Source of the DNA: Tridacna crocea
Taxonomy: Eukaryota > Mollusca > Bivalvia > Cardiida > Cardiidae
DNA length: 64,000 nucleotides
Assembly: GCA_943736015.1 (NCBI GenBank)
Contig: OX031061.1
Span: 61,882,192 to 61,946,191 of the forward strand
Reading direction: 5' to 3'
Of the stretch, positions 1 through 64,000 are shown one piece after another. The notes under the pieces are model-generated. The model saw only the letters and a list, made by a program, of their open reading frames with translations, did no database searches and was not told the DNA's origin. A program made the translations under genes and the position numbers. Position 1 is the first letter of the stretch, and each line of letters opens with the position of its first letter.

Positions 1-7
1 CGTAGTT

Positions 8-236
8 TTAACCCATTACCACACAATCCCTACTTTTGACGCCCCTGAGAAAGATGCCTTCAGAAAACATTGTGGGAAAAGGAGAAAATGCTGGTAACCA
101 GCATTTTCTCCTTTTCCCACGATGTTTTCTACCCTTCACAAAACAAATTTCAAATTTTCAGTCACTCTTATTTTGTCTTCTGTAAATGCTTTCATTTTGG
201 GCAGGCCTAAAATATTGTTGTTTGGTAATAAGTTAA
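8..236 (+). mobile_element. Family A1 MITE, complete
   Basis: TTAACCCATTACCAC at the left, TTGGTAATAAGTTAA at the right, 67-bp palindrome at 63-129 with one mismatch. Typical of the family: asymmetric flanks (left about 55 bp with CCCTACTTTTGACG, right about 100 bp with TGCAAATGCTTTCA-like sequence). Confidence 0.9.
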
Positions 237-255
237 AAGCCTTCTACTTTAGCTC

Positions 256-534
256 TTAACGAAACCACAAAATTTCAGACTAGTCTAAAATTGGAAGCAT
301 TATCAAATAGTAAAACTAAATGTAGCAAAAATTATGATTTTTTTCTTGGAAATGGTAGAAAAATATTTAGGAAGAGGAGAAAATGCTGGTTACCAGCATT
401 TTCTTCTTTTTCCACAATGTTTGCTAGCCATTTTCAGACTACCATTCTTTTCACTTTTTGGCTGCTTTTTAGTTGTAGCCTGCTGATGCTTGCGATTTTG
501 ACTAGTCCAAAATTTTGTCCTTTGGCACAGTGTT
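256..534 (-). mobile_element. Family A1 MITE, composite
   Basis: The left part is a minus-orientation copy with a GGTTACC centre. The right part reads as a plus-orientation end, so it is either a recombinant or two fused halves. Confidence 0.65.
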
Positions 535-543
535 AGCTTTAAG

Positions 544-775
544 TTCAATCCTTTACTACACAATCCTGACTTTTCATGACCCTGGGAAAGCGGCCTTATG
601 AAAAAATTGTTGGAAAAGGAGAAAATGCTGGTAACCAGCATTTTCTCCTTTTCCCACAATGTTTTTCTGTCCTTCCCAAAATAAATTTTGATTTTTCATT
701 TACGCTTATATTACTGTCTGCAAATGCTTTTAGTTCTGACTTGTCATAAATCTTGTTATACTGTAAAGAGTTCAA
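544..775 (+). mobile_element. Family A1 MITE, diverged
   Basis: Palindrome at about 601-666, ends CCTTTACTACACAATCC and CTGTAAAGAG; terminal TTAAs mutated. Confidence 0.8.
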
Positions 776-972
776 TTAAACCTTGTTGTTCAAAGAAGAT
801 GAGACAAGAATCTAAAAAACAGAATGACCAAGAAAAATATCAAGGATTTCAGTAAAAATTGTATGTAATTACTATAGTATTTGTTGCTCTGTATTGAGTT
901 ACCTTTCTTTATGTCACATGTCATCATTTTCTCCTTTTCCCTCAATGTTTTCCTATGGCTTGTTCCGTAAGA

Positions 973-1201
973 TTAACCCATTACCACACAATCCCTACTT
1001 TTGACAACCCTGAGAAAGAAGCCCTTAGAAAACATTGTGGGAAAAGCAGAAAATGCTGGTAACCAGCATTTTCTCCTTTTCCCACATTGTTTTCTACCCT
1101 TCACAAAACTAATTTCAAATTTTCAGTCACTTTTACTTTGTCGTCTGCAAGTGATGTAGATTTTGACAAATCAAAAACTTTGTCATTTGGTAAGGAGTTA
1201 A
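973..1201 (+). mobile_element. Family A1 MITE, complete
   Basis: TTAA at both ends, GGTAACC-centred palindrome. A 30-base hairpin-arm fragment of another copy lies at about 925-955. Confidence 0.88.
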
Positions 1202-1228
1202 TGAAAGAAATGTTTAGTTTGGCAAAGG

Positions 1229-1432
1229 GTTTATCCTTTACAACTCAATCTCAGATTTTGAAATAGGAAGAAGCCTTTCAAAAACATTGTGAGAAAAGGA
1301 GGACATGCCAATTCCTTTCTTCTACAATGTTTTCTATCCTTTTAAAGACAAATGTTATCATTTGAGCCATGTTTGACTCGTGGTTTTCAAATTCAGGCAT
1401 GTCCGACTTTTTCTTGTTTGGTAAGAATTTAA
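1229..1432 (+). mobile_element. Family A1 MITE, degraded
   Basis: Flanks recognisable, but the hairpin is reduced (GAGAAAAGGAGGACATGCC then CTTCTACAATG). Confidence 0.65.
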
Positions 1433-1449
1433 TGGATCGTGAAATCAAT

Positions 1450-1934
1450 GTAACTCATTACCAATCGACGATATTTTAGGCTTGTCCATATCAAAAGCAT
1501 TTGCAGAGGACAAAATAAAAGTGACTGAAATTTTGAAATTTGTTTTGTGAATGATAGAAAACATTCTAGGAAAAGGAGAAATTGCTGGTTACCAGCATTT
1601 TCTCTTTTTCCCACAATGTTTTCTAGAGGCTTCTTTCGGTGAGCGTGTCGACCTCATGACCTGGTGGTTGTGAGTTCGATACCCGGTTGAGGCGAACTTT
1701 CTTTCCGGTGTATTTATGCCTCTCACCTTTGCAGCAGCATGTGAGAAATGTAGTCGGTGGCTTTGGAAAGAAATTAGTGTTAGTACTGGTATGAGAACGC
1801 CAGGAAACACATGTGCATCTCTGACTGCCATGATACGACCTTAGCTGTTAAAGTGGCGTTAAACCCCAACACAACCAATAACAAGCATCTTTCTTAGGGT
1901 CATCAAAAGTAGATATTGTGTGGTTATGGGTTAA
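1450..1934 (-). mobile_element. Family A1 MITE split by a SINE
   Basis: The copy runs to 1637, is interrupted by a SINE, and resumes at 1885-1934 (TTAGGGTCATCAAAAGTAG ... ATGGGTTAA). Confidence 0.85.
1638..1884 (+). mobile_element. tRNA-derived SINE inserted in a family A1 copy
   Basis: Box B-like GTGAGTTCGATACCC near 1669. The tail region GGCGTTAAACCCCAACACAA near 1855 resembles molluscan SINE 3' ends. Flanked by GCTTCTTTC (1629-1637) and GCATCTTTC (1885-1893), a near-exact target-site duplication. Confidence 0.8.
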
Positions 1935-2314
1935 ATGTGACCGAAAATTATAGGAATATGACAATAACAGTTTAGTGATTTACCCCTGTGGTTCTAGGAT
2001 TCCAGTGCTTAGCTGGTATTGCCTTGTCCAAAGACATTTTGGAGAGACTGGCACATTTAGCTGGGATACAACCTCGATTTCATGACCAAAAATTGAACGT
2101 CTCAAGAACTCAGTAAGATAGAACAACGGCTTGAAGTTTAGATAAGTCAAAACAAAAAGAAATAATGGAAAAAATAATGGTAATTATACATATATTTTCA
2201 TTTTTGATTATTGCACCTCAATTAAGGTGTTTTGTCTTTTGTACAATATTTTGTATATATCTTCTATTTGAAGACTTCCGTTTTTGTAGAAGAAGGTTAA
2301 TTGTGTGTTCTGTG

Positions 2315-2618
2315 TTTAACCCTGTACCAGACAATCCCCAGTTTTTACAACCAAGAAGAAGAAACTGACCGAAAACATTGTGGGAAAAGGAGAAAATGCT
2401 GGTATCCAGCATTTTCTGTAACCAGCTTTTTCTCCTGTTCTCACAATGTTTTCGACCCTATCAAAGTCAGAAATCGTCATATTAAGAAAATTTAATTTGT
2501 TGTCTGCAGATGGTTTTACATGTAAGTTTCGAATTTTGAGTTAGAGCATTTATTTTGTCATCTGCAAATGCTTTCAATTTGGACAAGTCTAAAATTTTGT
2601 CATCTCTTAAAGAGTTAA
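2315..2618 (+). mobile_element. Family A1 MITE with internal duplications
   Basis: The hairpin centre is partly duplicated (GGTATCC then GTAACCAGC), and the right flank TGTCATCTGCAAATGC occurs twice. The right TTAA (2615) is shared with the next copy. Confidence 0.8.
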
Positions 2619-2838
2619 CCCTTTACCAAACAAGGAAATTTTAGTAGATTCCAAATTGAAAGCATTAGCAGATGACAAAATGAATATTACCGGTACTCAG
2701 AAATTAAAAGTTGTTCTGGAAAGGATAGAAAAACATTGTGGGGGAAAAGGAGATAATGCGGGTTCTCCTTTTGCTACAACGTTTTCACTAGCTTTCTTTC
2801 TTGGGTCATTAAAAGGCGGGAGTGTGCGGTAAAGTTAA
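2615..2838 (-). mobile_element. Family A1 MITE, chained
   Basis: TTAACCCTTTACCAAAC to GCGGTAAAGTTAA. The hairpin is shortened. It shares TTAA with both neighbours. Confidence 0.8.
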
Positions 2839-3013
2839 CCCTTTACCGATGAAGGCATTTCTTATGTGTAAATGACACCTTTTAATTGTATAGAAAACAT
2901 TGTGACAAAAGGTGAAATTGCTCGTCACGAGCAATTTCACCTTTTGCCACAATGTTTTCCAAAGGCTCCTACAAGCAATGTGTAGAAATGAGTATCTACG
3001 GAGTAAAGGGTTT
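2835..3013 (+). mobile_element. Family A2 MITE, shortened left flank
   Basis: Palindrome centred on CGTCACG with AAAAGGTGAAATTGC arms (about 2892-2958), right end GAGTAAAGGGTTTAA. Lacks the usual GGCATTTCTATGG... part of the left flank. Confidence 0.85.
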
Positions 3014-3303
3014 AAAAGTATGGAAAACATTGTGGGAAGAGGAGCAAGGTGCCATAGATGAAGAATTGCCCTTTTTCCATCAATAACTTCTACGCTGGTT
3101 TTGATAATAGAGAATCTCTGTAAATGTCATCTGGATAATTGTACATTTTGTTGTCATGTTTTGTAGATACATGTAGTTGTCTTTTTCTGATGATTTACAG
3201 TTTTCTGAAAACCAGCAGTTATTTCATACAAAAAATAAGTTCATTTACTCTTTTCCAGACAGCACTTGTAAGCAATAGACTATAATGAAGGTGTTTAAAA
3301 GGG
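3014..3303. other. Diverged spacer
   Basis: Only a worn family A hairpin arm at about 3015-3085; otherwise nothing recognised. Confidence 0.4.
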
Positions 3304-3922
3304 ATATGTGACCCATCATGCAAAAGGGGACCCTCTGAGAAATCCAAAAACTGTTAACCCTGGGCAGACTGCGCGAATTGTGCAGGCTGATCAGGGTTGA
3401 TACTTTTCTCTTTAATGACATTTTCTGTATGAAAAGTGGTTATTGTACATTATTGTACCTTGTTATGCAAACACCCACTGCAAATATGTGACCCATCATG
3501 GAAAAAGGGACCTGCTGGGAACTGTGAAAAGTGTCAATCTTGGTCAGACTGCGCAAATTGCGCAGGCTGACCAGGGTTGATGCTTTTCGCTTTAATGACA
3601 TTTTCTGTATGAGAAGTGGCCATTGTACCTTGTTATACAAACACCTACTGCAAATATGTGACCCATCATGCAAGAAGGGACCTTCTGGGAACTGCAAAAA
3701 GTGTCAACCCTGGTCAGACTGTGTGAATTGCGCAGGCTGACCAGGGTTGACACTTCACGCTTTAATGAACTTTTCTGTATGAAAAGTGGTCATTGTACCT
3801 TGTCATACAATCACTTTTGAATTACCAACTCAAATTGAATTGTACTATCGTTGATCTTTTTTCATCTAATTGATTTACAGAATTCCCAGATAATCCTTTT
3901 TGTGTGATGGGTCACATATATT
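3304..3922 (-). mobile_element. Family D MITE with one half tandemly triplicated
   Basis: Ends TATGTGACCCATCATG and TGATGGGTCACATA. The hairpin half recurs from 3304, 3484 and 3654 (units of 180 and 170 bp). Each unit has a stem such as CCTGGTCAGACTGCGC facing GCGCAGGCTGACCAGG. The unduplicated half (CAGAATTCCCAGATAATCC) lies at 3878-3922. Compare the single-unit copy at 53359-53622. Confidence 0.85.
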
Positions 3923-4154
3923 AATGTGATAAAAAGGTAAAATGTTAGACTCCTGTAATTTCAAAGCATTTGCAGACGACACAATATTGGTGGTAAAAAA
4001 AATATGGTTTTTCTCCGTGAATGGTGCATGTAGGCAGACATTGTAGGAAAAGGAGAAAATACTGGTTAGACCATTTTCTCCTTTTCCCACACTGTTTTTA
4101 TAAGCCATCTATCATAGGATTGTTAAAACTCTGGTTTTTGCAGTAAAGGGTTTA
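3921..4154 (-). mobile_element. Family A1 MITE, worn
   Basis: Minus-orientation flank TTTCAAAGCATTTGCAGACG; hairpin with shortened centre; right end AGTAAAGGGTTTAA. Confidence 0.75.
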
Positions 4155-4226
4155 AAAATAAGATGCAAAAAAATGGTGAGAATTAGAGGAAAATGCACTT
4201 CTTATCAGATTCTTTCCCCTTCTAAG

Positions 4227-4455
4227 TTAACTCTTTCCCAAACAAGCCCTGGTTTTCATGTGTCTGCAGTACAAGTATTTAGAAAACACTGCGGGAAAAG
4301 GAGAAATTGCTCGTGACGAGCAATTTCTCCTCTTCCCACAGTGTTTTGTAGCCTATCGGAAAACTTTCTGCCATTCTCATCAAATTCAAAATTGTCATTC
4401 TGCAAACACTTTGAGGCTGGGACAGTCTAAAATTTGTCATTTGGGAAAGGGTTAA
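4227..4455 (+). mobile_element. Family A1/A2 hybrid MITE
   Basis: A1 flanks and outer arms, but the palindrome centre is the A2-type GCTCGTGACGAGC. TTAA at both ends. Confidence 0.85.
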
Positions 4456-4647
4456 GCTTTCAAAACAGTTATTCACCAGCATTGTTTGACTGTTTTTATG
4501 GCCCTGTGGTAGAAGCCTATTGGAAATATTGTGGTAAAAGGAGGAAATGCTCTTGACCAGCATTTTTCCCGCAAAGTTTTCCTATCAGCATTTTATCCTT
4601 TTTCTCACAGTGTTTCCAACCCTATCAAAAAGAAATTTGATCAGTTA
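4452..4647 (+). mobile_element. Family A1 MITE, rearranged
   Basis: Lies between two copies, sharing TTAA at each side. The hairpin arm is duplicated (GACCAGCATTTTTCC and ATCAGCATTTTATCC). Confidence 0.65.
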
Positions 4648-4872
4648 ACTCTTTAACAAACAACAAATTTTTGGACTGGACCAGATTCAAAGCATTTGCA
4701 GACAAAAAATTAAATCTTGTTAATATGATGATTTCTGATTTGATGGGGTAGAAAATATTGGGGGAAAAGGAGAAAATACTAGTAACCAGCATTTTCTCCT
4801 TTTCCCAAAATGTTCTCTATAGGCTGCCTTCTTAGGGTAGTTAACAGTTGGGATTGTGTGGTAAAGGGTTAA
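4644..4872 (-). mobile_element. Family A1 MITE
   Basis: TTAACTCTTTAACAAAC to GTGGTAAAGGGTTAA. The hairpin is nearly intact, but its centre is TAGTAACCAGC. Confidence 0.85.
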
Positions 4873-4879
4873 AGGACAA

Positions 4880-5218
4880 AATGTGTTTTTGATGGGGTAT
4901 ACCAGTTACCAGGTTACCAAGATTTTTTCCTTCTACCACAATGTTTTCAGAAGGCTCTGTTTCTCAAAAGTCGCTAAAGTCGGGATGGTTTTGTAACTGA
5001 TAACCCTATACAACACAATGACAGTTTTAATGAGACTGAGGTAGAAGCCTATTGAAAACATTGTGGGGAAAGGGGAAAATTCTGGTAACCAGCATTTTCT
5101 CCTTTTCCCATAATGTTTTCAATCCTGTCAAATGGAAACTTGATCATGTTTGAATAATTTTTTACAAATGCTTTCAGGATGTCTTCATCTACATCCATTT
5201 CATGTGGTAAAGAGTAAG
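4880..5218 (+). mobile_element. Family A1 fragment followed by a full A1 copy
   Basis: 4880-4998 is a right-half fragment in minus orientation. 4999-5218 is a plus copy with palindrome at about 5052-5119 and right end GTGGTAAAGAG. Confidence 0.75.
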
Positions 5219-5450
5219 GTCTTTTCCAAATGACAAAAGTTTGGATTTATCTGTATAGAAAGAATTTGCAAGATGACAAATTTGGTTTGCTTTGTTGGAT
5301 TTGTGTGTGACAGGATGGAAAACATTGCAGGAAAAAGAGAAAATGTTGGGTACCAACATTTTTCTCCTTTTCTCACGTTGTATTCAAAGTTATTTTATCT
5401 TGTTTTCAAAAGGCTTTGTCCCAAGGGTCGTTGAAACTTGCCTTCTTCAG
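5219..5450 (-). mobile_element. Family A1 MITE with a paired arm change
   Basis: Centre GTTGGGTACCAAC, where most copies have GCTGG and CCAGC. The change is mirrored in both arms. Confidence 0.75.
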
Positions 5451-5559
5451 AATTGTTAAACTTTTAAGATTGTTTGTTGATTAGTTACAAGTCATGTAGA
5501 TGTACATAAATAAAATCATTAATCACATCATGAGCATATATTTTATATATGGAGGATAT

Positions 5560-5712
5560 TTGTTTTTTTCGGTGAAAGATCAAAATTTATTTCATTGAGT
5601 GAAGGTTATCAGTAACATTTTCATGAGCGGTGCAGCCATGAGTGAAAATATTACCGATGGTGTTCACGAGATGAAATAAATTTCGATCTTTCACAGAAAA
5701 AAATACAAATAT
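5560..5712. repeat. Family P palindromic repeat, copy 1
   Basis: GGTGAAAGATCAAAATTTAT at one end faces AAATTTCGATCTTTCAC at the other. Inner part GTGAAAATATTACCGATGG. Confidence 0.8.
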
Positions 5713-5722
5713 CCAATTTATT

Positions 5723-6007
5723 TCATGCTTTTAATAGTCTCTGTGATGAACTTTATCAAGATCCAGTACAGTTCTTTCCAGTTTTTCCCATGGCGTATCC
5801 CCACCGCATAGCAGTGCATTGCAATATTACGTCAAGTGTGACAGATGTGAGGTAATTGACGTCATCTTTCCACCTGGTTGTGAGTCATGCGCAAATTACC
5901 TAGGTAATTAGAATATAAAAATCACTATTTTCACTAGTTGTACCCGTGGAATAGCAAAAAATATTTTCACTGCAATTTCTCAATATCGTACCAGAAAGCA
6001 TGAAATA
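5723..6007 (+). mobile_element. Family B MITE, copy 1
   Basis: Terminal repeats TTATTTCATGCTTTT and AGAAAGCATGAAATAA, about 285 bp, no coding capacity. Confidence 0.8.
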
Positions 6008-6044
6008 AGGTACAAGTATTACACATTTTAACTCTTCACAGCCG

Positions 6045-6297
6045 AGCCCCAATAGCACAGTCAGTTGTGTACAGGACTTGAGAATGGGGAATGGCTGGTT
6101 CAATCCTCTGATTGGTCAATTTTGCTTGGAAGATTGATGATATTCATTAGGATTACATAGTCATTACAACAATACAGGATTCTTTCTTTTCTCTGCACTG
6201 ACCATTGGTTCAATGATGATTTATGTGAGAAAGTAGCCAGTGGCTTGGTAAGAAAAATTGGCGGATTACTGGGCGTTGAGATTTCTGAGATAGACAT
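6045..6297 (+). mobile_element. tRNA-derived SINE
   Basis: Head GCCGAGCCCCAATAGCACAG with box B-like GGCTGGTTCAATCC. The body matches the copies at 51006-51180 and 55410-55560 (GATTGATGATA..., CATTGGTTCAATG). Confidence 0.65.
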
Positions 6298-6387
6298 GTC
6301 AAAAATGACTCTTAGTGCATGAAGAAAAGGCCGAATGGTAGATATACTGTAGATCAGATTGAAAACAATATGCAGTTCAATCGTAGA

Positions 6388-6615
6388 TTAACCCTGAACC
6401 AAACAATTCCTGGTTTTTACGACCCTGAGATAAAAGCCTTTTGAAAACATTGTGGGTAAAGGAGAAAATGCTGGTAACCAGCATTTTCTCCTTTTCCCTC
6501 AATGTTTACTCTCCTGTGGAAACAACTTTCAGTTTTTGAGTTAAGTTTATTTTGTCGTCTGCAATTGCTTTCAATTTGGACCAGTCTAAAATTTGGTTGT
6601 TTTGGAAAGGGTTAA
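6388..6615 (+). mobile_element. Family A1 MITE, complete
   Basis: TTAACCCTGAACCAAAC to GGAAAGGGTTAA; hairpin near 6443-6507. Confidence 0.9.
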
Positions 6616-6836
6616 AACTTTCTACTACATGTATATTATAAGCATATAATTGATGTACACGTATTGCTCTCTCTATATATCTCTCTAAAAGGAGAATTTG
6701 GTTTATCTTACCACCGCAGATCCATGTAATCATCCATGTGTGAACTGAAACTCAACCCTCATAAAGTAGAAATGGAGAAAGTGGCCATAAACAATACCTT
6801 TATCGAAAAATCTAGCCTGTCTTTGCTCCAATTTTC

Positions 6837-7055
6837 TTAACCCTTTACCACACAATCCCGACTTTTAACACCCCTGTGAAAGAAGCTCTTTGAAAACATT
6901 GTGGGAAAAGGAGAAAATGCTGGTAACTCCTTTTCCCACAATGTTTTATTCCCTTCGTAAAACAAATTTCAATTCTTTAGTCACATTTACTTTGTCATCT
7001 GCAAATGCATTCAATTTTGACCAGTCTTGAATTTTGTTGTTTGGTAAAGAGTTAA
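6837..7055 (+). mobile_element. Family A1 MITE with deleted hairpin centre
   Basis: GGTAACTCC joins the left arm directly to the outer right arm. TTAA ends intact. Confidence 0.88.
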
Positions 7056-7686
7056 AAAATATATATTTCAAAGGGAAAGAAATAGTTTTTACTTCACATC
7101 TGTGAACAGTCTCTAAATATTGACTTTTAGGAAACCAGGATCAGTGCAGGGTTGTCAACAAGAAGTGTCTGGGCTTACGCCCAAGCTTGTAGGTGCTGTT
7201 TTTATAACTGACTAATGCCTAGGTTACATGTCGGCTAAGGTTCCATAGCTGAATGAATTGTACTTGATGGTGTTTTATTGAGTAAATTTTTTTTTTTTGA
7301 AAATTTGAAGGAACGGTTTTCGTTTTGAAAAGTATTCCAATTCTGTACCCAGAATGCCCATATCAGATAGGTATGTATTTGAAAAAAATGTTACCTAGCA
7401 TAAATTAATGGTATAGAAACTGTTCCCGAGACCTTAAAAAGTTTTGGGTGGTGGTTAGGACCACGATGGGTGGCTCATGGAAAGAGTGCATGTTGAATAA
7501 AACATGTTTTTTCTAAAAAGTTGCTGGATCATGAGGCAGAATTGCCCTTTGACATGCAGAAAATTTACTTGGAGCTTTCAACATTTCTAATGAACAATGT
7601 TGATCAGTCAGTGCAGAGTAAGTTGATTCTTTATGCAGATGTATTACCCTACCTTGTAAGTTGTAACAGAGGATAACTTATTTAGT
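7056..7686. other. No gene recognised
   Basis: 7240-7400 resembles 12905-12950 plus 14560-14640 (TTCTGTACCCAGAATGCCC), an unclassified dispersed repeat. The copy near 13-14.6 kb is split by a pearl-like insertion. Confidence 0.4.
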
Positions 7687-7913
7687 TTAACTCTTTACCC
7701 CGTAAGGCATTTCTATGGTATCTCAAATTGACCCTAAATAACAGCAACGATGAAGCCGTTTCTTATGTATATGACGCCCTTTGATAGCACAGAAAACATT
7801 GTGACAAAAGGTGAAATTGCTCGTCACGAGCAATTTCACCTTTTGCCACAATGTTTTCCAAAGGCTCCTACAAGCAATACATAGAAATGAGTATCTATGG
7901 AGTAAAGGGTTAA
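7687..7913 (+). mobile_element. Family A2 MITE, complete
   Basis: TTAACTCTTTACCCCGTAAGG to GGAGTAAAGGGTTAA. CGTCACG palindrome with a single arm mismatch (GTGAC against GCCAC). Confidence 0.92.
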
Positions 7914-8729
7914 TCATGCAGCATTTCATTTGTGTATCTACTGCCATCAAAAATTTTCTGGGAAGTGTCAAATAACATACCTGCACACATTCGTTGTACA
8001 GATTACGCTTGTATACGTGTCTTAGAAAAAAGTCTCTTTTGCCAGTTTGTAGGCTTTGCCTATTTTCATATTAATTTGAGCGACTTTTAGAAGTTCCTGC
8101 ATTTCATGAACACTTTTACTTTCTCTCCACTATGTTTACACTGATTTACGTCACTTGGAAGTTGTGTGTGGCACGAACCAAAGCCGGCTAAAAATTAGGA
8201 GTAATTTTATGGTCAAAGGGAGAAAACTCGTAATTACTAACATCTTTTTTTCATGGCAGAGTTACTTCCCTTACATGTGTAGACTGCATAAAACCGAAGA
8301 CGAATAAACATCATTGCATCTCGTGAAGACGATCTGTATCGAAAAAAAAAAAATGTTAGTAGAGCTGTCATTATTTCTGGTAAAGTTTAAGACGGCCTTG
8401 CAGATGCTGCTACTTCTGAATATATCATGACAGAAGACAAAAGAAAAAAAAACAATTGCAGACGTGTTTACTACTTTGTAAGTAGGTGGTAGTCCCCCTT
8501 GTATTTCGTCACATTTGTAAACAAGGCGACCGCCGAAATTTAAACTTGAAACTAACTATTCGTTTATCAAAGTAAGAGCTCACACAGAATCTAAATGTAA
8601 TTATTACAATTAAATTTGTTCTCATGAATTTATACGATAAATAAGCTTTGTTATGTTACAATATTTAAACTTATGAATCAACGACATGTTTTCGTTCAAT
8701 TAGGTTTTCGAGGTTATCAATAAATATCG
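7914..8729. other. No feature recognised
   Basis: AT-rich sequence, only short non-coding frames, an A-run at 8342-8352. Confidence 0.4.
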
Positions 8730-8961
8730 TTAACCCATTACCACACAATCCCTACTTTTGACGCCCCTGATAAGGAGGCCTTTTGAAAACACTGTGGGAA
8801 AAGGAGAAAATGCTGGTAACCATGCAGCATTTTCTCCTTTTCCCACAGTGTTTTCTACCCTTCCCAGAACAAATTTCAATTTTCAGTCACCTTTAATTTG
8901 TTGTCTGCAAATGCTTTCAATTTGGACCAGTCTAAAATTTCCTTGTGTGCTAAAGAGTTAA
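8730..8961 (+). mobile_element. Family A1 MITE, complete
   Basis: Hairpin has CACTG/CAGTG in both arms and a small insertion (ATGC) at the centre. Confidence 0.9.
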
Positions 8962-9239
8962 TATCCATGGGCTGAATTGTCAAATTCCAATCATTTCTTT
9001 GATCATTGACCGCAAGGAACAGGGCAGAAAATGAAAACTTGTATGTATACCTGAATCTTCCAAGATAATAAATGGAGATAACAGCTATGCTTTTGTCCCG
9101 ATTTTATTAATGTTGATCCCAGTTTAGATCCCTTTTTTTCCGTGGAAGGGGGTTGTAAAGGGAGAGGTCACTCTCCATTAATTTAAACACTTAATCTATG
9201 AGACAATAAATTGATTTAATTAGAATAACGCAGCAGCAT

Positions 9240-9414
9240 CCTGCCTTTGACTGAAAAATACCAGCGGGGAAACCATGCTGGTAACCGACATTTTCTCTTT
9301 CTTCCACATTGTTTTCTACCCTTCAAAAAAACAAATTTCGAATGTTCAGTCACATTTAGTTTGTCATCTGCAAATGCTTTCAATTTGGACAAGCCAAAGA
9401 TTTTTTTGTCTGAA
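9240..9414 (+). mobile_element. Family A1 MITE, left end lost
   Basis: Worn hairpin around 9285-9315; right flank TCATCTGCAAATGCTTTC intact. Confidence 0.7.
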
Positions 9415-10034
9415 AATACTCTGGTCGAACTAAAACGATAAAGTGGTTAAAATATTTATTACTATGTACCGATATCCGGAGACTCCGTTATCACCATACA
9501 TACACCGGTACATTTGAGTGCCGGAACTACTTTTACGTCAACCTCACTGCCATTTATAGTTAAAACTGTACAACCATTTTAGTTCAAGCCAGACTTAACT
9601 AGGGTGTACTTATAAATGAACGTGCAGGCTTCAATCTACACGTTCCATTCAGATCATTTTTCAAAAGAAAACTCCTTTAAAATAGCAAAGATTCGGTTTT
9701 AAAACCGGCTGAAAGTCTCATTTTACTTTTTTAGCAGAATAAGTGTTAACAGAGGGGTCCGAATTTTGCGATAGAGGGTATAAATTAACCCTGCACCGGT
9801 TCTTAAAGTTTCGATGTGATTGTTTGTAATAGTTGACAAAAAGACTATTCCGAGGGGCGGGGTTAACGAAAAGGGAGAGTACTAGCTCTTCGTAAATAAT
9901 AAATACCAGATTAATCGAGTTTTCTCCCTTCGACCATAAAATCACAATGAAATCTGATGGTGAACGTATCTGGGACAGACCCTAGTCCCACAGCGATATT
10001 TTAGTAGCTTTCTCTCGTCTTTAACTCTACTGTC
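9415..10034. other. No feature recognised
   Basis: No repeat or convincing exon seen. Confidence 0.35.
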
Positions 10035-10044
10035 TATATCAGCT

Positions 10045-10068
10045 GGGGGGGTGGGGGGTGGGGGGGGG
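10045..10068 (+). repeat. G-run, potential G-quadruplex
   Basis: Four G-tracts of six or more, separated by single T bases. Confidence 0.8.
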
Positions 10069-10426
10069 GTGTCGGCCGTCTGTCTGTCTGTCCATCTGTT
10101 AATCTTTTTCTTGTTTACGCGATAAAGTCTGCATTTCTCATCAGATATTCGCGAAACTTACAGAGTTTGTTTATCTCATCAGTAGCTTGAAACCTCGATT
10201 TAGAAACAATTCCAATAAATATGGAAAAAGTAGCCATTTCAAGATTGAAATTTTCATTTCTTGTATATATTCCATAAAGTCTACATCAATTTTGTGGTCA
10301 GATTTCGGTGAAACTTACAGTTTCTTTATCTTATCAAGAGCTTGAGCCCTATTGACTTTGAAAAAAAAAAATCAAACGAAAATATAGGAAAAGTAGCCAT
10401 TTAAAGCTGAAAATTTCAATTTCTTG

Positions 10427-10788
10427 TTAAGGTAAGACCTGTGTAATGCACTTCCAGTGAAAATTCTTATTGGTTGATAATTAAGGATAAATAAGGATTT
10501 ATGCAGAAATAATATTTTTGCTCATTTTTAATGGATCAGAAATTCCGTTTATGTACATCTTGAAATTATTTTTTGATACGTTTGTTAGTTTTCTGAAAAG
10601 GGAGGTAATTATACTATATCTTTTTGAATTGAGAATATAATGGTTTTATATTTATAAATGATAATTCAAAGAAGGAAAAAATGAATTGGTGAAAGTAGTT
10701 CAATAATACTCATTTTTAATTATAGCTAATTTTGCAGGATGATATTTTAGTGGAAATAGCTGTTTTCCATTACACAGGTCTTACCTAA
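10427..10788 (+). mobile_element. Family F MITE, copy 1
   Basis: TTAAGGTAAGACCTGTGTAA facing TTACACAGGTCTTACCT; central GGGAGGTAATTATACTAT. Confidence 0.88.
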
Positions 10789-12231
10789 AGGTGGGTATTT
10801 AGAATTTTTACATCTCACCAAATTAAAAAATATATATATCACTGAAATTCATATGAAAAAATAATACATGTATAAATGATCAACAATTAAGATTCATAAA
10901 ATTACATTTTTTTTATGGTATTCCCTTAAAAGGCTACGTAGCCTCTTAAGCTATTTTTAGATTTCGAGCCAAAAATCAATAAAGCATTGTGGGAATGTCA
11001 AGTGACTGGCACGTGACTCATAACGCTTAAATTCCCTTTCATAACAAACATGTAATAATTATTTTCCATAATGTCTTCTCCGGACGCTATGTTTGAAGCT
11101 TCTTCTGTGTATTCCTGTAAGTAAATGAGCAAACTGATCATCTAAAAATAGAATGTGTTTCCCTTTGGTGTCAACCTGGGCTGTAGTAAATCTCTAATTT
11201 CTCGTATTATCGGATGGATTTTGACGACTGGGGTTTTATGAATGATAATTAAAAGGCTTTGGGAGTATAAGGATGATTTTTTTGCACTTTTGTAAAATTT
11301 ACGTCCCAAAATCTGAAGGGCCACCTTTAATGCGATAAAGTCTGCATTTGCTGTTAGATTTTTGTAAAACTTGCACAGTTGTTAATCTCATAAATAGCTT
11401 GAACCCTATTGAATTAAAAAAAAAATCAAGCAAACAGTATGGGAAAAGGAGCCTTTTGCTGAATTTCTTTTTTTTCAGGTTATGCGATGAAGTCAGCATT
11501 TGAGGTCAGATTTTCATGAAAGTTACACAGTTGCTTTGTCTTATCAACACCTTAAACCTTATCGATTTAGAAAAAAAATCTGACAATCAGTATGGGAAAG
11601 GTAACCATTTGATGTTGAAAATTTCATTAAACATGTACTGTCACTTTGTACCGTAAATGGCTTGAACCCTATTGATTTTGAAAAAACAAACAAACAAAAA
11701 AAAAAACCCCTGACAGTCAGTGTGGGAAAAATAGCCATTCAAAGTTTTAACTTTCCATTTCTTGTTTGGGAAACAAAGTTCACAGTGTTGAACCAATTCT
11801 GTTGAAACTTGCAACGATTGTTTGGTTCATCAAGGAAATGAACTCAATTAAACGTGAGGAAAATCTAGTTAATCATTCGGAAAAAGCAGCTATTTGATGA
11901 CTTAGTATTATTTACTCAACAAAGTACACATTATTAGTCACATTTCCTTGAAGTTTGCTAAGATTGTGTAACACAAAGCATATTAAAACACTTTCAAATT
12001 TGGCGTGGATTCCAAACATTTAGTCTTTAGAAGTTGCACTTCATTTTATTCACTGATTTTTCAATTCATCATATCTATTTATGCTGTCTTAGTGGGTTGA
12101 AGCTCAGCTGCAAGAACACGCTTTTGTGTTTTTCTTTTTACATTTTTACACCATAAATTTATAATGTATGTTAGCACAAAAGCAAATTTACTGCCAGTAG
12201 AGCAATTTCAGGCCCTCAAGGGCCTCTAGTT

Positions 12232-12949
12232 TTTATTCTAGTCCAATTTTTATCTATTAAAACATCCATTTCCTCCCATAGATCTATTGCCTACTACATA
12301 TCTTTATTCGCAATTTTGCTGTAGATCTAGATTGATTAAAATTTAATTTTTCTATTACATGTAGAGGTTAGGACATGAGGCCAACCTTCGTTTCAGAGGG
12401 TGGCTCTGTTGTTATTATTGTGGCTTTTTCTGGAGCGCTATGGTCTAGCCCTGCTAGGGCATCTGATTACCCTTTGCTTTGAAGGTGGAGAGGGGTTTGT
12501 TAACCCTGTCTCAAATGGGATTCAAGGAGCTACCTGCTAGAAAAATTCAAATTTACAGCAATTTTGATGCATTTTGAGACCAGTTGTGCCATTGAAACTC
12601 AAATAAATAGGTTAGATTTTTTTTTTTCATTAAATACTTGCTGAGTTACATTGATCTAGATCTACCGTAAGCGGTCAAAACAGTACCAAAACTCGTACCC
12701 TGGAGACGTTGTCTGCGCATGTCATATTGTTCGAAGATTCGACTGTCTTATATGACGCATCACTACTAGCCCCGAAAGCGGGCTGACTGTAATATTACGG
12801 TCTATAACTGAGTAGCAATGTTGAAAATAGCTTGTACGTATCAATACGTTTGAGGAGAAATGAGACCTGCTTTAGCAACAGATTTCTCTAAACTGGTGAT
12901 CATAGTTGAGTGAATTGCACGAGGTAGCGTTTTATTGGGTAAACTTTTT
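12232..12949. other. No gene recognised
   Basis: Contains CTCGTACCCTGGAGA near 12696, a unit of the GGTACGAG palindrome family seen at 17.2 and 19.3 kb. Confidence 0.35.
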
Positions 12950-14551
12950 AAGCTCACCTGAGCACAACGTGCTCAAGGGGAGCTTTTAGGATTATCCGGT
13001 GTCCGTCGTGCGTCGTGCGTCGTGAGTCGTGCGTCGTGCGTCGTCAACAATTCTTTAAACATCAACTCCTCCTAAACCGCTGGGCAGATTTGGACCAAAC
13101 TTGGCAGGAATGTTCCAAAAAATTGTTCACAGAATTTGATTCCATCAAAAACTCTGGTTGCCATGGCAACTAAAAGGAATTTTTTAGTAAATTCTTCAAA
13201 AATCTTCTCCTCTGAAACCGCTGGTCCGATTTTGTAATAATTTCACAGATATGTTCCTTGGGTGACCCTTTTTAAAAAGTGGTCGTGAAATTTTGATTTG
13301 TCAAAAAATGTGGCTCTGGTGAATGGGGGCTACTTGCACTATACAGAAATGAAGGAATTCTTAAAAAATCTTCTTCTCTGAAACCGCTGGTCAGATTTTG
13401 AAATAATTTCACAGAGTTGCTCCCTTGGTGACCTTTTTCAAAAAATGTTCGCGAAATTTTGATTGGTCAAGAAACATGGCTCTGGTGAACGGGGGCTTCT
13501 TGCACTATACAGAAATGAAGAAATTCTTAAAAATTCTTCTTCTCTGAAACAGCTTGTTAGATTTTGAAATAATTTCACAGAGTTGTTCCTTGGGTGACTC
13601 TTTTTAAAAAAGTGTTCGCAAAATTTTGAATGGTCAAGAAACATGGCTCTGGTGAATGGAGGCTACTTGCACTATACAGAAATGAAGAAACTCTTAAAAA
13701 TTCTTCTTCTCTGAAACAGCTGGTTAGATTTTGAAATAATTTCACAGACTTGTTCCTTGGGTGACCCTTTTCAAAAATTGTTCGCGATATTTTGATTGGT
13801 CAAGAAACATGGCTCTGGTGAATGGGGGCTACTTGCAGTTTGCGCTATACAGAAATGAAGAAATTCTTGAAAATTCTTCTTCTTTGAAATGGTTGGACAA
13901 ATTTTGAAATAATTTCACAGAGATGTTCCTTGGGTAATCGTTTTCTAAAATTGTTCGCGAAATTTTGATTGGCCAAGAAACATGGCTCTGGTGAATGGGG
14001 GCTACTTGCACTATATGGAAATGAAGAAATTATTGAAAATTCTTCTTCTCTGAAACCCGTGGTCAGATTTTAAAATAATCTTACAGAGATGTTCCTTGGG
14101 TAACCCTTTTCAAAAGCTGTACATATAATTTTGATCCGTCAAGAAACATGGCTCTTGTGAATGGGGGCTACTTGCACTATACGGACATGATGAAATTCTT
14201 GAAAATTCTCTTTCTCTGAAACCCCTGGTCAGATTTTAAAAGAAATTTTCCGAAATGTTCCTTGGGTGACCCTTTTCAAAACTTGTTCGTAAATTTTGAT
14301 CCATCAAGAAACATGTATCGCGTGGATGGGGGCTACTTGCTCTTATACAGAAATGAAGAATTCTTAAAAATTCTCCTTTTTGAAACTGATGGTCAGATTT
14401 CGAAATGACTTTTACAGGTGCTTGGCAAAATTATAAATTTGGTTCCAATGTTTCAATACCTCAAAAAAGAAAAAAAAAAAAAAAAAAAAGACTATGGTTA
14501 TCTCAAAAATTCAGGTGAGCGATCCAGGGCCATCTTGGCCCTCTTGTTTTT
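12950..14551 (+). mobile_element. Pearl/Helentron-like element with about 167-bp tandem array
   Basis: Starts AGCTCACCTGAGCAC with a small hairpin (TGAGCAC/GTGCTCA). Ends TCAGGTGAGCGATCCAGGGC, then the GGGCCATCTTGGCCC hairpin and TCTTGTTTT. The ends therefore carry subterminal inverted repeats plus a 3' hairpin, as in Helentron-associated elements and bivalve pearl. The interior has about seven units of roughly 167 bp, each with CTGGTCAGATTTTGAAATAA and ATGGCTCTGGTGAATGGGGG. Short reading frames here reflect repeat periodicity only. Confidence 0.8.
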
Positions 14552-14824
14552 TGTTTTAAATTCAAAGTAACGGTTGTCGCGTAGGAAAGTGGTTCGGTTC
14601 TGTACCCAGGATGCCCATATCAGATAGATGAGTATTTATAGAATGCCATCTAGCGGGAGATAATGACCCTGGAGAACCTGTACCCCAATCTCAAGGGTAC
14701 GAGGTCTCCAGAGAAGTTGTACCCCTGCAAATACATGAAATGATAGTTTACCATCATGTTGTTAACTTTTTTCTTTTATGCTGTTATTGTGATGTAGATT
14801 TGGTTAAAAACGGATGCGGTTTTT
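14552..14824. repeat. Unclassified dispersed repeat between two pearl-like insertions
   Basis: Holds TTCTGTACCCAGGATGCCC (shared with 7340) and a GGTACGAG/CTCCAGAG palindromic unit near 14690. Confidence 0.5.
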
Positions 14825-16130
14825 AGCTCCACTGGCCGAAGGCCAGCGGGCTTATGTCATGGCCCGGTGTCCGTCGTGCGTCCGTCCGTCTGTGCGTGCG
14901 TGCGTCTGTCCGTCCGTCCGCGCGTGCGTTAACTTTTATTTCAAACATCTTCTTCTCTGAAACTACCCATCCAATTTTGATGGAACTTCACAGAAATGAT
15001 CCTGCCATGGTCCTCTTCAGAATTCCTTGAAAGAATTTTATTCCTTCAAAAACTATGGTTGCCATGGCAACAAAACTGAAAAATATTGAATTTTTTAAAA
15101 AATCTTCTTCTCTGAAACCATAAGGCCTAGGGCTACCAAATTTGGCATGTAGCTTTATCTAGTGGACCTCTACCAAGTTCCTTCAAATAATAGCCCTGGG
15201 GTCAAAATTGGCCCCACCCCGGGGGTCACAAGTTTTATATGGGCTTATATAGGGAAAACTTTAAAATCCTTCTGGTACCTAGCCATAGGGCCTAGGGCTA
15301 GCAAATTTGGCATGTAGCTTTATCTAGTAGACCTCTACCCAGAGTGCCCAAATGATAGCCCAGAGGTCAAATTTGGCTCGGCCCCGGGGGTCACAAGTTT
15401 TATATGGGCTTATATAGTGAAAACTTTAAAAATCTTTTCTTACCAAGCCATAAGGCCTAGGGCTACTCAATTTTGCATCCAGCTTTATCAAGTGGTTGTC
15501 TACCAAAAGTGCCCAAATTGTAGCCCTGGGGTCAAATTTGGTCCTGTCCTGGGGGTCACAAGTTTTACATGGGCTCATATTGGGAATTTTTTAAAAATCT
15601 ACTTGTACCTAGCTATAAGGCCTAGGGCTACCAAATTTTGCATGTAGCTTTATCTAGTGGGCCTCTACCAGGAGGGCCCAAAGTATAGCCTTAGGGTCAA
15701 GTGTCCCCACACCAGGGGTCACAAGTTTTACATGGGCTTTTGTGATGAAGACTTTCTAAGTCATCTTGTTACTAACCATAATAAAGACTAGGACCACTAA
15801 ATTTAGCCCTGTCTCATGGGTTTCATGTTTTACAGGGCCTTTTATTGAGAAAACTTTGAAAAATCTTGTTTATAACCACACATTCTAGACCTGTATTATT
15901 TGGTATGGGGCTTTATCTTGTAGACCTCCACCAGGATTCAAGTAATTAAAGCTTTGTGGTCAAAACTGGATTTGCCCAGGGGTCACAACTTTTTTGTTGG
16001 TTTTTTATGGAAAAAAATTGTATGCCCTCAAGTTTGAAACCAGTTGGCCAAATAATGTAATATTTGGCTTGTAGTGCTTTTACGAATGAGCCAGTGGAGC
16101 GATACAGGGCCATCATGGCCTTCTTGTTTT
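14825..16130 (+). mobile_element. Pearl/Helentron-like element, second type, about 165-bp tandem array
   Basis: Start AGCTCCACTGGCCGAAGGCC, end GCCAGTGGAGCGATACAGGG, then the GGCCATCATGGCC hairpin and TTCTTGTTTT. A (CCGT/GCGT)n run follows the 5' end. Four to five units carry AAGGCCTAGGGCTACCAAAT and GGGGTCACAAGTTTTA. Same ends and plan as the 12950 element but an unrelated monomer. Confidence 0.8.
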
Positions 16131-16360
16131 GTACGTGATTTGAAAAGACATAAATAAAGTAAAGAAACTTGTGTGCTTTCTCATGCATGCAGTGTTTATA
16201 TTTTGTGTGCGAAAACATGTGGAAAAATGAGACCACGTTGGTTATCTGATTTTGCACCTTCTCTCACAATGCTTACAAAAACTTCTTCGTTGTGGTTTAA
16301 ACAAGAGATTGTAGTAAACGTATCAGAAAACATAGAGGAAGTCTGTACAATGAAAATAAG

Positions 16361-16381
16361 AGAGAGAGAGAGAGAGAGAGA
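16361..16381 (+). repeat. (GA)n microsatellite
   Basis: About ten AG units in the left arm of the long inverted repeat. Confidence 0.9.
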
Positions 16382-16432
16382 AATGCAAATACATGTATTG
16401 CCATATCTTAACTCACATTTATATAGTCTCTT

Positions 16433-16636
16433 CAAAATTCTATACATTTGCAGATGATAAATTCATATTTTGTACAAATGGACTTCATTTCTCTGAAAGG
16501 GTGGAGAAAAAATGTGGGAAAATGAAAAATACTGGTTATAAGGGCCCCTCCCCCCTTTTTTCCAAAAACATTTTCAAAAGCTATCTCCCACAGGGTGGTA
16601 TTTAGCAACTCAGCACTATTTGGTAAAGGGTAAAGT
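16433..16636 (-). mobile_element. Family A1 MITE in left arm of the inverted repeat
   Basis: CATTTGCAGATGATAAATTC flank, worn hairpin with a C-rich replacement (GGGCCCCTCCCCCC), end TTGGTAAAGGGTAAAG. Confidence 0.7.
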
Positions 16637-17213
16637 ATTGATCCATCAAGATTCAAAGAGCTAGTTTTCTTCTTTTATTGTTACATAATTAAAAATGGTT
16701 ATACTCGTTTTATCCTTTTCCAGCGATGTTTATAGAAGTCTTTTTCCTCTTATAACCATGCGATTGATTGATAAAGGATTAATCTGAATGCTTTAACAAA
16801 CAATACTGGTTTAAATGCTGGTAAATGGAGAGTGTGCACAATGGTGTTTATCATACTGATATGTGACTTTCTAGCTCCCTACACCTTTGACTCCATTGAA
16901 AAATTGGCATATTCCATCAACGAGCTTTTTAAAAAACATGTCTTGGAATAATTCAACGAATCCAGATTATGTAGATCTACCTGGTAATTTCATCTTTCTA
17001 AAATTTACCTGTCCATTTACCTTACTACCTTTCCATTTAAATCCATCAAACATCCGGTTACAAAAGTGATATCTTACTACAAATACCAAGGTTATCAATG
17101 CTTGATTATTCTATAACATATTCATTTCGCAAAAGCTAAAATGAAAATCACCAATTTATCAAAATCTGAACGATATACACATGTATAAATCTGTCCCCCA
17201 AAATATCTGTAAG

Positions 17214-17413
17214 GTACGAATTCTCTGGAGAATTGGTACCCAGGCCGGCCAGGGTACGGGTTCTCCTGAGAACTTGTATCCTTCAGATGGTTGCTAGAGA
17301 ACTCGTACCCTGGAGAACTCGTACTCTGGAGAACTCGTACCCCAATCTGAAGGGTACGAGTTCTCTGGAGAACTCGTACCCTGGGTACGAATTCCCCAGA
17401 GAACTCGTACCCT
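17214..17413. repeat. Tandem GGTACGAGTTCTC palindromes at the inverted-repeat centre
   Basis: At least eight units alternating GGGTACGAGTTCTC with GAGAACTCGTACCC. Related arrays at 14670-14725 and 19287-19437. Confidence 0.88.
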
Positions 17414-18007
17414 ACAGATACTTTTGTGGATAAATTTGTATCTCTAAAGACTATATATTATTCAGATTTTGGTGAATTGGTGATTTTCATTTTATCTTAA
17501 ATTATGAAATGATCGAGTAAGTTATACAATAATCAAGCATTGGTAACGGGTATTTGTAGTAAAATATCAGTTTTGTTACCGGATGTTTCATGGATTACAA
17601 TGAAAAGGAAGTATGGTAAACAGGTAAATGGGCAGGTAAATTCAAGAAAGATAAAATTATCAGTAAGATCTACATAATCTGGATTCATCTAATGATTCGA
17701 AGATAAGTTTTTTTTTTTTTAAGCTTGTTTAGATATTTTTAGGTTCGTTTATGGAGTATGCCATTTTTATTTATTTTTTTAAAGGAGTCAAAGGTGTCGG
17801 GTACAATGAAGTCACATATCAGGTGTGATAAACATGATTGTGCACGCTTGCCATTTACCAGCAATTAAACTGGTATAGGTCTTCAAAAGAGCTCTTAACC
17901 CTTTACCAATAAATCGCATGGTTTTACGAGGAAATAGACTTATATAAACATGATTGGAAAAGGATTAAATGATTATAACCGGTTCTTTATTATGTAACAT
18001 TAAAAGA

Positions 18008-18235
18008 AGAAATCTAACTCTTTGAATCTTGATGGATCCCAATAGTGCTGAGTTGCTAAATACCACCCTGTGGGAGATAGCTTTTGAAAATGTTGTCGGA
18101 AAAAATGGGGAGGGTGCTTATAAAACTAGCAATGTTCTCATTTTCCCACAATTTTTCCGCCCCTTCAGTCCGATAAATAAGTACGTCTGTACCATATATG
18201 AACTTGTTGTACGCAGATTATACAATTTTGAAGAG
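18008..18235 (+). mobile_element. Family A1 MITE in right arm of the inverted repeat
   Basis: Mirror copy of 16433-16636, which shows that the transposon was present before the inversion-duplication. Confidence 0.7.
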
Positions 18236-18449
18236 ACTAAGAGTTCACATATTGTAATATTTGCATTTTCTCTCGCTCTCTCTTTCTCTCATTTTCATTG
18301 AACAGTCTTCTTCTATGTTTTCTGAGACGTTTACTTCACGATCTCGAGTTTCAACCACACAAAAGAAGTAACAATTGTGGGAAAAGGTGCAAAATCAAAT
18401 AACGGACATTGTATCCTTTTTCCATTTTTTTTCTCACCTTTTCAAGCAA

Positions 18450-19080
18450 TTTTGAAAGCTTCTTCAGACAGCTTACATGAAATTTTCAGCTTACAAGCGA
18501 TTCTACGGAGGCATTTTTGTATTGCTGAAACATTGTAGACAAATGATGTCACTGACCTTTCCAATCATTACCCTACGTACTTAACTCTTTTGGCGCCAAA
18601 GTATACAGGGGACTTCATCGACGACTCACTAAAATTCAGAAAAGATTTTCTTTTTTCTGAAAGGTTTGGATGGGAATCTTGATTATGTAAATCCAAGCTC
18701 AGACTGCATCTTTTGCATATTGATCTTTTTCTTTACCACCGTTTCGATTCTAGCGTTAATTGAATTAAGGGTTCAATATTGAATATTGCAATTATATAAC
18801 AGTAATTTCATCATGTGAAAATCACACCTTTCTTGCTGTCTTTGTTTAGGAAATTTGCCTTTTCACCAGGTGTGAAAATTTGATTAATTATGTATTCATT
18901 TTATCAACTCCTTCCATTTACCAAATATCTAATCCAATCAACTACTGATTCTTGGACCGTTCTTACACAAAACAACATCAAACATCAACTCAAAACTTGA
19001 ATGCAAGTGAAGGCTACCCGAAGAATTGAAAAGGGCAAAAATTAATCCTTCTAATGTATTTTCAGTTGAAAACAATTTAT
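18450..19080. other. Sequence present only in the right arm
   Basis: Has no counterpart in the left arm, so probably an insertion. No ends or coding recognised. Confidence 0.35.
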
Positions 19081-19286
19081 TTGTGGTTCATAAATGTTTT
19101 CCTTACGATTTTTACGTCAAATACAACATATACTGAATGAAAAAACACACAGGTTTCTTTACTTTTTTTGTCTTTTCAACACATGTACAAGAAAAAAAAA
19201 AAATCACCAAAAATTACATCACAATAACGGCATGAAAAATAAAAGTCGACAGCATGCTGGTAAACTATCATTATATTTATAAGTGG

Positions 19287-19437
19287 GGGTACGAGTTCTC
19301 CAGAGAACTCGTACCCAGGGTACGACTTCTCTGGATAACTCGTACCCTTGAGATTGGGGTACGAGTTCTCCTGATACCCTTCAGATTTAGGTACGAATTA
19401 TCCTGAGTACGAGTTCTCCAGGGTACGAGTTCTCTTC
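19287..19437. repeat. Second GGTACGAGTTCTC palindrome array
   Basis: Same unit as 17214-17413, with AATCTGAAGGGTACGAG-like spacers in inverse order. Confidence 0.85.
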
Positions 19438-19879
19438 CAACCGATTTTAGGGGTATCATACCACAGGAAATAAAAAGAAGCCACTTGATCGATGGCGTTT
19501 AGCCCTTACCCGTTTATCTGACGTTGACGTCCCGAATTTCCTGATTCTACGCAAGGCCTTGGAAAACTTGGTAAATCAACATGAATATAAAATCATACAA
19601 TGTCTCATGTATGCATTCGAGATAGAGCTCTGACTTCTCTTATAAAGACGTTCCCTGTACAAATCAACTCTGGGATTATTTCGACACCTTGTCATTTCGA
19701 CCCCATTTTTCTCTCGGCATAAGTTAGTCATTTTATCAAGATTTTTTTCCTTCGGCATTTTTATACAAGCAGTCATGGACTTGAAATACTGTATTTGTTT
19801 ACTTTGCAATATATTTGTAATCCAGGTAGTAAGCATGTGATGATCGAAATGAGCTTACCCTAATTTCTAAGCTCCAGGT

Positions 19880-20866
19880 AGAGCCTTAGAGGGAGTGATT
19901 TTGATTACAAAGTTGAAAATATGAATTATTCTTACATAAACCCTATCTTGTGGGTACTCATTAGAATCGTCTCATGGAGACAATTCTGATAAGTACCCAC
20001 AACATAAGGTTTGGACAAGAAATAATGGATTTAGAATACCATCACTCCCTCTTATCTACCTTCAGTCTGAAGGTGTCTGCTCCGATGCTATTTTTGTGAC
20101 TGGTCTTCGCAAACACCTTCATATCAGCCATTCATTAAATAAGTCTGGAAAAAATACGATGTTACCCACATCTTTTCGAACGGCTCAATGCGAGAAAATT
20201 TCCAATGACAGCTAATAAAATGGGGATGGATCGTTAGATAAATGATTAATCTTTAAGAACACACAAAATATGCTGCAAAATACCAATTAAATCAATGGGA
20301 ATTTACCTTTTTTCCCAACGTAAATAAATCCAGCGTAATTTGTAAACAACTAACACGCCGACTTCCGTTAGTCAGGCATGCGCACTCAACGGAATTTGAA
20401 TTTTGTACAGTCTGGTTCCCTAACCCGATACAGCCAAGTTCGATCAAGGTGTGTTTATTTACAGCAAAATTCGCAACTAAACCGTCCTGTAGTGTGTCAG
20501 AGATACTGCCATTTCTGCCGAGACATGCGCATTGAAAAGATCACCACGTTTTGATTTCTGGTGAAGTAGGTCAACGGTTATTTACGTTGAAAAGTACAGA
20601 TTTGCACAAACGTAAGAGTTGGATATTAACTAACACCAGTTTTTTTGTAAAGGTTAATCATTTATCTAACGATCCATGCCCATCTTATTAGTTGTCATTT
20701 GAAATTCTGTCGCATAGAGCCGTTTGAAAAGATGTGGGTAAAATCATATTTTTTCCAGACTTATTTAATGAATGGCTGATATGAAGGTGTTTGCGAAGAC
20801 CAGTCACAAAAATAGCATCGGAGCAGACACCTTCAGACTGAAGGTACCTCTTATCTAGGGCTAGAT
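19880..20866. mobile_element. Family H MITE carrying a nested G element
   Basis: Short terminal repeats GCCTTAGAGGGAGTGAT and ATCACTCCCTCTTATCTAGG. Central hairpin at 19937-20013 (stem TGTGGGTACTCATTAGAAT). A second, partial H copy is at 48623-48665. Confidence 0.65.
20059..20846. mobile_element. Family G MITE with ~215-bp terminal inverted repeats
   Basis: Ends CCTTCAGTCTGAAGGTGTC and GACACCTTCAGACTGAAGG are themselves palindromic. Arms about 20059-20265 and 20636-20846. An exact 11-bp duplication CCTCTTATCTA flanks it (20048-20058, 20847-20857), a length that fits Mutator-like transposition. Confidence 0.85.
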
Positions 20867-20884
20867 GTTTTGATATTGTAGAAA

Positions 20885-21090
20885 ATGTTTTGGAAAAGTA
20901 GGAAGGTTTTGATCATCAGTATTTTCTCATTTGCCCTATGTGTTTTTCAGGATTGACATGAGTATCAGTGTCATGGTATTTTACTTCTGATGAAATGGTT
21001 ACCAGCATTTTCTTCTTTTTCCACAATGTTTTCAAAAGCTGTCAGTCTATAGGGCTGTTATTGTGAGTTTAAAGGTTAAATATCACAATT
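20885..21090 (-). mobile_element. Family A1 fragments
   Basis: Two worn hairpin halves, the second ending TTCTTTTTCCACAATGTTTTC. Confidence 0.6.
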
Positions 21091-21199
21091 TGTTTCATGT
21101 TTTTCTGTAGTTTATTAAGAAGTTACTATGAAATATGGTTCAATATTTCATGGTTATGACCAGTGAAAAAATACCAGTTTCATGTTTTCCAACTTTTCA

Positions 21200-21239
21200 C
21201 AGGGATCGTATATCCATACATGTGCATATAAGATCCCTG
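21200..21239. mobile_element. 40-bp hAT-like mini-element, copy 2
   Basis: CAGGGATCGTATAT faces ATATAAGATCCCTG. Flanks CTTTTCA and CTCTTCA differ at one base. Same ends as 61271-61301. Confidence 0.5.
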
Positions 21240-21414
21240 CTCTTCAATTGAAAGCAGAAACAGTGGTTTGTGTGCACTTGATACCTGGGTAAACAGTATT
21301 TGCCATTCAACATATGGAAGTATGATGTAATAATATCCCTCCATGTGTCTGTCTGTGTACAAAATACTATCAAAGCACTGGTGGGGTTATAAAGTCTCAT
21401 TCAGTGACAGCTCT

Positions 21415-21518
21415 TGTTTTTTTTTCAGTAAAAGATTGAAATTAATTTCATTGAGCGAACATCATCAACAGAATTCTCATAAGTGGCTGCCGCACTTCAT
21501 TGAAATAAAACAAGTGTC
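21415..21518. repeat. Family P palindromic repeat, copy 2 (partial)
   Basis: TTCAGTAAAAGATTGAAATT start; degraded. Confidence 0.55.
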
Positions 21519-21764
21519 CTCTATTTCTTTTATGCTTTCTGGTAGTGAAAATGCCAATTTTCATGTTCTTGTTGCCTTGGTAAATTCTGCATGCCTCACA
21601 AACAGATGGAAATATGATGTCATTTACATTACATTTTTTGCGCTTGACGTAAAATTGTAATGTGTAGCTGTGCAGGAAGGGTACGCCACAGGGAATAAGG
21701 GAAAAGAACTGTACTTGATTTTGATAAAGCTCCTCCCAGAAATGGTTAAAAGCATGAAATAAAG
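21519..21764 (-). mobile_element. Family B MITE, copy 2
   Basis: Reverse complement of 5723-6007. Ends CTTTTATGCTTTCTGG and AAAAGCATGAAATAAA. Confidence 0.75.
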
Positions 21765-21785
21765 AGAATTTTTGTTTGTTTTTTT

Positions 21786-21930
21786 TTTTCAGTGAAAGAT
21801 CAAAATTTATTTCATCTTGTGAACACCATCTGTAATATTTTCACTCATGGCTGCACCACTTGTGAAAATATTACCGATGGTGTTCATTCAGTGAAATAGA
21901 TTTCGATCTTTCACCGAAAAAAAAAAATCC
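21786..21930. repeat. Family P palindromic repeat, copy 3
   Basis: CAGTGAAAGATCAAAATTTA to AGATTTCGATCTTTCACCG. Ends 34 bases before the zinc-finger exon. Confidence 0.8.
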
Positions 21931-21963
21931 TCTCTGTATATTTTACTTGTCTGGCCATTGCAG

Positions 21964-22051
21964 GAAGTGATCAAGATGGATGAATTACTTGTACAAGACT
22001 TTGAAGATTTGGAAGAAAAATGGCTTAGATGCGGAGCTTGTGATTTTATAA
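21964..22051 (+). CDS. Zinc-finger gene, upstream coding exon
   Basis: This exon supplies the N-terminus of the C2H2 zinc-finger protein continued at 23041-24617. It follows a tract ending TTGCAG (acceptor) and ends at a GTAAAC donor. The first in-frame ATG is at 21976, giving 25 codons plus one base (phase 1). The frame is also open back to 21964 (E-V-I-K before the Met), so a further upstream exon is possible. The acidic residues DFEDLEEKW precede C19-G-A-C22. Joining to 23041 creates T26 and brings H35 and H39 into place, so C19/C22/H35/H39 form a perfect C-x2-C-x12-H-x3-H finger split by the intron. That restored motif is the strongest evidence for the junction. I infer that the ATG at 22866, inside the intron, is not used, because it lies in a transposon copy. 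Confidence 0.8.
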
Positions 22052-22115
22052 GTAAACATTTTTTTGTTAAATGTAAATTGTTATGTAATATTTGTTGATG
22101 ATAATTGAAAAAAAC

Positions 22116-22349
22116 TTAACTCTTTGCCACACAGTGACAACTTTTAACGCCCATGAAAGAGAAAGCTTTTGAAAACATTATGGGAAAAGGAGAAAATGCT
22201 GGTAACCAGCATTTTCTTCTTTTCCCACAATGTTTTCTACCCTATCAAAGAAAAACCATCTGCTATGAGCCACATTGAAACTGTCATCTGCAAATGCTTT
22301 CAATTCGGATTGGTCTAAAAAAATTTTTTTTTGTGTGGTAAAGGGTTAA
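22116..22349 (+). mobile_element. Family A1 MITE in zinc-finger intron
   Basis: TTAACTCTTTGCCACAC to GTGGTAAAGGGTTAA; hairpin near 22168-22234. Confidence 0.9.
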
Positions 22350-22515
22350 GGTAGTTGTTGCCCTGATATTTTGTAAACATTGCAGAAAAAGGAGATACTG
22401 ACAAAGTTTAGCAATATCTTCTACTCTTTCAGAGCCAGGAGTCATCATATTAGGTGTTTGCAAATGCTTTGAATTTGGTAAAGTCCAAAATTTTGTGATG
22501 TAGAAAGGAGGTAAA
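22350..22515 (+). mobile_element. Family A1 MITE, degraded, in intron
   Basis: Remains of one hairpin arm and the right flank TTGCAAATGCTTTGAATTTG. Confidence 0.6.
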
Positions 22516-22541
22516 ACACTGATTTCATGAGTTATGTCATT

Positions 22542-22760
22542 TTAACCCTCTCCCAAACAATCCTTGGTTTTTACAACCCTGAGATAGAGGTCTTTTGAAA
22601 ACATTGTGGGAAAAGGAGAAAATACTGGTAAGCAGCATTTTCTCCTTTACCCACAATGTTTTCTACTCTCCTAGAAACAAATTTCAATTGTTTAGGTATG
22701 TTTATTATGCCGTCTGCAAACGCTTTCAATTTTAATTTTGTTGTTTGGTAAAGGGTTTAG
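22542..22760 (+). mobile_element. Family A1 MITE in zinc-finger intron
   Basis: TTAACCCTCTCCCAAAC to TGGTAAAGGGTTTAG; hairpin with a one-base centre change (GGTAAGC). Confidence 0.88.
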
Positions 22761-22785
22761 TAACATCTTGGGAAAATGAGGGTGT

Positions 22786-23016
22786 TTAACCCCTCACCAA
22801 ACAAAAAAAATTTTTAATGGTTTTAAAAGCACTAGCAGATGACAAAATAAACGTAACTAAAAAAATTGAAATTTGTTCCCAGCAGTGTAGAAAAGATTGC
22901 GGGGGAAAGGAGAAATGCTGGTTACCAGCATTTTCTCCCCAAGTTTTCCCACAATGTTTTCAAAATGTGTCTTCCTCAGGGTCATCAAAAGTCGACCCTG
23001 TGTAGTATAGGGTTAA
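22786..23016 (-). mobile_element. Family A1 MITE next to the splice acceptor
   Basis: TTAACCCCTCACCAAAC to TAGTATAGGGTTAA; GGTTACC centre; eight extra bases (CCCAAGTT) in one arm. Confidence 0.88.
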
Positions 23017-23040
23017 ATATTATTTTTTCGTCTTTTTCAG

Positions 23041-24617
23041 CCAAGAAAGTAATAGATCTTCATGATCATCAACAGTTTCATGGTAGTGGAGGATCTTATT
23101 ACTTTTGTCACGTTTCACAAACAGCTTATCCAAGGTACGAACTTGTATCTTTCGGAAGCCAGACAGAACCTATTGACTTCGCTCTTGTACAAACACTTGA
23201 CAGTACGTTCTTGAACAGTGAATTTGTATATTATGAAAATGAGGTGGTGGATCATATAGTAGAATTGAATGAAGAATCTGACAATACTCAAGATAAATCA
23301 GAAAACCTATCCGTTACACAAGCTGTATTGAAATCTAGAGTAGCCAAAACCACTGTCAAAGGAAGGAATAATAGAACGTCGAAAAAGAGTAAAAAAGGTT
23401 GTAAGAATAACTCGAGAAAAAAAGGAAAAAGAAATCAGATTACTTTAGTAAGTAAGGACTGTATGGACATCATAGAAGGTGAGATTGAGGAAAATGAATT
23501 ACTAGATAAAACGATAAATATAGATGATGGACAAAATATTTTAGATGTGACTCACAATCTGGATGTGACTGTAAGTGACACAAATGTGATTAGCAGCCTG
23601 CCTGATATGTTGGCGAATGGTGGAAAAGAAGTCACTGCAGAATTTCCGAGTAAAGAGTTAGATACAGAAGAACAGATTTTACATATAATCTCTGACCACA
23701 ACTATGAACATCCAGATTTGCAGGACCACAAATATTTGAAAGCTAACAATTTTCATGAATGTATTCTCTGTGAAAATGTCTCATTTCGGAGAAAGTTTCC
23801 GCTTCTGAAGCATTTTAAAACTCACCATGACAACGAGTTACCTTTTAAATGTGACAAATGTGATAAGAGGCTTGTTTCCTTATTTGATGCACAAAAACAT
23901 GTGAACACACATAACAAAGATCAGTTTGAATGCCAAGTATGTTTCAAGAAGTTTTCATCGGAACTGAATTTGACTGAGCATCTTACGACACATACTGGTG
24001 AAAAGCCATTTAAGTGCAATTTGTGCCCAAATGCTTATAAAAAGAAACTATCTCTAGATTCTCATATATTATCACATTCTGGTGTTAAATGTCATATTTG
24101 TGAATATTGCGGAAAAGCCTTTGCAAATCGTACTCAGGTTTTGAAGCACATTCGATGCTGTGTGAAGAAAGTTGAATGCGATGTCTGTAAAAAGATGTTT
24201 TCAGACCCATCTAAACTGAAATTGCACATGCGGAAACATACAGGAGAAAGACCTTATATATGTGAGTTGTGTGGCTGCGCTTTTGGACACCGCAGTGGTT
24301 TGTTAAGACATATGAAATTTATTCACACAAAACAGAAGGATTTCAAGTGTTCATTTTGTGAAAAGAGATTCGTTACCAAACAAACATTGGATCGGCATGA
24401 GAGAGTTCACACAACAATCAAAAGTCATATGTGTACCTACTGTGGAAAACCATTCAGAGAACTTTGGACGTTAAAAGTTCACACGCGATTACACACAGGG
24501 GAGACACCTTACAACTGTGATTATTGCGGACAGGGGTTCAAACACAATGTAGTTAGAAGAAAACATGAATTAAAATGTCACATGAAAGATTTTGGCGACC
24601 AAGGAATCTTAGCTTAA
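23041..24617 (+). CDS. Zinc-finger gene, terminal coding exon with C2H2 array
   Basis: Probable DNA-binding transcription factor of the nucleus. With the upstream exon the protein is about 550 residues. After the split N-terminal finger comes a long acidic, low-complexity region (about 45-260). It contains a lysine/arginine-rich stretch near 139-157 (KKSKKGCKNNSRKKGKR) that looks like a nuclear localisation signal. The C-terminal array starts near residue 264 and holds ten fingers up to residue 539. Most are C-x2-C-x12-H-x3-H. The fifth is C2HC (HIRCC in place of the final H), the first has 13 residues between C and H, and the seventh and tenth have H-x4-H. Canonical linkers TGEKPF, TGERPY and TGETPY follow the third, sixth and ninth fingers of the array; several other linkers are non-canonical. 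Stop is TAA at 24615. No KRAB, BTB or SCAN domain is visible. Orthology is not assignable from sequence alone. A family A transposon begins 40 bases after the stop, so the 3' UTR probably contains repeats. Confidence 0.93.
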
Positions 24618-24656
24618 AGTCTCGGTACATGAGTGTAGTCTGGTGCACCAGGCTTC

Positions 24657-25612
24657 TTAAACTATTACCACACAATCCCTACTTTTGATGCCACTGGGAA
24701 AGAAGCCTCTAGAAAACATTGTGGGAAAAGGAGAAAATGCAGGTAACCAGCAGCGTTTTCCCTCGGCTTTGAAAATTGGGGGTCATTGTGACCCCCTTTC
24801 TCATTAGTTGCAGGTCATTTCATTAATTTTGGGGGTCAAAAATATGGATTTCCTCGTCATCAACTTCAAACACGATTTATAATGCATTTTACCTTTTAAA
24901 CGCCAACTTCCAAGATTGAAAAGTCGGTCGATCATTTCTGACGGAAAGGCCGATGTCACTTTTTGACAAACCAAACATTTTCGCCTGAATCGCTGCTTGA
25001 CGTGGCTTGATCGGCAGTTGTAGGAAGCAGACGATAGAAGAATGCGACAGTTTTCTACGTCTAACATTATTTTTCCCGCTAACAGCACAGACTGGTAATG
25101 TGTACTTTTATATACCGGAAGTCGTGTAAAATATGCTATGAAATGCAGAGAACCTAACCACGACTTTGACTGGGCCCATATTTACAACACGTGTCCAATA
25201 TACATTTCGCCAATAATGCGTAAACCAGTCTTATTCTATAAATAAATTACCGGAAAACCACTTTTATCTAAAATAAGCCCTGTAGTTAAAAAAAGAACAG
25301 TGTTCGTCTGACATTGAAGCAAGAACAGACTTGGAATTATGACGCTTCACTCAACTTCGTATATTATTCAAATTTTGGAAAGTTGCGTCACCGATGACGC
25401 ACTGTCATTTATTTTGGGGGTCATTTGAATTAAAATTGTGTCAATGACGCAGGATTTGTGCGTCATGGAAAACCCTGAACCAGCATTTTTTCCTTTTCCC
25501 ACAATGTTTTCTACCCTTCACAAATTTCAAATTTTCAGTCACTTTCATTTTCTTGTCTGCAAGTGCTTTCGATTTGGACAAACCTAAATGTTGTTGTTTG
25601 GTAATGAGTTAA
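24657..25612 (+). mobile_element. Family A1 MITE split by a hAT-like insert
   Basis: TTAAACTATTACCACAC to TTGGTAATGAGTTAA. The insert at 24751-25477 sits in the centre of the palindrome. Confidence 0.88.
24751..25477. mobile_element. hAT-like non-autonomous insert
   Basis: Ends CAGCGTTTTCC and GGAAAACCCTG, flanked by AACCAG on both sides (an alternative boundary gives 8 bp, AACCAGCA). Contains GGGGGTCATTGTGACCCCC. A 94-codon minus-strand frame (24804-25088) has paired cysteines (CLVCQK) but matches no family I know. Confidence 0.65.
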
Positions 25613-25817
25613 TGACTAAATTTTGCACTGGACGAAAATGAAAGCATTTGCTGATGACATGTTTAAAGTAGCTCCAATGATAATTTTGTTCGGGTAGAAA
25701 ACAATATGGAAAAAGGAAAAAATGCTGGATACCAGCATTTTCTCCTTTTCCCACAACGTTTTCTAAAGCTTTCTACTGGGGGTCATTAAAACAGGGGGTA
25801 GTGTGGTAAAGTTTTAA
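25609..25817 (-). mobile_element. Family A1 MITE, chained
   Basis: Shares TTAA with neighbours on both sides. Centre GGATACC; right end GTGTGGTAAAGTTTTAA. Confidence 0.85.
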
Positions 25818-26048
25818 CCCTTTAGCCCATAAGACATTTCTATTGTATCTCTAATTGACCCTTGATAACAGCAAAGATGAAACAGTTTCTTATGTGTATA
25901 CGACACCTTTTGATAGCATAGAAAACATTGTGACAAAAGGTGAAATTGCTCGTCACGAGCAATTTCACCTTTTGCCACAATGTTTTCCAAAGGCTCCTAA
26001 AAGCAATAGTTATACGTAGAAATGAGTATCTATGGAGTAAAGGGTTAA
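25814..26048 (+). mobile_element. Family A2 MITE, chained
   Basis: TTAACCCTTTAGCCCATAAG to GGAGTAAAGGGTTAA; CGTCACG centre. Confidence 0.9.
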
Positions 26049-26334
26049 GTCATAACCAAACAGTCCTGAGTCTTAACGACTCTGAGAAAGAAGGCTTTTG
26101 AAAACATTTTGGGAAAAGGAGAAAATGCTGGTAACCAGTTCTGAGAACAAAAAAAAATTGTGAAAACATTTTGGAAATGGAAGGATGTTGTTTATGCGTA
26201 TTGTTTCCTTTTGTCACAGTGTTTTTTATCCTTTCAATGACAGATCCCATCATTTGAGCCAAATGTAACTGGTGTCTGTAAATACTTTCAATTTTGATGG
26301 AATAAGCTGAAATATTGTCATCTTGTATAGGATG
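26045..26334 (+). mobile_element. Family A1 MITE, rearranged, chained
   Basis: Shares TTAA at 26045. The hairpin is replaced by a partial duplication (two GTGAAAACATTTTGG-like arms). Confidence 0.7.
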
Positions 26335-26433
26335 AGGCAGACATGCTTGCAGAGACTACGGTGTCTTTGATTTATTGTTGAGAGTTTTTTTTATAGTTTA
26401 TAAAAGTTATTAATTCTGCATTCTACAGTGTAA

Positions 26434-26439
26434 AATAAA
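26434..26439 (+). promoter_or_regulatory. Possible polyadenylation signal
   Basis: AATAAA followed by a GT-rich stretch (ACTTGTGTCTTTTTCC) about 15 bases on. It lies 1.8 kb past the zinc-finger stop. An alternative AATAAA is at 25241, inside a transposon insert. Either could serve, but neither is proven. Confidence 0.2.
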
Positions 26440-26488
26440 CCTGGTAAAATATACTTGTGTCTTTTTCCAAATACACGTACCTGCTCAC

Positions 26489-27657
26489 TTAGCTGGAATG
26501 TTCTTTGGGAGATCCTCTTTAAAAAGTGTTCACAGAATTTGATTTCATAAAAAACTCGGGTTGCAATGGCAACCAGATGGAATTTTCTATGAAATTATTT
26601 AAAATTAAAAATCTCTGAAACTGCAGGTCAGATTTTGAAATAATTTCACAGGGTTGTTCCTTGGGTGACCCTTTTCAAAAATTGTTTGGGAAATTTTTAT
26701 CCTTCAAAAAAACATGCCTTTCAAAAAGTGTTCGCGAAATTTTAATCCGTTTAGAAACATGGCTGTGGTGACTGGGGCCACTTGCCCTGTACAGATACAA
26801 AAACAAATTCTTACAATTTTTTCTTCTCTAAAACGGCTGGTCAGATTTTGAAATAATTTAATAAAGATGTTCCTTTGATGACCCTTTTCAAAAACTGTTC
26901 GCAAAGTTTTGATCCATCGAGAAACATGGCTCTGGTGAATGGGGGCTATTTTCCCTATACAGAAATGAGGAAATTATTAAAAATTCTTTTTCACTGAAAC
27001 GACTGGTCAGATTTTGAAATAATTTCACAGGGATGTTCCTTGGGTGACCCTTTTCAAAAATTGTTTGCGAAATTTTGATCCCTAAAAAAATATGGCTGAC
27101 TGGGGGCTACTTGCACTATGTGTAAATGAAGAAAATATTAAAATTTCTCTTTCTCTGAAACAGCTGGTCAGATGTTGAAACAATTTCACAGAGGTGTTCC
27201 TTGGTTGACCATTTTCTATAACTGTTTGCGAAATTTTGATCCCTCAAAAAACATGGCTCTGGTGAACGGGGGCTCTTTGCACTATATGTACATGAAGAAA
27301 TTCTTAAAATTTCTTCTTCTCCGAAACGGCTGGTCAGATTTTTGAAATGATTTCAGACAAATGTTCCTTTGGTGACCCTTTTCAAAAATTGTTTGCAAAA
27401 TGCTGATTCATTAAGAAACATGGCTCTGAGGGGGGAAGGCAACTTGCACAATATCGACATGAAGGAATTCTTAAAATTTCTTCTCTGAAACGGCTGGTCA
27501 GATTTTGAAATGATTTCACAGAAATGTTTCTTGGGTAACCCTTTTTGCGAATTGTTCGAGAATATTGATCCATCAAAAAACAGAATCTTCTCTGAAACCT
27601 CTGGTCAAATATAGAACACGCTGTGAGAAAGGTACAAAATGCTTGGAAGCCGCATTT
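26489..27657 (+). mobile_element. Pearl-like tandem array, 5' truncated
   Basis: Same ~167-bp monomers as 12950-14551 (ACTGGTCAGATTTTGAAATA), about six, more diverged. Confidence 0.75.
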
Positions 27658-29081
27658 TTAGCTTACCTGTGGACAAAGTGCTCTTGGGAAGCTTGTAGAA
27701 TCACCCGTTGTCCTTCGTTCGTCGTCAACAATTCTTTAAACATCATCTCCTAAACTGCTGGACCTACTTGGACCAAACTCTGCAGGAATGTTCCTTGGGA
27801 GGTCCTCTTAAAAAACTGTTCACAGAATTTGATTCCACCAAAAACTTTTGTTGCCATGGCAACCAAATGGAATTTTCTATGATATTCTTAAAAAATCTTC
27901 TCTGATGAAACCCTAGTTAGATTTTAAAATAATTCCACAGAGATATTCCTTGGGTGACCCTTTTCAAAAACATTTCGCGAAATTTTAATCCATTGAGAAA
28001 CATTGCTCTGGTGAATGGGGGTTACTTGCCCTACACGGATACGAAGAAATTCGTAGAAATTCTTCTTCTCTGAAACAGTTGGTCAGACTTTTAAATAATT
28101 TCACAGTTCCTCGGGTGACCATTTTCAAAAATTATTTGCGAAATTATGATTCATTGAGAAAAATAGCTCTGGTGAATGGGGGCTACTTGCACTATACAGC
28201 CATGAAGAAATTCTTAAAAGTTCTTCTCTGGATTGGCCGGTCAGATTTTGAAATGATTTCAGAGGTGTTCCTTAGGTAACCGTTCTTGCACTATACGGAC
28301 ATCAAGAAGATTCTTAAAAATTCTAATTCTCTGGAATGTCTGGCCAGATTTTGAAATAATTTCACAGAAATGTTCTTTTGGTGACCCTTTTCAAACATTG
28401 TTCGTGAAATGTTTATCTGTCAAGAAACATGGCTGTGATGGCTGTGGGCTATTTACACTATGTGGACATGAAGAAATTCTGAAAGAAAAATTCTTCTCTG
28501 AAACCGCTGGTCAGATATTGAAATAATTCGACAGAAATGTTCCTTGGGTGACTCTTTCAAAAATTGTTCACAAAATTATGATCTGTCGAGAAACATGCTG
28601 TGATGGTGGGGACTATTGGCACTACAGGGACATGAAGACATTTCTTCTTCTATGGAACTGCTGGTCAGACTTTTGAATAATTTCACAGATACTAGTATGT
28701 TCCTTGGGTGACCTTTTCAAAAATTGTTTGGGAACTTTTTATCTGTCGAAAAACAACAGCCAATTGTTGGCACCTGCGTGTGGTTTTCTTGTTCGACTTA
28801 TGTTTTTTGTCAAGTTCGAGCATATGCTCTTCTTCGAGAAATTGTCCTTGAGTGATCGATCAAAACATTTATTTGCAGAAATCCGATTCATCAAAATCAT
28901 TGCTGTGGTGATGATTGTAGGCATGATGACAGATCTTAAAATGACTTTTACAGGTGACCTTTTCAAAATTATTTGGCAAAATAATGATTTGTTTCGAAAG
29001 TTTCAATACATTAAAAAAATTGGCTATGGTCCTCTCAAAAGTTCAGGTGACGATCCAGAGCCATCTTGGCCCTCTTGTTTC
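27658..29081 (+). mobile_element. Pearl/Helentron-like element, old copy
   Basis: Start TAGCTTACCTGTGGACAAAG, end TCAGGTGACGATCCAGAGCC then the CCATCTTGG hairpin and CCCTCTTGTTT. About seven worn ~167-bp units. Confidence 0.75.
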
Positions 29082-29083
29082 TT

Positions 29084-29155
29084 TTTCCGACATTGTTTTC
29101 AAAAGGTCCTCTTCCCCAAGGTCGTTAAAAACGAGAATTGTTCAGTAAAAGATAA
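29084..29155 (-). mobile_element. Family A1 right-end fragment
   Basis: TTTTTCCGACATTGTTTTC then AAGGTCGTTAAAAACGAG. Confidence 0.6.
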
Positions 29156-29329
29156 TTTGAATGACATTTTTCTGTAGAACAACAAACCCCGTCACGTTTC
29201 CTTTTTTAACATTACGCAGTTGCATATTTTGTGTCATGGGCGCTGCGCATCTGCGTTTAATATTAATTCAGTCAAGCACAAAAAAGCAAGTAAAAGGAAA
29301 AGCACAAATATTGTAATGACAAAGTTCTT

Positions 29330-29417
29330 TTAACCATTTCCCAAACAATCCCTGGTTATCACGACCCTGAACAGGATGGCTTTTGAAAACATCATGGGGA
29401 AAGGAGAAAAAGCCCTC
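29330..29417 (+). mobile_element. Family A1 left fragment
   Basis: TTAACCATTTCCCAAAC end and first hairpin arm, cut where the Tc1-like relic begins. Confidence 0.7.
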
Positions 29418-29419
29418 TC

Positions 29420-30062
29420 GGTTAAGAAAGGGCAAAAGGCAAAATGCACGTGCGCCACCAGTTCGGGCTGAAATCGGTCAGTTTGCCTGTATATACGCTA
29501 CTTTAATTTTTGAACTCTGGAAAATACAGCAGCGTATTCCAATATAGGACGGCGTGCTGGCAAGTCCCCAGACCAACGTTATTGGGAGGCTAATCTCCGA
29601 GTCCAGAGTTAGAGATGCTGCTCGGTATTTCACTTGTGTGTACAGACTATTCATCGCTTGAAGTCAATGTTCAGCCAAATAGGATGTGCATCTGACCGTA
29701 CACGTTCAGACAGGCCACATAAAACCGGTGCTCGTCAAGACCGATACCTAGACGTCTTCAAGACGTAATAGCTTTATGTCTCGACAAAAGCCCGAAATTC
29801 GCTTGGAGCAAGCAACTTGCACCCATGTTGGTGACATAACATTTAAGACCCGACTACGGGCCGCTGGACTGACACGCTTAGTCATCTGAATATTCCAACA
29901 CTTGGCCAGCTTGTTCCCCGATTTGTCTTCTTACAGAGCATCTCCAGAATAACCTGGGACATAGAGTGCGAGAACGTCATGACGTTAATAGTAGCAGAGA
30001 ACTTGTGGACGCGCTGCATGAAGACAGGTGTCAGCCACCAAGTAGACAGTGCTGCACATGTG
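29420..30062 (+). pseudogene. Decayed Tc1/mariner-like transposase
   Basis: Plus-strand pieces in different frames match Tc1-type transposase. DRTRSDRPHKTGARQDRYLD (from 29694) is the region between the two helix-turn-helix domains. RLEQATCTHVGDITFKTRLR then AAGLT (about 29800-29875) is the second DNA-binding domain. NTWPACSP then LLTEHLQNNLGHRVRERHD (29897 on) corresponds to the C-terminal SPDLNPIEHLWD motif and the following helix. Most of the DDE catalytic core between these pieces is deleted and the frame shifts at least twice, so it is inactive. It joins directly onto a truncated family A copy at its left end. Terminal inverted repeats were not identified. Confidence 0.75.
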
Positions 30063-30220
30063 ACCAATCCTCCAAGGTTTTCTAAATTTGTAAGTAACAC
30101 AACTTCTGATTGGCTAAACCGAATGGTTTAGCCAATCAGAAGTTGTGTTACTTACAAAGTAGAAAATTCTGGAGAATAAGACAAAGAACGTTTTTAAGAG
30201 TGGTTTGTGAATACGGGCCC
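30060..30220. mobile_element. MITE remnant with GGGCCCGTATTCAC-type end and long hairpin
   Basis: The right end reads TTTGTGAATACGGGCCC, a terminal repeat seen in many invertebrate MITEs. The left part holds a long inverted repeat. Confidence 0.5.
30087..30158. repeat. Perfect 34-bp inverted repeat, 4-base loop
   Basis: Arms 30087-30120 and 30125-30158 are exactly complementary around GAAT. The inner ends carry two facing ATTGG/CCAAT boxes. Confidence 0.95.
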
Positions 30221-30807
30221 AGGCTGGACACTAATTGACAGTATGAGGAGATGAAGTTTAGCTATAAGGGGCAGCAATGGAGGTAACGCACGTTACTAGG
30301 AGAAAAACTGTAAGTTTGTTCTTTTTTATTTATAACCCTATGCTGAACAAATATTAACATTTCTGGAGCAGTAATCATTGTGTTGATCTCATTTTTTGCC
30401 AATTTTCGTGAAATAGTGCTTTGTCGAGGTTTTTTTTGGTGGTTTATATTCAGACAGGAAAAAAAGAAGTAAAAATAAGAAAGGGAATAATTACCTTTCA
30501 CGCTTATGTTTCTTATATTCTAAGCGTGCCGCATTTCTTTTGGCTCTGGGAAAATGCAATTGAACGATAGATAAATATAAGTTAAAAAAAAAAACACCTA
30601 AAGCTTATCTGTACGCAGTGGGTTTTTCAAAGGAAAATCCTTTGAACAAGCCACTTAGAGCCTTTGCTTACTGGTGAAACCCAAAATATAAGTATGTGGC
30701 CTGTTGCTTTGATATGCCTATTTCTGAAATAATGTTGAATGTCGCGAAAAACACCATTTAACTTCATACCAGATGACCTGTCCATATTAAAGCATCTGCA
30801 ACGGATA
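30221..30807. other. No feature recognised
   Basis: Only short unsupported frames and A/T runs. Confidence 0.35.
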
Positions 30808-31038
30808 TAATAACCCTTTACCCCATAAGGCATTTCTATGGTATCTCTAATTGACCCTAAATAACAGCAAGGATGAAGCCGTTTCTTATGTGTATATGAC
30901 ACCTTTTGATAGCATAGAAAACATTGTGGCAAAAGGTGAAATTGCTCGTCACGAGCAATTTCACCTTTTGCCACAATGTTTTCCAAAGGCTCCTACAAGC
31001 AATGCGTAGAAATGAGTATCTATGGAGTAAAGGGTTAA
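30808..31038 (+). mobile_element. Family A2 MITE with perfect 67-bp palindrome
   Basis: Palindrome 30917-30983: arms of 33 bp exact around one central C. Right TTAA intact. Confidence 0.93.
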
Positions 31039-31342
31039 TGATAGCATAAAAAAATATCAGTATCGGTCTTGAAAGAACAGAACACACAGTGAAAAAGAAA
31101 GTCAGTATAGCGTTCTTTCTTTTCTATTGACGATAGACTGGAGACAGTGTGGTGCACAATAACATGTCCAAATACATGTATCACAAAAAGATCACCGTAG
31201 CGTCTCATTGTTGAGACAATTGCTTCAATATGACTGAACTAATGTTGAGGGACTGGCAAGAGACCATTTAACTACTTACAAAATGACAAAATTTTACACG
31301 GGTCCACATTTAAAGCTTTTGCAAGTGACGGATTCAAACGTG

Positions 31343-31572
31343 ATTAACTCTTTACCACACAAGAAAATTTTAGACTGGTCCAAATTGAAAGCACTTGCAG
31401 AATGCAAAACAAAGGTGACTGAAAAATAGAAATTTGTTCTGGAAAGGGTAGAAAACACTGTGGGAAAAGGAGAAAATGCTGGTTACCAGCATTTTCTCCT
31501 TTTCCCACAGTGTTTTCAAAAGTCTTCTTTCTCAGGGGCGTCAAAAGTAGGGATTGTGTGGTAATGGGTTAA
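31343..31572 (-). mobile_element. Family A1 MITE, young-looking
   Basis: Perfect 67-bp palindrome with CACTG/CAGTG arms. Almost identical to 51952-52180. Confidence 0.93.
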
Positions 31573-31579
31573 AAAAATT

Positions 31580-31690
31580 GAAACGTCTTGGGAAGGAAAA
31601 AGCACAATTGTGGGCAAAGGAGAAAATGTTGGTTTTGAGCATTTTCTTTTTTCAACCATGCTTTCAAACGCCTTTTTCCTATAAATTGTT
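31580..31690 (-). mobile_element. Family A1 fragment
   Basis: Worn hairpin, AATTGTGGGCAAAGGAGAAA arm. Confidence 0.6.
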
Positions 31691-31836
31691 AACAATGAAT
31701 AAATTCATACGATGTAGGAGAGCTTATCAAGCACTAAAAGTGTCGTTCTAATTTTACGTTCTAAAACAAGTCATTCATTGGTGGAGACAATCTATTTTCA
31801 AAATTCAGAATTTGCATCGTGAGTAAGGACTACGAT

Positions 31837-32101
31837 TTGGAGTGCAACACGCGAAAAAGGTCATTCGGACATTTGCGTAAAGTGTCGTCTCTGATCAGCA
31901 TGTGCAGTCCGCACAGCCTAATCCGAAACGACACTTTCCGATTTTATGTGATTTTCTGTTTTACGCAAGTCTACTGTAGCACAAAATCTAATGTAGTCGT
32001 AAAGTGCCGTCTCGGATTAGCCTGCGCGGACTGCGCAGGCTAATCCGGGACGACACTTTACGCAAATGTCCGAATGCACCTTTTCATGTGTTGCACTCCA
32101 A
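31837..32101. mobile_element. Family E double-hairpin repeat
   Basis: Long terminal repeats (TTGGAGTGCAACACG / TGTTGCACTCCAA, then GGACATTTGCGTAAAGTG mirrored). Inside are two hairpins: a worn one and GATTAGCCTGCGCGGACTGC facing its complement. This type is very abundant in clam and mussel genomes. Confidence 0.85.
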
Positions 32102-32224
32102 TTATGACCCGTGTTCTAGGAAAAAGGCTTATATCGTCGTCCCTATTCACGATGCTATTTACCTACGCTGTGAACTGTTTTATGTTTAAAAAATTGCTTT
32201 GCCCCTAGTCACGACTTACATAGA

Positions 32225-32402
32225 TCTGTGGAAAGAATATGATTACAAAATGCTGGTTACCGGGATTTTCTCTCTTTTTCGCACAGTGTTTCGTCCCTAT
32301 CAAACATAAATTGAATCATTTGAGTGACATTACATGTATGTTGCGTGCAAATATTTCAATTTTGAAATATCTTTAAAGCTGTTGTGTGGTAAAGACTTAA
32401 AA
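32225..32402 (+). mobile_element. Family A1 right-half fragment
   Basis: TGGTTACCGGGATTTTC then GTTGTGTGGTAAAGACTTAA. Confidence 0.65.
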
Positions 32403-32645
32403 CTGTTTAGATGCTGCTATTTGTGTCTGCTATTTCAGCATTTCTAAAATTTTAGTCAACCATTACAATGGTGTTTTACAACTGCTGTGTCTCTATTTCG
32501 CTTTTTGTAGAGTGTTTTACAATTAATTTGGCTGTACACTAGAGGTACTATTTATATGTACGTTTGGATCAACTAATGCAACTTGTCTTGGAAGCTGCAG
32601 ATGACAAACTGTGACCTTATTGAAAAAAAGGAGAAGATATTTGCA

Positions 32646-32849
32646 TTAACCCTTTACTTCATAGATACTCATTTCTATGCATTGCTTGTAGGAGCCTTTG
32701 GAAAATATTGTGGCAATTTCACCTTTTGTCACAATGTTTTCTGTGCTATCAAAAGGTGTCACATAACCATAAGAAACTGCTTCAACCTTGCTATTATTTA
32801 CAGTCAGTTAGAGATACCATAGAAATGCCTTGTGGGGTAAAGGGTAAAG
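32646..32849 (-). mobile_element. Family A2 MITE, one hairpin arm lost
   Basis: ATATTGTGGCAATTTCACC: most of one arm is missing, flanks intact. Confidence 0.88.
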
Positions 32850-33068
32850 ATGAAATATGGATGGTTTTTTTCTCCTCTTGTGATCGAGAGATAGAGTGTT
32901 TTAGGCTTAACTTTTTTTAGTTAAGAGACAGCATGATAAGAAAGCAAAGCGGAAGAAGGAATGGGTAAATAGATGAATGACTTTATGAAATACTAGTAAG
33001 CTGCTTTCAAGTAGAGTTTGTATATTTTGTATGAGGTAGGCGAAATAGTCATTCTTTTGTTTTGATAG

Positions 33069-33298
33069 TTCAACCCTTTACCCCATAAGGCATTTCTATG
33101 GCATCTCTAATTGACCCTAAATGACAGCAAGGATGAAGCTGTTTCTTATGTGTAAATGACACCCATTGATAGCATAGAAAACATTGTGACAAAAGGTGAA
33201 ATTGCTCGTCACGAGCAATTTCACCTTTTGCCACGATGTTTTCCAAAGGCTCCTACAAGCAATGTGTAGAAATGAGTATCCATGGAGTAAAGGGTTAA
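33069..33298 (+). mobile_element. Family A2 MITE, complete
   Basis: CAACCCTTTACCCCATAAGG to GGAGTAAAGGGTTAA; CGTCACG palindrome at about 33176-33242. Confidence 0.9.
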
Positions 33299-33716
33299 AC
33301 AGTTAGTACCCCTGGGCTACGTTTATCGTCATACTATTATGGATTTCCAGGGCTCAGTATGTTGTTCTATATATAGATTAACGATAAAACACTTTTAGGT
33401 TTCATTTTTTAAATAGAATTTACGTATTTGTTTGGTTTTAGAGACTGGCGAGTGTATGTAACATTTTCTAAATGATCTTTAAATTCAATCATTATACACA
33501 CACACACAAAAAAAGATAAAGTGAAACGAAGTAAAAGATTTACTATACTTAAAAAACTGTTAAGGTATTGATGAACCTGTCTCCTTTTCAAAAAGGACAA
33601 ACCCGTAGCGTAGTTTTGTAAATTTTTAATAAACCCTCTGCATTTCAAGGGAAGTCGCAAGCCTTTACAGATGGCAAAAAAAGTTGAGCTCCACATGCTC
33701 CTTTCCTTTAACCAAT
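33299..33716. other. No feature recognised
   Basis: A short (CA)n run near 33497; otherwise nothing. Confidence 0.35.
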
Positions 33717-33807
33717 GCCCCCCCCCCCCGAGAGAGAGAGAGAGAGAGAGAATGCCCCCCCCCCCCCGAGAGAGAATGCCAGAGAGAGAGAGAGAGAGAG
33801 AGAGATT
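33717..33807 (+). repeat. Compound poly-C/(GA)n microsatellite
   Basis: The unit AATGCCCCCCCCCCCGAGAG... occurs twice with (GA)n of changing length, then AATGCCAGAGAGAG. Confidence 0.95.
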
Positions 33808-33829
33808 GTTTACTCACTAGGCGTACCAT

Positions 33830-33987
33830 AGGATGGGTTTAATGTTATATCCTGCAGTCTGGATTATTACCTGTTTTCACAATGTTTGTACCTTTTTACA
33901 AATAAATGATACCATTTAAGCCAAACTGAGTTTCCTGTCTGTAAGTGGTCCATCCAAAAATTTCGTCTTTTGGTAAAGGGTTACCAA
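33830..33987 (+). mobile_element. Family A1 right-half fragment
   Basis: CACAATGTTTGTACC then TTTTGGTAAAGGGTTA. Confidence 0.65.
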
Positions 33988-34009
33988 CGTGAAAAAAAAT
34001 GTCTTCCTG

Positions 34010-34085
34010 CCTAGCTTGTTGGTTAAGTGTAGGGCTTTTAAACTAGATGTTCCAGAATCGAATCTCATTTGTCCGCTATAGGTTT
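34010..34085 (+). repeat. tRNA-like SINE head
   Basis: TAGCTTGTTGGTTAAGTGTA resembles box A; TTCCAGAATCGAATCTC resembles box B. Does not fold as a proper tRNA. Confidence 0.4.
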
Positions 34086-34104
34086 TTTTTCAATGGAGTA
34101 TCCT

Positions 34105-34333
34105 TTAACTCATTACCACACGAGAAAATTTAGGACTGGTCCAAATTGAAAGCATTTGCAGATGACAAAATAAAGGTGACAGAAAAATAGAAATTTGTTC
34201 TGGAAAGGGTGGAAAACACTGTGGGAAAAGGAGAAAATGCTGGTTACCAGCATTTTCTCCTTTTCCCACAATGTTTTCAAAAGGCTTCTTTCTCAGGGGC
34301 GTCAAAAGTAGGGATTGAGTGGTAATGGGTTAA
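34105..34333 (-). mobile_element. Family A1 MITE, complete
   Basis: TTAACTCATTACCACACGAG to GTGGTAATGGGTTAA; CACTG in one arm but CAATG in the other. Confidence 0.92.
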
Positions 34334-34337
34334 AAAA

Positions 34338-34715
34338 AGACCCAGAACAATGTTTTTCATCATGTGTAGGACAGAAATCATCCTTTCAGCTTCATTTATT
34401 TTGTGCTCTTCACATACTCTCAGTTTGGTCGAGTCCAAAATGTTACTGTTTCGCGAAAAGGTAACACGTCTATTTAACTCTTTACCGAACGACAAAATGT
34501 AACAATTAAATTATTGTCCAGATTAAAAAATATGTGCAGACAAAATACAATAAATAAAACACAGCCGACTCCCAAAAATGGCATTTTTCCAGTTGTTAAA
34601 CATGGCAGGAAAATAGTGGTTACCAGCATTTTCTTTTTTTTAAGTACATGTATATATTTTCTAGAATACTTTCTCACCAGCATTTTCTCCCTTTCCCAGA
34701 CTAACGCTTGGGCCG
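34338..34715 (-). mobile_element. Family A1 fragments, rearranged
   Basis: A right-flank piece to 34477, then a minus copy from TTAACTCTTTACCGAAC (34474). Two arm ends read ACCAGCATTTTCTT/C. Confidence 0.65.
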
Positions 34716-34725
34716 ACCCGTAGTA

Positions 34726-34932
34726 TAACTCTTTACCCCCATAAGGCATTTCTATGGCATCTCTAATTGACCCTAAATAACAGCAAGGATGAAGCCATTT
34801 CTTTTGTGTAAATGACACCTTTTGAAAGTATAGAAAATATCGTCACGAGCAATTTCACCTTTTGCCACAATGTTTTCCAAAGACTCCTATAAGCAATGTG
34901 TAGAATTGAGTATCTATGGAGTAAAGGGATAA
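34726..34932 (+). mobile_element. Family A2 MITE, one hairpin arm lost
   Basis: AGAAAATATCGTCACGAGC: the left arm is deleted up to the centre, the right arm intact. Confidence 0.88.
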
Positions 34933-34937
34933 CAGAT

Positions 34938-35060
34938 TGTCATCTTCACAATAGTTTGATACTTTTAAGATACTTTTAAATGGTTTCATTTAAATTCAAA
35001 TTAATTACAAAGCCACTTTCTTTACTTTTGGTTGCTTGAAATCAAAACACAATTCTTCTG
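34938..35060. repeat. Dispersed repeat shared with 52613-52740
   Basis: Both begin AACAGATTGTCATCTTCACA soon after a family A copy. Unclassified. Confidence 0.6.
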
Positions 35061-35190
35061 TTTTTCAAAGTTTTGTATTACATACTGAAAACCTTATTGG
35101 AAAAGGCTAAATTGTATATACATGTATTTAGCATCGGTGTGTTGCTAGAGAATTTTTTCAAGTACATGCAGTTTCTATTTTAGAAAATTA

Positions 35191-35420
35191 CTAACCCTGT
35201 AGCGGCTTAGTGCTACGGAAAACTTTTTGCGGACGGTGTAAATCAAGATCAAACTGCACAGAACGCGTAATCTGATTTTGGATCCCCACTGTCTGATAAG
35301 TAGATACCCCCTTCCGAAATAATAATAATAAAAATAATAGTAATTTTGAAACACCAATATTTGGGTTTATACTATGGACTAGAAAAGTTTCATTTCACAC
35401 ATGTAGCATGTTAAAAGTAA
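35191..35420 (+). mobile_element. Family C MITE
   Basis: TAACCCTGTAGCGGCTTAGTG start and hairpin region ATCAAGATCAAACTGCAC ... TAATCTGATTTTGGAT. Confidence 0.65.
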
Positions 35421-35574
35421 AGACTTAAGTCCAGTCAATCTTGTGCATCTTCTATCAAGTGCTTTTATGAAAAAAAAAAAGAACTGTTTCACTTACATAT
35501 AACCACTTATACATACCGTGATAAAGTTTTGAACACCCTCCCCACACACTGCAGTTTCTTTCATGATTGAAGAC

Positions 35575-35810
35575 TTTAACCGTTTTTAAAAAAAAAACCC
35601 TACTTTTCACGACACAGAAAGAGAAGTCTTTTAAAAACATTGTGGCAAAAGGCGCAAATGCTTGTGTCCAGCATTTTATTCTTTTTCCACAATGCTTTTC
35701 ACATTAACAGTGATAGAAAAGTTCATTCTAGCAACATTTGATTTTTCGTCTGCTAATGCTGTCAATGTGAACCATTCTAATATTTTGTCGTAAAGTAACA
35801 AATACAGGTA
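35575..35810 (+). mobile_element. Family A1 MITE, worn
   Basis: TTTAACCGTTTTTAAAA start, hairpin arms AACATTGTGGCAAAAGGCGC and TTCTTTTTCCACAATG. Downstream of the IL-17-like stop. Confidence 0.75.
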
Positions 35811-36092
35811 ACACTATAGGGTGCCCTACAAATACACTCCATACGTTTCGGAAAGCGCACAAATACGTCTTCAGCAGAAATGAAAGATGATTGTTTTGTA
35901 AAAGTGTTGATATATTCAAAAGATTTGTAACAAATCAGGATGTTGTAATTCAAAGACATGGCTAAATTTGCTAAATCTCTCTTTAATTTCCAGTTGTCAC
36001 CATTTTCACGATTATATCAAAGGATGCATATACATGTAGTTGAATGTTCCTTTCGTTTATAAAAAAGTGGTCCTAAAAGTCAACAAAATCTG

Positions 36093-36611
36093 CTACAGTC
36101 TTTTTGCGCATGTGCAGCCAACAGACAGGCGTACCGGAGTGAACATCCAGTCGTGGCGCAGTTCAGTCGGTAAGGTAAAGTCTTCTGCGTGCACTAAAGG
36201 ATCACGAACTGTAAGAATACTTATGTTATGGTAGACAGATTCACAAGTTGAATACCCAAATAAACATGGCGTCGGGGTGCAAAGGTTTTCTAAGACAAGC
36301 CTTGGATACATCAGATCTCCCAGATCACGCCATACTGGATTTGGTGAGCAGCCAAGAATAGCGGTAGCATTGAGAAGTAAAGCGTTCTCTGGTTGGTCGA
36401 CAGGATGATCTGAATGCTCGTGATAAACATTTGAAATATCGCCGCCTAAATGTCTGTTTATAAAGAAACGAACGATGGAATCTATCGCTGGATTTTGAAC
36501 TGTGAGTCTGTGGACACTCGGTGTAGAATTCTCCTCAGAAATCGTTTGAATGCACTGAAGGTTGTAGAAGACAATGAAAATCTCTAAGACCCAGCTTGCA
36601 GTCGTCCTATC
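36093..36611 (-). CDS. IL-17-like secreted cytokine, terminal exon
   Basis: Read on the minus strand, 172 codons are open from a splice acceptor (pyrimidine tract then TATGTAG, AG at 36613-36612) to a stop at 36093-36095. The in-frame TAG just before codon 1 shows that the exon must be spliced to an upstream exon carrying the start Met. Residues 7-18 (WVLEIFIVFYNL) are hydrophobic and look like the core of a signal peptide. Possible N-glycosylation sites are N28-S-T, N81-A-T and N129-I-S. The C-terminal half matches the IL-17 fold pattern: C88 and W94, then YPRLVLENLC (102-111), C116, C123, SVYHNISIL (125-133), W155, and the family signature SVGCTC at 163-168. IL-17 proteins are dimeric cystine-knot ligands of IL-17 receptors and are expanded in bivalves as immune cytokines. 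The first exon was not found: minus-strand sequence between 36613 and 37345 has no convincing ATG plus donor. The spacing and cysteines make a chance match unlikely. Confidence 0.85.
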   Translation of the reverse strand, partial: DRTTASWVLEIFIVFYNLQCIQTISEENSTPSVHRLTVQNPAIDSIVRFFINRHLGGDISNVYHEHSDHPVDQPENALLLNATAILGCSPNPVWRDLGDLMYPRLVLENLCTPTPCLFGYSTCESVYHNISILTVRDPLVHAEDFTLPTELRHDWMFTPVRLSVGCTCAKRL

Positions 36612-37345
36612 CTACATAGAGAAAAAAGTCAATTTATAAAGCAACTTTCAAGCAATATATTTTTTAAACTATAGAATTTCTTAAGCCATAGCTCCTCCAA
36701 TAAAATATTTTGCTTTCCTCATCGGAAGTTCGTTCGCTGGTTTCAAATTACGCCGGTTCCTGAATCGTCGTAAAGGGAACATCGCCAGTACGGGTACCAC
36801 GGCTATTTCAGAATATTATATAAACTCACTTCATTAAAAATAGCTGTTTGGTCTTCATTCCAAATTATACAGTAATTACTTCACAATATCCAAATAGTTA
36901 AAGTAAACGGTGCGTTTATATTACCGTTGTACCCGTTTTTACAATTTTCGCTATCCAACGATTCGGAAAACGGCGCATTTAAGACCATTAAAGGTACTCC
37001 CGGTGTAAAAAACATGGTAGCTGTGATTTATTATATATTACGGAAATAATGTATGTTGTGAAACTTAAAGTCATGGAAACCGATAGCCTATGGTACCGCT
37101 GTAAGGTCCCATGAGAAAATAAAACGATAACGTAGTTGACTATCTAAGATGATTAAGCCTCCTTTGCAAGCAATTGAACAGTAAATAAAATGCGTGTGAC
37201 GAGATCCAAAAAGATAGTACCACGGTAGGTTTTTATATTGTATAAGCGTAAATGAACATATCAGAATCAAAACTTGTCTGCTAACTCGAAATTTCATTGT
37301 ATTATCAGAATTTGCAGTAAGAATATGATGGATGTTCCACATTCA
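36612..37345 (-). other. Probable intron/upstream region of the IL-17-like gene
   Basis: No family A copy interrupts this stretch, unlike most of the window. A minus-strand Met near 37297 opens a short hydrophobic frame (MKFRVSRQVLILICSFTLIQ). It could be an unrelated or alternative signal-peptide exon, but no clean donor joins it to 36611. Nothing else recognised. Confidence 0.3.
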
Positions 37346-37573
37346 GTTTTTATAAGACAACAAAATTCTAGACCAGTCAAAATTGCTAGCATTTCACGAT
37401 ATATTAAATAACATTCAAAAGATGGAATTCGTGTTAAATAAGGTAGAAAACATGATGAGTAAAGGAGAAAATGCTGGTTACCAGCATTTTCTCCTTTTCT
37501 GATGTTATTTTCAAAAGTCTTTTTTTTTTCCGTATGGTGGTAAAAAGTCGCGTTTGTGTTATGAAAAAGTAAA
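37346..37573 (-). mobile_element. Family A1 MITE
   Basis: Hairpin GGAGAAAATGCTGGTTACCA intact, outer arms changed in both (ATGATGAGTAAAGG / CCTTTTCTGATGTTA). Confidence 0.8.
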
Positions 37574-37900
37574 GATATTCCTGTTTTAAATCACTACAAA
37601 TGAGAGGTATTCAGTATGAACTATTCGAAAGAACCATGAAAGACTATATCGTAGGCGTACCACAGCTGTTTTCACGCGAACTCCTCAATTCTCAAAAGAG
37701 AAATTTATTGGAAAGAAAGTGCCTTTTGAAAGGTGATATTTTCCACAGCCTTGGAAATGCAATATGTGGGAAACTGCTCGATTCATGAGAACCATAATCA
37801 GCGTTTTATTGGTCTACGGGGACCTATTATTGCACAACTTATTTTAGACCTGCAAATAAAAGGACACGTGACATACGCAAAAAGAGTTTGTCTTTAAAAA
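37574..37900. other. No feature recognised
   Basis: A 62-codon frame (37600-37788) without recognisable motifs or splice context. Confidence 0.35.
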
Positions 37901-38130
37901 AATAACCCTTTCCCAAACAATCCCTGGTTTTTACGGGTCTGGAATAATAGCCTTTTGAAAACATTGTGGGAAAAGGAGAAAATGCTGGTAACCAGAATTT
38001 TCTCCTTTTCCCACAATGTTTTCTACCCTATCATAGACAGATATCATCTTTTCAGCAAGAGTTGAATTGTCGTCTGCAAATGCTTTCAATTTGGTCTAGT
38101 CCAAAAAATTGTCGTTTGGGAAATAGTTAA
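37901..38130 (+). mobile_element. Family A1 MITE, CCCTGG subtype
   Basis: AACCCTTTCCCAAACAATCC left end with ACGGGTCTGGA, shared with 50653-50882. Confidence 0.9.
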
Positions 38131-38290
38131 GAGAAAAGGAAAAAATGCTGAAACCACCGTTTTTTCCCCCACCATTATTTTCACTTTTCGAAGAGAAATC
38201 CCATCATTTGAGCTTTGTTTGTATTTTTCGAATGCTTTCAATTTGGACAAGACTGAACATTTTTGGTCTAGTAAAGACAAGCTAAACCAA
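38127..38290 (+). mobile_element. Family A1 right-half fragment, chained
   Basis: Starts at the TTAA ending the previous copy. Only TTTCAATTTGGACAAGACTG flank and an arm remain. Confidence 0.6.
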
Positions 38291-38867
38291 AGTACATGTA
38301 GTTTCGTCTCTTAGATGAAGACTGCTTTGACCATAGAGCGACGCAAAGAGCAAGATATTGTACAGGCTGTCCAGAGAGTGAAGTAGCACGTTTGTAAATT
38401 CATAATATGGCTTTAAATTTCATTTGACGAGATAAAGATAAATATACGTGTATATAACATATGTAAGATTTTTTTGTGATAATTTCATTCAATTTTCATT
38501 ACGATTTTTTATGCAGATTTCAAATCAGAAGTACATTTCTGTCACACAGCAATATTTCAGTTATTTACAAATTGAGGAAGGTCCATTTAATTCAATATAA
38601 TTCAGTGCTTTTAGGGTTAAAGTAACCAGACTGTAGATTTCGTTTCAATTGTTCTAGAAATCCCAACGAAAATTGATTATCTACTTCCGTCTGCAAGCTA
38701 TCGACTGAGTATATATTTAAAACGCGAAGTTAATTCCATTTTTACACAAGATGTTTCTTTCATTTCTTTTTATTCCGTAAAATCATGGACTTGCCGCTAC
38801 CAAGTGATACATCATAATTAGAACTACCAGTCAAACACTTACCGGATAATATTTCTTGGTAGATACG
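38291..38867. other. No feature recognised
   Basis: A consensus donor on the minus strand (GTAAGTGT at about 38841) has no evident exon behind it. Confidence 0.3.
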
Positions 38868-39083
38868 CCGGTGTAATGCAGAGAAATGACCCTCCCCTAC
38901 AAAATGACCCATAGGTCATTTCTCTACGTAGAGGTATGTCCCCAGAGGGTCATTACTCTACGTAGAATAATGACCCGGGTCATTCCTCTACGTAGTGAAA
39001 TGACTTCTGGGGTCATTTCTCTACGTAGAATAATGACCCGGGTCATTTTGTAGGGGTGGGTCATTTCTCTGCATTACACCGGC
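38868..39083. mobile_element. Family I MITE, TGACCC/CTACGTAG array
   Basis: Terminal repeats GCCGGTGTAATGCAGAGAAA and its mirror. The interior has ten TGACCC/RGGTCA half-sites, twice as TGACCCGGGTCA, and four CTCTACGTAG palindromes. Confidence 0.85.
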
Positions 39084-39124
39084 ATATATATTTAAATCAT
39101 TTACCGTCAATACCGAGATTTCAC

Positions 39125-39230
39125 GATCATGCATTTGAAAACATTGTGTGTAAGGGGGAGAAAATACTGGTGACCAGCATTTTCTCCCATTTGCACACAT
39201 TTTTTTAAAAACGTTTCAAATTACATATTT
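39125..39230. mobile_element. Family A1 hairpin fragment with paired arm changes
   Basis: GTGTGTAAGGGGGAGAAAA against TTCTCCCATTTGCACAC: both arms differ from the norm in the same way. Confidence 0.7.
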
Positions 39231-39507
39231 CGAACGATATTCATTAATTTTTGTATTTTGCAACTTTCAGATTTGACATGGCTAAATTTTTGTTACCTGG
39301 TAGAGTGTCTAACACAAATTATTCTAACGGAGAGAATTTCTTAAAACTTTCGGCATATATTTAGCTTATCATGTCTCCATGAGTTTACGATGAAAACAAA
39401 TGTGGGTCACCATGCTCGTTTCTCAGAAATTTGCCTTTGAAAAGGGTATACAGAGTTCCAAAAACTCATCTTATATCAAATTTAAGATGCTGACCTTTAA
39501 TAGTCCG

Positions 39508-39736
39508 TTAACTCTTTACCACACGAGAAAATTTTAGACCGGTCCAAAATGAAAGCATTTGCAGACGACAAAAATAATGGTGACTAAAAATAGAAATTTG
39601 TTCTGGGAAGGGAAGAAAACACTGATGGGAAAAGGAGAAAATGCTGGTTACCAGCATTTTCTCCTTTTCACATCGTGTTTTCAAAAGGCTTCTTTCTCAG
39701 GGGAGTCAAAAGTAGGGATTGTGTGGTAATGGGTTA
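39508..39736 (-). mobile_element. Family A1 MITE, complete
   Basis: TTAACTCTTTACCACACGAG to GTGGTAATGGGTTAA; GATG present in both arms. Confidence 0.92.
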
Positions 39737-40019
39737 AATAGGAAAATTACACGAAGAATATAAAAACAAAATTTGAATGAAAATCCAAATTTTGCGCAAA
39801 GAATATATAATAGCCCAGTTTTCAGCATGGTGAGTGTACAAATAATTATGTATGTTATATATAGACCACTGAGTTCAAATGGGAGATATGACAGAAGTAA
39901 GAGTTAATCTTTGATAAATACATACTTTTTCACGGACAGAGTTTTCGTGAAATTCCCACAAAGTATTTACCTGTATAATGAAAAGTTTCACCTAACTAAG
40001 AAAAAGTTGTCAGAACAAA

Positions 40020-41083
40020 GCTTTTGAGCATTATTTGCATTGTTGAATTTCACATGTCAAAAAAATTCATTGACTATTTCTGAAAAATTGCATTTGATCG
40101 ATTCACTGATTCTCCGAATCTTAATGTGCGGAGCTTGTATATGGGGTCTTCATAAGGCTGATGACATAGAAAAAATACACTTGAACCGCAGCCATATGTG
40201 GAGAAGTGGTATGTCATCCACTGACTGTACATCGCAAAATAGCAATTATGAAATATTGGCAAAAGATAGTATCAAAACCTAGTGGCCTATTACGTAAAGT
40301 TTTTAATATGAAAGACAACAGTGGTAATATTGTAAATAGTTTTCATAGAAATATATATATATATATATATATATATTAAATGAGTTTAGGACCATCATTC
40401 ATGTATAGCAGGTCGACTGTAACCAAAGCAGATATAGAAATGATAACTAGAAAAATGAAGGACACGTTTATTCAAAATTGGATTACTGATATAGACAACT
40501 CATCTAAACGGCGATGCTATAAATCTTTCAAAATATGTTTTGAATATGAAAATTAACTGTTGTTATTATTAACGATAAACAAAGAATTGAACTTACAAGA
40601 TAAAGATGTTCATCACACCATGTAATAATTTAGGAAGGTAGATTGAATAACACACCAACAGATAATAGAATCAGTAAATTGTGTAATTTAAATGAAATAG
40701 AAGACGAATTTCACTTTGTGCTAAAATGTCCCCTTTATCTGCAAATTAATTGCAGTCAATTTATACCCAAGTTTTATCATACTCAACCGTCTATGTACAA
40801 TTTATTTTATTGATAAAAAATGGTAATGAAAACCTACGAATTAATTACAACGTAAGAGTAACAAATAAATAAGAAAGAAATCTTTAATATAAAACTAAAT
40901 TGTTTAGGTTTGAACCCATATTGTACTTTTCTGGAACTGTTTTAGTCCAAAGATGCACATAAAAGCTACAGACTGAAAAATCTGGTATATATATCAAATT
41001 TCGCATCTGTATTATACAAGCATTTATTTTGTAATAGCAACAACATTGTATTATGTTATGCTAATAAAGTATTGATTGACTAA
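40020..41083 (+). mobile_element. LINE 3' end, decayed reverse-transcriptase C-terminus
   Basis: A plus-strand frame at 40040-40282 reads SEKLHLIDSLILRILMCGAC then WGLHKADDIEKIHL. This is the post-catalytic region common in molluscan non-LTR reverse transcriptases (cf. LFDSLI.PIL.YG.EVWG...IE.VHLK). About 400 bases on, NLNEIEDEFHFVLKCPLY matches their terminal cysteine/histidine segment. The frame is interrupted by stops and by an (AT)n run at 40351-40376. The 3' end is probably the AATAAAGTATTGATTGAC tail near 41065-41083, typical of such LINEs. It is 5'-truncated, so the catalytic motif is absent. Confidence 0.7.
40351..40376 (+). repeat. (AT)n microsatellite
   Basis: Thirteen AT units inside the LINE fragment. 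Confidence 0.95.
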
Positions 41084-42224
41084 ACATAATTCTAAACAAT
41101 GAAAATTTAGTCGTGCTTAATTCGTCAGAAAACAAGGATGTGGGTCTCTGTGGAAGATTTATTTTCCAGGAAGAGAACAGTATAAAAGCTCAGCAGACAT
41201 AGAGGGAAAAGAAGATTTCTCCTTTTCCCACAATAACTGTCAACGTGGAAACAGCTACACGTCCACAGCTTTAAATTTCCTGCTTTTGTTTGCTTATTTG
41301 TTGTGAAACGCCATGTCAACAGTATTTTAATTACATGTATTCCACAGTGATATAGTTCACAGTTTCATATTTCTCTCTTCCCCCTCTCTCTCTCTCTACT
41401 GATACTATCTGAAAAATAAGTGCTACATGTTTCATAGCACCAAAAGTATTACAATAATGTGCGAAAATTATATAGGTACACTTTTGGGCCACTATCCTTG
41501 CCAAAATCATATGTGCAATAGGACGCGAGGCAACATTTATGATATACGTCATGAACGATGATTAAATCAAATCCATATAACAGTATTTATTCTTTTGATT
41601 GTGAATTTCAACTCCTCTTTACCGTCAAAATATTCTAAATAAAAATACCTTGATATTAATATAACTTTTGCATTCAAGGAGAAAGTCTAACCACACAAGT
41701 TGTCTTGTTGATAAAAGAAATAAACATGTGATTATTCATTCTATCAATAAATTAAGTTTGCCATAAATGAATGAATTAACACATAAATGAATGAATGAAT
41801 GCATAAATAAATGAATAAGCAGATAAATAAATAAAAGATAAATAGATATAATAACAAACCTGTCTGTGAAGATACATCTCTGTATAAGGAGCAATTGTTT
41901 CCTTTTGACGGCTATTACCGAGTGACGATATCGGTTCATTCAAAGCCTGTTTTATATGTAAAAGTACCTGCATGTCACATTAAAATACATGTACATGCAC
42001 CTTAGCATCTCACGTTTCTATAGAAGATAGTTCCACATAATTCCATTTCGAAAATATAAAAGTCGACAAAATGATAAAGTTACGAGAGAATGTTGTGTTG
42101 TTATGAATAGAAATATATTTACATTTTTTTTTTTGTCAACGAGAAGCGTTCCCAATGGCGTCGTTTTCAGACTCTCAGGTTCCATATTTCAACTGGTGTC
42201 TGCTTTTTTGTATAACAAACTTAT
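41084..42224. other. No gene; simple repeats only
   Basis: A short CTCTCTCTC run near 41380 and (AATG/AAAT)n at about 41766-41845. Small frames here come from these repeats. Confidence 0.4.
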
Positions 42225-42426
42225 TTAACTCTAACAAATAACAAAATTTTAGACTGGTCCAAATTCAAAGCATTTGAAGACGACAAATTAAATATATAAC
42301 TTATTAAATTTGTTTATGATAGGGTAGGAAACATTGTTTACCAGCATTTTCTCCTTTTCCCTCAATGTTTTCAAAAGGCTTTTCCTTAGGGTCGTTAAAA
42401 CTAGGGATTTTGTGGTAAAGAATTAA
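42225..42426 (-). mobile_element. Family A1 MITE, one hairpin arm lost, chained
   Basis: AAACATTGTTTACCAGC joins outer arm to centre. TTAA shared with the C element. Confidence 0.88.
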
Positions 42427-42641
42427 CACTTATCTAACTAAATAAATAAACTCAAATATCAAATATTCAAGAAATAGTAAACGCACAAATTTTCCTTTAT
42501 CATCGGTATTTTTTTAAGGAAAGATATCTTCTTATCGGAAGGTGTAGATCTAAGATCAGACTGCGCGTTCTGTGCCGTCTGATCTTGATCTACATTGCCC
42601 ACAAAAGGACATCGAATTACGCGTAGCAGTCTAAGAGTTAA
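42423..42641 (-). mobile_element. Family C MITE, chained
   Basis: Hairpin ATCAGACTGCGCGTTCTGTG ... GTCTGATCTTGATCTAC; TTAA at both ends, each shared. Confidence 0.88.
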
Positions 42642-42867
42642 CCCTTTACTCCATAAAAACTCATTTTGACGCATCAACAACAAACAACTTTTGAAAACAT
42701 TGTGGGAAAAGGAGAAATTGCTCGTAACGAGCAATTTCTCCTTTTCCCGCAATGTTTTCCACTCAGTCAGATATTTGTATCCTTATTTGTCCATATTTTT
42801 GACATCATATCTTTATTTGCTGCTGAAGTGGAAGAACCTCAAATTGGCATATCAGGTAAAGGGTTAA
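42638..42867 (+). mobile_element. Family A hybrid MITE, chained
   Basis: TTAACCCTTTACTCCATAAA start like A2; arms like A1 (GTGGGAAAAGGAGAAA); centre GCTCGTAACGAGC, a third core type. Confidence 0.88.
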
Positions 42868-43103
42868 TACTTCACTAAACGACAAAATTTCAGAATTGAA
42901 GAATTTACTAAAAGCACTTGCAGACGACAAATTAAATGTGGCTCAAACGCTTGAATTTGTATATGAATTGGTAGAAAACATTGCAGGAGAAAAAAAAAAA
43001 AGAAGAAAATTCTGATTACAAGCATTTTCTTCTTTTTTCACAACGTTTCCAACATGTTCTTCTCTGGTGTCGTTAGAAATAGGGATTGTTTGGAAAATGT
43101 TAA
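42864..43103 (-). mobile_element. Family A1 MITE, worn, chained
   Basis: TTAATACTTCACTAAACGAC to TTTGGAAAATGTTAA; A-run in one arm. Confidence 0.8.
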
Positions 43104-43194
43104 CGATTTAACAGACATTAAAGGTTGAAGTTCGTCTATATTCGAAGATTTTGCATAATATAAATTCAATATGGCTAATTTGCTACGATTTGTC

Positions 43195-43330
43195 TCTAGA
43201 GCAGAAACATTGTGGAAAAGGAGGAAATGCTGGTTACTAGCACATTCTTTTTTCCCAAAAAACTGGATCTTTTAAAGTCTCATACCAGAAGGTGGTAAAA
43301 AAGAATTCTTGTTTCTCAAACAGTTAACGA
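43195..43330 (-). mobile_element. Family A1 fragment
   Basis: AAACATTGTGGAAAAGGAGG arm and worn partner. Confidence 0.6.
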
Positions 43331-44510
43331 GGTATATGACAAATGTTAGCGCGCATCGTACTGCGCATGTATTTTTTCGTGGATATTAAATCAAAAGTGC
43401 ACCCATTAATTTTTTGCACATAACGGAATTACTACTGGTGTACTGAAACAATTAGCACTTTCTTTTGGTAGTATTGGTAGAAAAAAATGGATTTTTGAAC
43501 TATTAGCGACAAACATTTAAATTACTGCTGGCACGGCGTCACACACCGAACAAGGAAACAAAGACAGGGAATTTAAGCTGTAGAGTATAGCTGTTTCCAC
43601 TTTAAAAATGATTGTTTGCAAAGGAGACATCTCGCCTGTTGAGCAATTTTTCCCTTTCCCACTATGACTGCTGAGCTTTTATTTCTATTTTTTTTTTTTG
43701 AAAAAAAAAAAAAAAATCCACAGTGACCTCCAACCTTTTTTTCTGGCGAATTAAGCACGGTTAGGTGCCATTTTTTTGTATTGTTTAGAATTATAATAAC
43801 TATAAGTGTGGAAATTTTAGAAAAAATCTGTCCGCTAGAAAGTATATATTTATTTTAGATTGACCCTTGATTCGGTCATTTTTTTTTTATTTCCCTATTT
43901 AACTCAATGATCCATATACGTGTATAACATGCCTATAATGTACATTTGCCAAAACGAGTTTTTTTGCGCAAAAATATAAAAATTTTCAACAAAATAATAT
44001 TTATTTGTATATTTTCTCTGTGATTCTTCTGTTTAATTGACTATTAAAGGCGCTATAAATCCATTATAAGCTGAATTTTTTAACTGTAGATACCTTTTTC
44101 AAAGGCAGATTTCTTAGAAATGAGCACGGTGATCCACATTGTTTTTTTATTGTAATCTCCTGAAACATGACCAGTTTTGCATGTGCAAAGTTTAAAAAAA
44201 AAATCTGTCCATTTAATAAAAATAGCTGTAATATACGTCTTTGGTAATATAAACTAATTATCTTTGTAAACCGTAGACAATCATCTTTGTAAACGTAGAC
44301 AAAAGCTAGATATAAGGTGTATGGTTAAAGAAAACTGTAGGGATTTGTCTTCCGGAAACTGTGGTTGAATGTCAATGGCTAGCAGCAATACAAAGAAATG
44401 CATTTTCTATCTGCAGTAATCTGTTCAACCTTTCAACCCATCAGGGGCAATACTTGGCATAAAGATACAAGAGTGATTATAGTTTCATAAAATAAAAGAA
44501 AAAAACGTCG
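43331..44510. other. AT-rich stretch, no gene recognised
   Basis: A faint A-family hairpin near 43610-43670 and a small duplication TCTTTGTAAACNGTAGACAA near 44260-44300. Confidence 0.35.
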
Positions 44511-44713
44511 TAACCCTTTACCACACAATGACGACTTTTGACGACCTTTGGAAAGAAGCCTTTGAATGCTGATCACCAGCATTTTCTCCTTTTCCCACAA
44601 TGTTTTCTACCCTACCAATAGACAGTTGCACCATTTGAACCACACTGAGATTGTCCTCTGCAAATGTTTTCAATTTAGACAGTTGTAAAATTTTATCGTT
44701 TGGTGAAGAGTTA
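44511..44713 (+). mobile_element. Family A1 MITE, one hairpin arm lost
   Basis: GAAGCCTTTGAATGCTGATC: the outer left arm is missing. Confidence 0.85.
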
Positions 44714-44859
44714 TAAACTGGATGAAAACGAATGAAGATGTATATTTAATGAAGGAAAATTTGTTTTTGACGAAACTCACTCCTTCGACTTCGCACACTT
44801 AAGGCAGCATCACAAAACCATGCATTGTTCAAGGAACCAGTAGGAAATAGTATACAGTC

Positions 44860-45030
44860 TGGAGGCGCAATACTCGGATTTTGGCATTTTATAATTTCTA
44901 TCCCTTAGACAGTAAAAAACAGATGATTGCTTTTGCAATATTTGGACGGCATAGATCAAGATCACACCGCACATAACGTCTGATCTTTGATTTACTCTGT
45001 CTGCTTGTTTAATAAAAATCTTTTTCACTT
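44860..45030 (-). mobile_element. Family C MITE, partial
   Basis: ATAGATCAAGATCACACCGC ... GTCTGATCTTTGATTTAC hairpin. Confidence 0.6.
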
Positions 45031-45137
45031 TTAGAAGATTGCTTTTTGCAACTGTCGAAAGAGATAAGGTTAGTAATTTTGGAACTGAAAGAGTTTAACA
45101 GCCATTTAGGCATACACCGCTATGTGCAATTGTGCTA

Positions 45138-47290
45138 TGTAGAGACGATGGACAGTGACCTCTTTTCAGAATATTCTAGAAACATAACGAACATTTACTG
45201 GTTTTTCCGTTGTGTGTGTGTGTTTTTTCTTTTTTTATAAACAGGTTGTTAGTAAACAAGCTGTTTATTAATCCATGATACTAGTATCATCTTTCTAGAA
45301 AAGACTAATCTAAAATTTTCCAGGCTTATATGAATAGGAGTGATTTACTTGGTGATTTTAGACTTGTGGCTTGGAAGGTACAGAATTACCGAAAAGTGTT
45401 GGATATAACTTGGATTTTAGATATGAAAGTTGGAATTATCGCTTATTTAAACAGGTTGCTCGTATGAACTTGCAAGTTAACTATTAACTATTGTTAATTT
45501 AGGAACCAGAAATTTCATTCTTTTCGTAATCTAAACATACATGTAATTCCTAATTTTGAGAGAGTCATTCTATTTCTTGTTCTAATAGAAATATTGTCAA
45601 AATTTCATGCAAACTTAACTCTTATTGTACTCTTTTGTCTATGTTCATTAATAAGTATTGTTAATTGTTAAAGGCTTGTTGCTCGTTTTTCTTTTCTAGT
45701 TACGTTTGGTTCATAACATAAATTGGGGGCTCGTCCGGGATTCATCATCGAGTCATTTTGGATATACTTTGAAATTATTTTCAACTTACAGTATTAAATT
45801 TTATTAGATAATAAAAAATGATAAAAAATAGAACTTGAATTTTATTTTACTGAACCGGCAATAAGCAATCATGTCTTTTGATCTTGAAAAGTTTATTGCT
45901 GAGCTGTCACAGGAGTTGTTAAATTTGGCAAAAAAGTCTGATTTCACTACTCTTGCTTCTCATTACAAACTGACTTCCATTAAAGGTACTATGTTAAAGC
46001 ATGAAATTAAGAATTCTATTGTTCAGATTTTAGTTGAGAAAGAAATACTTGATCCGTCTGCTCTGTCTCTTATTCTTTTGTCTCAGACAGATGTTAAAAC
46101 TAATATTTAGTTAGAAAAATTGAAATTACAGATGGAAAAAGAAGAGAGATTACGGGAGATAAAATTGAAATTAGAGCAAGAAGAAAGAATGAAAGAAAAA
46201 GAATTCGAGTCAGAAAAAGAAAAGAAAATGTATATTGAATAAGAAGAAAGAGAAAAGGATGGGCAATTTCAGATGAAAAATGAAAGAATCAGAAATAGAA
46301 AATAAAGAAAAACACTTCTGTGCATGCGGTTAATGGCTTTGACATAAAAGACCTCAGACTTGTACCGCCATTTCAAGAACAGGAAGTTGATAAATACCTT
46401 TCATATTTTGAAAGATTTGCTGAAAATTTGAAATGGCCAAAAACTGGACCTTACTCTTGCAAAGTGTTGTAACTGAATATTTTTCGCAATTAAGTAATGA
46501 GCAGCTCTGTACTTATAATAATGTTAAGGAATTGATTCTAAAGGCTTATGAATTGGTACCTGAAGTATATAGAAAAAAAATTAGGAATTGCAGGGAAGAA
46601 AATGGTCAAACCCATGTTGAATTTGCTAGAACTAAAGAACAATTATTTGATAGGTGGTGCCATTTAAAGAAAATAGGCTCATAGAAAACTTGTTAAAGGT
46701 GGATTTTGTCAAGAGTTTAAGTTCTAACATATGTCTTTATGCATAATATCTTTTCATGTACATTTTATTTGTAATGATATTTTCTATCTTCAAACAAAGG
46801 AAAGCATTACTTCTTAAAGCTTCCATTTCCTTTAGGAGGGGAAATCCTAGATAGGATGTACAGTGACCACTTTTTAGACTATTCTAGAAACATTAAGAAC
46901 ATTTTTGAAACGGGTTGTTAGTAAACAAGCTGTTTAGTAACCCATGATGTCATTTTTATAGAAAAGGCTAATCTAAAATTTTCCAAGCTGACATAAATTG
47001 GAGTGACTTACTTGGTGATTTTGGACTTGGATTTTGAAGTCAGACTGGTGGCTTGGAAGATACAGAATTAGTGAAAACTGTTTGGATTTAACTTGGATTT
47101 TAGATCTGTAAGTTGAAGTTATCATTTATTTAAACAGTTTGCTCATATGTACGTGCTAAGATTAAGAATCGTCAAATTTCATTCAAACTTAACTCTTATT
47201 GTACTCTTTTGTCTTTGTTCATTAATAAATATTGTTAATTGTTAAAGGCTTGTAGCTGGTTTTCTTTCTCGATACGCTTGCCTCGTAACA
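45138..47290 (+). mobile_element. Fossil Ty3/gypsy-type LTR retrotransposon
   Basis: Two related long terminal repeats (about 45138-45718 and 46850-47290) share many blocks, including an identical run TGTTCATTAATAA near their 3' ends, and close in AACA. The first is followed after five bases by a primer-binding site, TGGGGGCTCGTCCGGGAT at 45724-45741, complementary to a proline-type tRNA. A purine-rich tract precedes the second repeat. Between them is a gag-like region (about 45871-46684) recalling the SCAN-related capsid segment of Gmr1-like gypsy elements (phrases NNVKELILKAYELVPE and HVEFARTKEQLFDRW). No pol region was recognised. The element is broken in several places, and the clear divergence of its LTRs suggests an old insertion. 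Confidence 0.75.
45724..45741 (+). other. Primer-binding site of the LTR element
   Basis: TGGGGGCTCGTCCGGGAT is the classic tRNA-Pro-type primer-binding site, placed five bases after the 5' LTR. Confidence 0.85.
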
Positions 47291-47559
47291 GTTGAAAAAC
47301 ACCGTATCTAAAGACAACAACTTATGTTCCTAAAGTAGGCTGTAATTTCTTTGCACCTTTCATCCTTTTTCCAGACACACCACTGTTCAACAGTTTGCCT
47401 TTTGAAACCTATTTCAAATTTAAAAGAAAAACATGAGCTTTCTTTTGAAACTCTCAACGGTATATGTACGCGCTCTTTCACTTGCCAATGTGAATACTAT
47501 CTAAATTATGACCCTTTTAGCATAAAATTAAATGTGTAGTGCTTTAATTTCGGTAAATA

Positions 47560-47640
47560 TGAATTAAGACCAGACTGCGCACAACGTGCAGGCCGAACTT
47601 GGGGCTACATTGTTTGATATTTTGTCTTTGTAGTAATATT
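47560..47640 (+). mobile_element. Family C hairpin fragment
   Basis: AAGACCAGACTGCGCACAAC and GTGCAGGCCGAACTTGG. Confidence 0.5.
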
Positions 47641-47978
47641 CTAATAGTAAAAAAAATAACATTTATATTATATTATCGGTGGGTTTAAAGTTGACTTTAA
47701 AAGTGTCCATTCCGATACGCTTTTACCGTAGGCGTTAAGTGTCAACTTTGGATCGATATCTAGAAGTTAAAACAAACTTGAAATTCAACCCGCGTTTTGA
47801 TCCAATGAAGCGTTCTTTCTATGGGACCAAATAAAACTTTGAAAAAAAAAGTGGACTGTTAGTTAATTAATATTATGTAAATTAAGATTGTGAAAAAGAA
47901 AAATGGATTGATAGTTGTTTGTGATATTTTCTTTTTGGTGGTGTTAGTGTTTCGGTTTATAAATAGGAACCCGTCACC
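47641..47978 (+). other. Repeat-poor stretch before the candidate exon
   Basis: No recognised repeat. May hold the promoter and 5' UTR of the candidate exon at 47979. Confidence 0.25.
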
Positions 47979-48047
47979 ATGTCAACCGATGAAACGAACA
48001 GCATAAAGGATCACATGGCTCGGCTTCGTCTGCAAATGGTGAAGCAG
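47979..48047 (+). CDS. Candidate first coding exon of an unidentified gene
   Basis: An ATG in good context (GTCACCATGT) opens 23 codons that end exactly at CAG/GTATGG, a consensus-like splice donor (phase 0). The peptide starts MSTDETNSIKDH and continues as a basic, heptad-like helix (MARLRLQMVKQ). A TATAAATA string lies about 20 bases upstream of the ATG. The 300 bases before it are free of the common transposons. The helix resembles the N-terminal coiled coil of small subunits such as G-protein gamma, but this is only an impression. The following intron starts with a family A copy at 48073, and the next exon was not found in the window. Confidence 0.35.
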
Positions 48048-48072
48048 GTATGGATGGAAAAGAAATATTTGT

Positions 48073-48350
48073 ATTAATTCTTGACCAAACGAGAAAATCT
48101 AGACTTACCTAAATTGAACGCATGTAAAGAAGACAAATTTAGAGCGGTTCAAATGATTCGATTTCTCAGAGAAAAAAGGCTTTTGAAAGCATTGTGGGAA
48201 ATGGAGAGAATGCTGGTTACCCAGCATTTTCTCCTTTTCCATCAATGTTTTCAGAAGCCTTTTTTTTCACGGCGTCGTTTTCTCCTCGTCTCACAATGTT
48301 TTCAAGAACTTTCCTCTTTGGGGTCGAGACTGTTTCGCAGTAGATTTAAA
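48073..48350 (-). mobile_element. Family A1 MITE in the putative intron
   Basis: Begins CTTGACCAAACGAGAAAAT. Hairpin at about 48184-48252, extra partial arm after it. Confidence 0.75.
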
Positions 48351-48409
48351 TGCTGAGTAAATTTAATGGTATTTTACTTCCAGTAGGAAAATGCCTAAAA
48401 ATGTAATTT

Positions 48410-48545
48410 CTAAGTTTTGTTCGCTGATAGGATTCTACCCTAATGGATTGTATAGATCTATTATCAGATTTCACGTTCTTTGCTGCTCGATTTTGATCTA
48501 CACTGTATGTATAAACTGGTTCAAATTTGGTTGAGAAAAGGTTAA
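48410..48545. mobile_element. Family C MITE fragment
   Basis: ATAGATCTATTATCAGATTT and TCGATTTTGATCTACACTG. Confidence 0.5.
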
Positions 48546-48622
48546 AGTTCACCTGTCATCGTTTGTTGCTATTGATTTATTTAGCTACGAACAAAATAAT
48601 GGATGTGATGAATTGTTCACTT

Positions 48623-48665
48623 AAACCTATGTTGTTGGTACTCATTAAAATAGTTTCACACAGGT
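48623..48665. mobile_element. Family H hairpin-arm fragment
   Basis: AAACCTATGTTGTTGGTACT matches the stem at 19937. Confidence 0.6.
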
Positions 48666-48826
48666 AAAATCTTGTCATTATGTAGCAAACAGATTCTTGT
48701 GTACAATTCAAAACATGTTTTTGGCAATCTTATGCTTGTTAGGCAGCGAAGTCTGTGTGTTATCACATTTGCTTACTTCATTTGGAATCCTCTATTTCTC
48801 TAAGGTAAAGGTATTTAAACCTACAT

Positions 48827-49043
48827 ATTCTAGAGAGAGAGTGGGGACAGAGAGCGAGAGAGAGAGAGTGAGAGAGCGAGAGAGAGAGAGCCATACTTTC
48901 TACCAATGGGGAAAATAGAATATTTGAGAGAGAGAAACCGAGAGACCGAAAGACCGAGAGAGACACAGAGAGAGACCAAGAGAGAGAGAGAGACATAGAG
49001 AGAGGGGGACCAAGGAAAAGAGAGAGAGAGAGAGAGAGAGAGA
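48827..49043 (+). repeat. (GA)n-rich microsatellite
   Basis: Two blocks of GA/GAGACC repeats separated by about 25 bases of ordinary sequence. Confidence 0.95.
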
Positions 49044-49429
49044 AAACAAGAAGGTATACATGGCTGATCTTCAAAAACAATACAATATCAATTTCCATTT
49101 CGCCCTTATCTCATTAAACGCCAAATACTTGTAACAATATAATATTCACTCATTTTGAACGCACAATTTGGTCCAATTTCAAGACTACTTTCGTTACAAT
49201 GCCTATAACTGATTCAGAAAAAAGCAGAATCAGTAGGTTCACGTTCTGTGCAGTCTGATCTTTATCTACACGCCAAAGAAACTAAGTTTGCTGTTGGAAG
49301 CACGAAGGTTTATAACGCAATACCAGAGACAAAGAAAAATTCTTATGGTATCTCAACCAAAAAAAATTACATGTATATTGAATATTTGGTGTCTGCCTTA
49401 AATGTTAGTTGTTTCCAAAAAGACAAAAG

Positions 49430-49560
49430 TTGAGCCATGTCTTGGCAGAAAACATTTGCAAAAGACAGCTTAAATGTAGTTCAAAAGTTATTTTTCATCT
49501 TTCACACCAGCATTTTCTCCTTTTCCCACACTGTTTTATTATTTTTTTCAGGGTCTTTAT
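49430..49560. mobile_element. Family A1 fragment
   Basis: ACCAGCATTTTCTCCTTTTC arm without its partner. Confidence 0.6.
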
Positions 49561-49685
49561 GACAAGGGTGAAAACAAAAATACATTTATTTCATGTACAA
49601 GTATGGTCTCACATATACTCATTTTGTCGTTCAATCCTTGCTATTACCGAAAGATAATTGAAATAATATTGAAAGCGGGATAAAC

Positions 49686-50045
49686 TTCAATTAAATCAAA
49701 CAATTGATCAATCAATCAACCGATTGATCGACAACCAACCAATCAACCAACCGAAAAATCAATCAATCAGTCAGTCAGTCAGTCACTCAGTCAATTAATT
49801 AATCAATCAACCATGTAATCTACAAATCAATCATTCAATAAACCACTTAAACAACAAATCAATCAACCAGCCAACCAACTATTTAACCAGCCAACCAGCC
49901 AGCCAGCCAACCAACCAACAAACCAACCAACCTACCAATCGATCGATCAATCAATCAATCAATCAATCAACCAACCATTCAATTTAATTCAATTCAATTC
50001 AATCAATTAGTTTAATTCAATTCAATCAACCAATCAATCTAAAAT
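49686..50045 (+). repeat. AATC/AACC-type degenerate tetranucleotide repeat
   Basis: About 360 bp of ATCA, ACCA, AGTC and ATTCA variants, on both sides of a GATCGATC motif. Confidence 0.95.
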
Positions 50046-50249
50046 TCGCGTTTATTCGACGGACTACCTGCTAAATCCGAGCTTTTTGGTAGTATTGTCG
50101 TGGAGTATTTGTTTGTTTTTCATGTATTACATTTGTACATAAAAGGTAAGAAGAAGATAGAATTACGGGAATAAAAAAAAATCAACAAACATTTCACCGA
50201 CATGAATGCTACAATAATCTCACATTGTTGACGATATAATCCTTACCTC

Positions 50250-50452
50250 TATACCAAACGACAGAATGTTAGACAAGTCCAAATTGAAAGCATTTTGCAG
50301 ACGACAAAAAAAAAATCAGACACCGAATTTGTTTGTGTAATTCTTGCAAACATTGTGGGAAAAGGAGAAAATGCTGGTAACCAGCATTTTCTACTTTTTC
50401 CATAATGTTTTCAAGGCCGTTTAATTATTGGATTTACCCGTAAAAGGACAAA
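50250..50452 (-). mobile_element. Family A1 MITE
   Basis: Minus flanks but GGTAACC centre, one of the exceptions to the centre/orientation rule. Confidence 0.8.
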
Positions 50453-50577
50453 AAACATTGTGGAAAAAGTAGAAAATGCTGGTTATCAGCATTTTCTCCT
50501 TTGCTCACATTTCTTTTTAAAGTTTTATTTTCTGAAGGGTTGTTGAAAAACAAGACTCTTTGGTAAAAGATTAAATA
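50450..50577 (-). mobile_element. Family A1 right half
   Basis: AAAACATTGTGGAAAAAGTA then TTTGGTAAAAGATTAA. Confidence 0.7.
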
Positions 50578-50652
50578 ACTAATAAATTTCTCACTGATAT
50601 GTAAATTCAGGCTTTACTCTTTACCAGACGACAAAATTTTAGACGAGTGCTA

Positions 50653-50882
50653 ATAAACCCTTTCCCAAACAATCCCTGGTTTTTACGGGTCTGGATTAGA
50701 AGCCTTTTGAAAACATTGTGGGAAAAGGAGAAAATGCTGGTAACCAGCATTTTATCCTTTTCCCACAATGTTTTCTACCCTATCATATAGAAAAATCATC
50801 TTTTTAGCAACTGGTAATTTGTTATCTGCAAGATGCTTTAAATTTGTTCTGGTCCAGAATTTATCGTTTGGGAAAGGGTTAA
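50653..50882 (+). mobile_element. Family A1 MITE, CCCTGG subtype
   Basis: Close relative of 37901-38130. Preceded by a 35-bp minus left-end fragment. Confidence 0.9.
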
Positions 50883-51005
50883 AAGATCGATCGATTATTG
50901 TAGTGTTTAAAGCCGTTTTCAACATTATTTCTGTTATATGGCAGCGGCCAGTGCACCTATCCATGCTTTCCTGGAGTTTCTTTTACCAGCACTCCGCACA
51001 ATTTT

Positions 51006-51180
51006 CTTTCCAAGCCATTGGCTGCTTTCCCACATAACACATTGGCCATTGGTGGGAGAGGAATGAATCCTGTCTCAGTGACTATCATCAATCCTCGGAA
51101 AGAAATTAGCCGAGCCTGGTATCCGATCCACGACCCCCAGCACTCAAGTCCTGACTGAGCTACCGAGGGCTCGGCCAAAA
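51006..51180 (-). mobile_element. tRNA-derived SINE
   Basis: Reverse complement has GGTAGCTCAGTCAGGACTTG (box A) and GTGGATCGGATACC (box B). Confidence 0.7.
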
Positions 51181-51204
51181 TCAAAAGATGTTGCAGGCAA
51201 CTAA

Positions 51205-51370
51205 TCGAGTATACGTCAAATATTAGGGAATGTGGCTTTGGAAGGGCAGAAAAAATATAGGAAAAGGAGAAAATGCTGGTTACCAGTATTTTCTCCTTTT
51301 CCTACAATGTTTTCAAAAGACTTCTAATTCAGGGTCGTTGAAAGCTGGGAATGTTTGGTAAAAGATGTAT
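51205..51370 (-). mobile_element. Family A1 MITE, left flank lost
   Basis: Hairpin with TAGGAAAAGG/CCTTTTCCTA paired in both arms. Confidence 0.8.
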
Positions 51371-51420
51371 TTACAAACTAATAAATCTCTTTGCATCTGA
51401 TATATACAATTAACTGTAAA

Positions 51421-51649
51421 TTAACCCATTACCAAATAATAGAATTTTAGGTTTGTCCAGATCGAAAGCATTTGCGGACAACAACATACGATTGACTGAA
51501 AATTTGAAATTTGGTTGATGAAGGGTAGAAAACATTGTGGAAAAAGGAGAAAATGCTGGTTACCAGCATTTTCTCCTTTTCCCACAATTTTTTCTAAAGG
51601 CTTCTTTCTCAGGGTCGTCAAAAGTAGGGATTGTGTGGTAATGGGTTAA
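51421..51649 (-). mobile_element. Family A1 MITE, complete
   Basis: TTAACCCATTACCAAAT to GTGGTAATGGGTTAA. Confidence 0.92.
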
Positions 51650-51693
51650 ACATTAAAATGTCTGTATTGGTAAGGATTGTGGAATGTATAAGG

Positions 51694-51800
51694 TGAAACA
51701 GAAGTGTTGAATTTAAAAGGAAATAGCTGTACACTACTTTATTTATCTGTCGAAATAAAATCCTCTATTCACCATCATTTCAAAAGGAATGATTGTTGCG
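51694..51800. repeat. Dispersed repeat shared with 53860-53980
   Basis: TTTAAAAGGAAATAGCTGTA and CATCATTTCAAAAGGAATG. Confidence 0.5.
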
Positions 51801-51951
51801 TCATATAAAAATGTTGTTCTGCACAGGCCGACTATTCAATTGAACATTTATAGGTTATTATTATTACATTTAGTCTTATTCGTTTACAAAACAAGGTTAA
51901 AGGCCCGGTAAAGGCCAAAATATCAAAGCAGGTGTCATAATACACTTAGAT

Positions 51952-52180
51952 TTAACTCTTTACCACACGAGAAAATTTTAGACTGGTCCAAATTGAAAGC
52001 ATTTGCAGACGACAAAATAAAGGTGACTGAAAAATAGAAATTTGTTCTGGGAAGGGTAGAAAACACTGTGGGAAAAGGAGAAAATGCTGGTTACCAGCAT
52101 TTTCTCCTTTTCCCACAGTGTTTTCAAAAGGCTTCTTTCTCAGGGGCGTCAAAAGTAGGGATTGTGTGGTAATGGGTTAA
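51952..52180 (-). mobile_element. Family A1 MITE, youngest-looking
   Basis: Perfect 67-bp palindrome at 52059-52125. TTAA both ends. Differs from 31343-31572 at only a few bases. Confidence 0.95.
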
Positions 52181-52327
52181 ATCATAGCCTACCATGTAAA
52201 AGTATGAAATATATTTTGGAGATGAAAGTCTGTTACGGTATGTTCGGGCCATATTTTAGTTGCTGGCAGAAAAAAAATCAAAATCACGACAAAAAAATAA
52301 ACAGAAGACAAAGCTACCTTACAGATT

Positions 52328-52556
52328 TTAACCCTTTACCAAACAATCCCTAGTTTTTACGACCCTGAGATAGAAGCCTTTTGAAAACATTGTGGGAAAA
52401 GGAGAAAATGCTGGTAACCAGCATTTTCTCCTTTTCCTACAATGTTTTCTTCCCCGCTGGAAACAAATTTCAATTTTTGAATTATGTTTATTTCGTCGTC
52501 TATAAGTGCTTTGAATTTGGACCAGTCTAAAATTTTGTTGTTTGGGAAAGGGTTAA
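52328..52556 (+). mobile_element. Family A1 MITE, complete
   Basis: TTAACCCTTTACCAAAC to GGGAAAGGGTTAA. Confidence 0.92.
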
Positions 52557-52612
52557 GCTAATTTTGAAATTAATTTCTCTGTCAGCGGCTAACACTTAGA
52601 CTGACTGTACAA

Positions 52613-52740
52613 TAACAGATTGTCATCTTCACAATAATTTCCAGATTTTTAAATGGTTTGATATAAATTTAAATGTATTTAAAAAGCCGCTTTGTTAATT
52701 ATTTGGGCTTTATTGTCACTTTAAAACACAAGAACTATTC
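52613..52740. repeat. Dispersed repeat, second copy of 34938-35060
   Basis: AACAGATTGTCATCTTCACA start, 55 bases after a family A end. Confidence 0.6.
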
Positions 52741-53012
52741 CAGTATAAAGTAAACGACCTTTCTACAGAAGGATTATAAGAGGCTGGTGTATGTAGACAT
52801 GATCACATGATCTTATGCAGCGGTCTTCTTTCTCAACGATTTTTTTCTTGTTTTTTTTTTTCATCTGTTTAGATTTATTTGCTAAATGAAAAGTAACAAT
52901 TATTTGAGAGGTCATGGCAAATCAATGTTAGAAATCTTTTATGAAATTCATCAAATACAGATAAACCACATCTATTTCCTGGTTTATTTTTTTATGTAAA
53001 GATTAGAAATAA

Positions 53013-53225
53013 TTAACCCTTAACCTGCTAGATACCTGAAATAAAATTTTCACTGCGATAGTAAATACCCAAATACTGCTTATCTCAATGTGATGTTTTT
53101 GGGACTGATATCTCCTCATCGGACAGTGAAGATCCAAGATCAGACTGCACATTCTGTGAAGTCTAATCTTGATCTACATTGGCCGCAAAAGGTTATAAGG
53201 TCGCGCTTAGCAGCGTAGGGGTAAA
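53013..53225 (-). mobile_element. Family C MITE, complete
   Basis: TTAACCCTTAACCTGCTAG start; hairpin ATCAGACTGCACATTCTG ... CTAATCTTGATCTAC; end AGCAGCGTAGGGGTAAA. Confidence 0.85.
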
Positions 53226-53358
53226 GCAGTAGAGAGTGAACATCAAGACCTACAAATCTATTTTATATTTCTAGTCGTTTTGCTACAGCAAGTTTTACGT
53301 AGACTGCAGGTTTTCTTTATAATATTTTTGCCTTGGGATTTTAACAGTTTAATACATT

Positions 53359-53622
53359 AATGACCCGTCACACGAAAATGGTCTATCAGGGAATTCCGTA
53401 CATCAATTAGATGTAAACAGATCAAAGATAGTGCAGGTCAATTTAAGTTGGAAATATAAAAATGATTTGTGTGCAGTAAGGTGGAATGACCATTTTTCAA
53501 ACAGAAAATATCATAAAAGCGAAAAATGTCGACCCTGGTCAGCCTGCGCATCCGCGCAGTCTGACCAGGGTCGACACTTTTCACAGTTCCCAGAAGGTCC
53601 CTTTGACTCATGACGGGTCACA
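53359..53622 (+). mobile_element. Family D MITE, single-unit copy
   Basis: AATGACCCGTCACACG facing TCATGACGGGTCACATT; hairpin CCTGGTCAGCCTGCGC / GCGCAGTCTGACCAGG at about 53532-53570. Confidence 0.88.
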
Positions 53623-53744
53623 TTTATACATAGATTTGGCGATTTCGAAAATATACGGACAGAAAAAAATCTCTGTTGAGCAAAACAATAAAAACTGATA
53701 CTAGTCTAACAAAGAATTTTAAATATATAGGCTTTACTGCACAA

Positions 53745-53854
53745 GCGGGGGCATAGATCAAAGATCAGACTGCATGTTCTGTGCAGTCTGATCTTGATCT
53801 ATGCTGTTCGCGCAAAAGTCAGCGTTTGTCGCCCATGGTCATCGAAAGGGTTAA
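53745..53854. mobile_element. Family C MITE, short
   Basis: Hairpin GATCAGACTGCATGTTCTGT ... CAGTCTGATCTTGATC; ends at AGGGTTAAA. Confidence 0.75.
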
Positions 53855-53992
53855 AGAAAAAGAAGTGTTAAATTTAAAAGGAAATTGCTGTAAACTATTC
53901 CTGTTTATTTATCTTTATAAATAAATTTCCCTACACAACATCATTTCAATAGCAACCAGGGCCGCGTCATGTTAATTTAAGGTAATGTTAAT

Positions 53993-54352
53993 TTAAAGTA
54001 GACCCGTAATACTTCTAGTGCAGCGTGGCATAAAATTTCTTGCGCAATACGTATTTAAACAGATATAATACGTTTGCACATTTTCAACTGACCAGGAATT
54101 CCTTTAATCTCTATCTTGACATTATTTGTTAATGCTTTTGTTAGTTTCCAGAAAAGGGAGATAATTATTATCTCCCTTCGTAATGAGAAAAATAGTGGTT
54201 TTAGATTGATAAATGATAATTCTAAGAAGGAAAAAATGGAAAATGTGGCTCGGTCAAAGTAGTACAATAATATTCATTTTTAATAATAAAAATTTTGCAG
54301 GATAATATTACACCGGCAATAGCTATTTTCTATTACGGGTCCACTACGTTAA
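53993..54352 (-). mobile_element. Family F MITE, GTAGACCC subtype, chained
   Basis: TTAAAGTAGACCCGTAATAC facing CTATTACGGGTCCACTACG-TTAA; centre GGGAGATAATTATTATCTCC. Shares its right TTAA with an A2 copy. Confidence 0.88.
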
Positions 54353-54576
54353 CCCTTTACTCCATCGATACTCATTTCTACGCATTACTTGAAGGAGCCC
54401 TTGGAAAACATTGTGGCAAAAGGTGAAATTGCTCGTGACGAGCAATTTCACCTTTTGTCACAATGTTTTCTATGCTATCAAAAGGTGTCATATACACATA
54501 AGAAACGGCTTCATCCTTGCTGTTATTTAGGGTCAATTAGGGATACCATAGAAATGCCTTATGGAGTAAAGGGTTA
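54349..54576 (-). mobile_element. Family A2 MITE, complete
   Basis: TTAACCCTTTACTCCATCG to TGGAGTAAAGGGTTAA; GTGACGA centre, as expected for reversed A2. Confidence 0.93.
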
Positions 54577-54631
54577 AGTCATAGTCTGAACAGAGGGTTT
54601 CAGTGCATATATATTCAAAATGTATGTACAT

Positions 54632-54814
54632 AGGTCAGCCAGAGAGCATTTGCAGAAGACAAAATAAACATAACTCAAAAATTGAAATTTGTTTCCAGAT
54701 GGGTAGAAAGCATAGTGTGAAAAGGAGAAAATACTGCTTCTCTTTTTCCCACAATGTTTTCAAAAGGCTTCTATCACACAGTCGTAAAAACCAGGCATTA
54801 TTTAGTAAAGGGTG
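54632..54814 (-). mobile_element. Family A1 MITE, left end lost
   Basis: Hairpin centre deleted (AAATACTGCTTCTCTTTTTC). Confidence 0.75.
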
Positions 54815-54816
54815 AA

Positions 54817-55045
54817 TTAACCCATTACCACACAATCCCTACTTTTGACGACCCTGAGAAAGAAGCCTTTAGAAAACATTGTGGGAAAAGGAGAAAATGC
54901 TATTAACCAGCATTTTCTCCTTTCCCCTCAATGTTTTCTACCCTTCACAAAACAATTTTCAAATTTCCAGTCGCATTTATTTTGTTGTCTGCAAATGCTT
55001 TCAATTTTGACCAGTCTATAAAATTGTCGTTTGGTAATGAGTTAA
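54817..55045 (+). mobile_element. Family A1 MITE, complete
   Basis: TTAACCCATTACCACAC to TTGGTAATGAGTTAA; centre ATTAACC. Confidence 0.92.
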
Positions 55046-55409
55046 GAAACAAGTTTAAGTAAGAGCTTTCTCCAAGGATTTTGTTCAAAGGAATAAATAG
55101 ATATACACTCAATTCACCCAATCAAGAACAGATAACACGATTAGCTCAAAAGAGATAGAGTCGGTCACTTTTGAGCTGACCTACGGTCATTATTGACAAC
55201 CGATTTAATGATAAATGTGCTAAATGTCTATTTGGTCAATCGTAGTTAGTTACTGCAAGTGGCCAGTGTTATTTAGAATGAATTGGCAAGAAAATTTGAA
55301 ACCCTGACAAGGCTTGTGACGTCAGAAATGTGAATATAGCTGTTATTTTGTACAGTACTCATTGACCGGATAATATAAAGTTCGTAATCTAGGACCAACG
55401 TGCTGAGCC
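55046..55409. other. No feature recognised
   Basis: No repeat or coding signal. Confidence 0.35.
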
Positions 55410-55560
55410 CCGGTAGCTCAGTCGGTAGCGTGCAGGACTTGAGAACACGGGGTCCAGGGTACGATTCCTAGTTATGACTCCTGGCTTGGCCAATTTCTTT
55501 TCGAGGATTGATGAAAGTCACTGTGACAAGATTCATTCCTCTCCCACTGCTGACCATTGA
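55410..55560 (+). mobile_element. tRNA-derived SINE with GA expansion after it
   Basis: GCCCCGGTAGCTCAGTCGGT (box A) and CAGGGTACGATTCC (box B), body as in 51006-51180. Runs straight into the microsatellite at ACACAGAGAGAG. Confidence 0.75.
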
Positions 55561-55563
55561 CAC

Positions 55564-55609
<46 letters not shown>

Positions 55610-55827
55610 GAGAAGAGTGGGGAAGAGAGAGAGACAGAGATGGAAGGAAAGGGAGAGAGAGAGAGACGGAGGCAGAGAGAGAGAGAGTGAGAGAGAGAAA
55701 GGGAGAGGAGAGAAGGGAGAGAGAGAGGGAGACGGAGACAGAGAGAGAAAGAGAGAGAGAGACTGAGAGAGAGGGACAGACAGAGAGGGAGAGAGAGAAA
55801 GAGAGAGAGAGAGAGGATGGGTAGGGC

Positions 55828-55866
<39 letters not shown>

Positions 55867-55882
55867 TACAGACAAATGGATA

Positions 55883-55913
<31 letters not shown>

Positions 55914-55930
55914 CAGATACAGACAAATGG

Positions 55931-55961
<31 letters not shown>

Positions 55962-55966
55962 CAAAG
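55560..55966 (+). repeat. Long (GA)n microsatellite with higher-order repeats
   Basis: About 400 bp. A GGGGCAGATACAGACAAATGG unit with flanking (GA)n is tandemly duplicated near 55858 and 55908. Long frames on either strand here are compositional artefacts. Confidence 0.97.
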
Positions 55967-55978
55967 AATTACCAAAAC

Positions 55979-56110
55979 AATGACCTATCCAGGACTCGAA
56001 CATGAGTCCCGTCCAAGACAGATATCATTGTCCTTCCGAGCTACTACATGTAGGTAGCATGGTATTAATCACTGAGTCACGCTGTGGCAGAGGGAGGCTT
56101 AATGGTCTCC
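55979..56110 (-). mobile_element. SINE-like remnant
   Basis: Reverse complement has a box B-like GGACTCATGTTCGAGTCC region. Confidence 0.4.
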
Positions 56111-56217
56111 GTGATACGTGAAAGTAAACAAGCCATCACATGGTTGGCGTACCAAGACAGCCACTTTTTTAACGCACGGACTTAATCATTAGGTAGTTTG
56201 GTCCTTGTACAAACAGA

Positions 56218-56335
56218 AAATTGAACAATAGCGAGAAGTTTCGGCCCAGGTCAGCCTGCGCGGACTGCGCAGGCTGACCTGGGTCGAAACTTTTCGCAGA
56301 TGCATTAAAGCCCCTTTTTACAGAGCACGGCTCAG
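56218..56335. repeat. Family E/D-type hairpin
   Basis: CAGGTCAGCCTGCGCGGACT facing GCGCAGGCTGACCTG, outer arms GAAGTTTCGGCCC / GGGTCGAAACTTTTCGC. Confidence 0.85.
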
Positions 56336-56749
56336 TTTTATTAGCTGCTCACATTGATCTACTAAAATACAGATTTACGTCCCTTTTTACAATGTCGCTT
56401 CACATCATATCGATCTTCGATTTAGTTTGATTTATCAATCGTAAACAAAATGAACATTTCGGATGCATTGAGTCAATGCTTTGGAGAATATAGAGTATGG
56501 ATTGAGACTGAAAAGAATCTATTGAAACCTATTCGTTTGTATTTATGTATGGACCTCGTTTTTTAAAAAGATGTTTATTGTAAAGACTTGGCCTGATATT
56601 TGGATTTAATAATGATTTAATATGTACTTGAGTATTCACCCTGTCCCCCCAAAAAGGGCCCTTTCATTTTTTTTCTTGGCTGAAAATTTTGTTTGAGATA
56701 CATATTGTAAAACGAGCGCAGAATGGGCTACGTATTTTAGTCTTTGCCA
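56336..56749. other. No feature recognised
   Basis: Ordinary AT-rich sequence. Confidence 0.35.
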
Positions 56750-57158
56750 AAAGTTTCAATTTTAGACTGGTCCAAATTAAAAACAAGGGCAGATAAAAAA
56801 TATATGTGACACAAATACTAAAATCTGCCTTTTGCAAGGTTAAAATTCATTGTGGGGAAAGGCCAAAAATGCTGGTTACTACACAGTCCCGACTTTTAAC
56901 GAACTCTAAAATGAAAGCTTTTGAAAACATTGTGGGTAAAGGCGAAAATGCTGGTAACCAGCATTTTCACCTTTTGCCACAATGTTTTCAAAAAGCTTCT
57001 TTTTCAGGGTCGTTAAAAGTTGGGACTTCTTGTAGATCTACCACAATGTTTTCAAAAGCCTTTTTTCGTAGAGTGGTTAAAAGTCGGGACTACTTTTCCC
57101 ATAATCTTTTCAAAAGCCTTCTTTTTCAGGGTCGTTAAAGTCGGGATTGTGTGGTTCA
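56750..57158. mobile_element. Family A1 MITEs, overlapping, right end triplicated
   Basis: A minus left half joins a plus left half at ACACAGTCCCGAC. The hairpin has GGCGAAAATG/CATTTTCACC. The right end (ATGTTTTCAAAAGCCTT ... GTTAAAAGTCGGGAC) then occurs three times. Confidence 0.75.
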
Positions 57159-57319
57159 AAGGCCTTATACACGGCGTAGATTAAGATCTTGAGACACAAA
57201 ACCAGTTGTCTGATGACGGATCTACACGCTGCTACTTTGAGAAATATTCTATTACAAACAGCACAGAGATTGTGCCGTTATGCTTTTTCCCCCCAAAACA
57301 AAGTGTCCATCATGTACCT

Positions 57320-57560
57320 TTACCCTTTACCATACAACAAAGTTTTGGACTTGTCTAAACTCAAAGTATTTGTAAACGACAAAATAAATGTGACTCAAAC
57401 TTTGAAATTTAATTAGGGAAGGATAAAAAAGACATTGTGGGAAAAGGAGAAAATGCTGGTTTACCAGCATTTCCTCCTTTTCCTACAATGTTTTAAAAAG
57501 CTTTCTGTCTTCTTTCTCATTGACGTTGCAATTCGGGACTGCGTTGTAAAAAGGTTAAGG
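57320..57560 (-). mobile_element. Family A1 MITE
   Basis: CCCTTTACCATACAAC start, hairpin near 57433-57500, end AAAAGGTTAAGGGTTA. Confidence 0.8.
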
Positions 57561-57749
57561 GTTAGATAGATTTTGCCCCAGTTCGTATCTACTCTATTAC
57601 AAAGAAACTAGTAATAAATTGTAGTTCAAAGACTGAGCTTGATCTATGTCTGTGTAATAAATCTCACTCTTACTGGTAATTTAATTTTTGAACTCTTTAA
57701 ACTGTCTGGTCACCGTATGTTTTATGGTTGCCAGATATTCTGGCAAAAT

Positions 57750-57900
57750 CTGCTCCTTAGATGAAAATGCTGATTTATTTTCGGCTGCTAAGTGCGGTTC
57801 AAGGACCTCTCTGAGGACAGTGTAGATCAAGATCAGGCTGCACATTTTGTTCAGTTTGATCTTGGATCTACACTGTCCAATAAGGAGATATCCCCCCCCT
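57750..57900 (+). mobile_element. Family C MITE
   Basis: Hairpin TAGATCAAGATCAGGCTGCA ... CAGTTTGATCTTGGATCTA, then ATAAGGAGATATCCCCCC. Confidence 0.75.
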
Positions 57901-57901
57901 C

Positions 57902-57905
57902 AAAA

Positions 57906-57936
<31 letters not shown>

Positions 57937-57970
57937 TAAATAAAACTAAAAAGATCTAGATCTAGATCTA
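57902..57970 (+). repeat. (AAAT)n and (AGATCT)n simple repeats
   Basis: About ten AAAT units, then AGATCTAGATCTAGATCT. Confidence 0.95.
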
Positions 57971-58079
57971 AATAAAACTTCAATCAATGACATTTGGATT
58001 CTTACCATCACGTAAAGTTTCATTCGAGTTATTTCGCTTGGTAAAAATTAATATCTGGTGTAAATCTCCTTGCGTTTGC

Positions 58080-58150
58080 TCATATTTTAGATCAAAATCA
58101 GACTGCATAGAGCGCACAATCTGATCTTTGGCCTTACGCTGATTGTGTGA
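58080..58150. mobile_element. Family C hairpin fragment
   Basis: ATCAAAATCAGACTGCATAG and GCGCACAATCTGATCTTTG. Confidence 0.55.
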
Positions 58151-58189
58151 TGGGTGAATTTTACATGTAGGGCCGATTCATTCAGCTTT

Positions 58190-58395
58190 TAACCTGAAAA
58201 ATAAATTATTTGAAACGTACAATTAACAAGGTGATAATTCTGATTGATGCTATTTCAATTTAATTTTGGGTGATAAGCATCTCCTAAACAGACAGCGTAG
58301 ATCAAAGATCAGACTGCACTTTCTGTGCAGTCTGATCTTGATCTACATAGTCCGCAAAGGGTCAGTGAGACACGCTTTGCAGCCTAGGGATTAAA
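58190..58395 (-). mobile_element. Family C MITE, nearly complete
   Basis: Hairpin TAGATCAAAGATCAGACTGC facing GCAGTCTGATCTTGATCTA; ends TTTTAACCTG and CCTAGGGATTAAA. Confidence 0.8.
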
Positions 58396-58747
58396 ACCCA
58401 ATGTTTCTGTTGTGAAGGTAAACAAATGAGCATCTCCGTATCCAAGAAAGGAGACTTTTGATTGGGCAGTTTGTAACCATGCGGCTTACTTGATTCTTTA
58501 GCATCATTCGTTTTGCAAGCTGGGAGTACCCGCGGCCGTTTCTACATGAATGAATCTGTGGTTCATTAACCGAACCATATTACGGGGGAGAATGAATCTA
58601 TCTTAACGACGATCAACTCGGACCAGTCTCTTAAAAAAAGTATTTCCCCTTACATAATACAGAAACATCTATACACTATACAAAGAAATCCTGATCGGTA
58701 TGAACAAGATTAACCTGGCTGTTGTCGCCCTATGTCTTGTCCCATCT
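58396..58747. other. No feature recognised
   Basis: No repeat or coding signal found. Confidence 0.3.
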
Positions 58748-58954
58748 AACTCTTTACCACACAATTCTGACTTTTAACGACCACGTGAAAGAAGGCTAGC
58801 GAAAATGTTGTGAGAAAAGAAGAAAATGCTAGTAACCCTTCTCAAACCAAATTTCAATTTTTCAGTTACTTTTTTTTTTTTTTATGTCGTATGCATTGCA
58901 AATGCTTTGAATTTGGACCTGTCTATATACTTTTGTCGTTTGGTAAAGAGTTAA
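58748..58954 (+). mobile_element. Family A1 MITE, right hairpin arm lost
   Basis: GAAAATGCTAGTAACCCTTCTC: the right arm is deleted. Confidence 0.85.
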
Positions 58955-59142
58955 TCTTATTCTGATAAAGAAGTAAAATGAAACTCTCCACCCGATAAAA
59001 AAAAAATGTCCTAATAATACTATTTCGAACTTAATTTTTTTATTGATTGATTGAATAAAGGAAATTTTACGCCACTTTCAACATTACATGATATTCCAAT
59101 TACTAGAATATCTCGGCGACAGCTCACATACATGTATTTCCT

Positions 59143-59351
59143 GAGTTTTTGGACTGGTCCAAATTCAAAGCTAATGCAGACGATAAAATACATGTAAATG
59201 CAATTTGAAATTTATATGGGAAAGGGTAGAAAAAAAATGTGGGAAAAGGAGAAAATGCTGGTTACCAGCATTTTCTCCTTTTTCCACAATATTTTCAAAA
59301 GGCTTTTTTCTCAGGGTCTTTAAAAGTCGGAATTGTGTGGTAAAGGGTTAA
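59143..59351 (-). mobile_element. Family A1 MITE, left end lost
   Basis: Intact inner hairpin, right end TGTGGTAAAGGGTTAA. Confidence 0.85.
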
Positions 59352-59371
59352 ATAATTTGATACTATTATGT

Positions 59372-59500
59372 CTTTGGAAGGGTAAAAAATATTGTTGGAA
59401 TAGAAGAAAATGCTAATATCCAGCATTTTCTCCTTTTCTGCAATGTTTTCTGACACCTCTTTCTTTATAGTGGTGTTAGAAGACGGGACTGTTTGATAAT
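59372..59500 (-). mobile_element. Family A1 fragment
   Basis: Hairpin ATGCTAATATCCAGCAT. Confidence 0.65.
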
Positions 59501-59642
59501 CATGAATTAGATTAGGTCCCGAATATGTGTTTCACCCTGAAGTAATTTATATCTATTACTTATGATTTTTTCAATTAACTTTTTTGCGTCACAAAAGCTT
59601 CGCTTATTAGAGATTATCAAATATCTGTCTGAATTCCTTCCC

Positions 59643-59712
59643 TTAACTCTGTACCAAACGACAAAACTGTACACTGCTTCGAGACTATAAGCATTCGCAG
59701 ACGACAAATTTA
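59643..59712 (-). mobile_element. Family A1 left-end fragment
   Basis: TTAACTCTGTACCAAACGAC to TTCGCAGACGACAAATTTAA, cut at the TTAA where family C starts. Confidence 0.7.
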
Positions 59713-59922
59713 ACCCCTTTGGCTCCTAAGCGCGACTCGCTGACCTTTTGCGGACAGTATAGATCAACATCAGACTGCACAAAACGTGCAGTCTGATCTT
59801 TGATCTACACTGTCCGATTAGCAGATATCATTCCCCAAATCATAACTTTGTAACAGCAATATTTGGGTTATTAATATCGACTTGAAAATTTAATTTTAAT
59901 TATTTAGCAGGATAAGGTTTAA
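59710..59922 (+). mobile_element. Family C MITE, complete, chained
   Basis: TTAACCCCTTTGGCTCCTAA; hairpin ATCAGACTGCACAAAACGTG ...; end TTTAGCAGGATAAGGTTTAA, TTAA shared with F. Confidence 0.88.
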
Positions 59923-60298
59923 GGTAAGACCTGTGTAATGGAAAACAGCTATTTCCACTAAAATATCATCCTGCAAAATTAGCTATAATTAAAAATGAGT
60001 ATTATTGAACTACTTTCACCAATTCATTTTTTCCATTTTTTCCTTCTTTGAATTATCATTTATAAACCTAAAACCACTATATTCTCAATTGAAAAAGAGA
60101 TAATAATTACCTCCCTTTTCAGAAAACTAACAAAAGTATCAACAAATAATTTCAAGATAGACATAAACGAAATATCTGATCCGTTGGAAATGTGCAAAAA
60201 TATTATTTCTGCATAAATCCTTATTTATTCTTATTTATCAATCAATTAGGAATTTCACCGGAAGTGCATTACACAGGTCTTACCTTAAGGCGGCTCAG
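59919..60298 (-). mobile_element. Family F MITE, copy 2
   Basis: Reverse complement of 10427-10788. TTAAGGTAAGACCTGTGTAA and its mirror, TTAA at both ends. Confidence 0.92.
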
Positions 60299-60372
60299 GT
60301 GGTAGAATTAGTCTTCGATAGGATAGAAAACAATGCAGGAAAAACCTTTGCTGGTTACCAGCATCCCCCCTT

Positions 60373-60590
60373 TTAACTCATTACCAAACGACAAAATTTT
60401 AGGATTGTCCAAATTGAAAGCATTTGCAGACGACAAAATAAAAGTGACTGAAAAATTGAAATTTGTCTTGTGAAGGGTAGAAAACATTGTGGGAAAAGGA
60501 GAAAATGCTGGTTACCAGCATTTTCTCCTTTTCCCACGTTTTGTGAAGGCTTCTTTCTCAGGGGCGTCAAAAGTAGGGATTGTGGGTTAA
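60373..60590 (-). mobile_element. Family A1 MITE, outer right arm shortened
   Basis: TTAACTCATTACCAAACGAC to GATTGTGGGTTAA; preceded by a 60-base hairpin fragment. Confidence 0.88.
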
Positions 60591-60819
60591 ACAATGTTTT
60601 CAAAAGCCTGTCTCATTCAGGGCCGTGTAAAAATCTGCATTTTGTGGCAACAGGTTAACAGAGATAGCAATATTTGATTTGTTATAATTAACCCCTTAAC
60701 GACAGAAGTTTTAATTTTGCAAACGAAATATCAACTAAGGCTGACACCAATGTACTTGTGTCTTTGATATAGAGTAGAAAACATTTTTGGAAAAGAGGAG
60801 AAAATGCTGGCTACCAGCT

Positions 60820-60960
60820 TCGACCTGGGTCCTCGAGGTCACGAGTCCTGCACTGATACACTAAGTCATGCACGACCTGCCTGCTTAAGAATATCGGGCA
60901 ACAGTCTGTCTAAAAAGACCAATGTCTTGATTTCCCATCCTGCCAAAGATAAAGTTAAAC
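60820..60960 (-). mobile_element. SINE-like remnant
   Basis: CGAGGTCACGAGTCCTGCAC and AAGTCATGCACGACCTGCC recall reversed box B and box A. Confidence 0.4.
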
Positions 60961-60984
60961 CCTAGTGTGACTTTTACTACTATA

Positions 60985-61017
60985 TATAGTAGTGTAGATC
61001 AAGATCAGACTGCACAA
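60985..61017. mobile_element. Family C hairpin-arm fragment
   Basis: TAGTGTAGATCAAGATCAGA then CTGCACA, one arm only. Confidence 0.6.
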
Positions 61018-61064
61018 TGTTACGGGAGACCACTCCTTCATGCTGTAGTTTAGGTATTGGTCTT

Positions 61065-61314
61065 TTAACCCATAACCTCACAATCCCTACTTTTGACGCC
61101 CCTGGAAAAGAAGTCTTTTGAAAACATTGTGGTAACCAGCATTTTGTCCTTTTCCCACAATGTTTTCTACTCTTCACAAAACAAATTTTTAGTTTTCAGT
61201 CACTTTTATCTTGTGGTCTGCAATTGCTTTCAATTTGGACAAGCCTTAGATATTGTTGTTTGGTAATGAGCAGGGATCGTATATAACCGATAGAATCCCT
61301 GGTAATGAGTAAAC
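61065..61314 (+). mobile_element. Family A1 MITE with mini-insert
   Basis: Left arm shortened (ACATTGTGGTAACCAGC). The right end contains the 31-bp hAT-like insert. Confidence 0.88.
61271..61301. mobile_element. 31-bp hAT-like mini-element
   Basis: CAGGGATCGTATAT ... ATAGAATCCCTG flanked by exact 8-bp repeats GTAATGAG (61263-61270, 61302-61309). The host site in other A1 copies has one GTAATGAG. Confidence 0.75.
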
Positions 61315-61497
61315 CATCGAGAGAGGACGATATACGTCTGCATGGGTTCGAATCCCGCTAGATGAGGTTTGTATTTCTGCTTTGCATTTTGTTAATTTGT
61401 GTCTTTGTTACGGACTTTGTTCGTAAGGTGCGGGCTCGTCCAGGATTGGCCAATGAGCCATTAATCCCATTTGTTGTCTGAAAACGGAGTTTCTGTC

Positions 61498-62742
61498 TAA
61501 AGGCCCGGTCACACCGCCCGAACTTTGCTGGAGCGTTCCTTGAACGGTAGGGAAGGGGGGCCGAATTTCGACAACGCTCGTCACCGCGCACAAAATAGGA
61601 AAAAAAATCGAAAACACGGGCGTTGGCCTAGCGGTGCACCGCTGTGCACAGCCGGCGTTGCTTTAGCGTTGGTTTAGCGGTAGCGAGCGTTGGTTTAGCG
61701 GTGACGCGAGCGTTGGTATAGCGGCATTCTGCGCATGCGGGCTTTGGCTCGGCGGCGGTATAAAGTTGGTTTAGCGGTGACGCGAGCGTTGGTATAGCGG
61801 CATTCTGCGCATGCGGGCTTTGGCTCGGCGGGGCTATAAAGTTGGTTTAGCAGTGACGCGAGCGTTGGTATAGCGGCATTCTGCGCATGCAGGCTTTGGC
61901 TCGGCGGGGCTATAAAGTTGGTTTAGCGGCATACCGTTTGTGACTACGGAGCTGAACGGATCGTTTTCAGAATCCTCTGTCTGACCCACACAACCCTGTC
62001 TCTCCTTCTCTCTCTTCTCCTTCTGTCAACAGCTTGTTGAAATCTGAGGAGGTTCTGATTCTACTGCTGGACTAGTGCACCAATCATAGCAAGTCTCTCA
62101 GCATCCATGGTGATACAGTTTTACTGTAACTTTGAGCAATTTCGATATAGATGAGGTCTGAACTCAACGGTAGCTCGATTCCAAACTAGGTCTTGGTCCA
62201 TTTCTCCCGTATTTATAGCCAAATTCTAGTCCCGCTCCGACATCTCTATACCAACGCCAAACCAAAGTTCATCGCCGCCATGGCTCGCTGCTTCAACGCC
62301 CGACACCGTTCCAGCAACCCCGTGTCCGCTCGTAAAACGCTTACAACCGCTCCACCGAAGTCTGTGCTACGTTTAATCGCCGCCCAGGCAGCGCTGGCGA
62401 AGCAGCGGTGGTCCAGCGTTCAAGATTTCTGCTTTGGCTTTGCGGACCCAAGCGTCCACAAACTTGCGTCTAGCGGTGCCAAACTTTGAATGGGCGTTGG
62501 TGGAGCGGGGGTGAACTTTGCCGGGGCGGAAAATTACCCCCTCCTCACCGCTCGCAATATTTTGTGCAGCTCAAAATTTTCGGAGCGGTAGGAGGGCCCC
62601 TCGAGAAACATCAGCGGTGGCCGTTGCTTTAACGGGGGCCAACTTTTGTTAAACGGTTGTGAACGGTTACGAGCGGTGATGAATTTTTTTCACCGCTCCA
62701 GGAACGCTCCAGCAAAGTTTGGGCGGTGTGACCGGGCCTTTA
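61498..62742. mobile_element. Family J DNA transposon, non-autonomous, GC-rich
   Basis: About 45-bp terminal inverted repeats beginning TAAAGGCCCGGTCACACCGC, three mismatches. TA at each end may be the target duplication. Interior unusually GC-rich, rich in GAGCGTT and GCGGT words. A 98-codon plus-strand frame (62193-62489) has no recognisable domain and probably is not a gene. Confidence 0.85.
61690..61917 (+). repeat. 76-bp tandem repeat, three units
   Basis: Units start at 61690, 61766 and 61842 (TTGGTTTAGCGGTGACGCGA). Each holds CTGCGCATGCGGG (or CAGG in the third) and a TATAAAG. Confidence 0.93.
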
Positions 62743-63582
62743 TATAAGGCTTTGAGTCATCAATAAATGATGACTTTAAGAGGGGTGTGTTATGGGAGAC
62801 CACCCCTTTATACATAGCTTCGTTCTGATTTAAATACAATACCTGACCACTGCGTTTGGGAGATACGGGTAAATATAGCGAAATAAGAGAGAAAAAAAAA
62901 AAACAGGAAATAGACATTTTTATATGTATATGACGGATTTCAGAAAAGATTTATTATAACAATTTGCCATGGCTGCCAATGACCTCTCAACTCCTTGGAA
63001 TTTTTTATTAAGCAAATAAATCTAATTTCGTTAAAATGATACAGAAAACAGCTGAACAAGATCATGCGGCTTGAAAACGCGGGAAGAAGGTCAAATGACC
63101 GTCATGTACAGCATAAGAGGTTTCTACGTGGTGGCTTTTTCACTTGTTTGTTTACATATACCAAAATATATTGAAATTAAAAGCTAATAAACTATTTGAT
63201 ACCGCTGATTCTGACCTCTCATGGCTTCTTTTGTAAAGAAGCCAACTTGTATAATTGTAGTTATTTTCGATTCTTTTCTTCAAAATCTGTACATACTCCC
63301 GGGATCAAAGCACTAATGTCGAGATAAAGCGTGAATTCCTTTTCATGTTGTAATATCGCAAAAACTGACATGCGCAGCGTCATTAATCATCAATAATGTC
63401 TTGATTAAACACCTGGGAGAACTTTTAATTTCGTCACGTACTCGCAAGGGGGCGAATTTACAAGCTAAATTTGGAACCTATTATCGTGCCTCGATTCCCG
63501 CGTTTTCTTAGCCATATTCAAAGAGGAGACAAACACCGAAACAAAAACCCACTGTACTATATAACACTATCCCCTTCCTTAA
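62743..63582. other. No gene recognised
   Basis: The possible second LTR start at 62789 (see 61018). Otherwise only a small hairpin TGGCTTCTTTTGTAAAGAAG near 63221. Confidence 0.35.
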
Positions 63583-63690
63583 GGTAGTATACCCGTAATA
63601 GTTCCAGTGCAACAAGGCATAAAATTTCTTGAAAATTTGATAAATACGGATTTATACAGATATAATACTTTTGTACATTTTTGACCGACC
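63583..63690 (+). mobile_element. Family F MITE fragment
   Basis: AAGGTAGTATACCCGTAATA start, breaks off after GACCAGAAATTCCTTTC. Confidence 0.75.
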
Positions 63691-63733
63691 AGAAATTCCT
63701 TTCATTATCAAATATCTGTCTGAATTCCTTCCA

Positions 63734-64000
63734 TTAAGGCGGTAGACCCGTAACACTTCTAGTGCATCATGGAATAAAATTTCTTGATAGTTGATTAATA
63801 CGGATTTAAACAGATGTAATACTTTTTCACATTTTTAACCGACCAGAAATTCCTTTCATGTCTATCTTGAAATTATTTGTTGATGCTTTTGTTAGGCTCC
63901 AGAAAAGGGAGGTATATAATTATTATCTCCCTTTGTAATGAGAATATAGAGGTTTAATATTGATAAATGATAATTCTAAAAAGGACAAAAAGGAAAAAGT
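63734..64000 (+). mobile_element. Family F MITE, cut by window end
   Basis: TTAAGGCGGTAGACCCGTAA start; centre GGGAGGTATATAATTATTAT; continues past the window. Confidence 0.85.

What the first reader, a model, noticed from the sequence alone, without database searches (positions are those of the whole stretch)
8..61314. Palindrome arms of the A family co-vary: subfamilies differ by mirrored pairs of changes
A1 and A2 hairpins differ at arm positions 14, 21, 26 and 31 of 33 (G/C, A/T, A/T, G/C), and each change is matched by its complement in the other arm. Individual copies show further mirrored changes: CACTG/CAGTG (8730, 31343, 51952), GTTGG/CCAAC (5219), TGTGTGYAA in both arms (39125), GATG in both arms (39508). 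Independent mutation would break pairing. So either one arm templates repair of the other, or the stem is selected (as DNA cruciform or RNA hairpin).
Basis: partly seen in the sequence, partly recalled or inferred. Interest (0 to 1): 0.8.

Follow-up and report, generated by a model that had tools for sequence, protein, structure and literature searches.

The report
Mirror-evolving palindrome inside abundant mobile element
A tiny mobile DNA element, present in very high numbers in a one-billion-base genome, carries a 67-base palindrome whose two halves differ between lineages by matching pairs of changes, while individual copies mostly let the halves decay separately; this suggests that matched halves help the element spread.

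Summary
The 'A family' is a 229-bp element, TTAACCC...GGGTTAA (TTAA target sites, piggyBac-type ends), with a 33+1+33 palindrome at element positions 56-122. The exact A1 core occurs 242,497 times in the 1.05-Gb genome; I estimate about 0.7 million palindromes. Subfamilies defined by flanks alone differ by mirrored arm changes (positions 8, 14, 21, 26, 31). The A1 core has 242,497 sites, the core mirrored at 26+31 29,913, one-arm hybrids 16. On a flank tree, internal branches carry 10 mirrored and 19 single-arm changes, and no unmirrored double change.

Within a copy the arms are no more alike than the opposite arms of its nearest relative. In the two larger samples, variants seen once are as frequent in arms as in flanks, while shared variants are depleted in the inner arms. 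At two test positions mirrored doubles exceed an unmirrored control only 1.2-1.4-fold.

Best reading: matched arms are selected while lineages propagate, most likely as a two-fold-symmetric binding site (inference). Arm copying in source elements is not excluded.

The parts
8..236 (+). full-length A1 element, TTAA to TTAA, palindrome 63-129
973..1201 (+). full-length A1 element, palindrome 1028-1094
54817..55045 (+). full-length A1 element, palindrome 54872-54938
31344..31572 (-). A1 element of the CACTG sub-subfamily, palindrome 31451-31517, arms perfectly matched
51952..52180 (-). A1 element of the CACTG sub-subfamily, palindrome 52059-52125, arms perfectly matched
34105..34333 (-). near-identical flanks to the two above, palindrome 34212-34278 with the C in one arm only
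8730..8855 (+). A1 CACTG copy, left flank and palindrome; the palindrome (8785-8855) has a 4-bp insertion near its centre
30917..30983 (-). A2 palindrome, arms perfectly matched (mirrored 14, 21, 26, 31 against A1)
2893..2959 (-). A2 palindrome with the unmirrored position-13 change
7792..7858 (-). A2 palindrome with the unmirrored position-13 change
25921..25987 (-). A2 palindrome with the unmirrored position-13 change
33177..33243 (-). A2 palindrome with the unmirrored position-13 change
54404..54470 (+). A2 palindrome with the unmirrored position-13 change
4282..4348 (+). third type (mirrored 8, 26, 31), palindrome
42693..42759 (+). palindrome with mirrored 26 and 31 but A1 state at 8, 14 and 21
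358..424 (-). A1 palindrome, decayed arms
600..666 (+). A1 palindrome
1557..1623 (-). A1 palindrome
4751..4817 (-). A1 palindrome; centre base A although the flanks are in reverse orientation
5054..5120 (+). A1 palindrome
5318..5385 (-). decayed palindrome with mirrored position 29 (GTTGG)
6443..6509 (+). A1 palindrome
22171..22237 (+). A1 palindrome
22597..22663 (+). A1 palindrome
25697..25763 (-). A1 palindrome
37446..37512 (-). A1 palindrome, decayed
37957..38023 (+). A1 palindrome
39136..39208 (.). palindrome with the two-base-longer TGTGTGYAA form in both arms, centre 39172
39615..39682 (-). palindrome cited for GATG; ambiguous
50346..50412 (.). A1 palindrome, flanks unusual
50451..50517 (-). 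A1 palindrome
50709..50775 (+). A1 palindrome
51248..51314 (-). A1 palindrome
51528..51594 (-). A1 palindrome
52383..52449 (+). A1 palindrome
56923..56989 (.). palindrome flanked by left-type sequence on both sides
59230..59296 (-). A1 palindrome
60480..60546 (-). A1 palindrome

Best explanation
The A family is a 229-bp non-autonomous, piggyBac-type (TTAA) MITE with an estimated 0.7 million palindrome copies. Its internal 67-bp dyad is under selection during propagation. Source elements with two matched half-arms leave many descendants; those with mismatched arms leave fewer. New half-arm sequences therefore become established as mirrored pairs, while inserted copies afterwards decay, each arm largely on its own. 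Shown here: mirrored subfamily differences, near-absence of one-arm hybrids of the two main cores, depletion of shared variants in the inner arms, and single-copy changes as frequent in arms as in flanks in the two larger samples. Inferred: that the dyad acts in transposition, and that it does so as a two-fold-symmetric protein site, for instance for the two C-terminal domains of a piggyBac-type transposase dimer or for a host dimer. How both halves come to change on one branch, by two mutations or by one arm-copying event, is open.
For: Flank-defined clusters have matched consensus arms (0, 1, 0, 0, 0 mismatches for the five clusters of 7 or more copies; a 3-copy cluster has 6). Consensi c0, c2 and c3 have identical palindromes with flanks 74-87% identical. 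Genome-wide: A1 core 242,497, core mirrored at 26+31 29,913, hybrids 7+9=16. Flank tree of 172 copies: internal branches 10 mirrored, 19 single, 0 double-but-different; independence expects 0.24 doubles, or 1.66 mirrored if branch totals are kept. Mirrored internal branches lead to 2-55 copies; the 11 of 19 single-arm ones with 3 or more copies lead to 3 each except A2 position 13 (19). Private against shared variant types: inner arm 22 against 9, flank 80 against 155 (Fisher p=1.2e-4, n=77); 25 against 1 and 109 against 82 (p=5e-5, n=30). Within-copy arms no more alike than cross-copy arms. Centre base diverges like flank (20 of 132; flank mean 22.7; inner arm mean 4.5), while position 33, in the loop of the predicted fold, is conserved (3 and 5 of 132). 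Known piggyBac and piggyBat transposase dimers bind palindromes through their C-terminal domains (passages of PMC11707139).
Against: No autonomous partner was shown. There are 118 piggyBac transposase matches, some of them fragments of one copy. Flanking DNA was fetched for 11 (two on one side only); by my reading an element end can be recognised for 5, and none matches the MITE ends; the ends of the other 6 were not determined. In A2 (n=19) single-copy types are also depleted in arms: 20 in 62 columns against 96 in 122, which fits leakage of shared variants in a small sample but could mean a post-insertion effect. A2 itself succeeded with an unmirrored position-13 change. For the outer arm the shared/private contrast is weaker (p=0.064 and 0.009). 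Terminal branches show a two-fold mirrored excess (34 against 15.9 expected; 21 of the 34 on branches with 7 or more arm changes). A mirrored two-base length change in the single copy at 39125 looks like arm copying. Position 32 is more variable than 33 (14 and 7 of 132). A palindrome 55 and 107 bp from the ends does not match the known terminal layout of piggyBac sites.
Confidence: 0.56

Rival explanations
1. One arm templates the other (replication template switching, hairpin or cruciform mismatch repair, or a transposition-coupled copying step). Mirrored changes arise in one step, in source elements, and spread by hitchhiking without selection for pairing.
For: Internal-branch double changes are all mirrored (10 of 10) and one-arm hybrids are almost absent (16). 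The single copy at 39125 has a similar two-base-longer form in both arms. Template switching between inverted-repeat arms is known to homogenise arms and invert spacers (passages of PMC8604942; abstract and start of the introduction of PMC8794818). The centre base shows an excess of the complement: A to T 10 of 12 changes against 40% in flanks, p=0.003; G to C 3 of 5, p=0.035. Mirrored doubles at positions 29 and 28 exceed the unmirrored control 1.39- and 1.19-fold.
Against: Resident copies show little of it (about 95 excess in 16,844 mutated copies). Neutral arm copying does not by itself lower arm divergence, yet shared inner-arm variants are depleted.
Confidence: 0.24
2. The stem is selected as an RNA hairpin (a transcript protected or processed through the stem).
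For: The palindrome is predicted to fold into a 32-bp stem with a 3-base loop (-53 kcal/mol), and covariation as such fits.
Against: No strand bias in G-U-compatible mismatches (140 top, 161 bottom; inner arm 46 and 60). Position 33 is conserved although it lies in the loop. No transcript or small-RNA data were available.
Confidence: 0.08
3. The palindrome is a mobile module exchanged between diverged flanks (ectopic conversion), so subfamilies simply carry different ready-made palindromes.
For: The same arm sequence is found with flanks only 74-87% alike; A2 and the third type share mirrored 26 and 31 with flanks 58% (left) and 37% (right) identical.
Against: The palindrome sits at the same place in all five consensi, and flanks remain alignable. 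A simple order of descent explains the shared states. It does not explain why palindrome variants are mirrored in the first place.
Confidence: 0.08
4. Artefact of ascertainment: copies were found because they hold a palindrome.
For: The first sets were collected by palindrome similarity.
Against: Collection by the left flank alone gives the same contrast: 143 of 193 copies have a gap-free palindrome, inner arm divergence 0.031-0.035, right flank 0.125-0.16. Exact genome-wide counts do not depend on the sample.
Confidence: 0.02

Closest known systems
CMITE, piggyBac-type MITEs of Acropora corals (PMC2872659)
   Same: TTAA target sites, short TIRs (family I begins CCCTTTCCC), internal region more conserved between families than the TIRs, tandem arrays, authors suggest a role of the internal region in transposition (passages and section 15 seen).
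   Different: About 100 bp against 229 bp; words beginning 'palindrom' do not occur in the paper's text; no mirrored arm changes in the parts seen; internal sequences are in figures and could not be compared.
piggyBac and piggyBat transposon ends (PMC11707139)
   Same: TTAA sites (recalled for these elements); palindromes in the ends are bound by the two C-terminal domains of the transposase dimer (passages).
   Different: Those palindromes are short (19 bp in piggyBac, 14 bp for the innermost piggyBat one) and in the terminal regions; here 67 bp, 55 and 107 bp from the tips; no transposase was linked to it.
Template-switch maintenance of hairpins and inverted repeats (PMC8794818, PMC8604942)
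   Same: Predicts mirrored double changes and spacer inversion (abstract and start of introduction; passages).
   Different: As a replication process it should act in every resident copy; here it is hardly visible there and the mirrored changes are concentrated in source lineages.

Membership tests
piggyBac-type MITE | TTAA at both ends, unique sequence outside | tested here: met
   146 of 193 flank-found copies have TTAA at the 5' end, 128 of 193 at the aligned 3' end; the 20 upstream columns show only A/T-rich background
piggyBac-type MITE | short TIR with CCY start and RRG end | tested here: met
   subfamily consensi start TTAACCC and end GAG or GGG before TTAA; TIR of about 12 bp by eye
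piggyBac-type MITE | small, uniform size | tested here: met
   consensi run TTAA to TTAA in 229 bp (c0-c3) or 228 bp (c4); the extraction window was 229 bp, so the TTAA at both ends is the evidence; 71 of 193 copies align with no gap, 120 of 193 with at most 5 gap columns
piggyBac-type MITE | ends shared with an autonomous piggyBac element of the same genome | tested here: inconclusive
   118 transposase matches, some fragments; flanks of 11 fetched (two on one side only); ends recognised for 5 begin TTAACCCTTTATATACG, TTAACCCTAGTCATGCGGG or TTAACCCTTTCAGTGCGGG and differ; the rest not determined or not fetched
CMITE | internal region more conserved than the rest between families | tested here: met
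   palindrome 85-100% identical between consensi, left flank 58-87%, right flank 37-87%
CMITE | sequence homology of the internal region | not testable with these tools
   the CMITE sequences are only in figures of the paper, which are not held
structural RNA stem | compensatory changes | tested here: met
   38 doubly changed cells against 8.9 shuffled
structural RNA stem | G-U pairs favoured on one strand | tested here: not met
   140 top-strand against 161 bottom-strand wobble-compatible mismatches
inverted repeat maintained by ongoing template switching | mirrored changes in resident copies well above an unmirrored control | tested here: not met
   1.39- and 1.19-fold at two positions, pooled 1.26-fold

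The most novel reading that the evidence does not exclude
The palindrome is an internal transposition enhancer: a two-fold-symmetric recognition site whose half-site sequence shifts in step with the recognising protein, so that bursts of the MITE are marked by mirrored half-site changes. Hundreds of thousands of copies then record a readable history of protein-DNA co-evolution. A bolder variant is that both halves are copied from one arm during transposition.
Probability: 0.3. Interest if true: 0.75.

Novelty: new variant of a known kind. Interest (0 to 1): 0.55.

Why it matters
It separates two things that usually look alike: repair between palindrome arms and selection for matched arms. With hundreds of thousands of copies, changes seen once (decay of copies) and shared changes (success of source elements) can be told apart, much as polymorphism and divergence are in genes. 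The result points to an internal palindrome as a determinant of MITE success, a question raised for the internal region of coral CMITEs and left open in the parts of that paper seen here, and it is testable in a transposition assay with perfect, one-arm and mirrored-double mutants.

Tried and rejected
Rejected or set back: ongoing arm-to-arm repair as the main cause; RNA hairpin as the favoured form; ascertainment artefact; Kolobok as the host family (passages of PMC9587614 only: Kolobok ends are RR..YY, the element here begins CCC). The identity of the organism was not established: 1,048,827,098 bases in 31 contigs; contig lengths seen are C1-C14 (48-77 Mb) and C18 (40 Mb); one literature look at top shells led nowhere. 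Papers were searched; no title or abstract start in the listed results (at most 12 per search) names this element or a mirrored-arm MITE. Papers opened: PMC9587614, PMC11707139 and PMC8604942 (passages), PMC2872659 (passages and section 15), PMC8794818 (outline with abstract and start of introduction). No RNA-family search and no structure prediction was run.

Rows dropped: of 262 palindrome-found copies 173 were kept (each arm at most 9 mismatches from A1 or A2, full flanks, 18 tandem duplicates removed), and 172 used in the tree. Of 213 left-flank-found hits 20 identical ones were removed, and 50 of the remaining 193 had gaps in the palindrome. CpG columns were left out. The covariation count used 60 of 70 representatives. 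An early nearest-neighbour test still held tandem duplicates and was replaced. One search failed on a script error and was rerun. The last genome count (single-arm change at position 26 alone) did not complete, so the 63 copies mirrored at 26 alone have no control. An oriented genome-wide count of the centre base was planned and not run.


Full report
What is there. The window is G000:C6:61882192-61946191 of an unnamed assembly of 1,048,827,098 bases in 31 contigs. The inverted-repeat scan lists many 33+1+33-nt palindromes, and a direct scan finds 59 sites within 24 mismatches of the A1 or A2 palindrome, some of them overlapping. Outside the palindrome the copies align from TTAACCC to GGGTTAA or GAGTTAA. 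Five flank-defined subfamily consensi run TTAA to TTAA in 229 bp (c0-c3) or 228 bp (c4), with the palindrome at 56-122. TTAA is present at the 5' end of 146 and the 3' end of 128 of 193 flank-found copies, and the 20 bases upstream show only A/T-rich background. This is the anatomy of a piggyBac-type MITE.

How many. The core GAAAATGCTGGTNACCAGCATTTTC occurs 242,497 times in the genome; the reversed control pattern occurs 0 times. In 25 stretches of 10 kb at set coordinates (250 kb) there are 170 palindromes within 22 mismatches and 58 exact cores, which gives about 0.71 million palindromes by density and the same by scaling the core count. These stretches include a few satellites in which the element is repeated.

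Does it co-vary. A1 (c0, c2, c3) and A2 (c1) differ by mirrored 14, 21, 26 and 31; a third type (c4) differs from A1 by mirrored 8, 26 and 31. The CACTG change (position 8) marks a sub-subfamily with six flank diagnostics; 11 of 14 copies with that flank type are C/C, the other three T/T, C/T and T/C. On an alignment of 60 of 70 flank-cluster representatives the arm pairing shows 38 doubly changed cells, against 8.9 +/- 2.8 in shuffles and 5-20 when partners are slid. The sharpest figure is genome-wide: A1 core 242,497, core mirrored at 26 and 31 29,913, and only 7+9=16 copies with one arm of each kind. Mirrored 26 alone has 63 copies, for which the single-arm control was not obtained.

When does it co-vary. 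On a tree built from flanks only (172 copies) internal branches carry 10 mirrored double changes, no double change that is not mirrored, and 19 single-arm changes. Independence expects 0.24 doubles, or 1.66 mirrored ones if the number of changes per branch is kept. Mirrored branches lead to 2-55 copies; the 11 single-arm ones with 3 or more copies lead to 3 each, except A2 position 13 (19). The reconstruction treats each arm column on its own, and repeated events at position 8 may partly reflect errors of the tree. Terminal branches carry 538 single, 34 mirrored and 21 different doubles, with 15.9 mirrored expected; 21 of the 34 lie on branches with 7 or more arm changes, and 2 on the 75 branches with at most 2 arm changes. 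The arms of a copy are not more alike than one arm and the opposite arm of its nearest relative: 1.94 against 1.54 mismatches for 48 copies with relatives at 90% or more flank identity, and 3.42 against 3.16 for 64 copies at 80-90%.

Private and shared changes. In 77 copies of c0 type (CpG columns left out) variant types seen once, per column, are 0.65 in the inner arm, 0.69 in the outer arm and 0.66 in the flanks, while types shared by three or more copies are 0.26, 0.72 and 1.27. In 30 copies of c2 type single-copy types are 0.74, 1.06 and 0.89, shared 0.03, 0.28 and 0.67. Fisher tests against flanks give p=1.2e-4 and 5e-5 for the inner arm, 0.064 and 0.009 for the outer arm. In 19 copies of A2 type single-copy types are lower in arms (0.31-0.33) than in flanks (0.79); that sample is small, so that 'seen once' is a poor proxy for 'private', but it is a result against simple neutrality. 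Flank-only ascertainment gives the same contrast in total divergence: inner arm 0.031-0.035, outer arm 0.058-0.069, right flank 0.125-0.16.

Genome-wide test of ongoing repair. At arm position 29 (C to T) there are 3,556+3,480 single-arm and 182 mirrored copies; independence expects 51. At position 28 (G to A) there are 4,686+4,665 and 275; 90 expected. The unmirrored control, 29 in one arm and 28 in the other, has 174 copies per combination against 68 expected, a ratio of 2.57 that I take to measure uneven age and shared descent; at least one tandem array is among its listed places. Mirrored doubles exceed this control by 1.39 and 1.19. Repair between arms of resident copies, if real, accounts at these two positions for about 95 of 16,844 mutated copies. 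One window copy, at 39125, does carry a similar two-base-longer form in both arms (29 of 36 arm positions agree); no other copy in the DNA held has it.

Mechanism. Constraint on the palindrome acts while lineages propagate, and it acts on the match of the arms, because the sequence itself changes between subfamilies. The constraint is strongest in the inner half of the arms. The centre base evolves like flank (20 of 132), while position 33, in the loop of the predicted fold, stays conserved (3 and 5 of 132); position 32 is less so (14 and 7). Wobble-compatible mismatches show no strand bias. These points favour a two-fold-symmetric DNA site over a hairpin; the binding protein is unknown. Transposases of the piggyBac type bind palindromes through two C-terminal domains (passages of PMC11707139), and 118 piggyBac transposase matches, many with open frames, some fragments of one copy, are in the genome. 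Flanks fetched for 11 of them (two on one side only) show recognisable ends for 5, none of which matches the MITE ends; A-family copies lie near several of them as separate insertions. Arm copying in source elements remains possible: the centre base shows more complement changes than expected, as template switching would give (passages of PMC8604942), although a symmetric site indifferent to A or T would give the same.

Against the known. Coral CMITEs share the TTAA sites, the type of ends and the conserved internal region; a palindrome and mirrored changes are not described in the parts seen. The listed results of my searches show no paper on this element. I file it as a new variant of a known kind.

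Noticed in passing
L002, L017, L019, L013: The element is repeated inside local satellites: copies every about 1,670, 1,635, 1,853 and 854 bp, with near-identical flanks.
   Followed up: partly
window 56885-57027: Extended palindrome (71-nt arms, 83% complementary) in which both flanks are of the left type.
   Followed up: no
window 2548-2685: Two right-hand flanks head to head, as from abutting or nested insertions at a TTAA.
   Followed up: no
window 30087-30158: A different, perfect 34-bp palindrome with a 4-nt loop.
   Followed up: no
element consensi c0 and c1: All four A1/A2 mirrored differences are complement changes (G to C, A to T), whereas flank differences are of all kinds.
   Followed up: partly
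element position 89 (palindrome centre): The unpaired centre base shows mostly complement changes: A to T in 10 of 12, G to C in 3 of 5. Window copy 4751 has an A centre in reversed flanks.
   Followed up: partly
window 22866-24617: Open reading frame of 583 aa with C2H2 zinc fingers.
   Followed up: no
window 13189-14406 and 26719-27582: Related tandem arrays with a 166-bp period.
   Followed up: no
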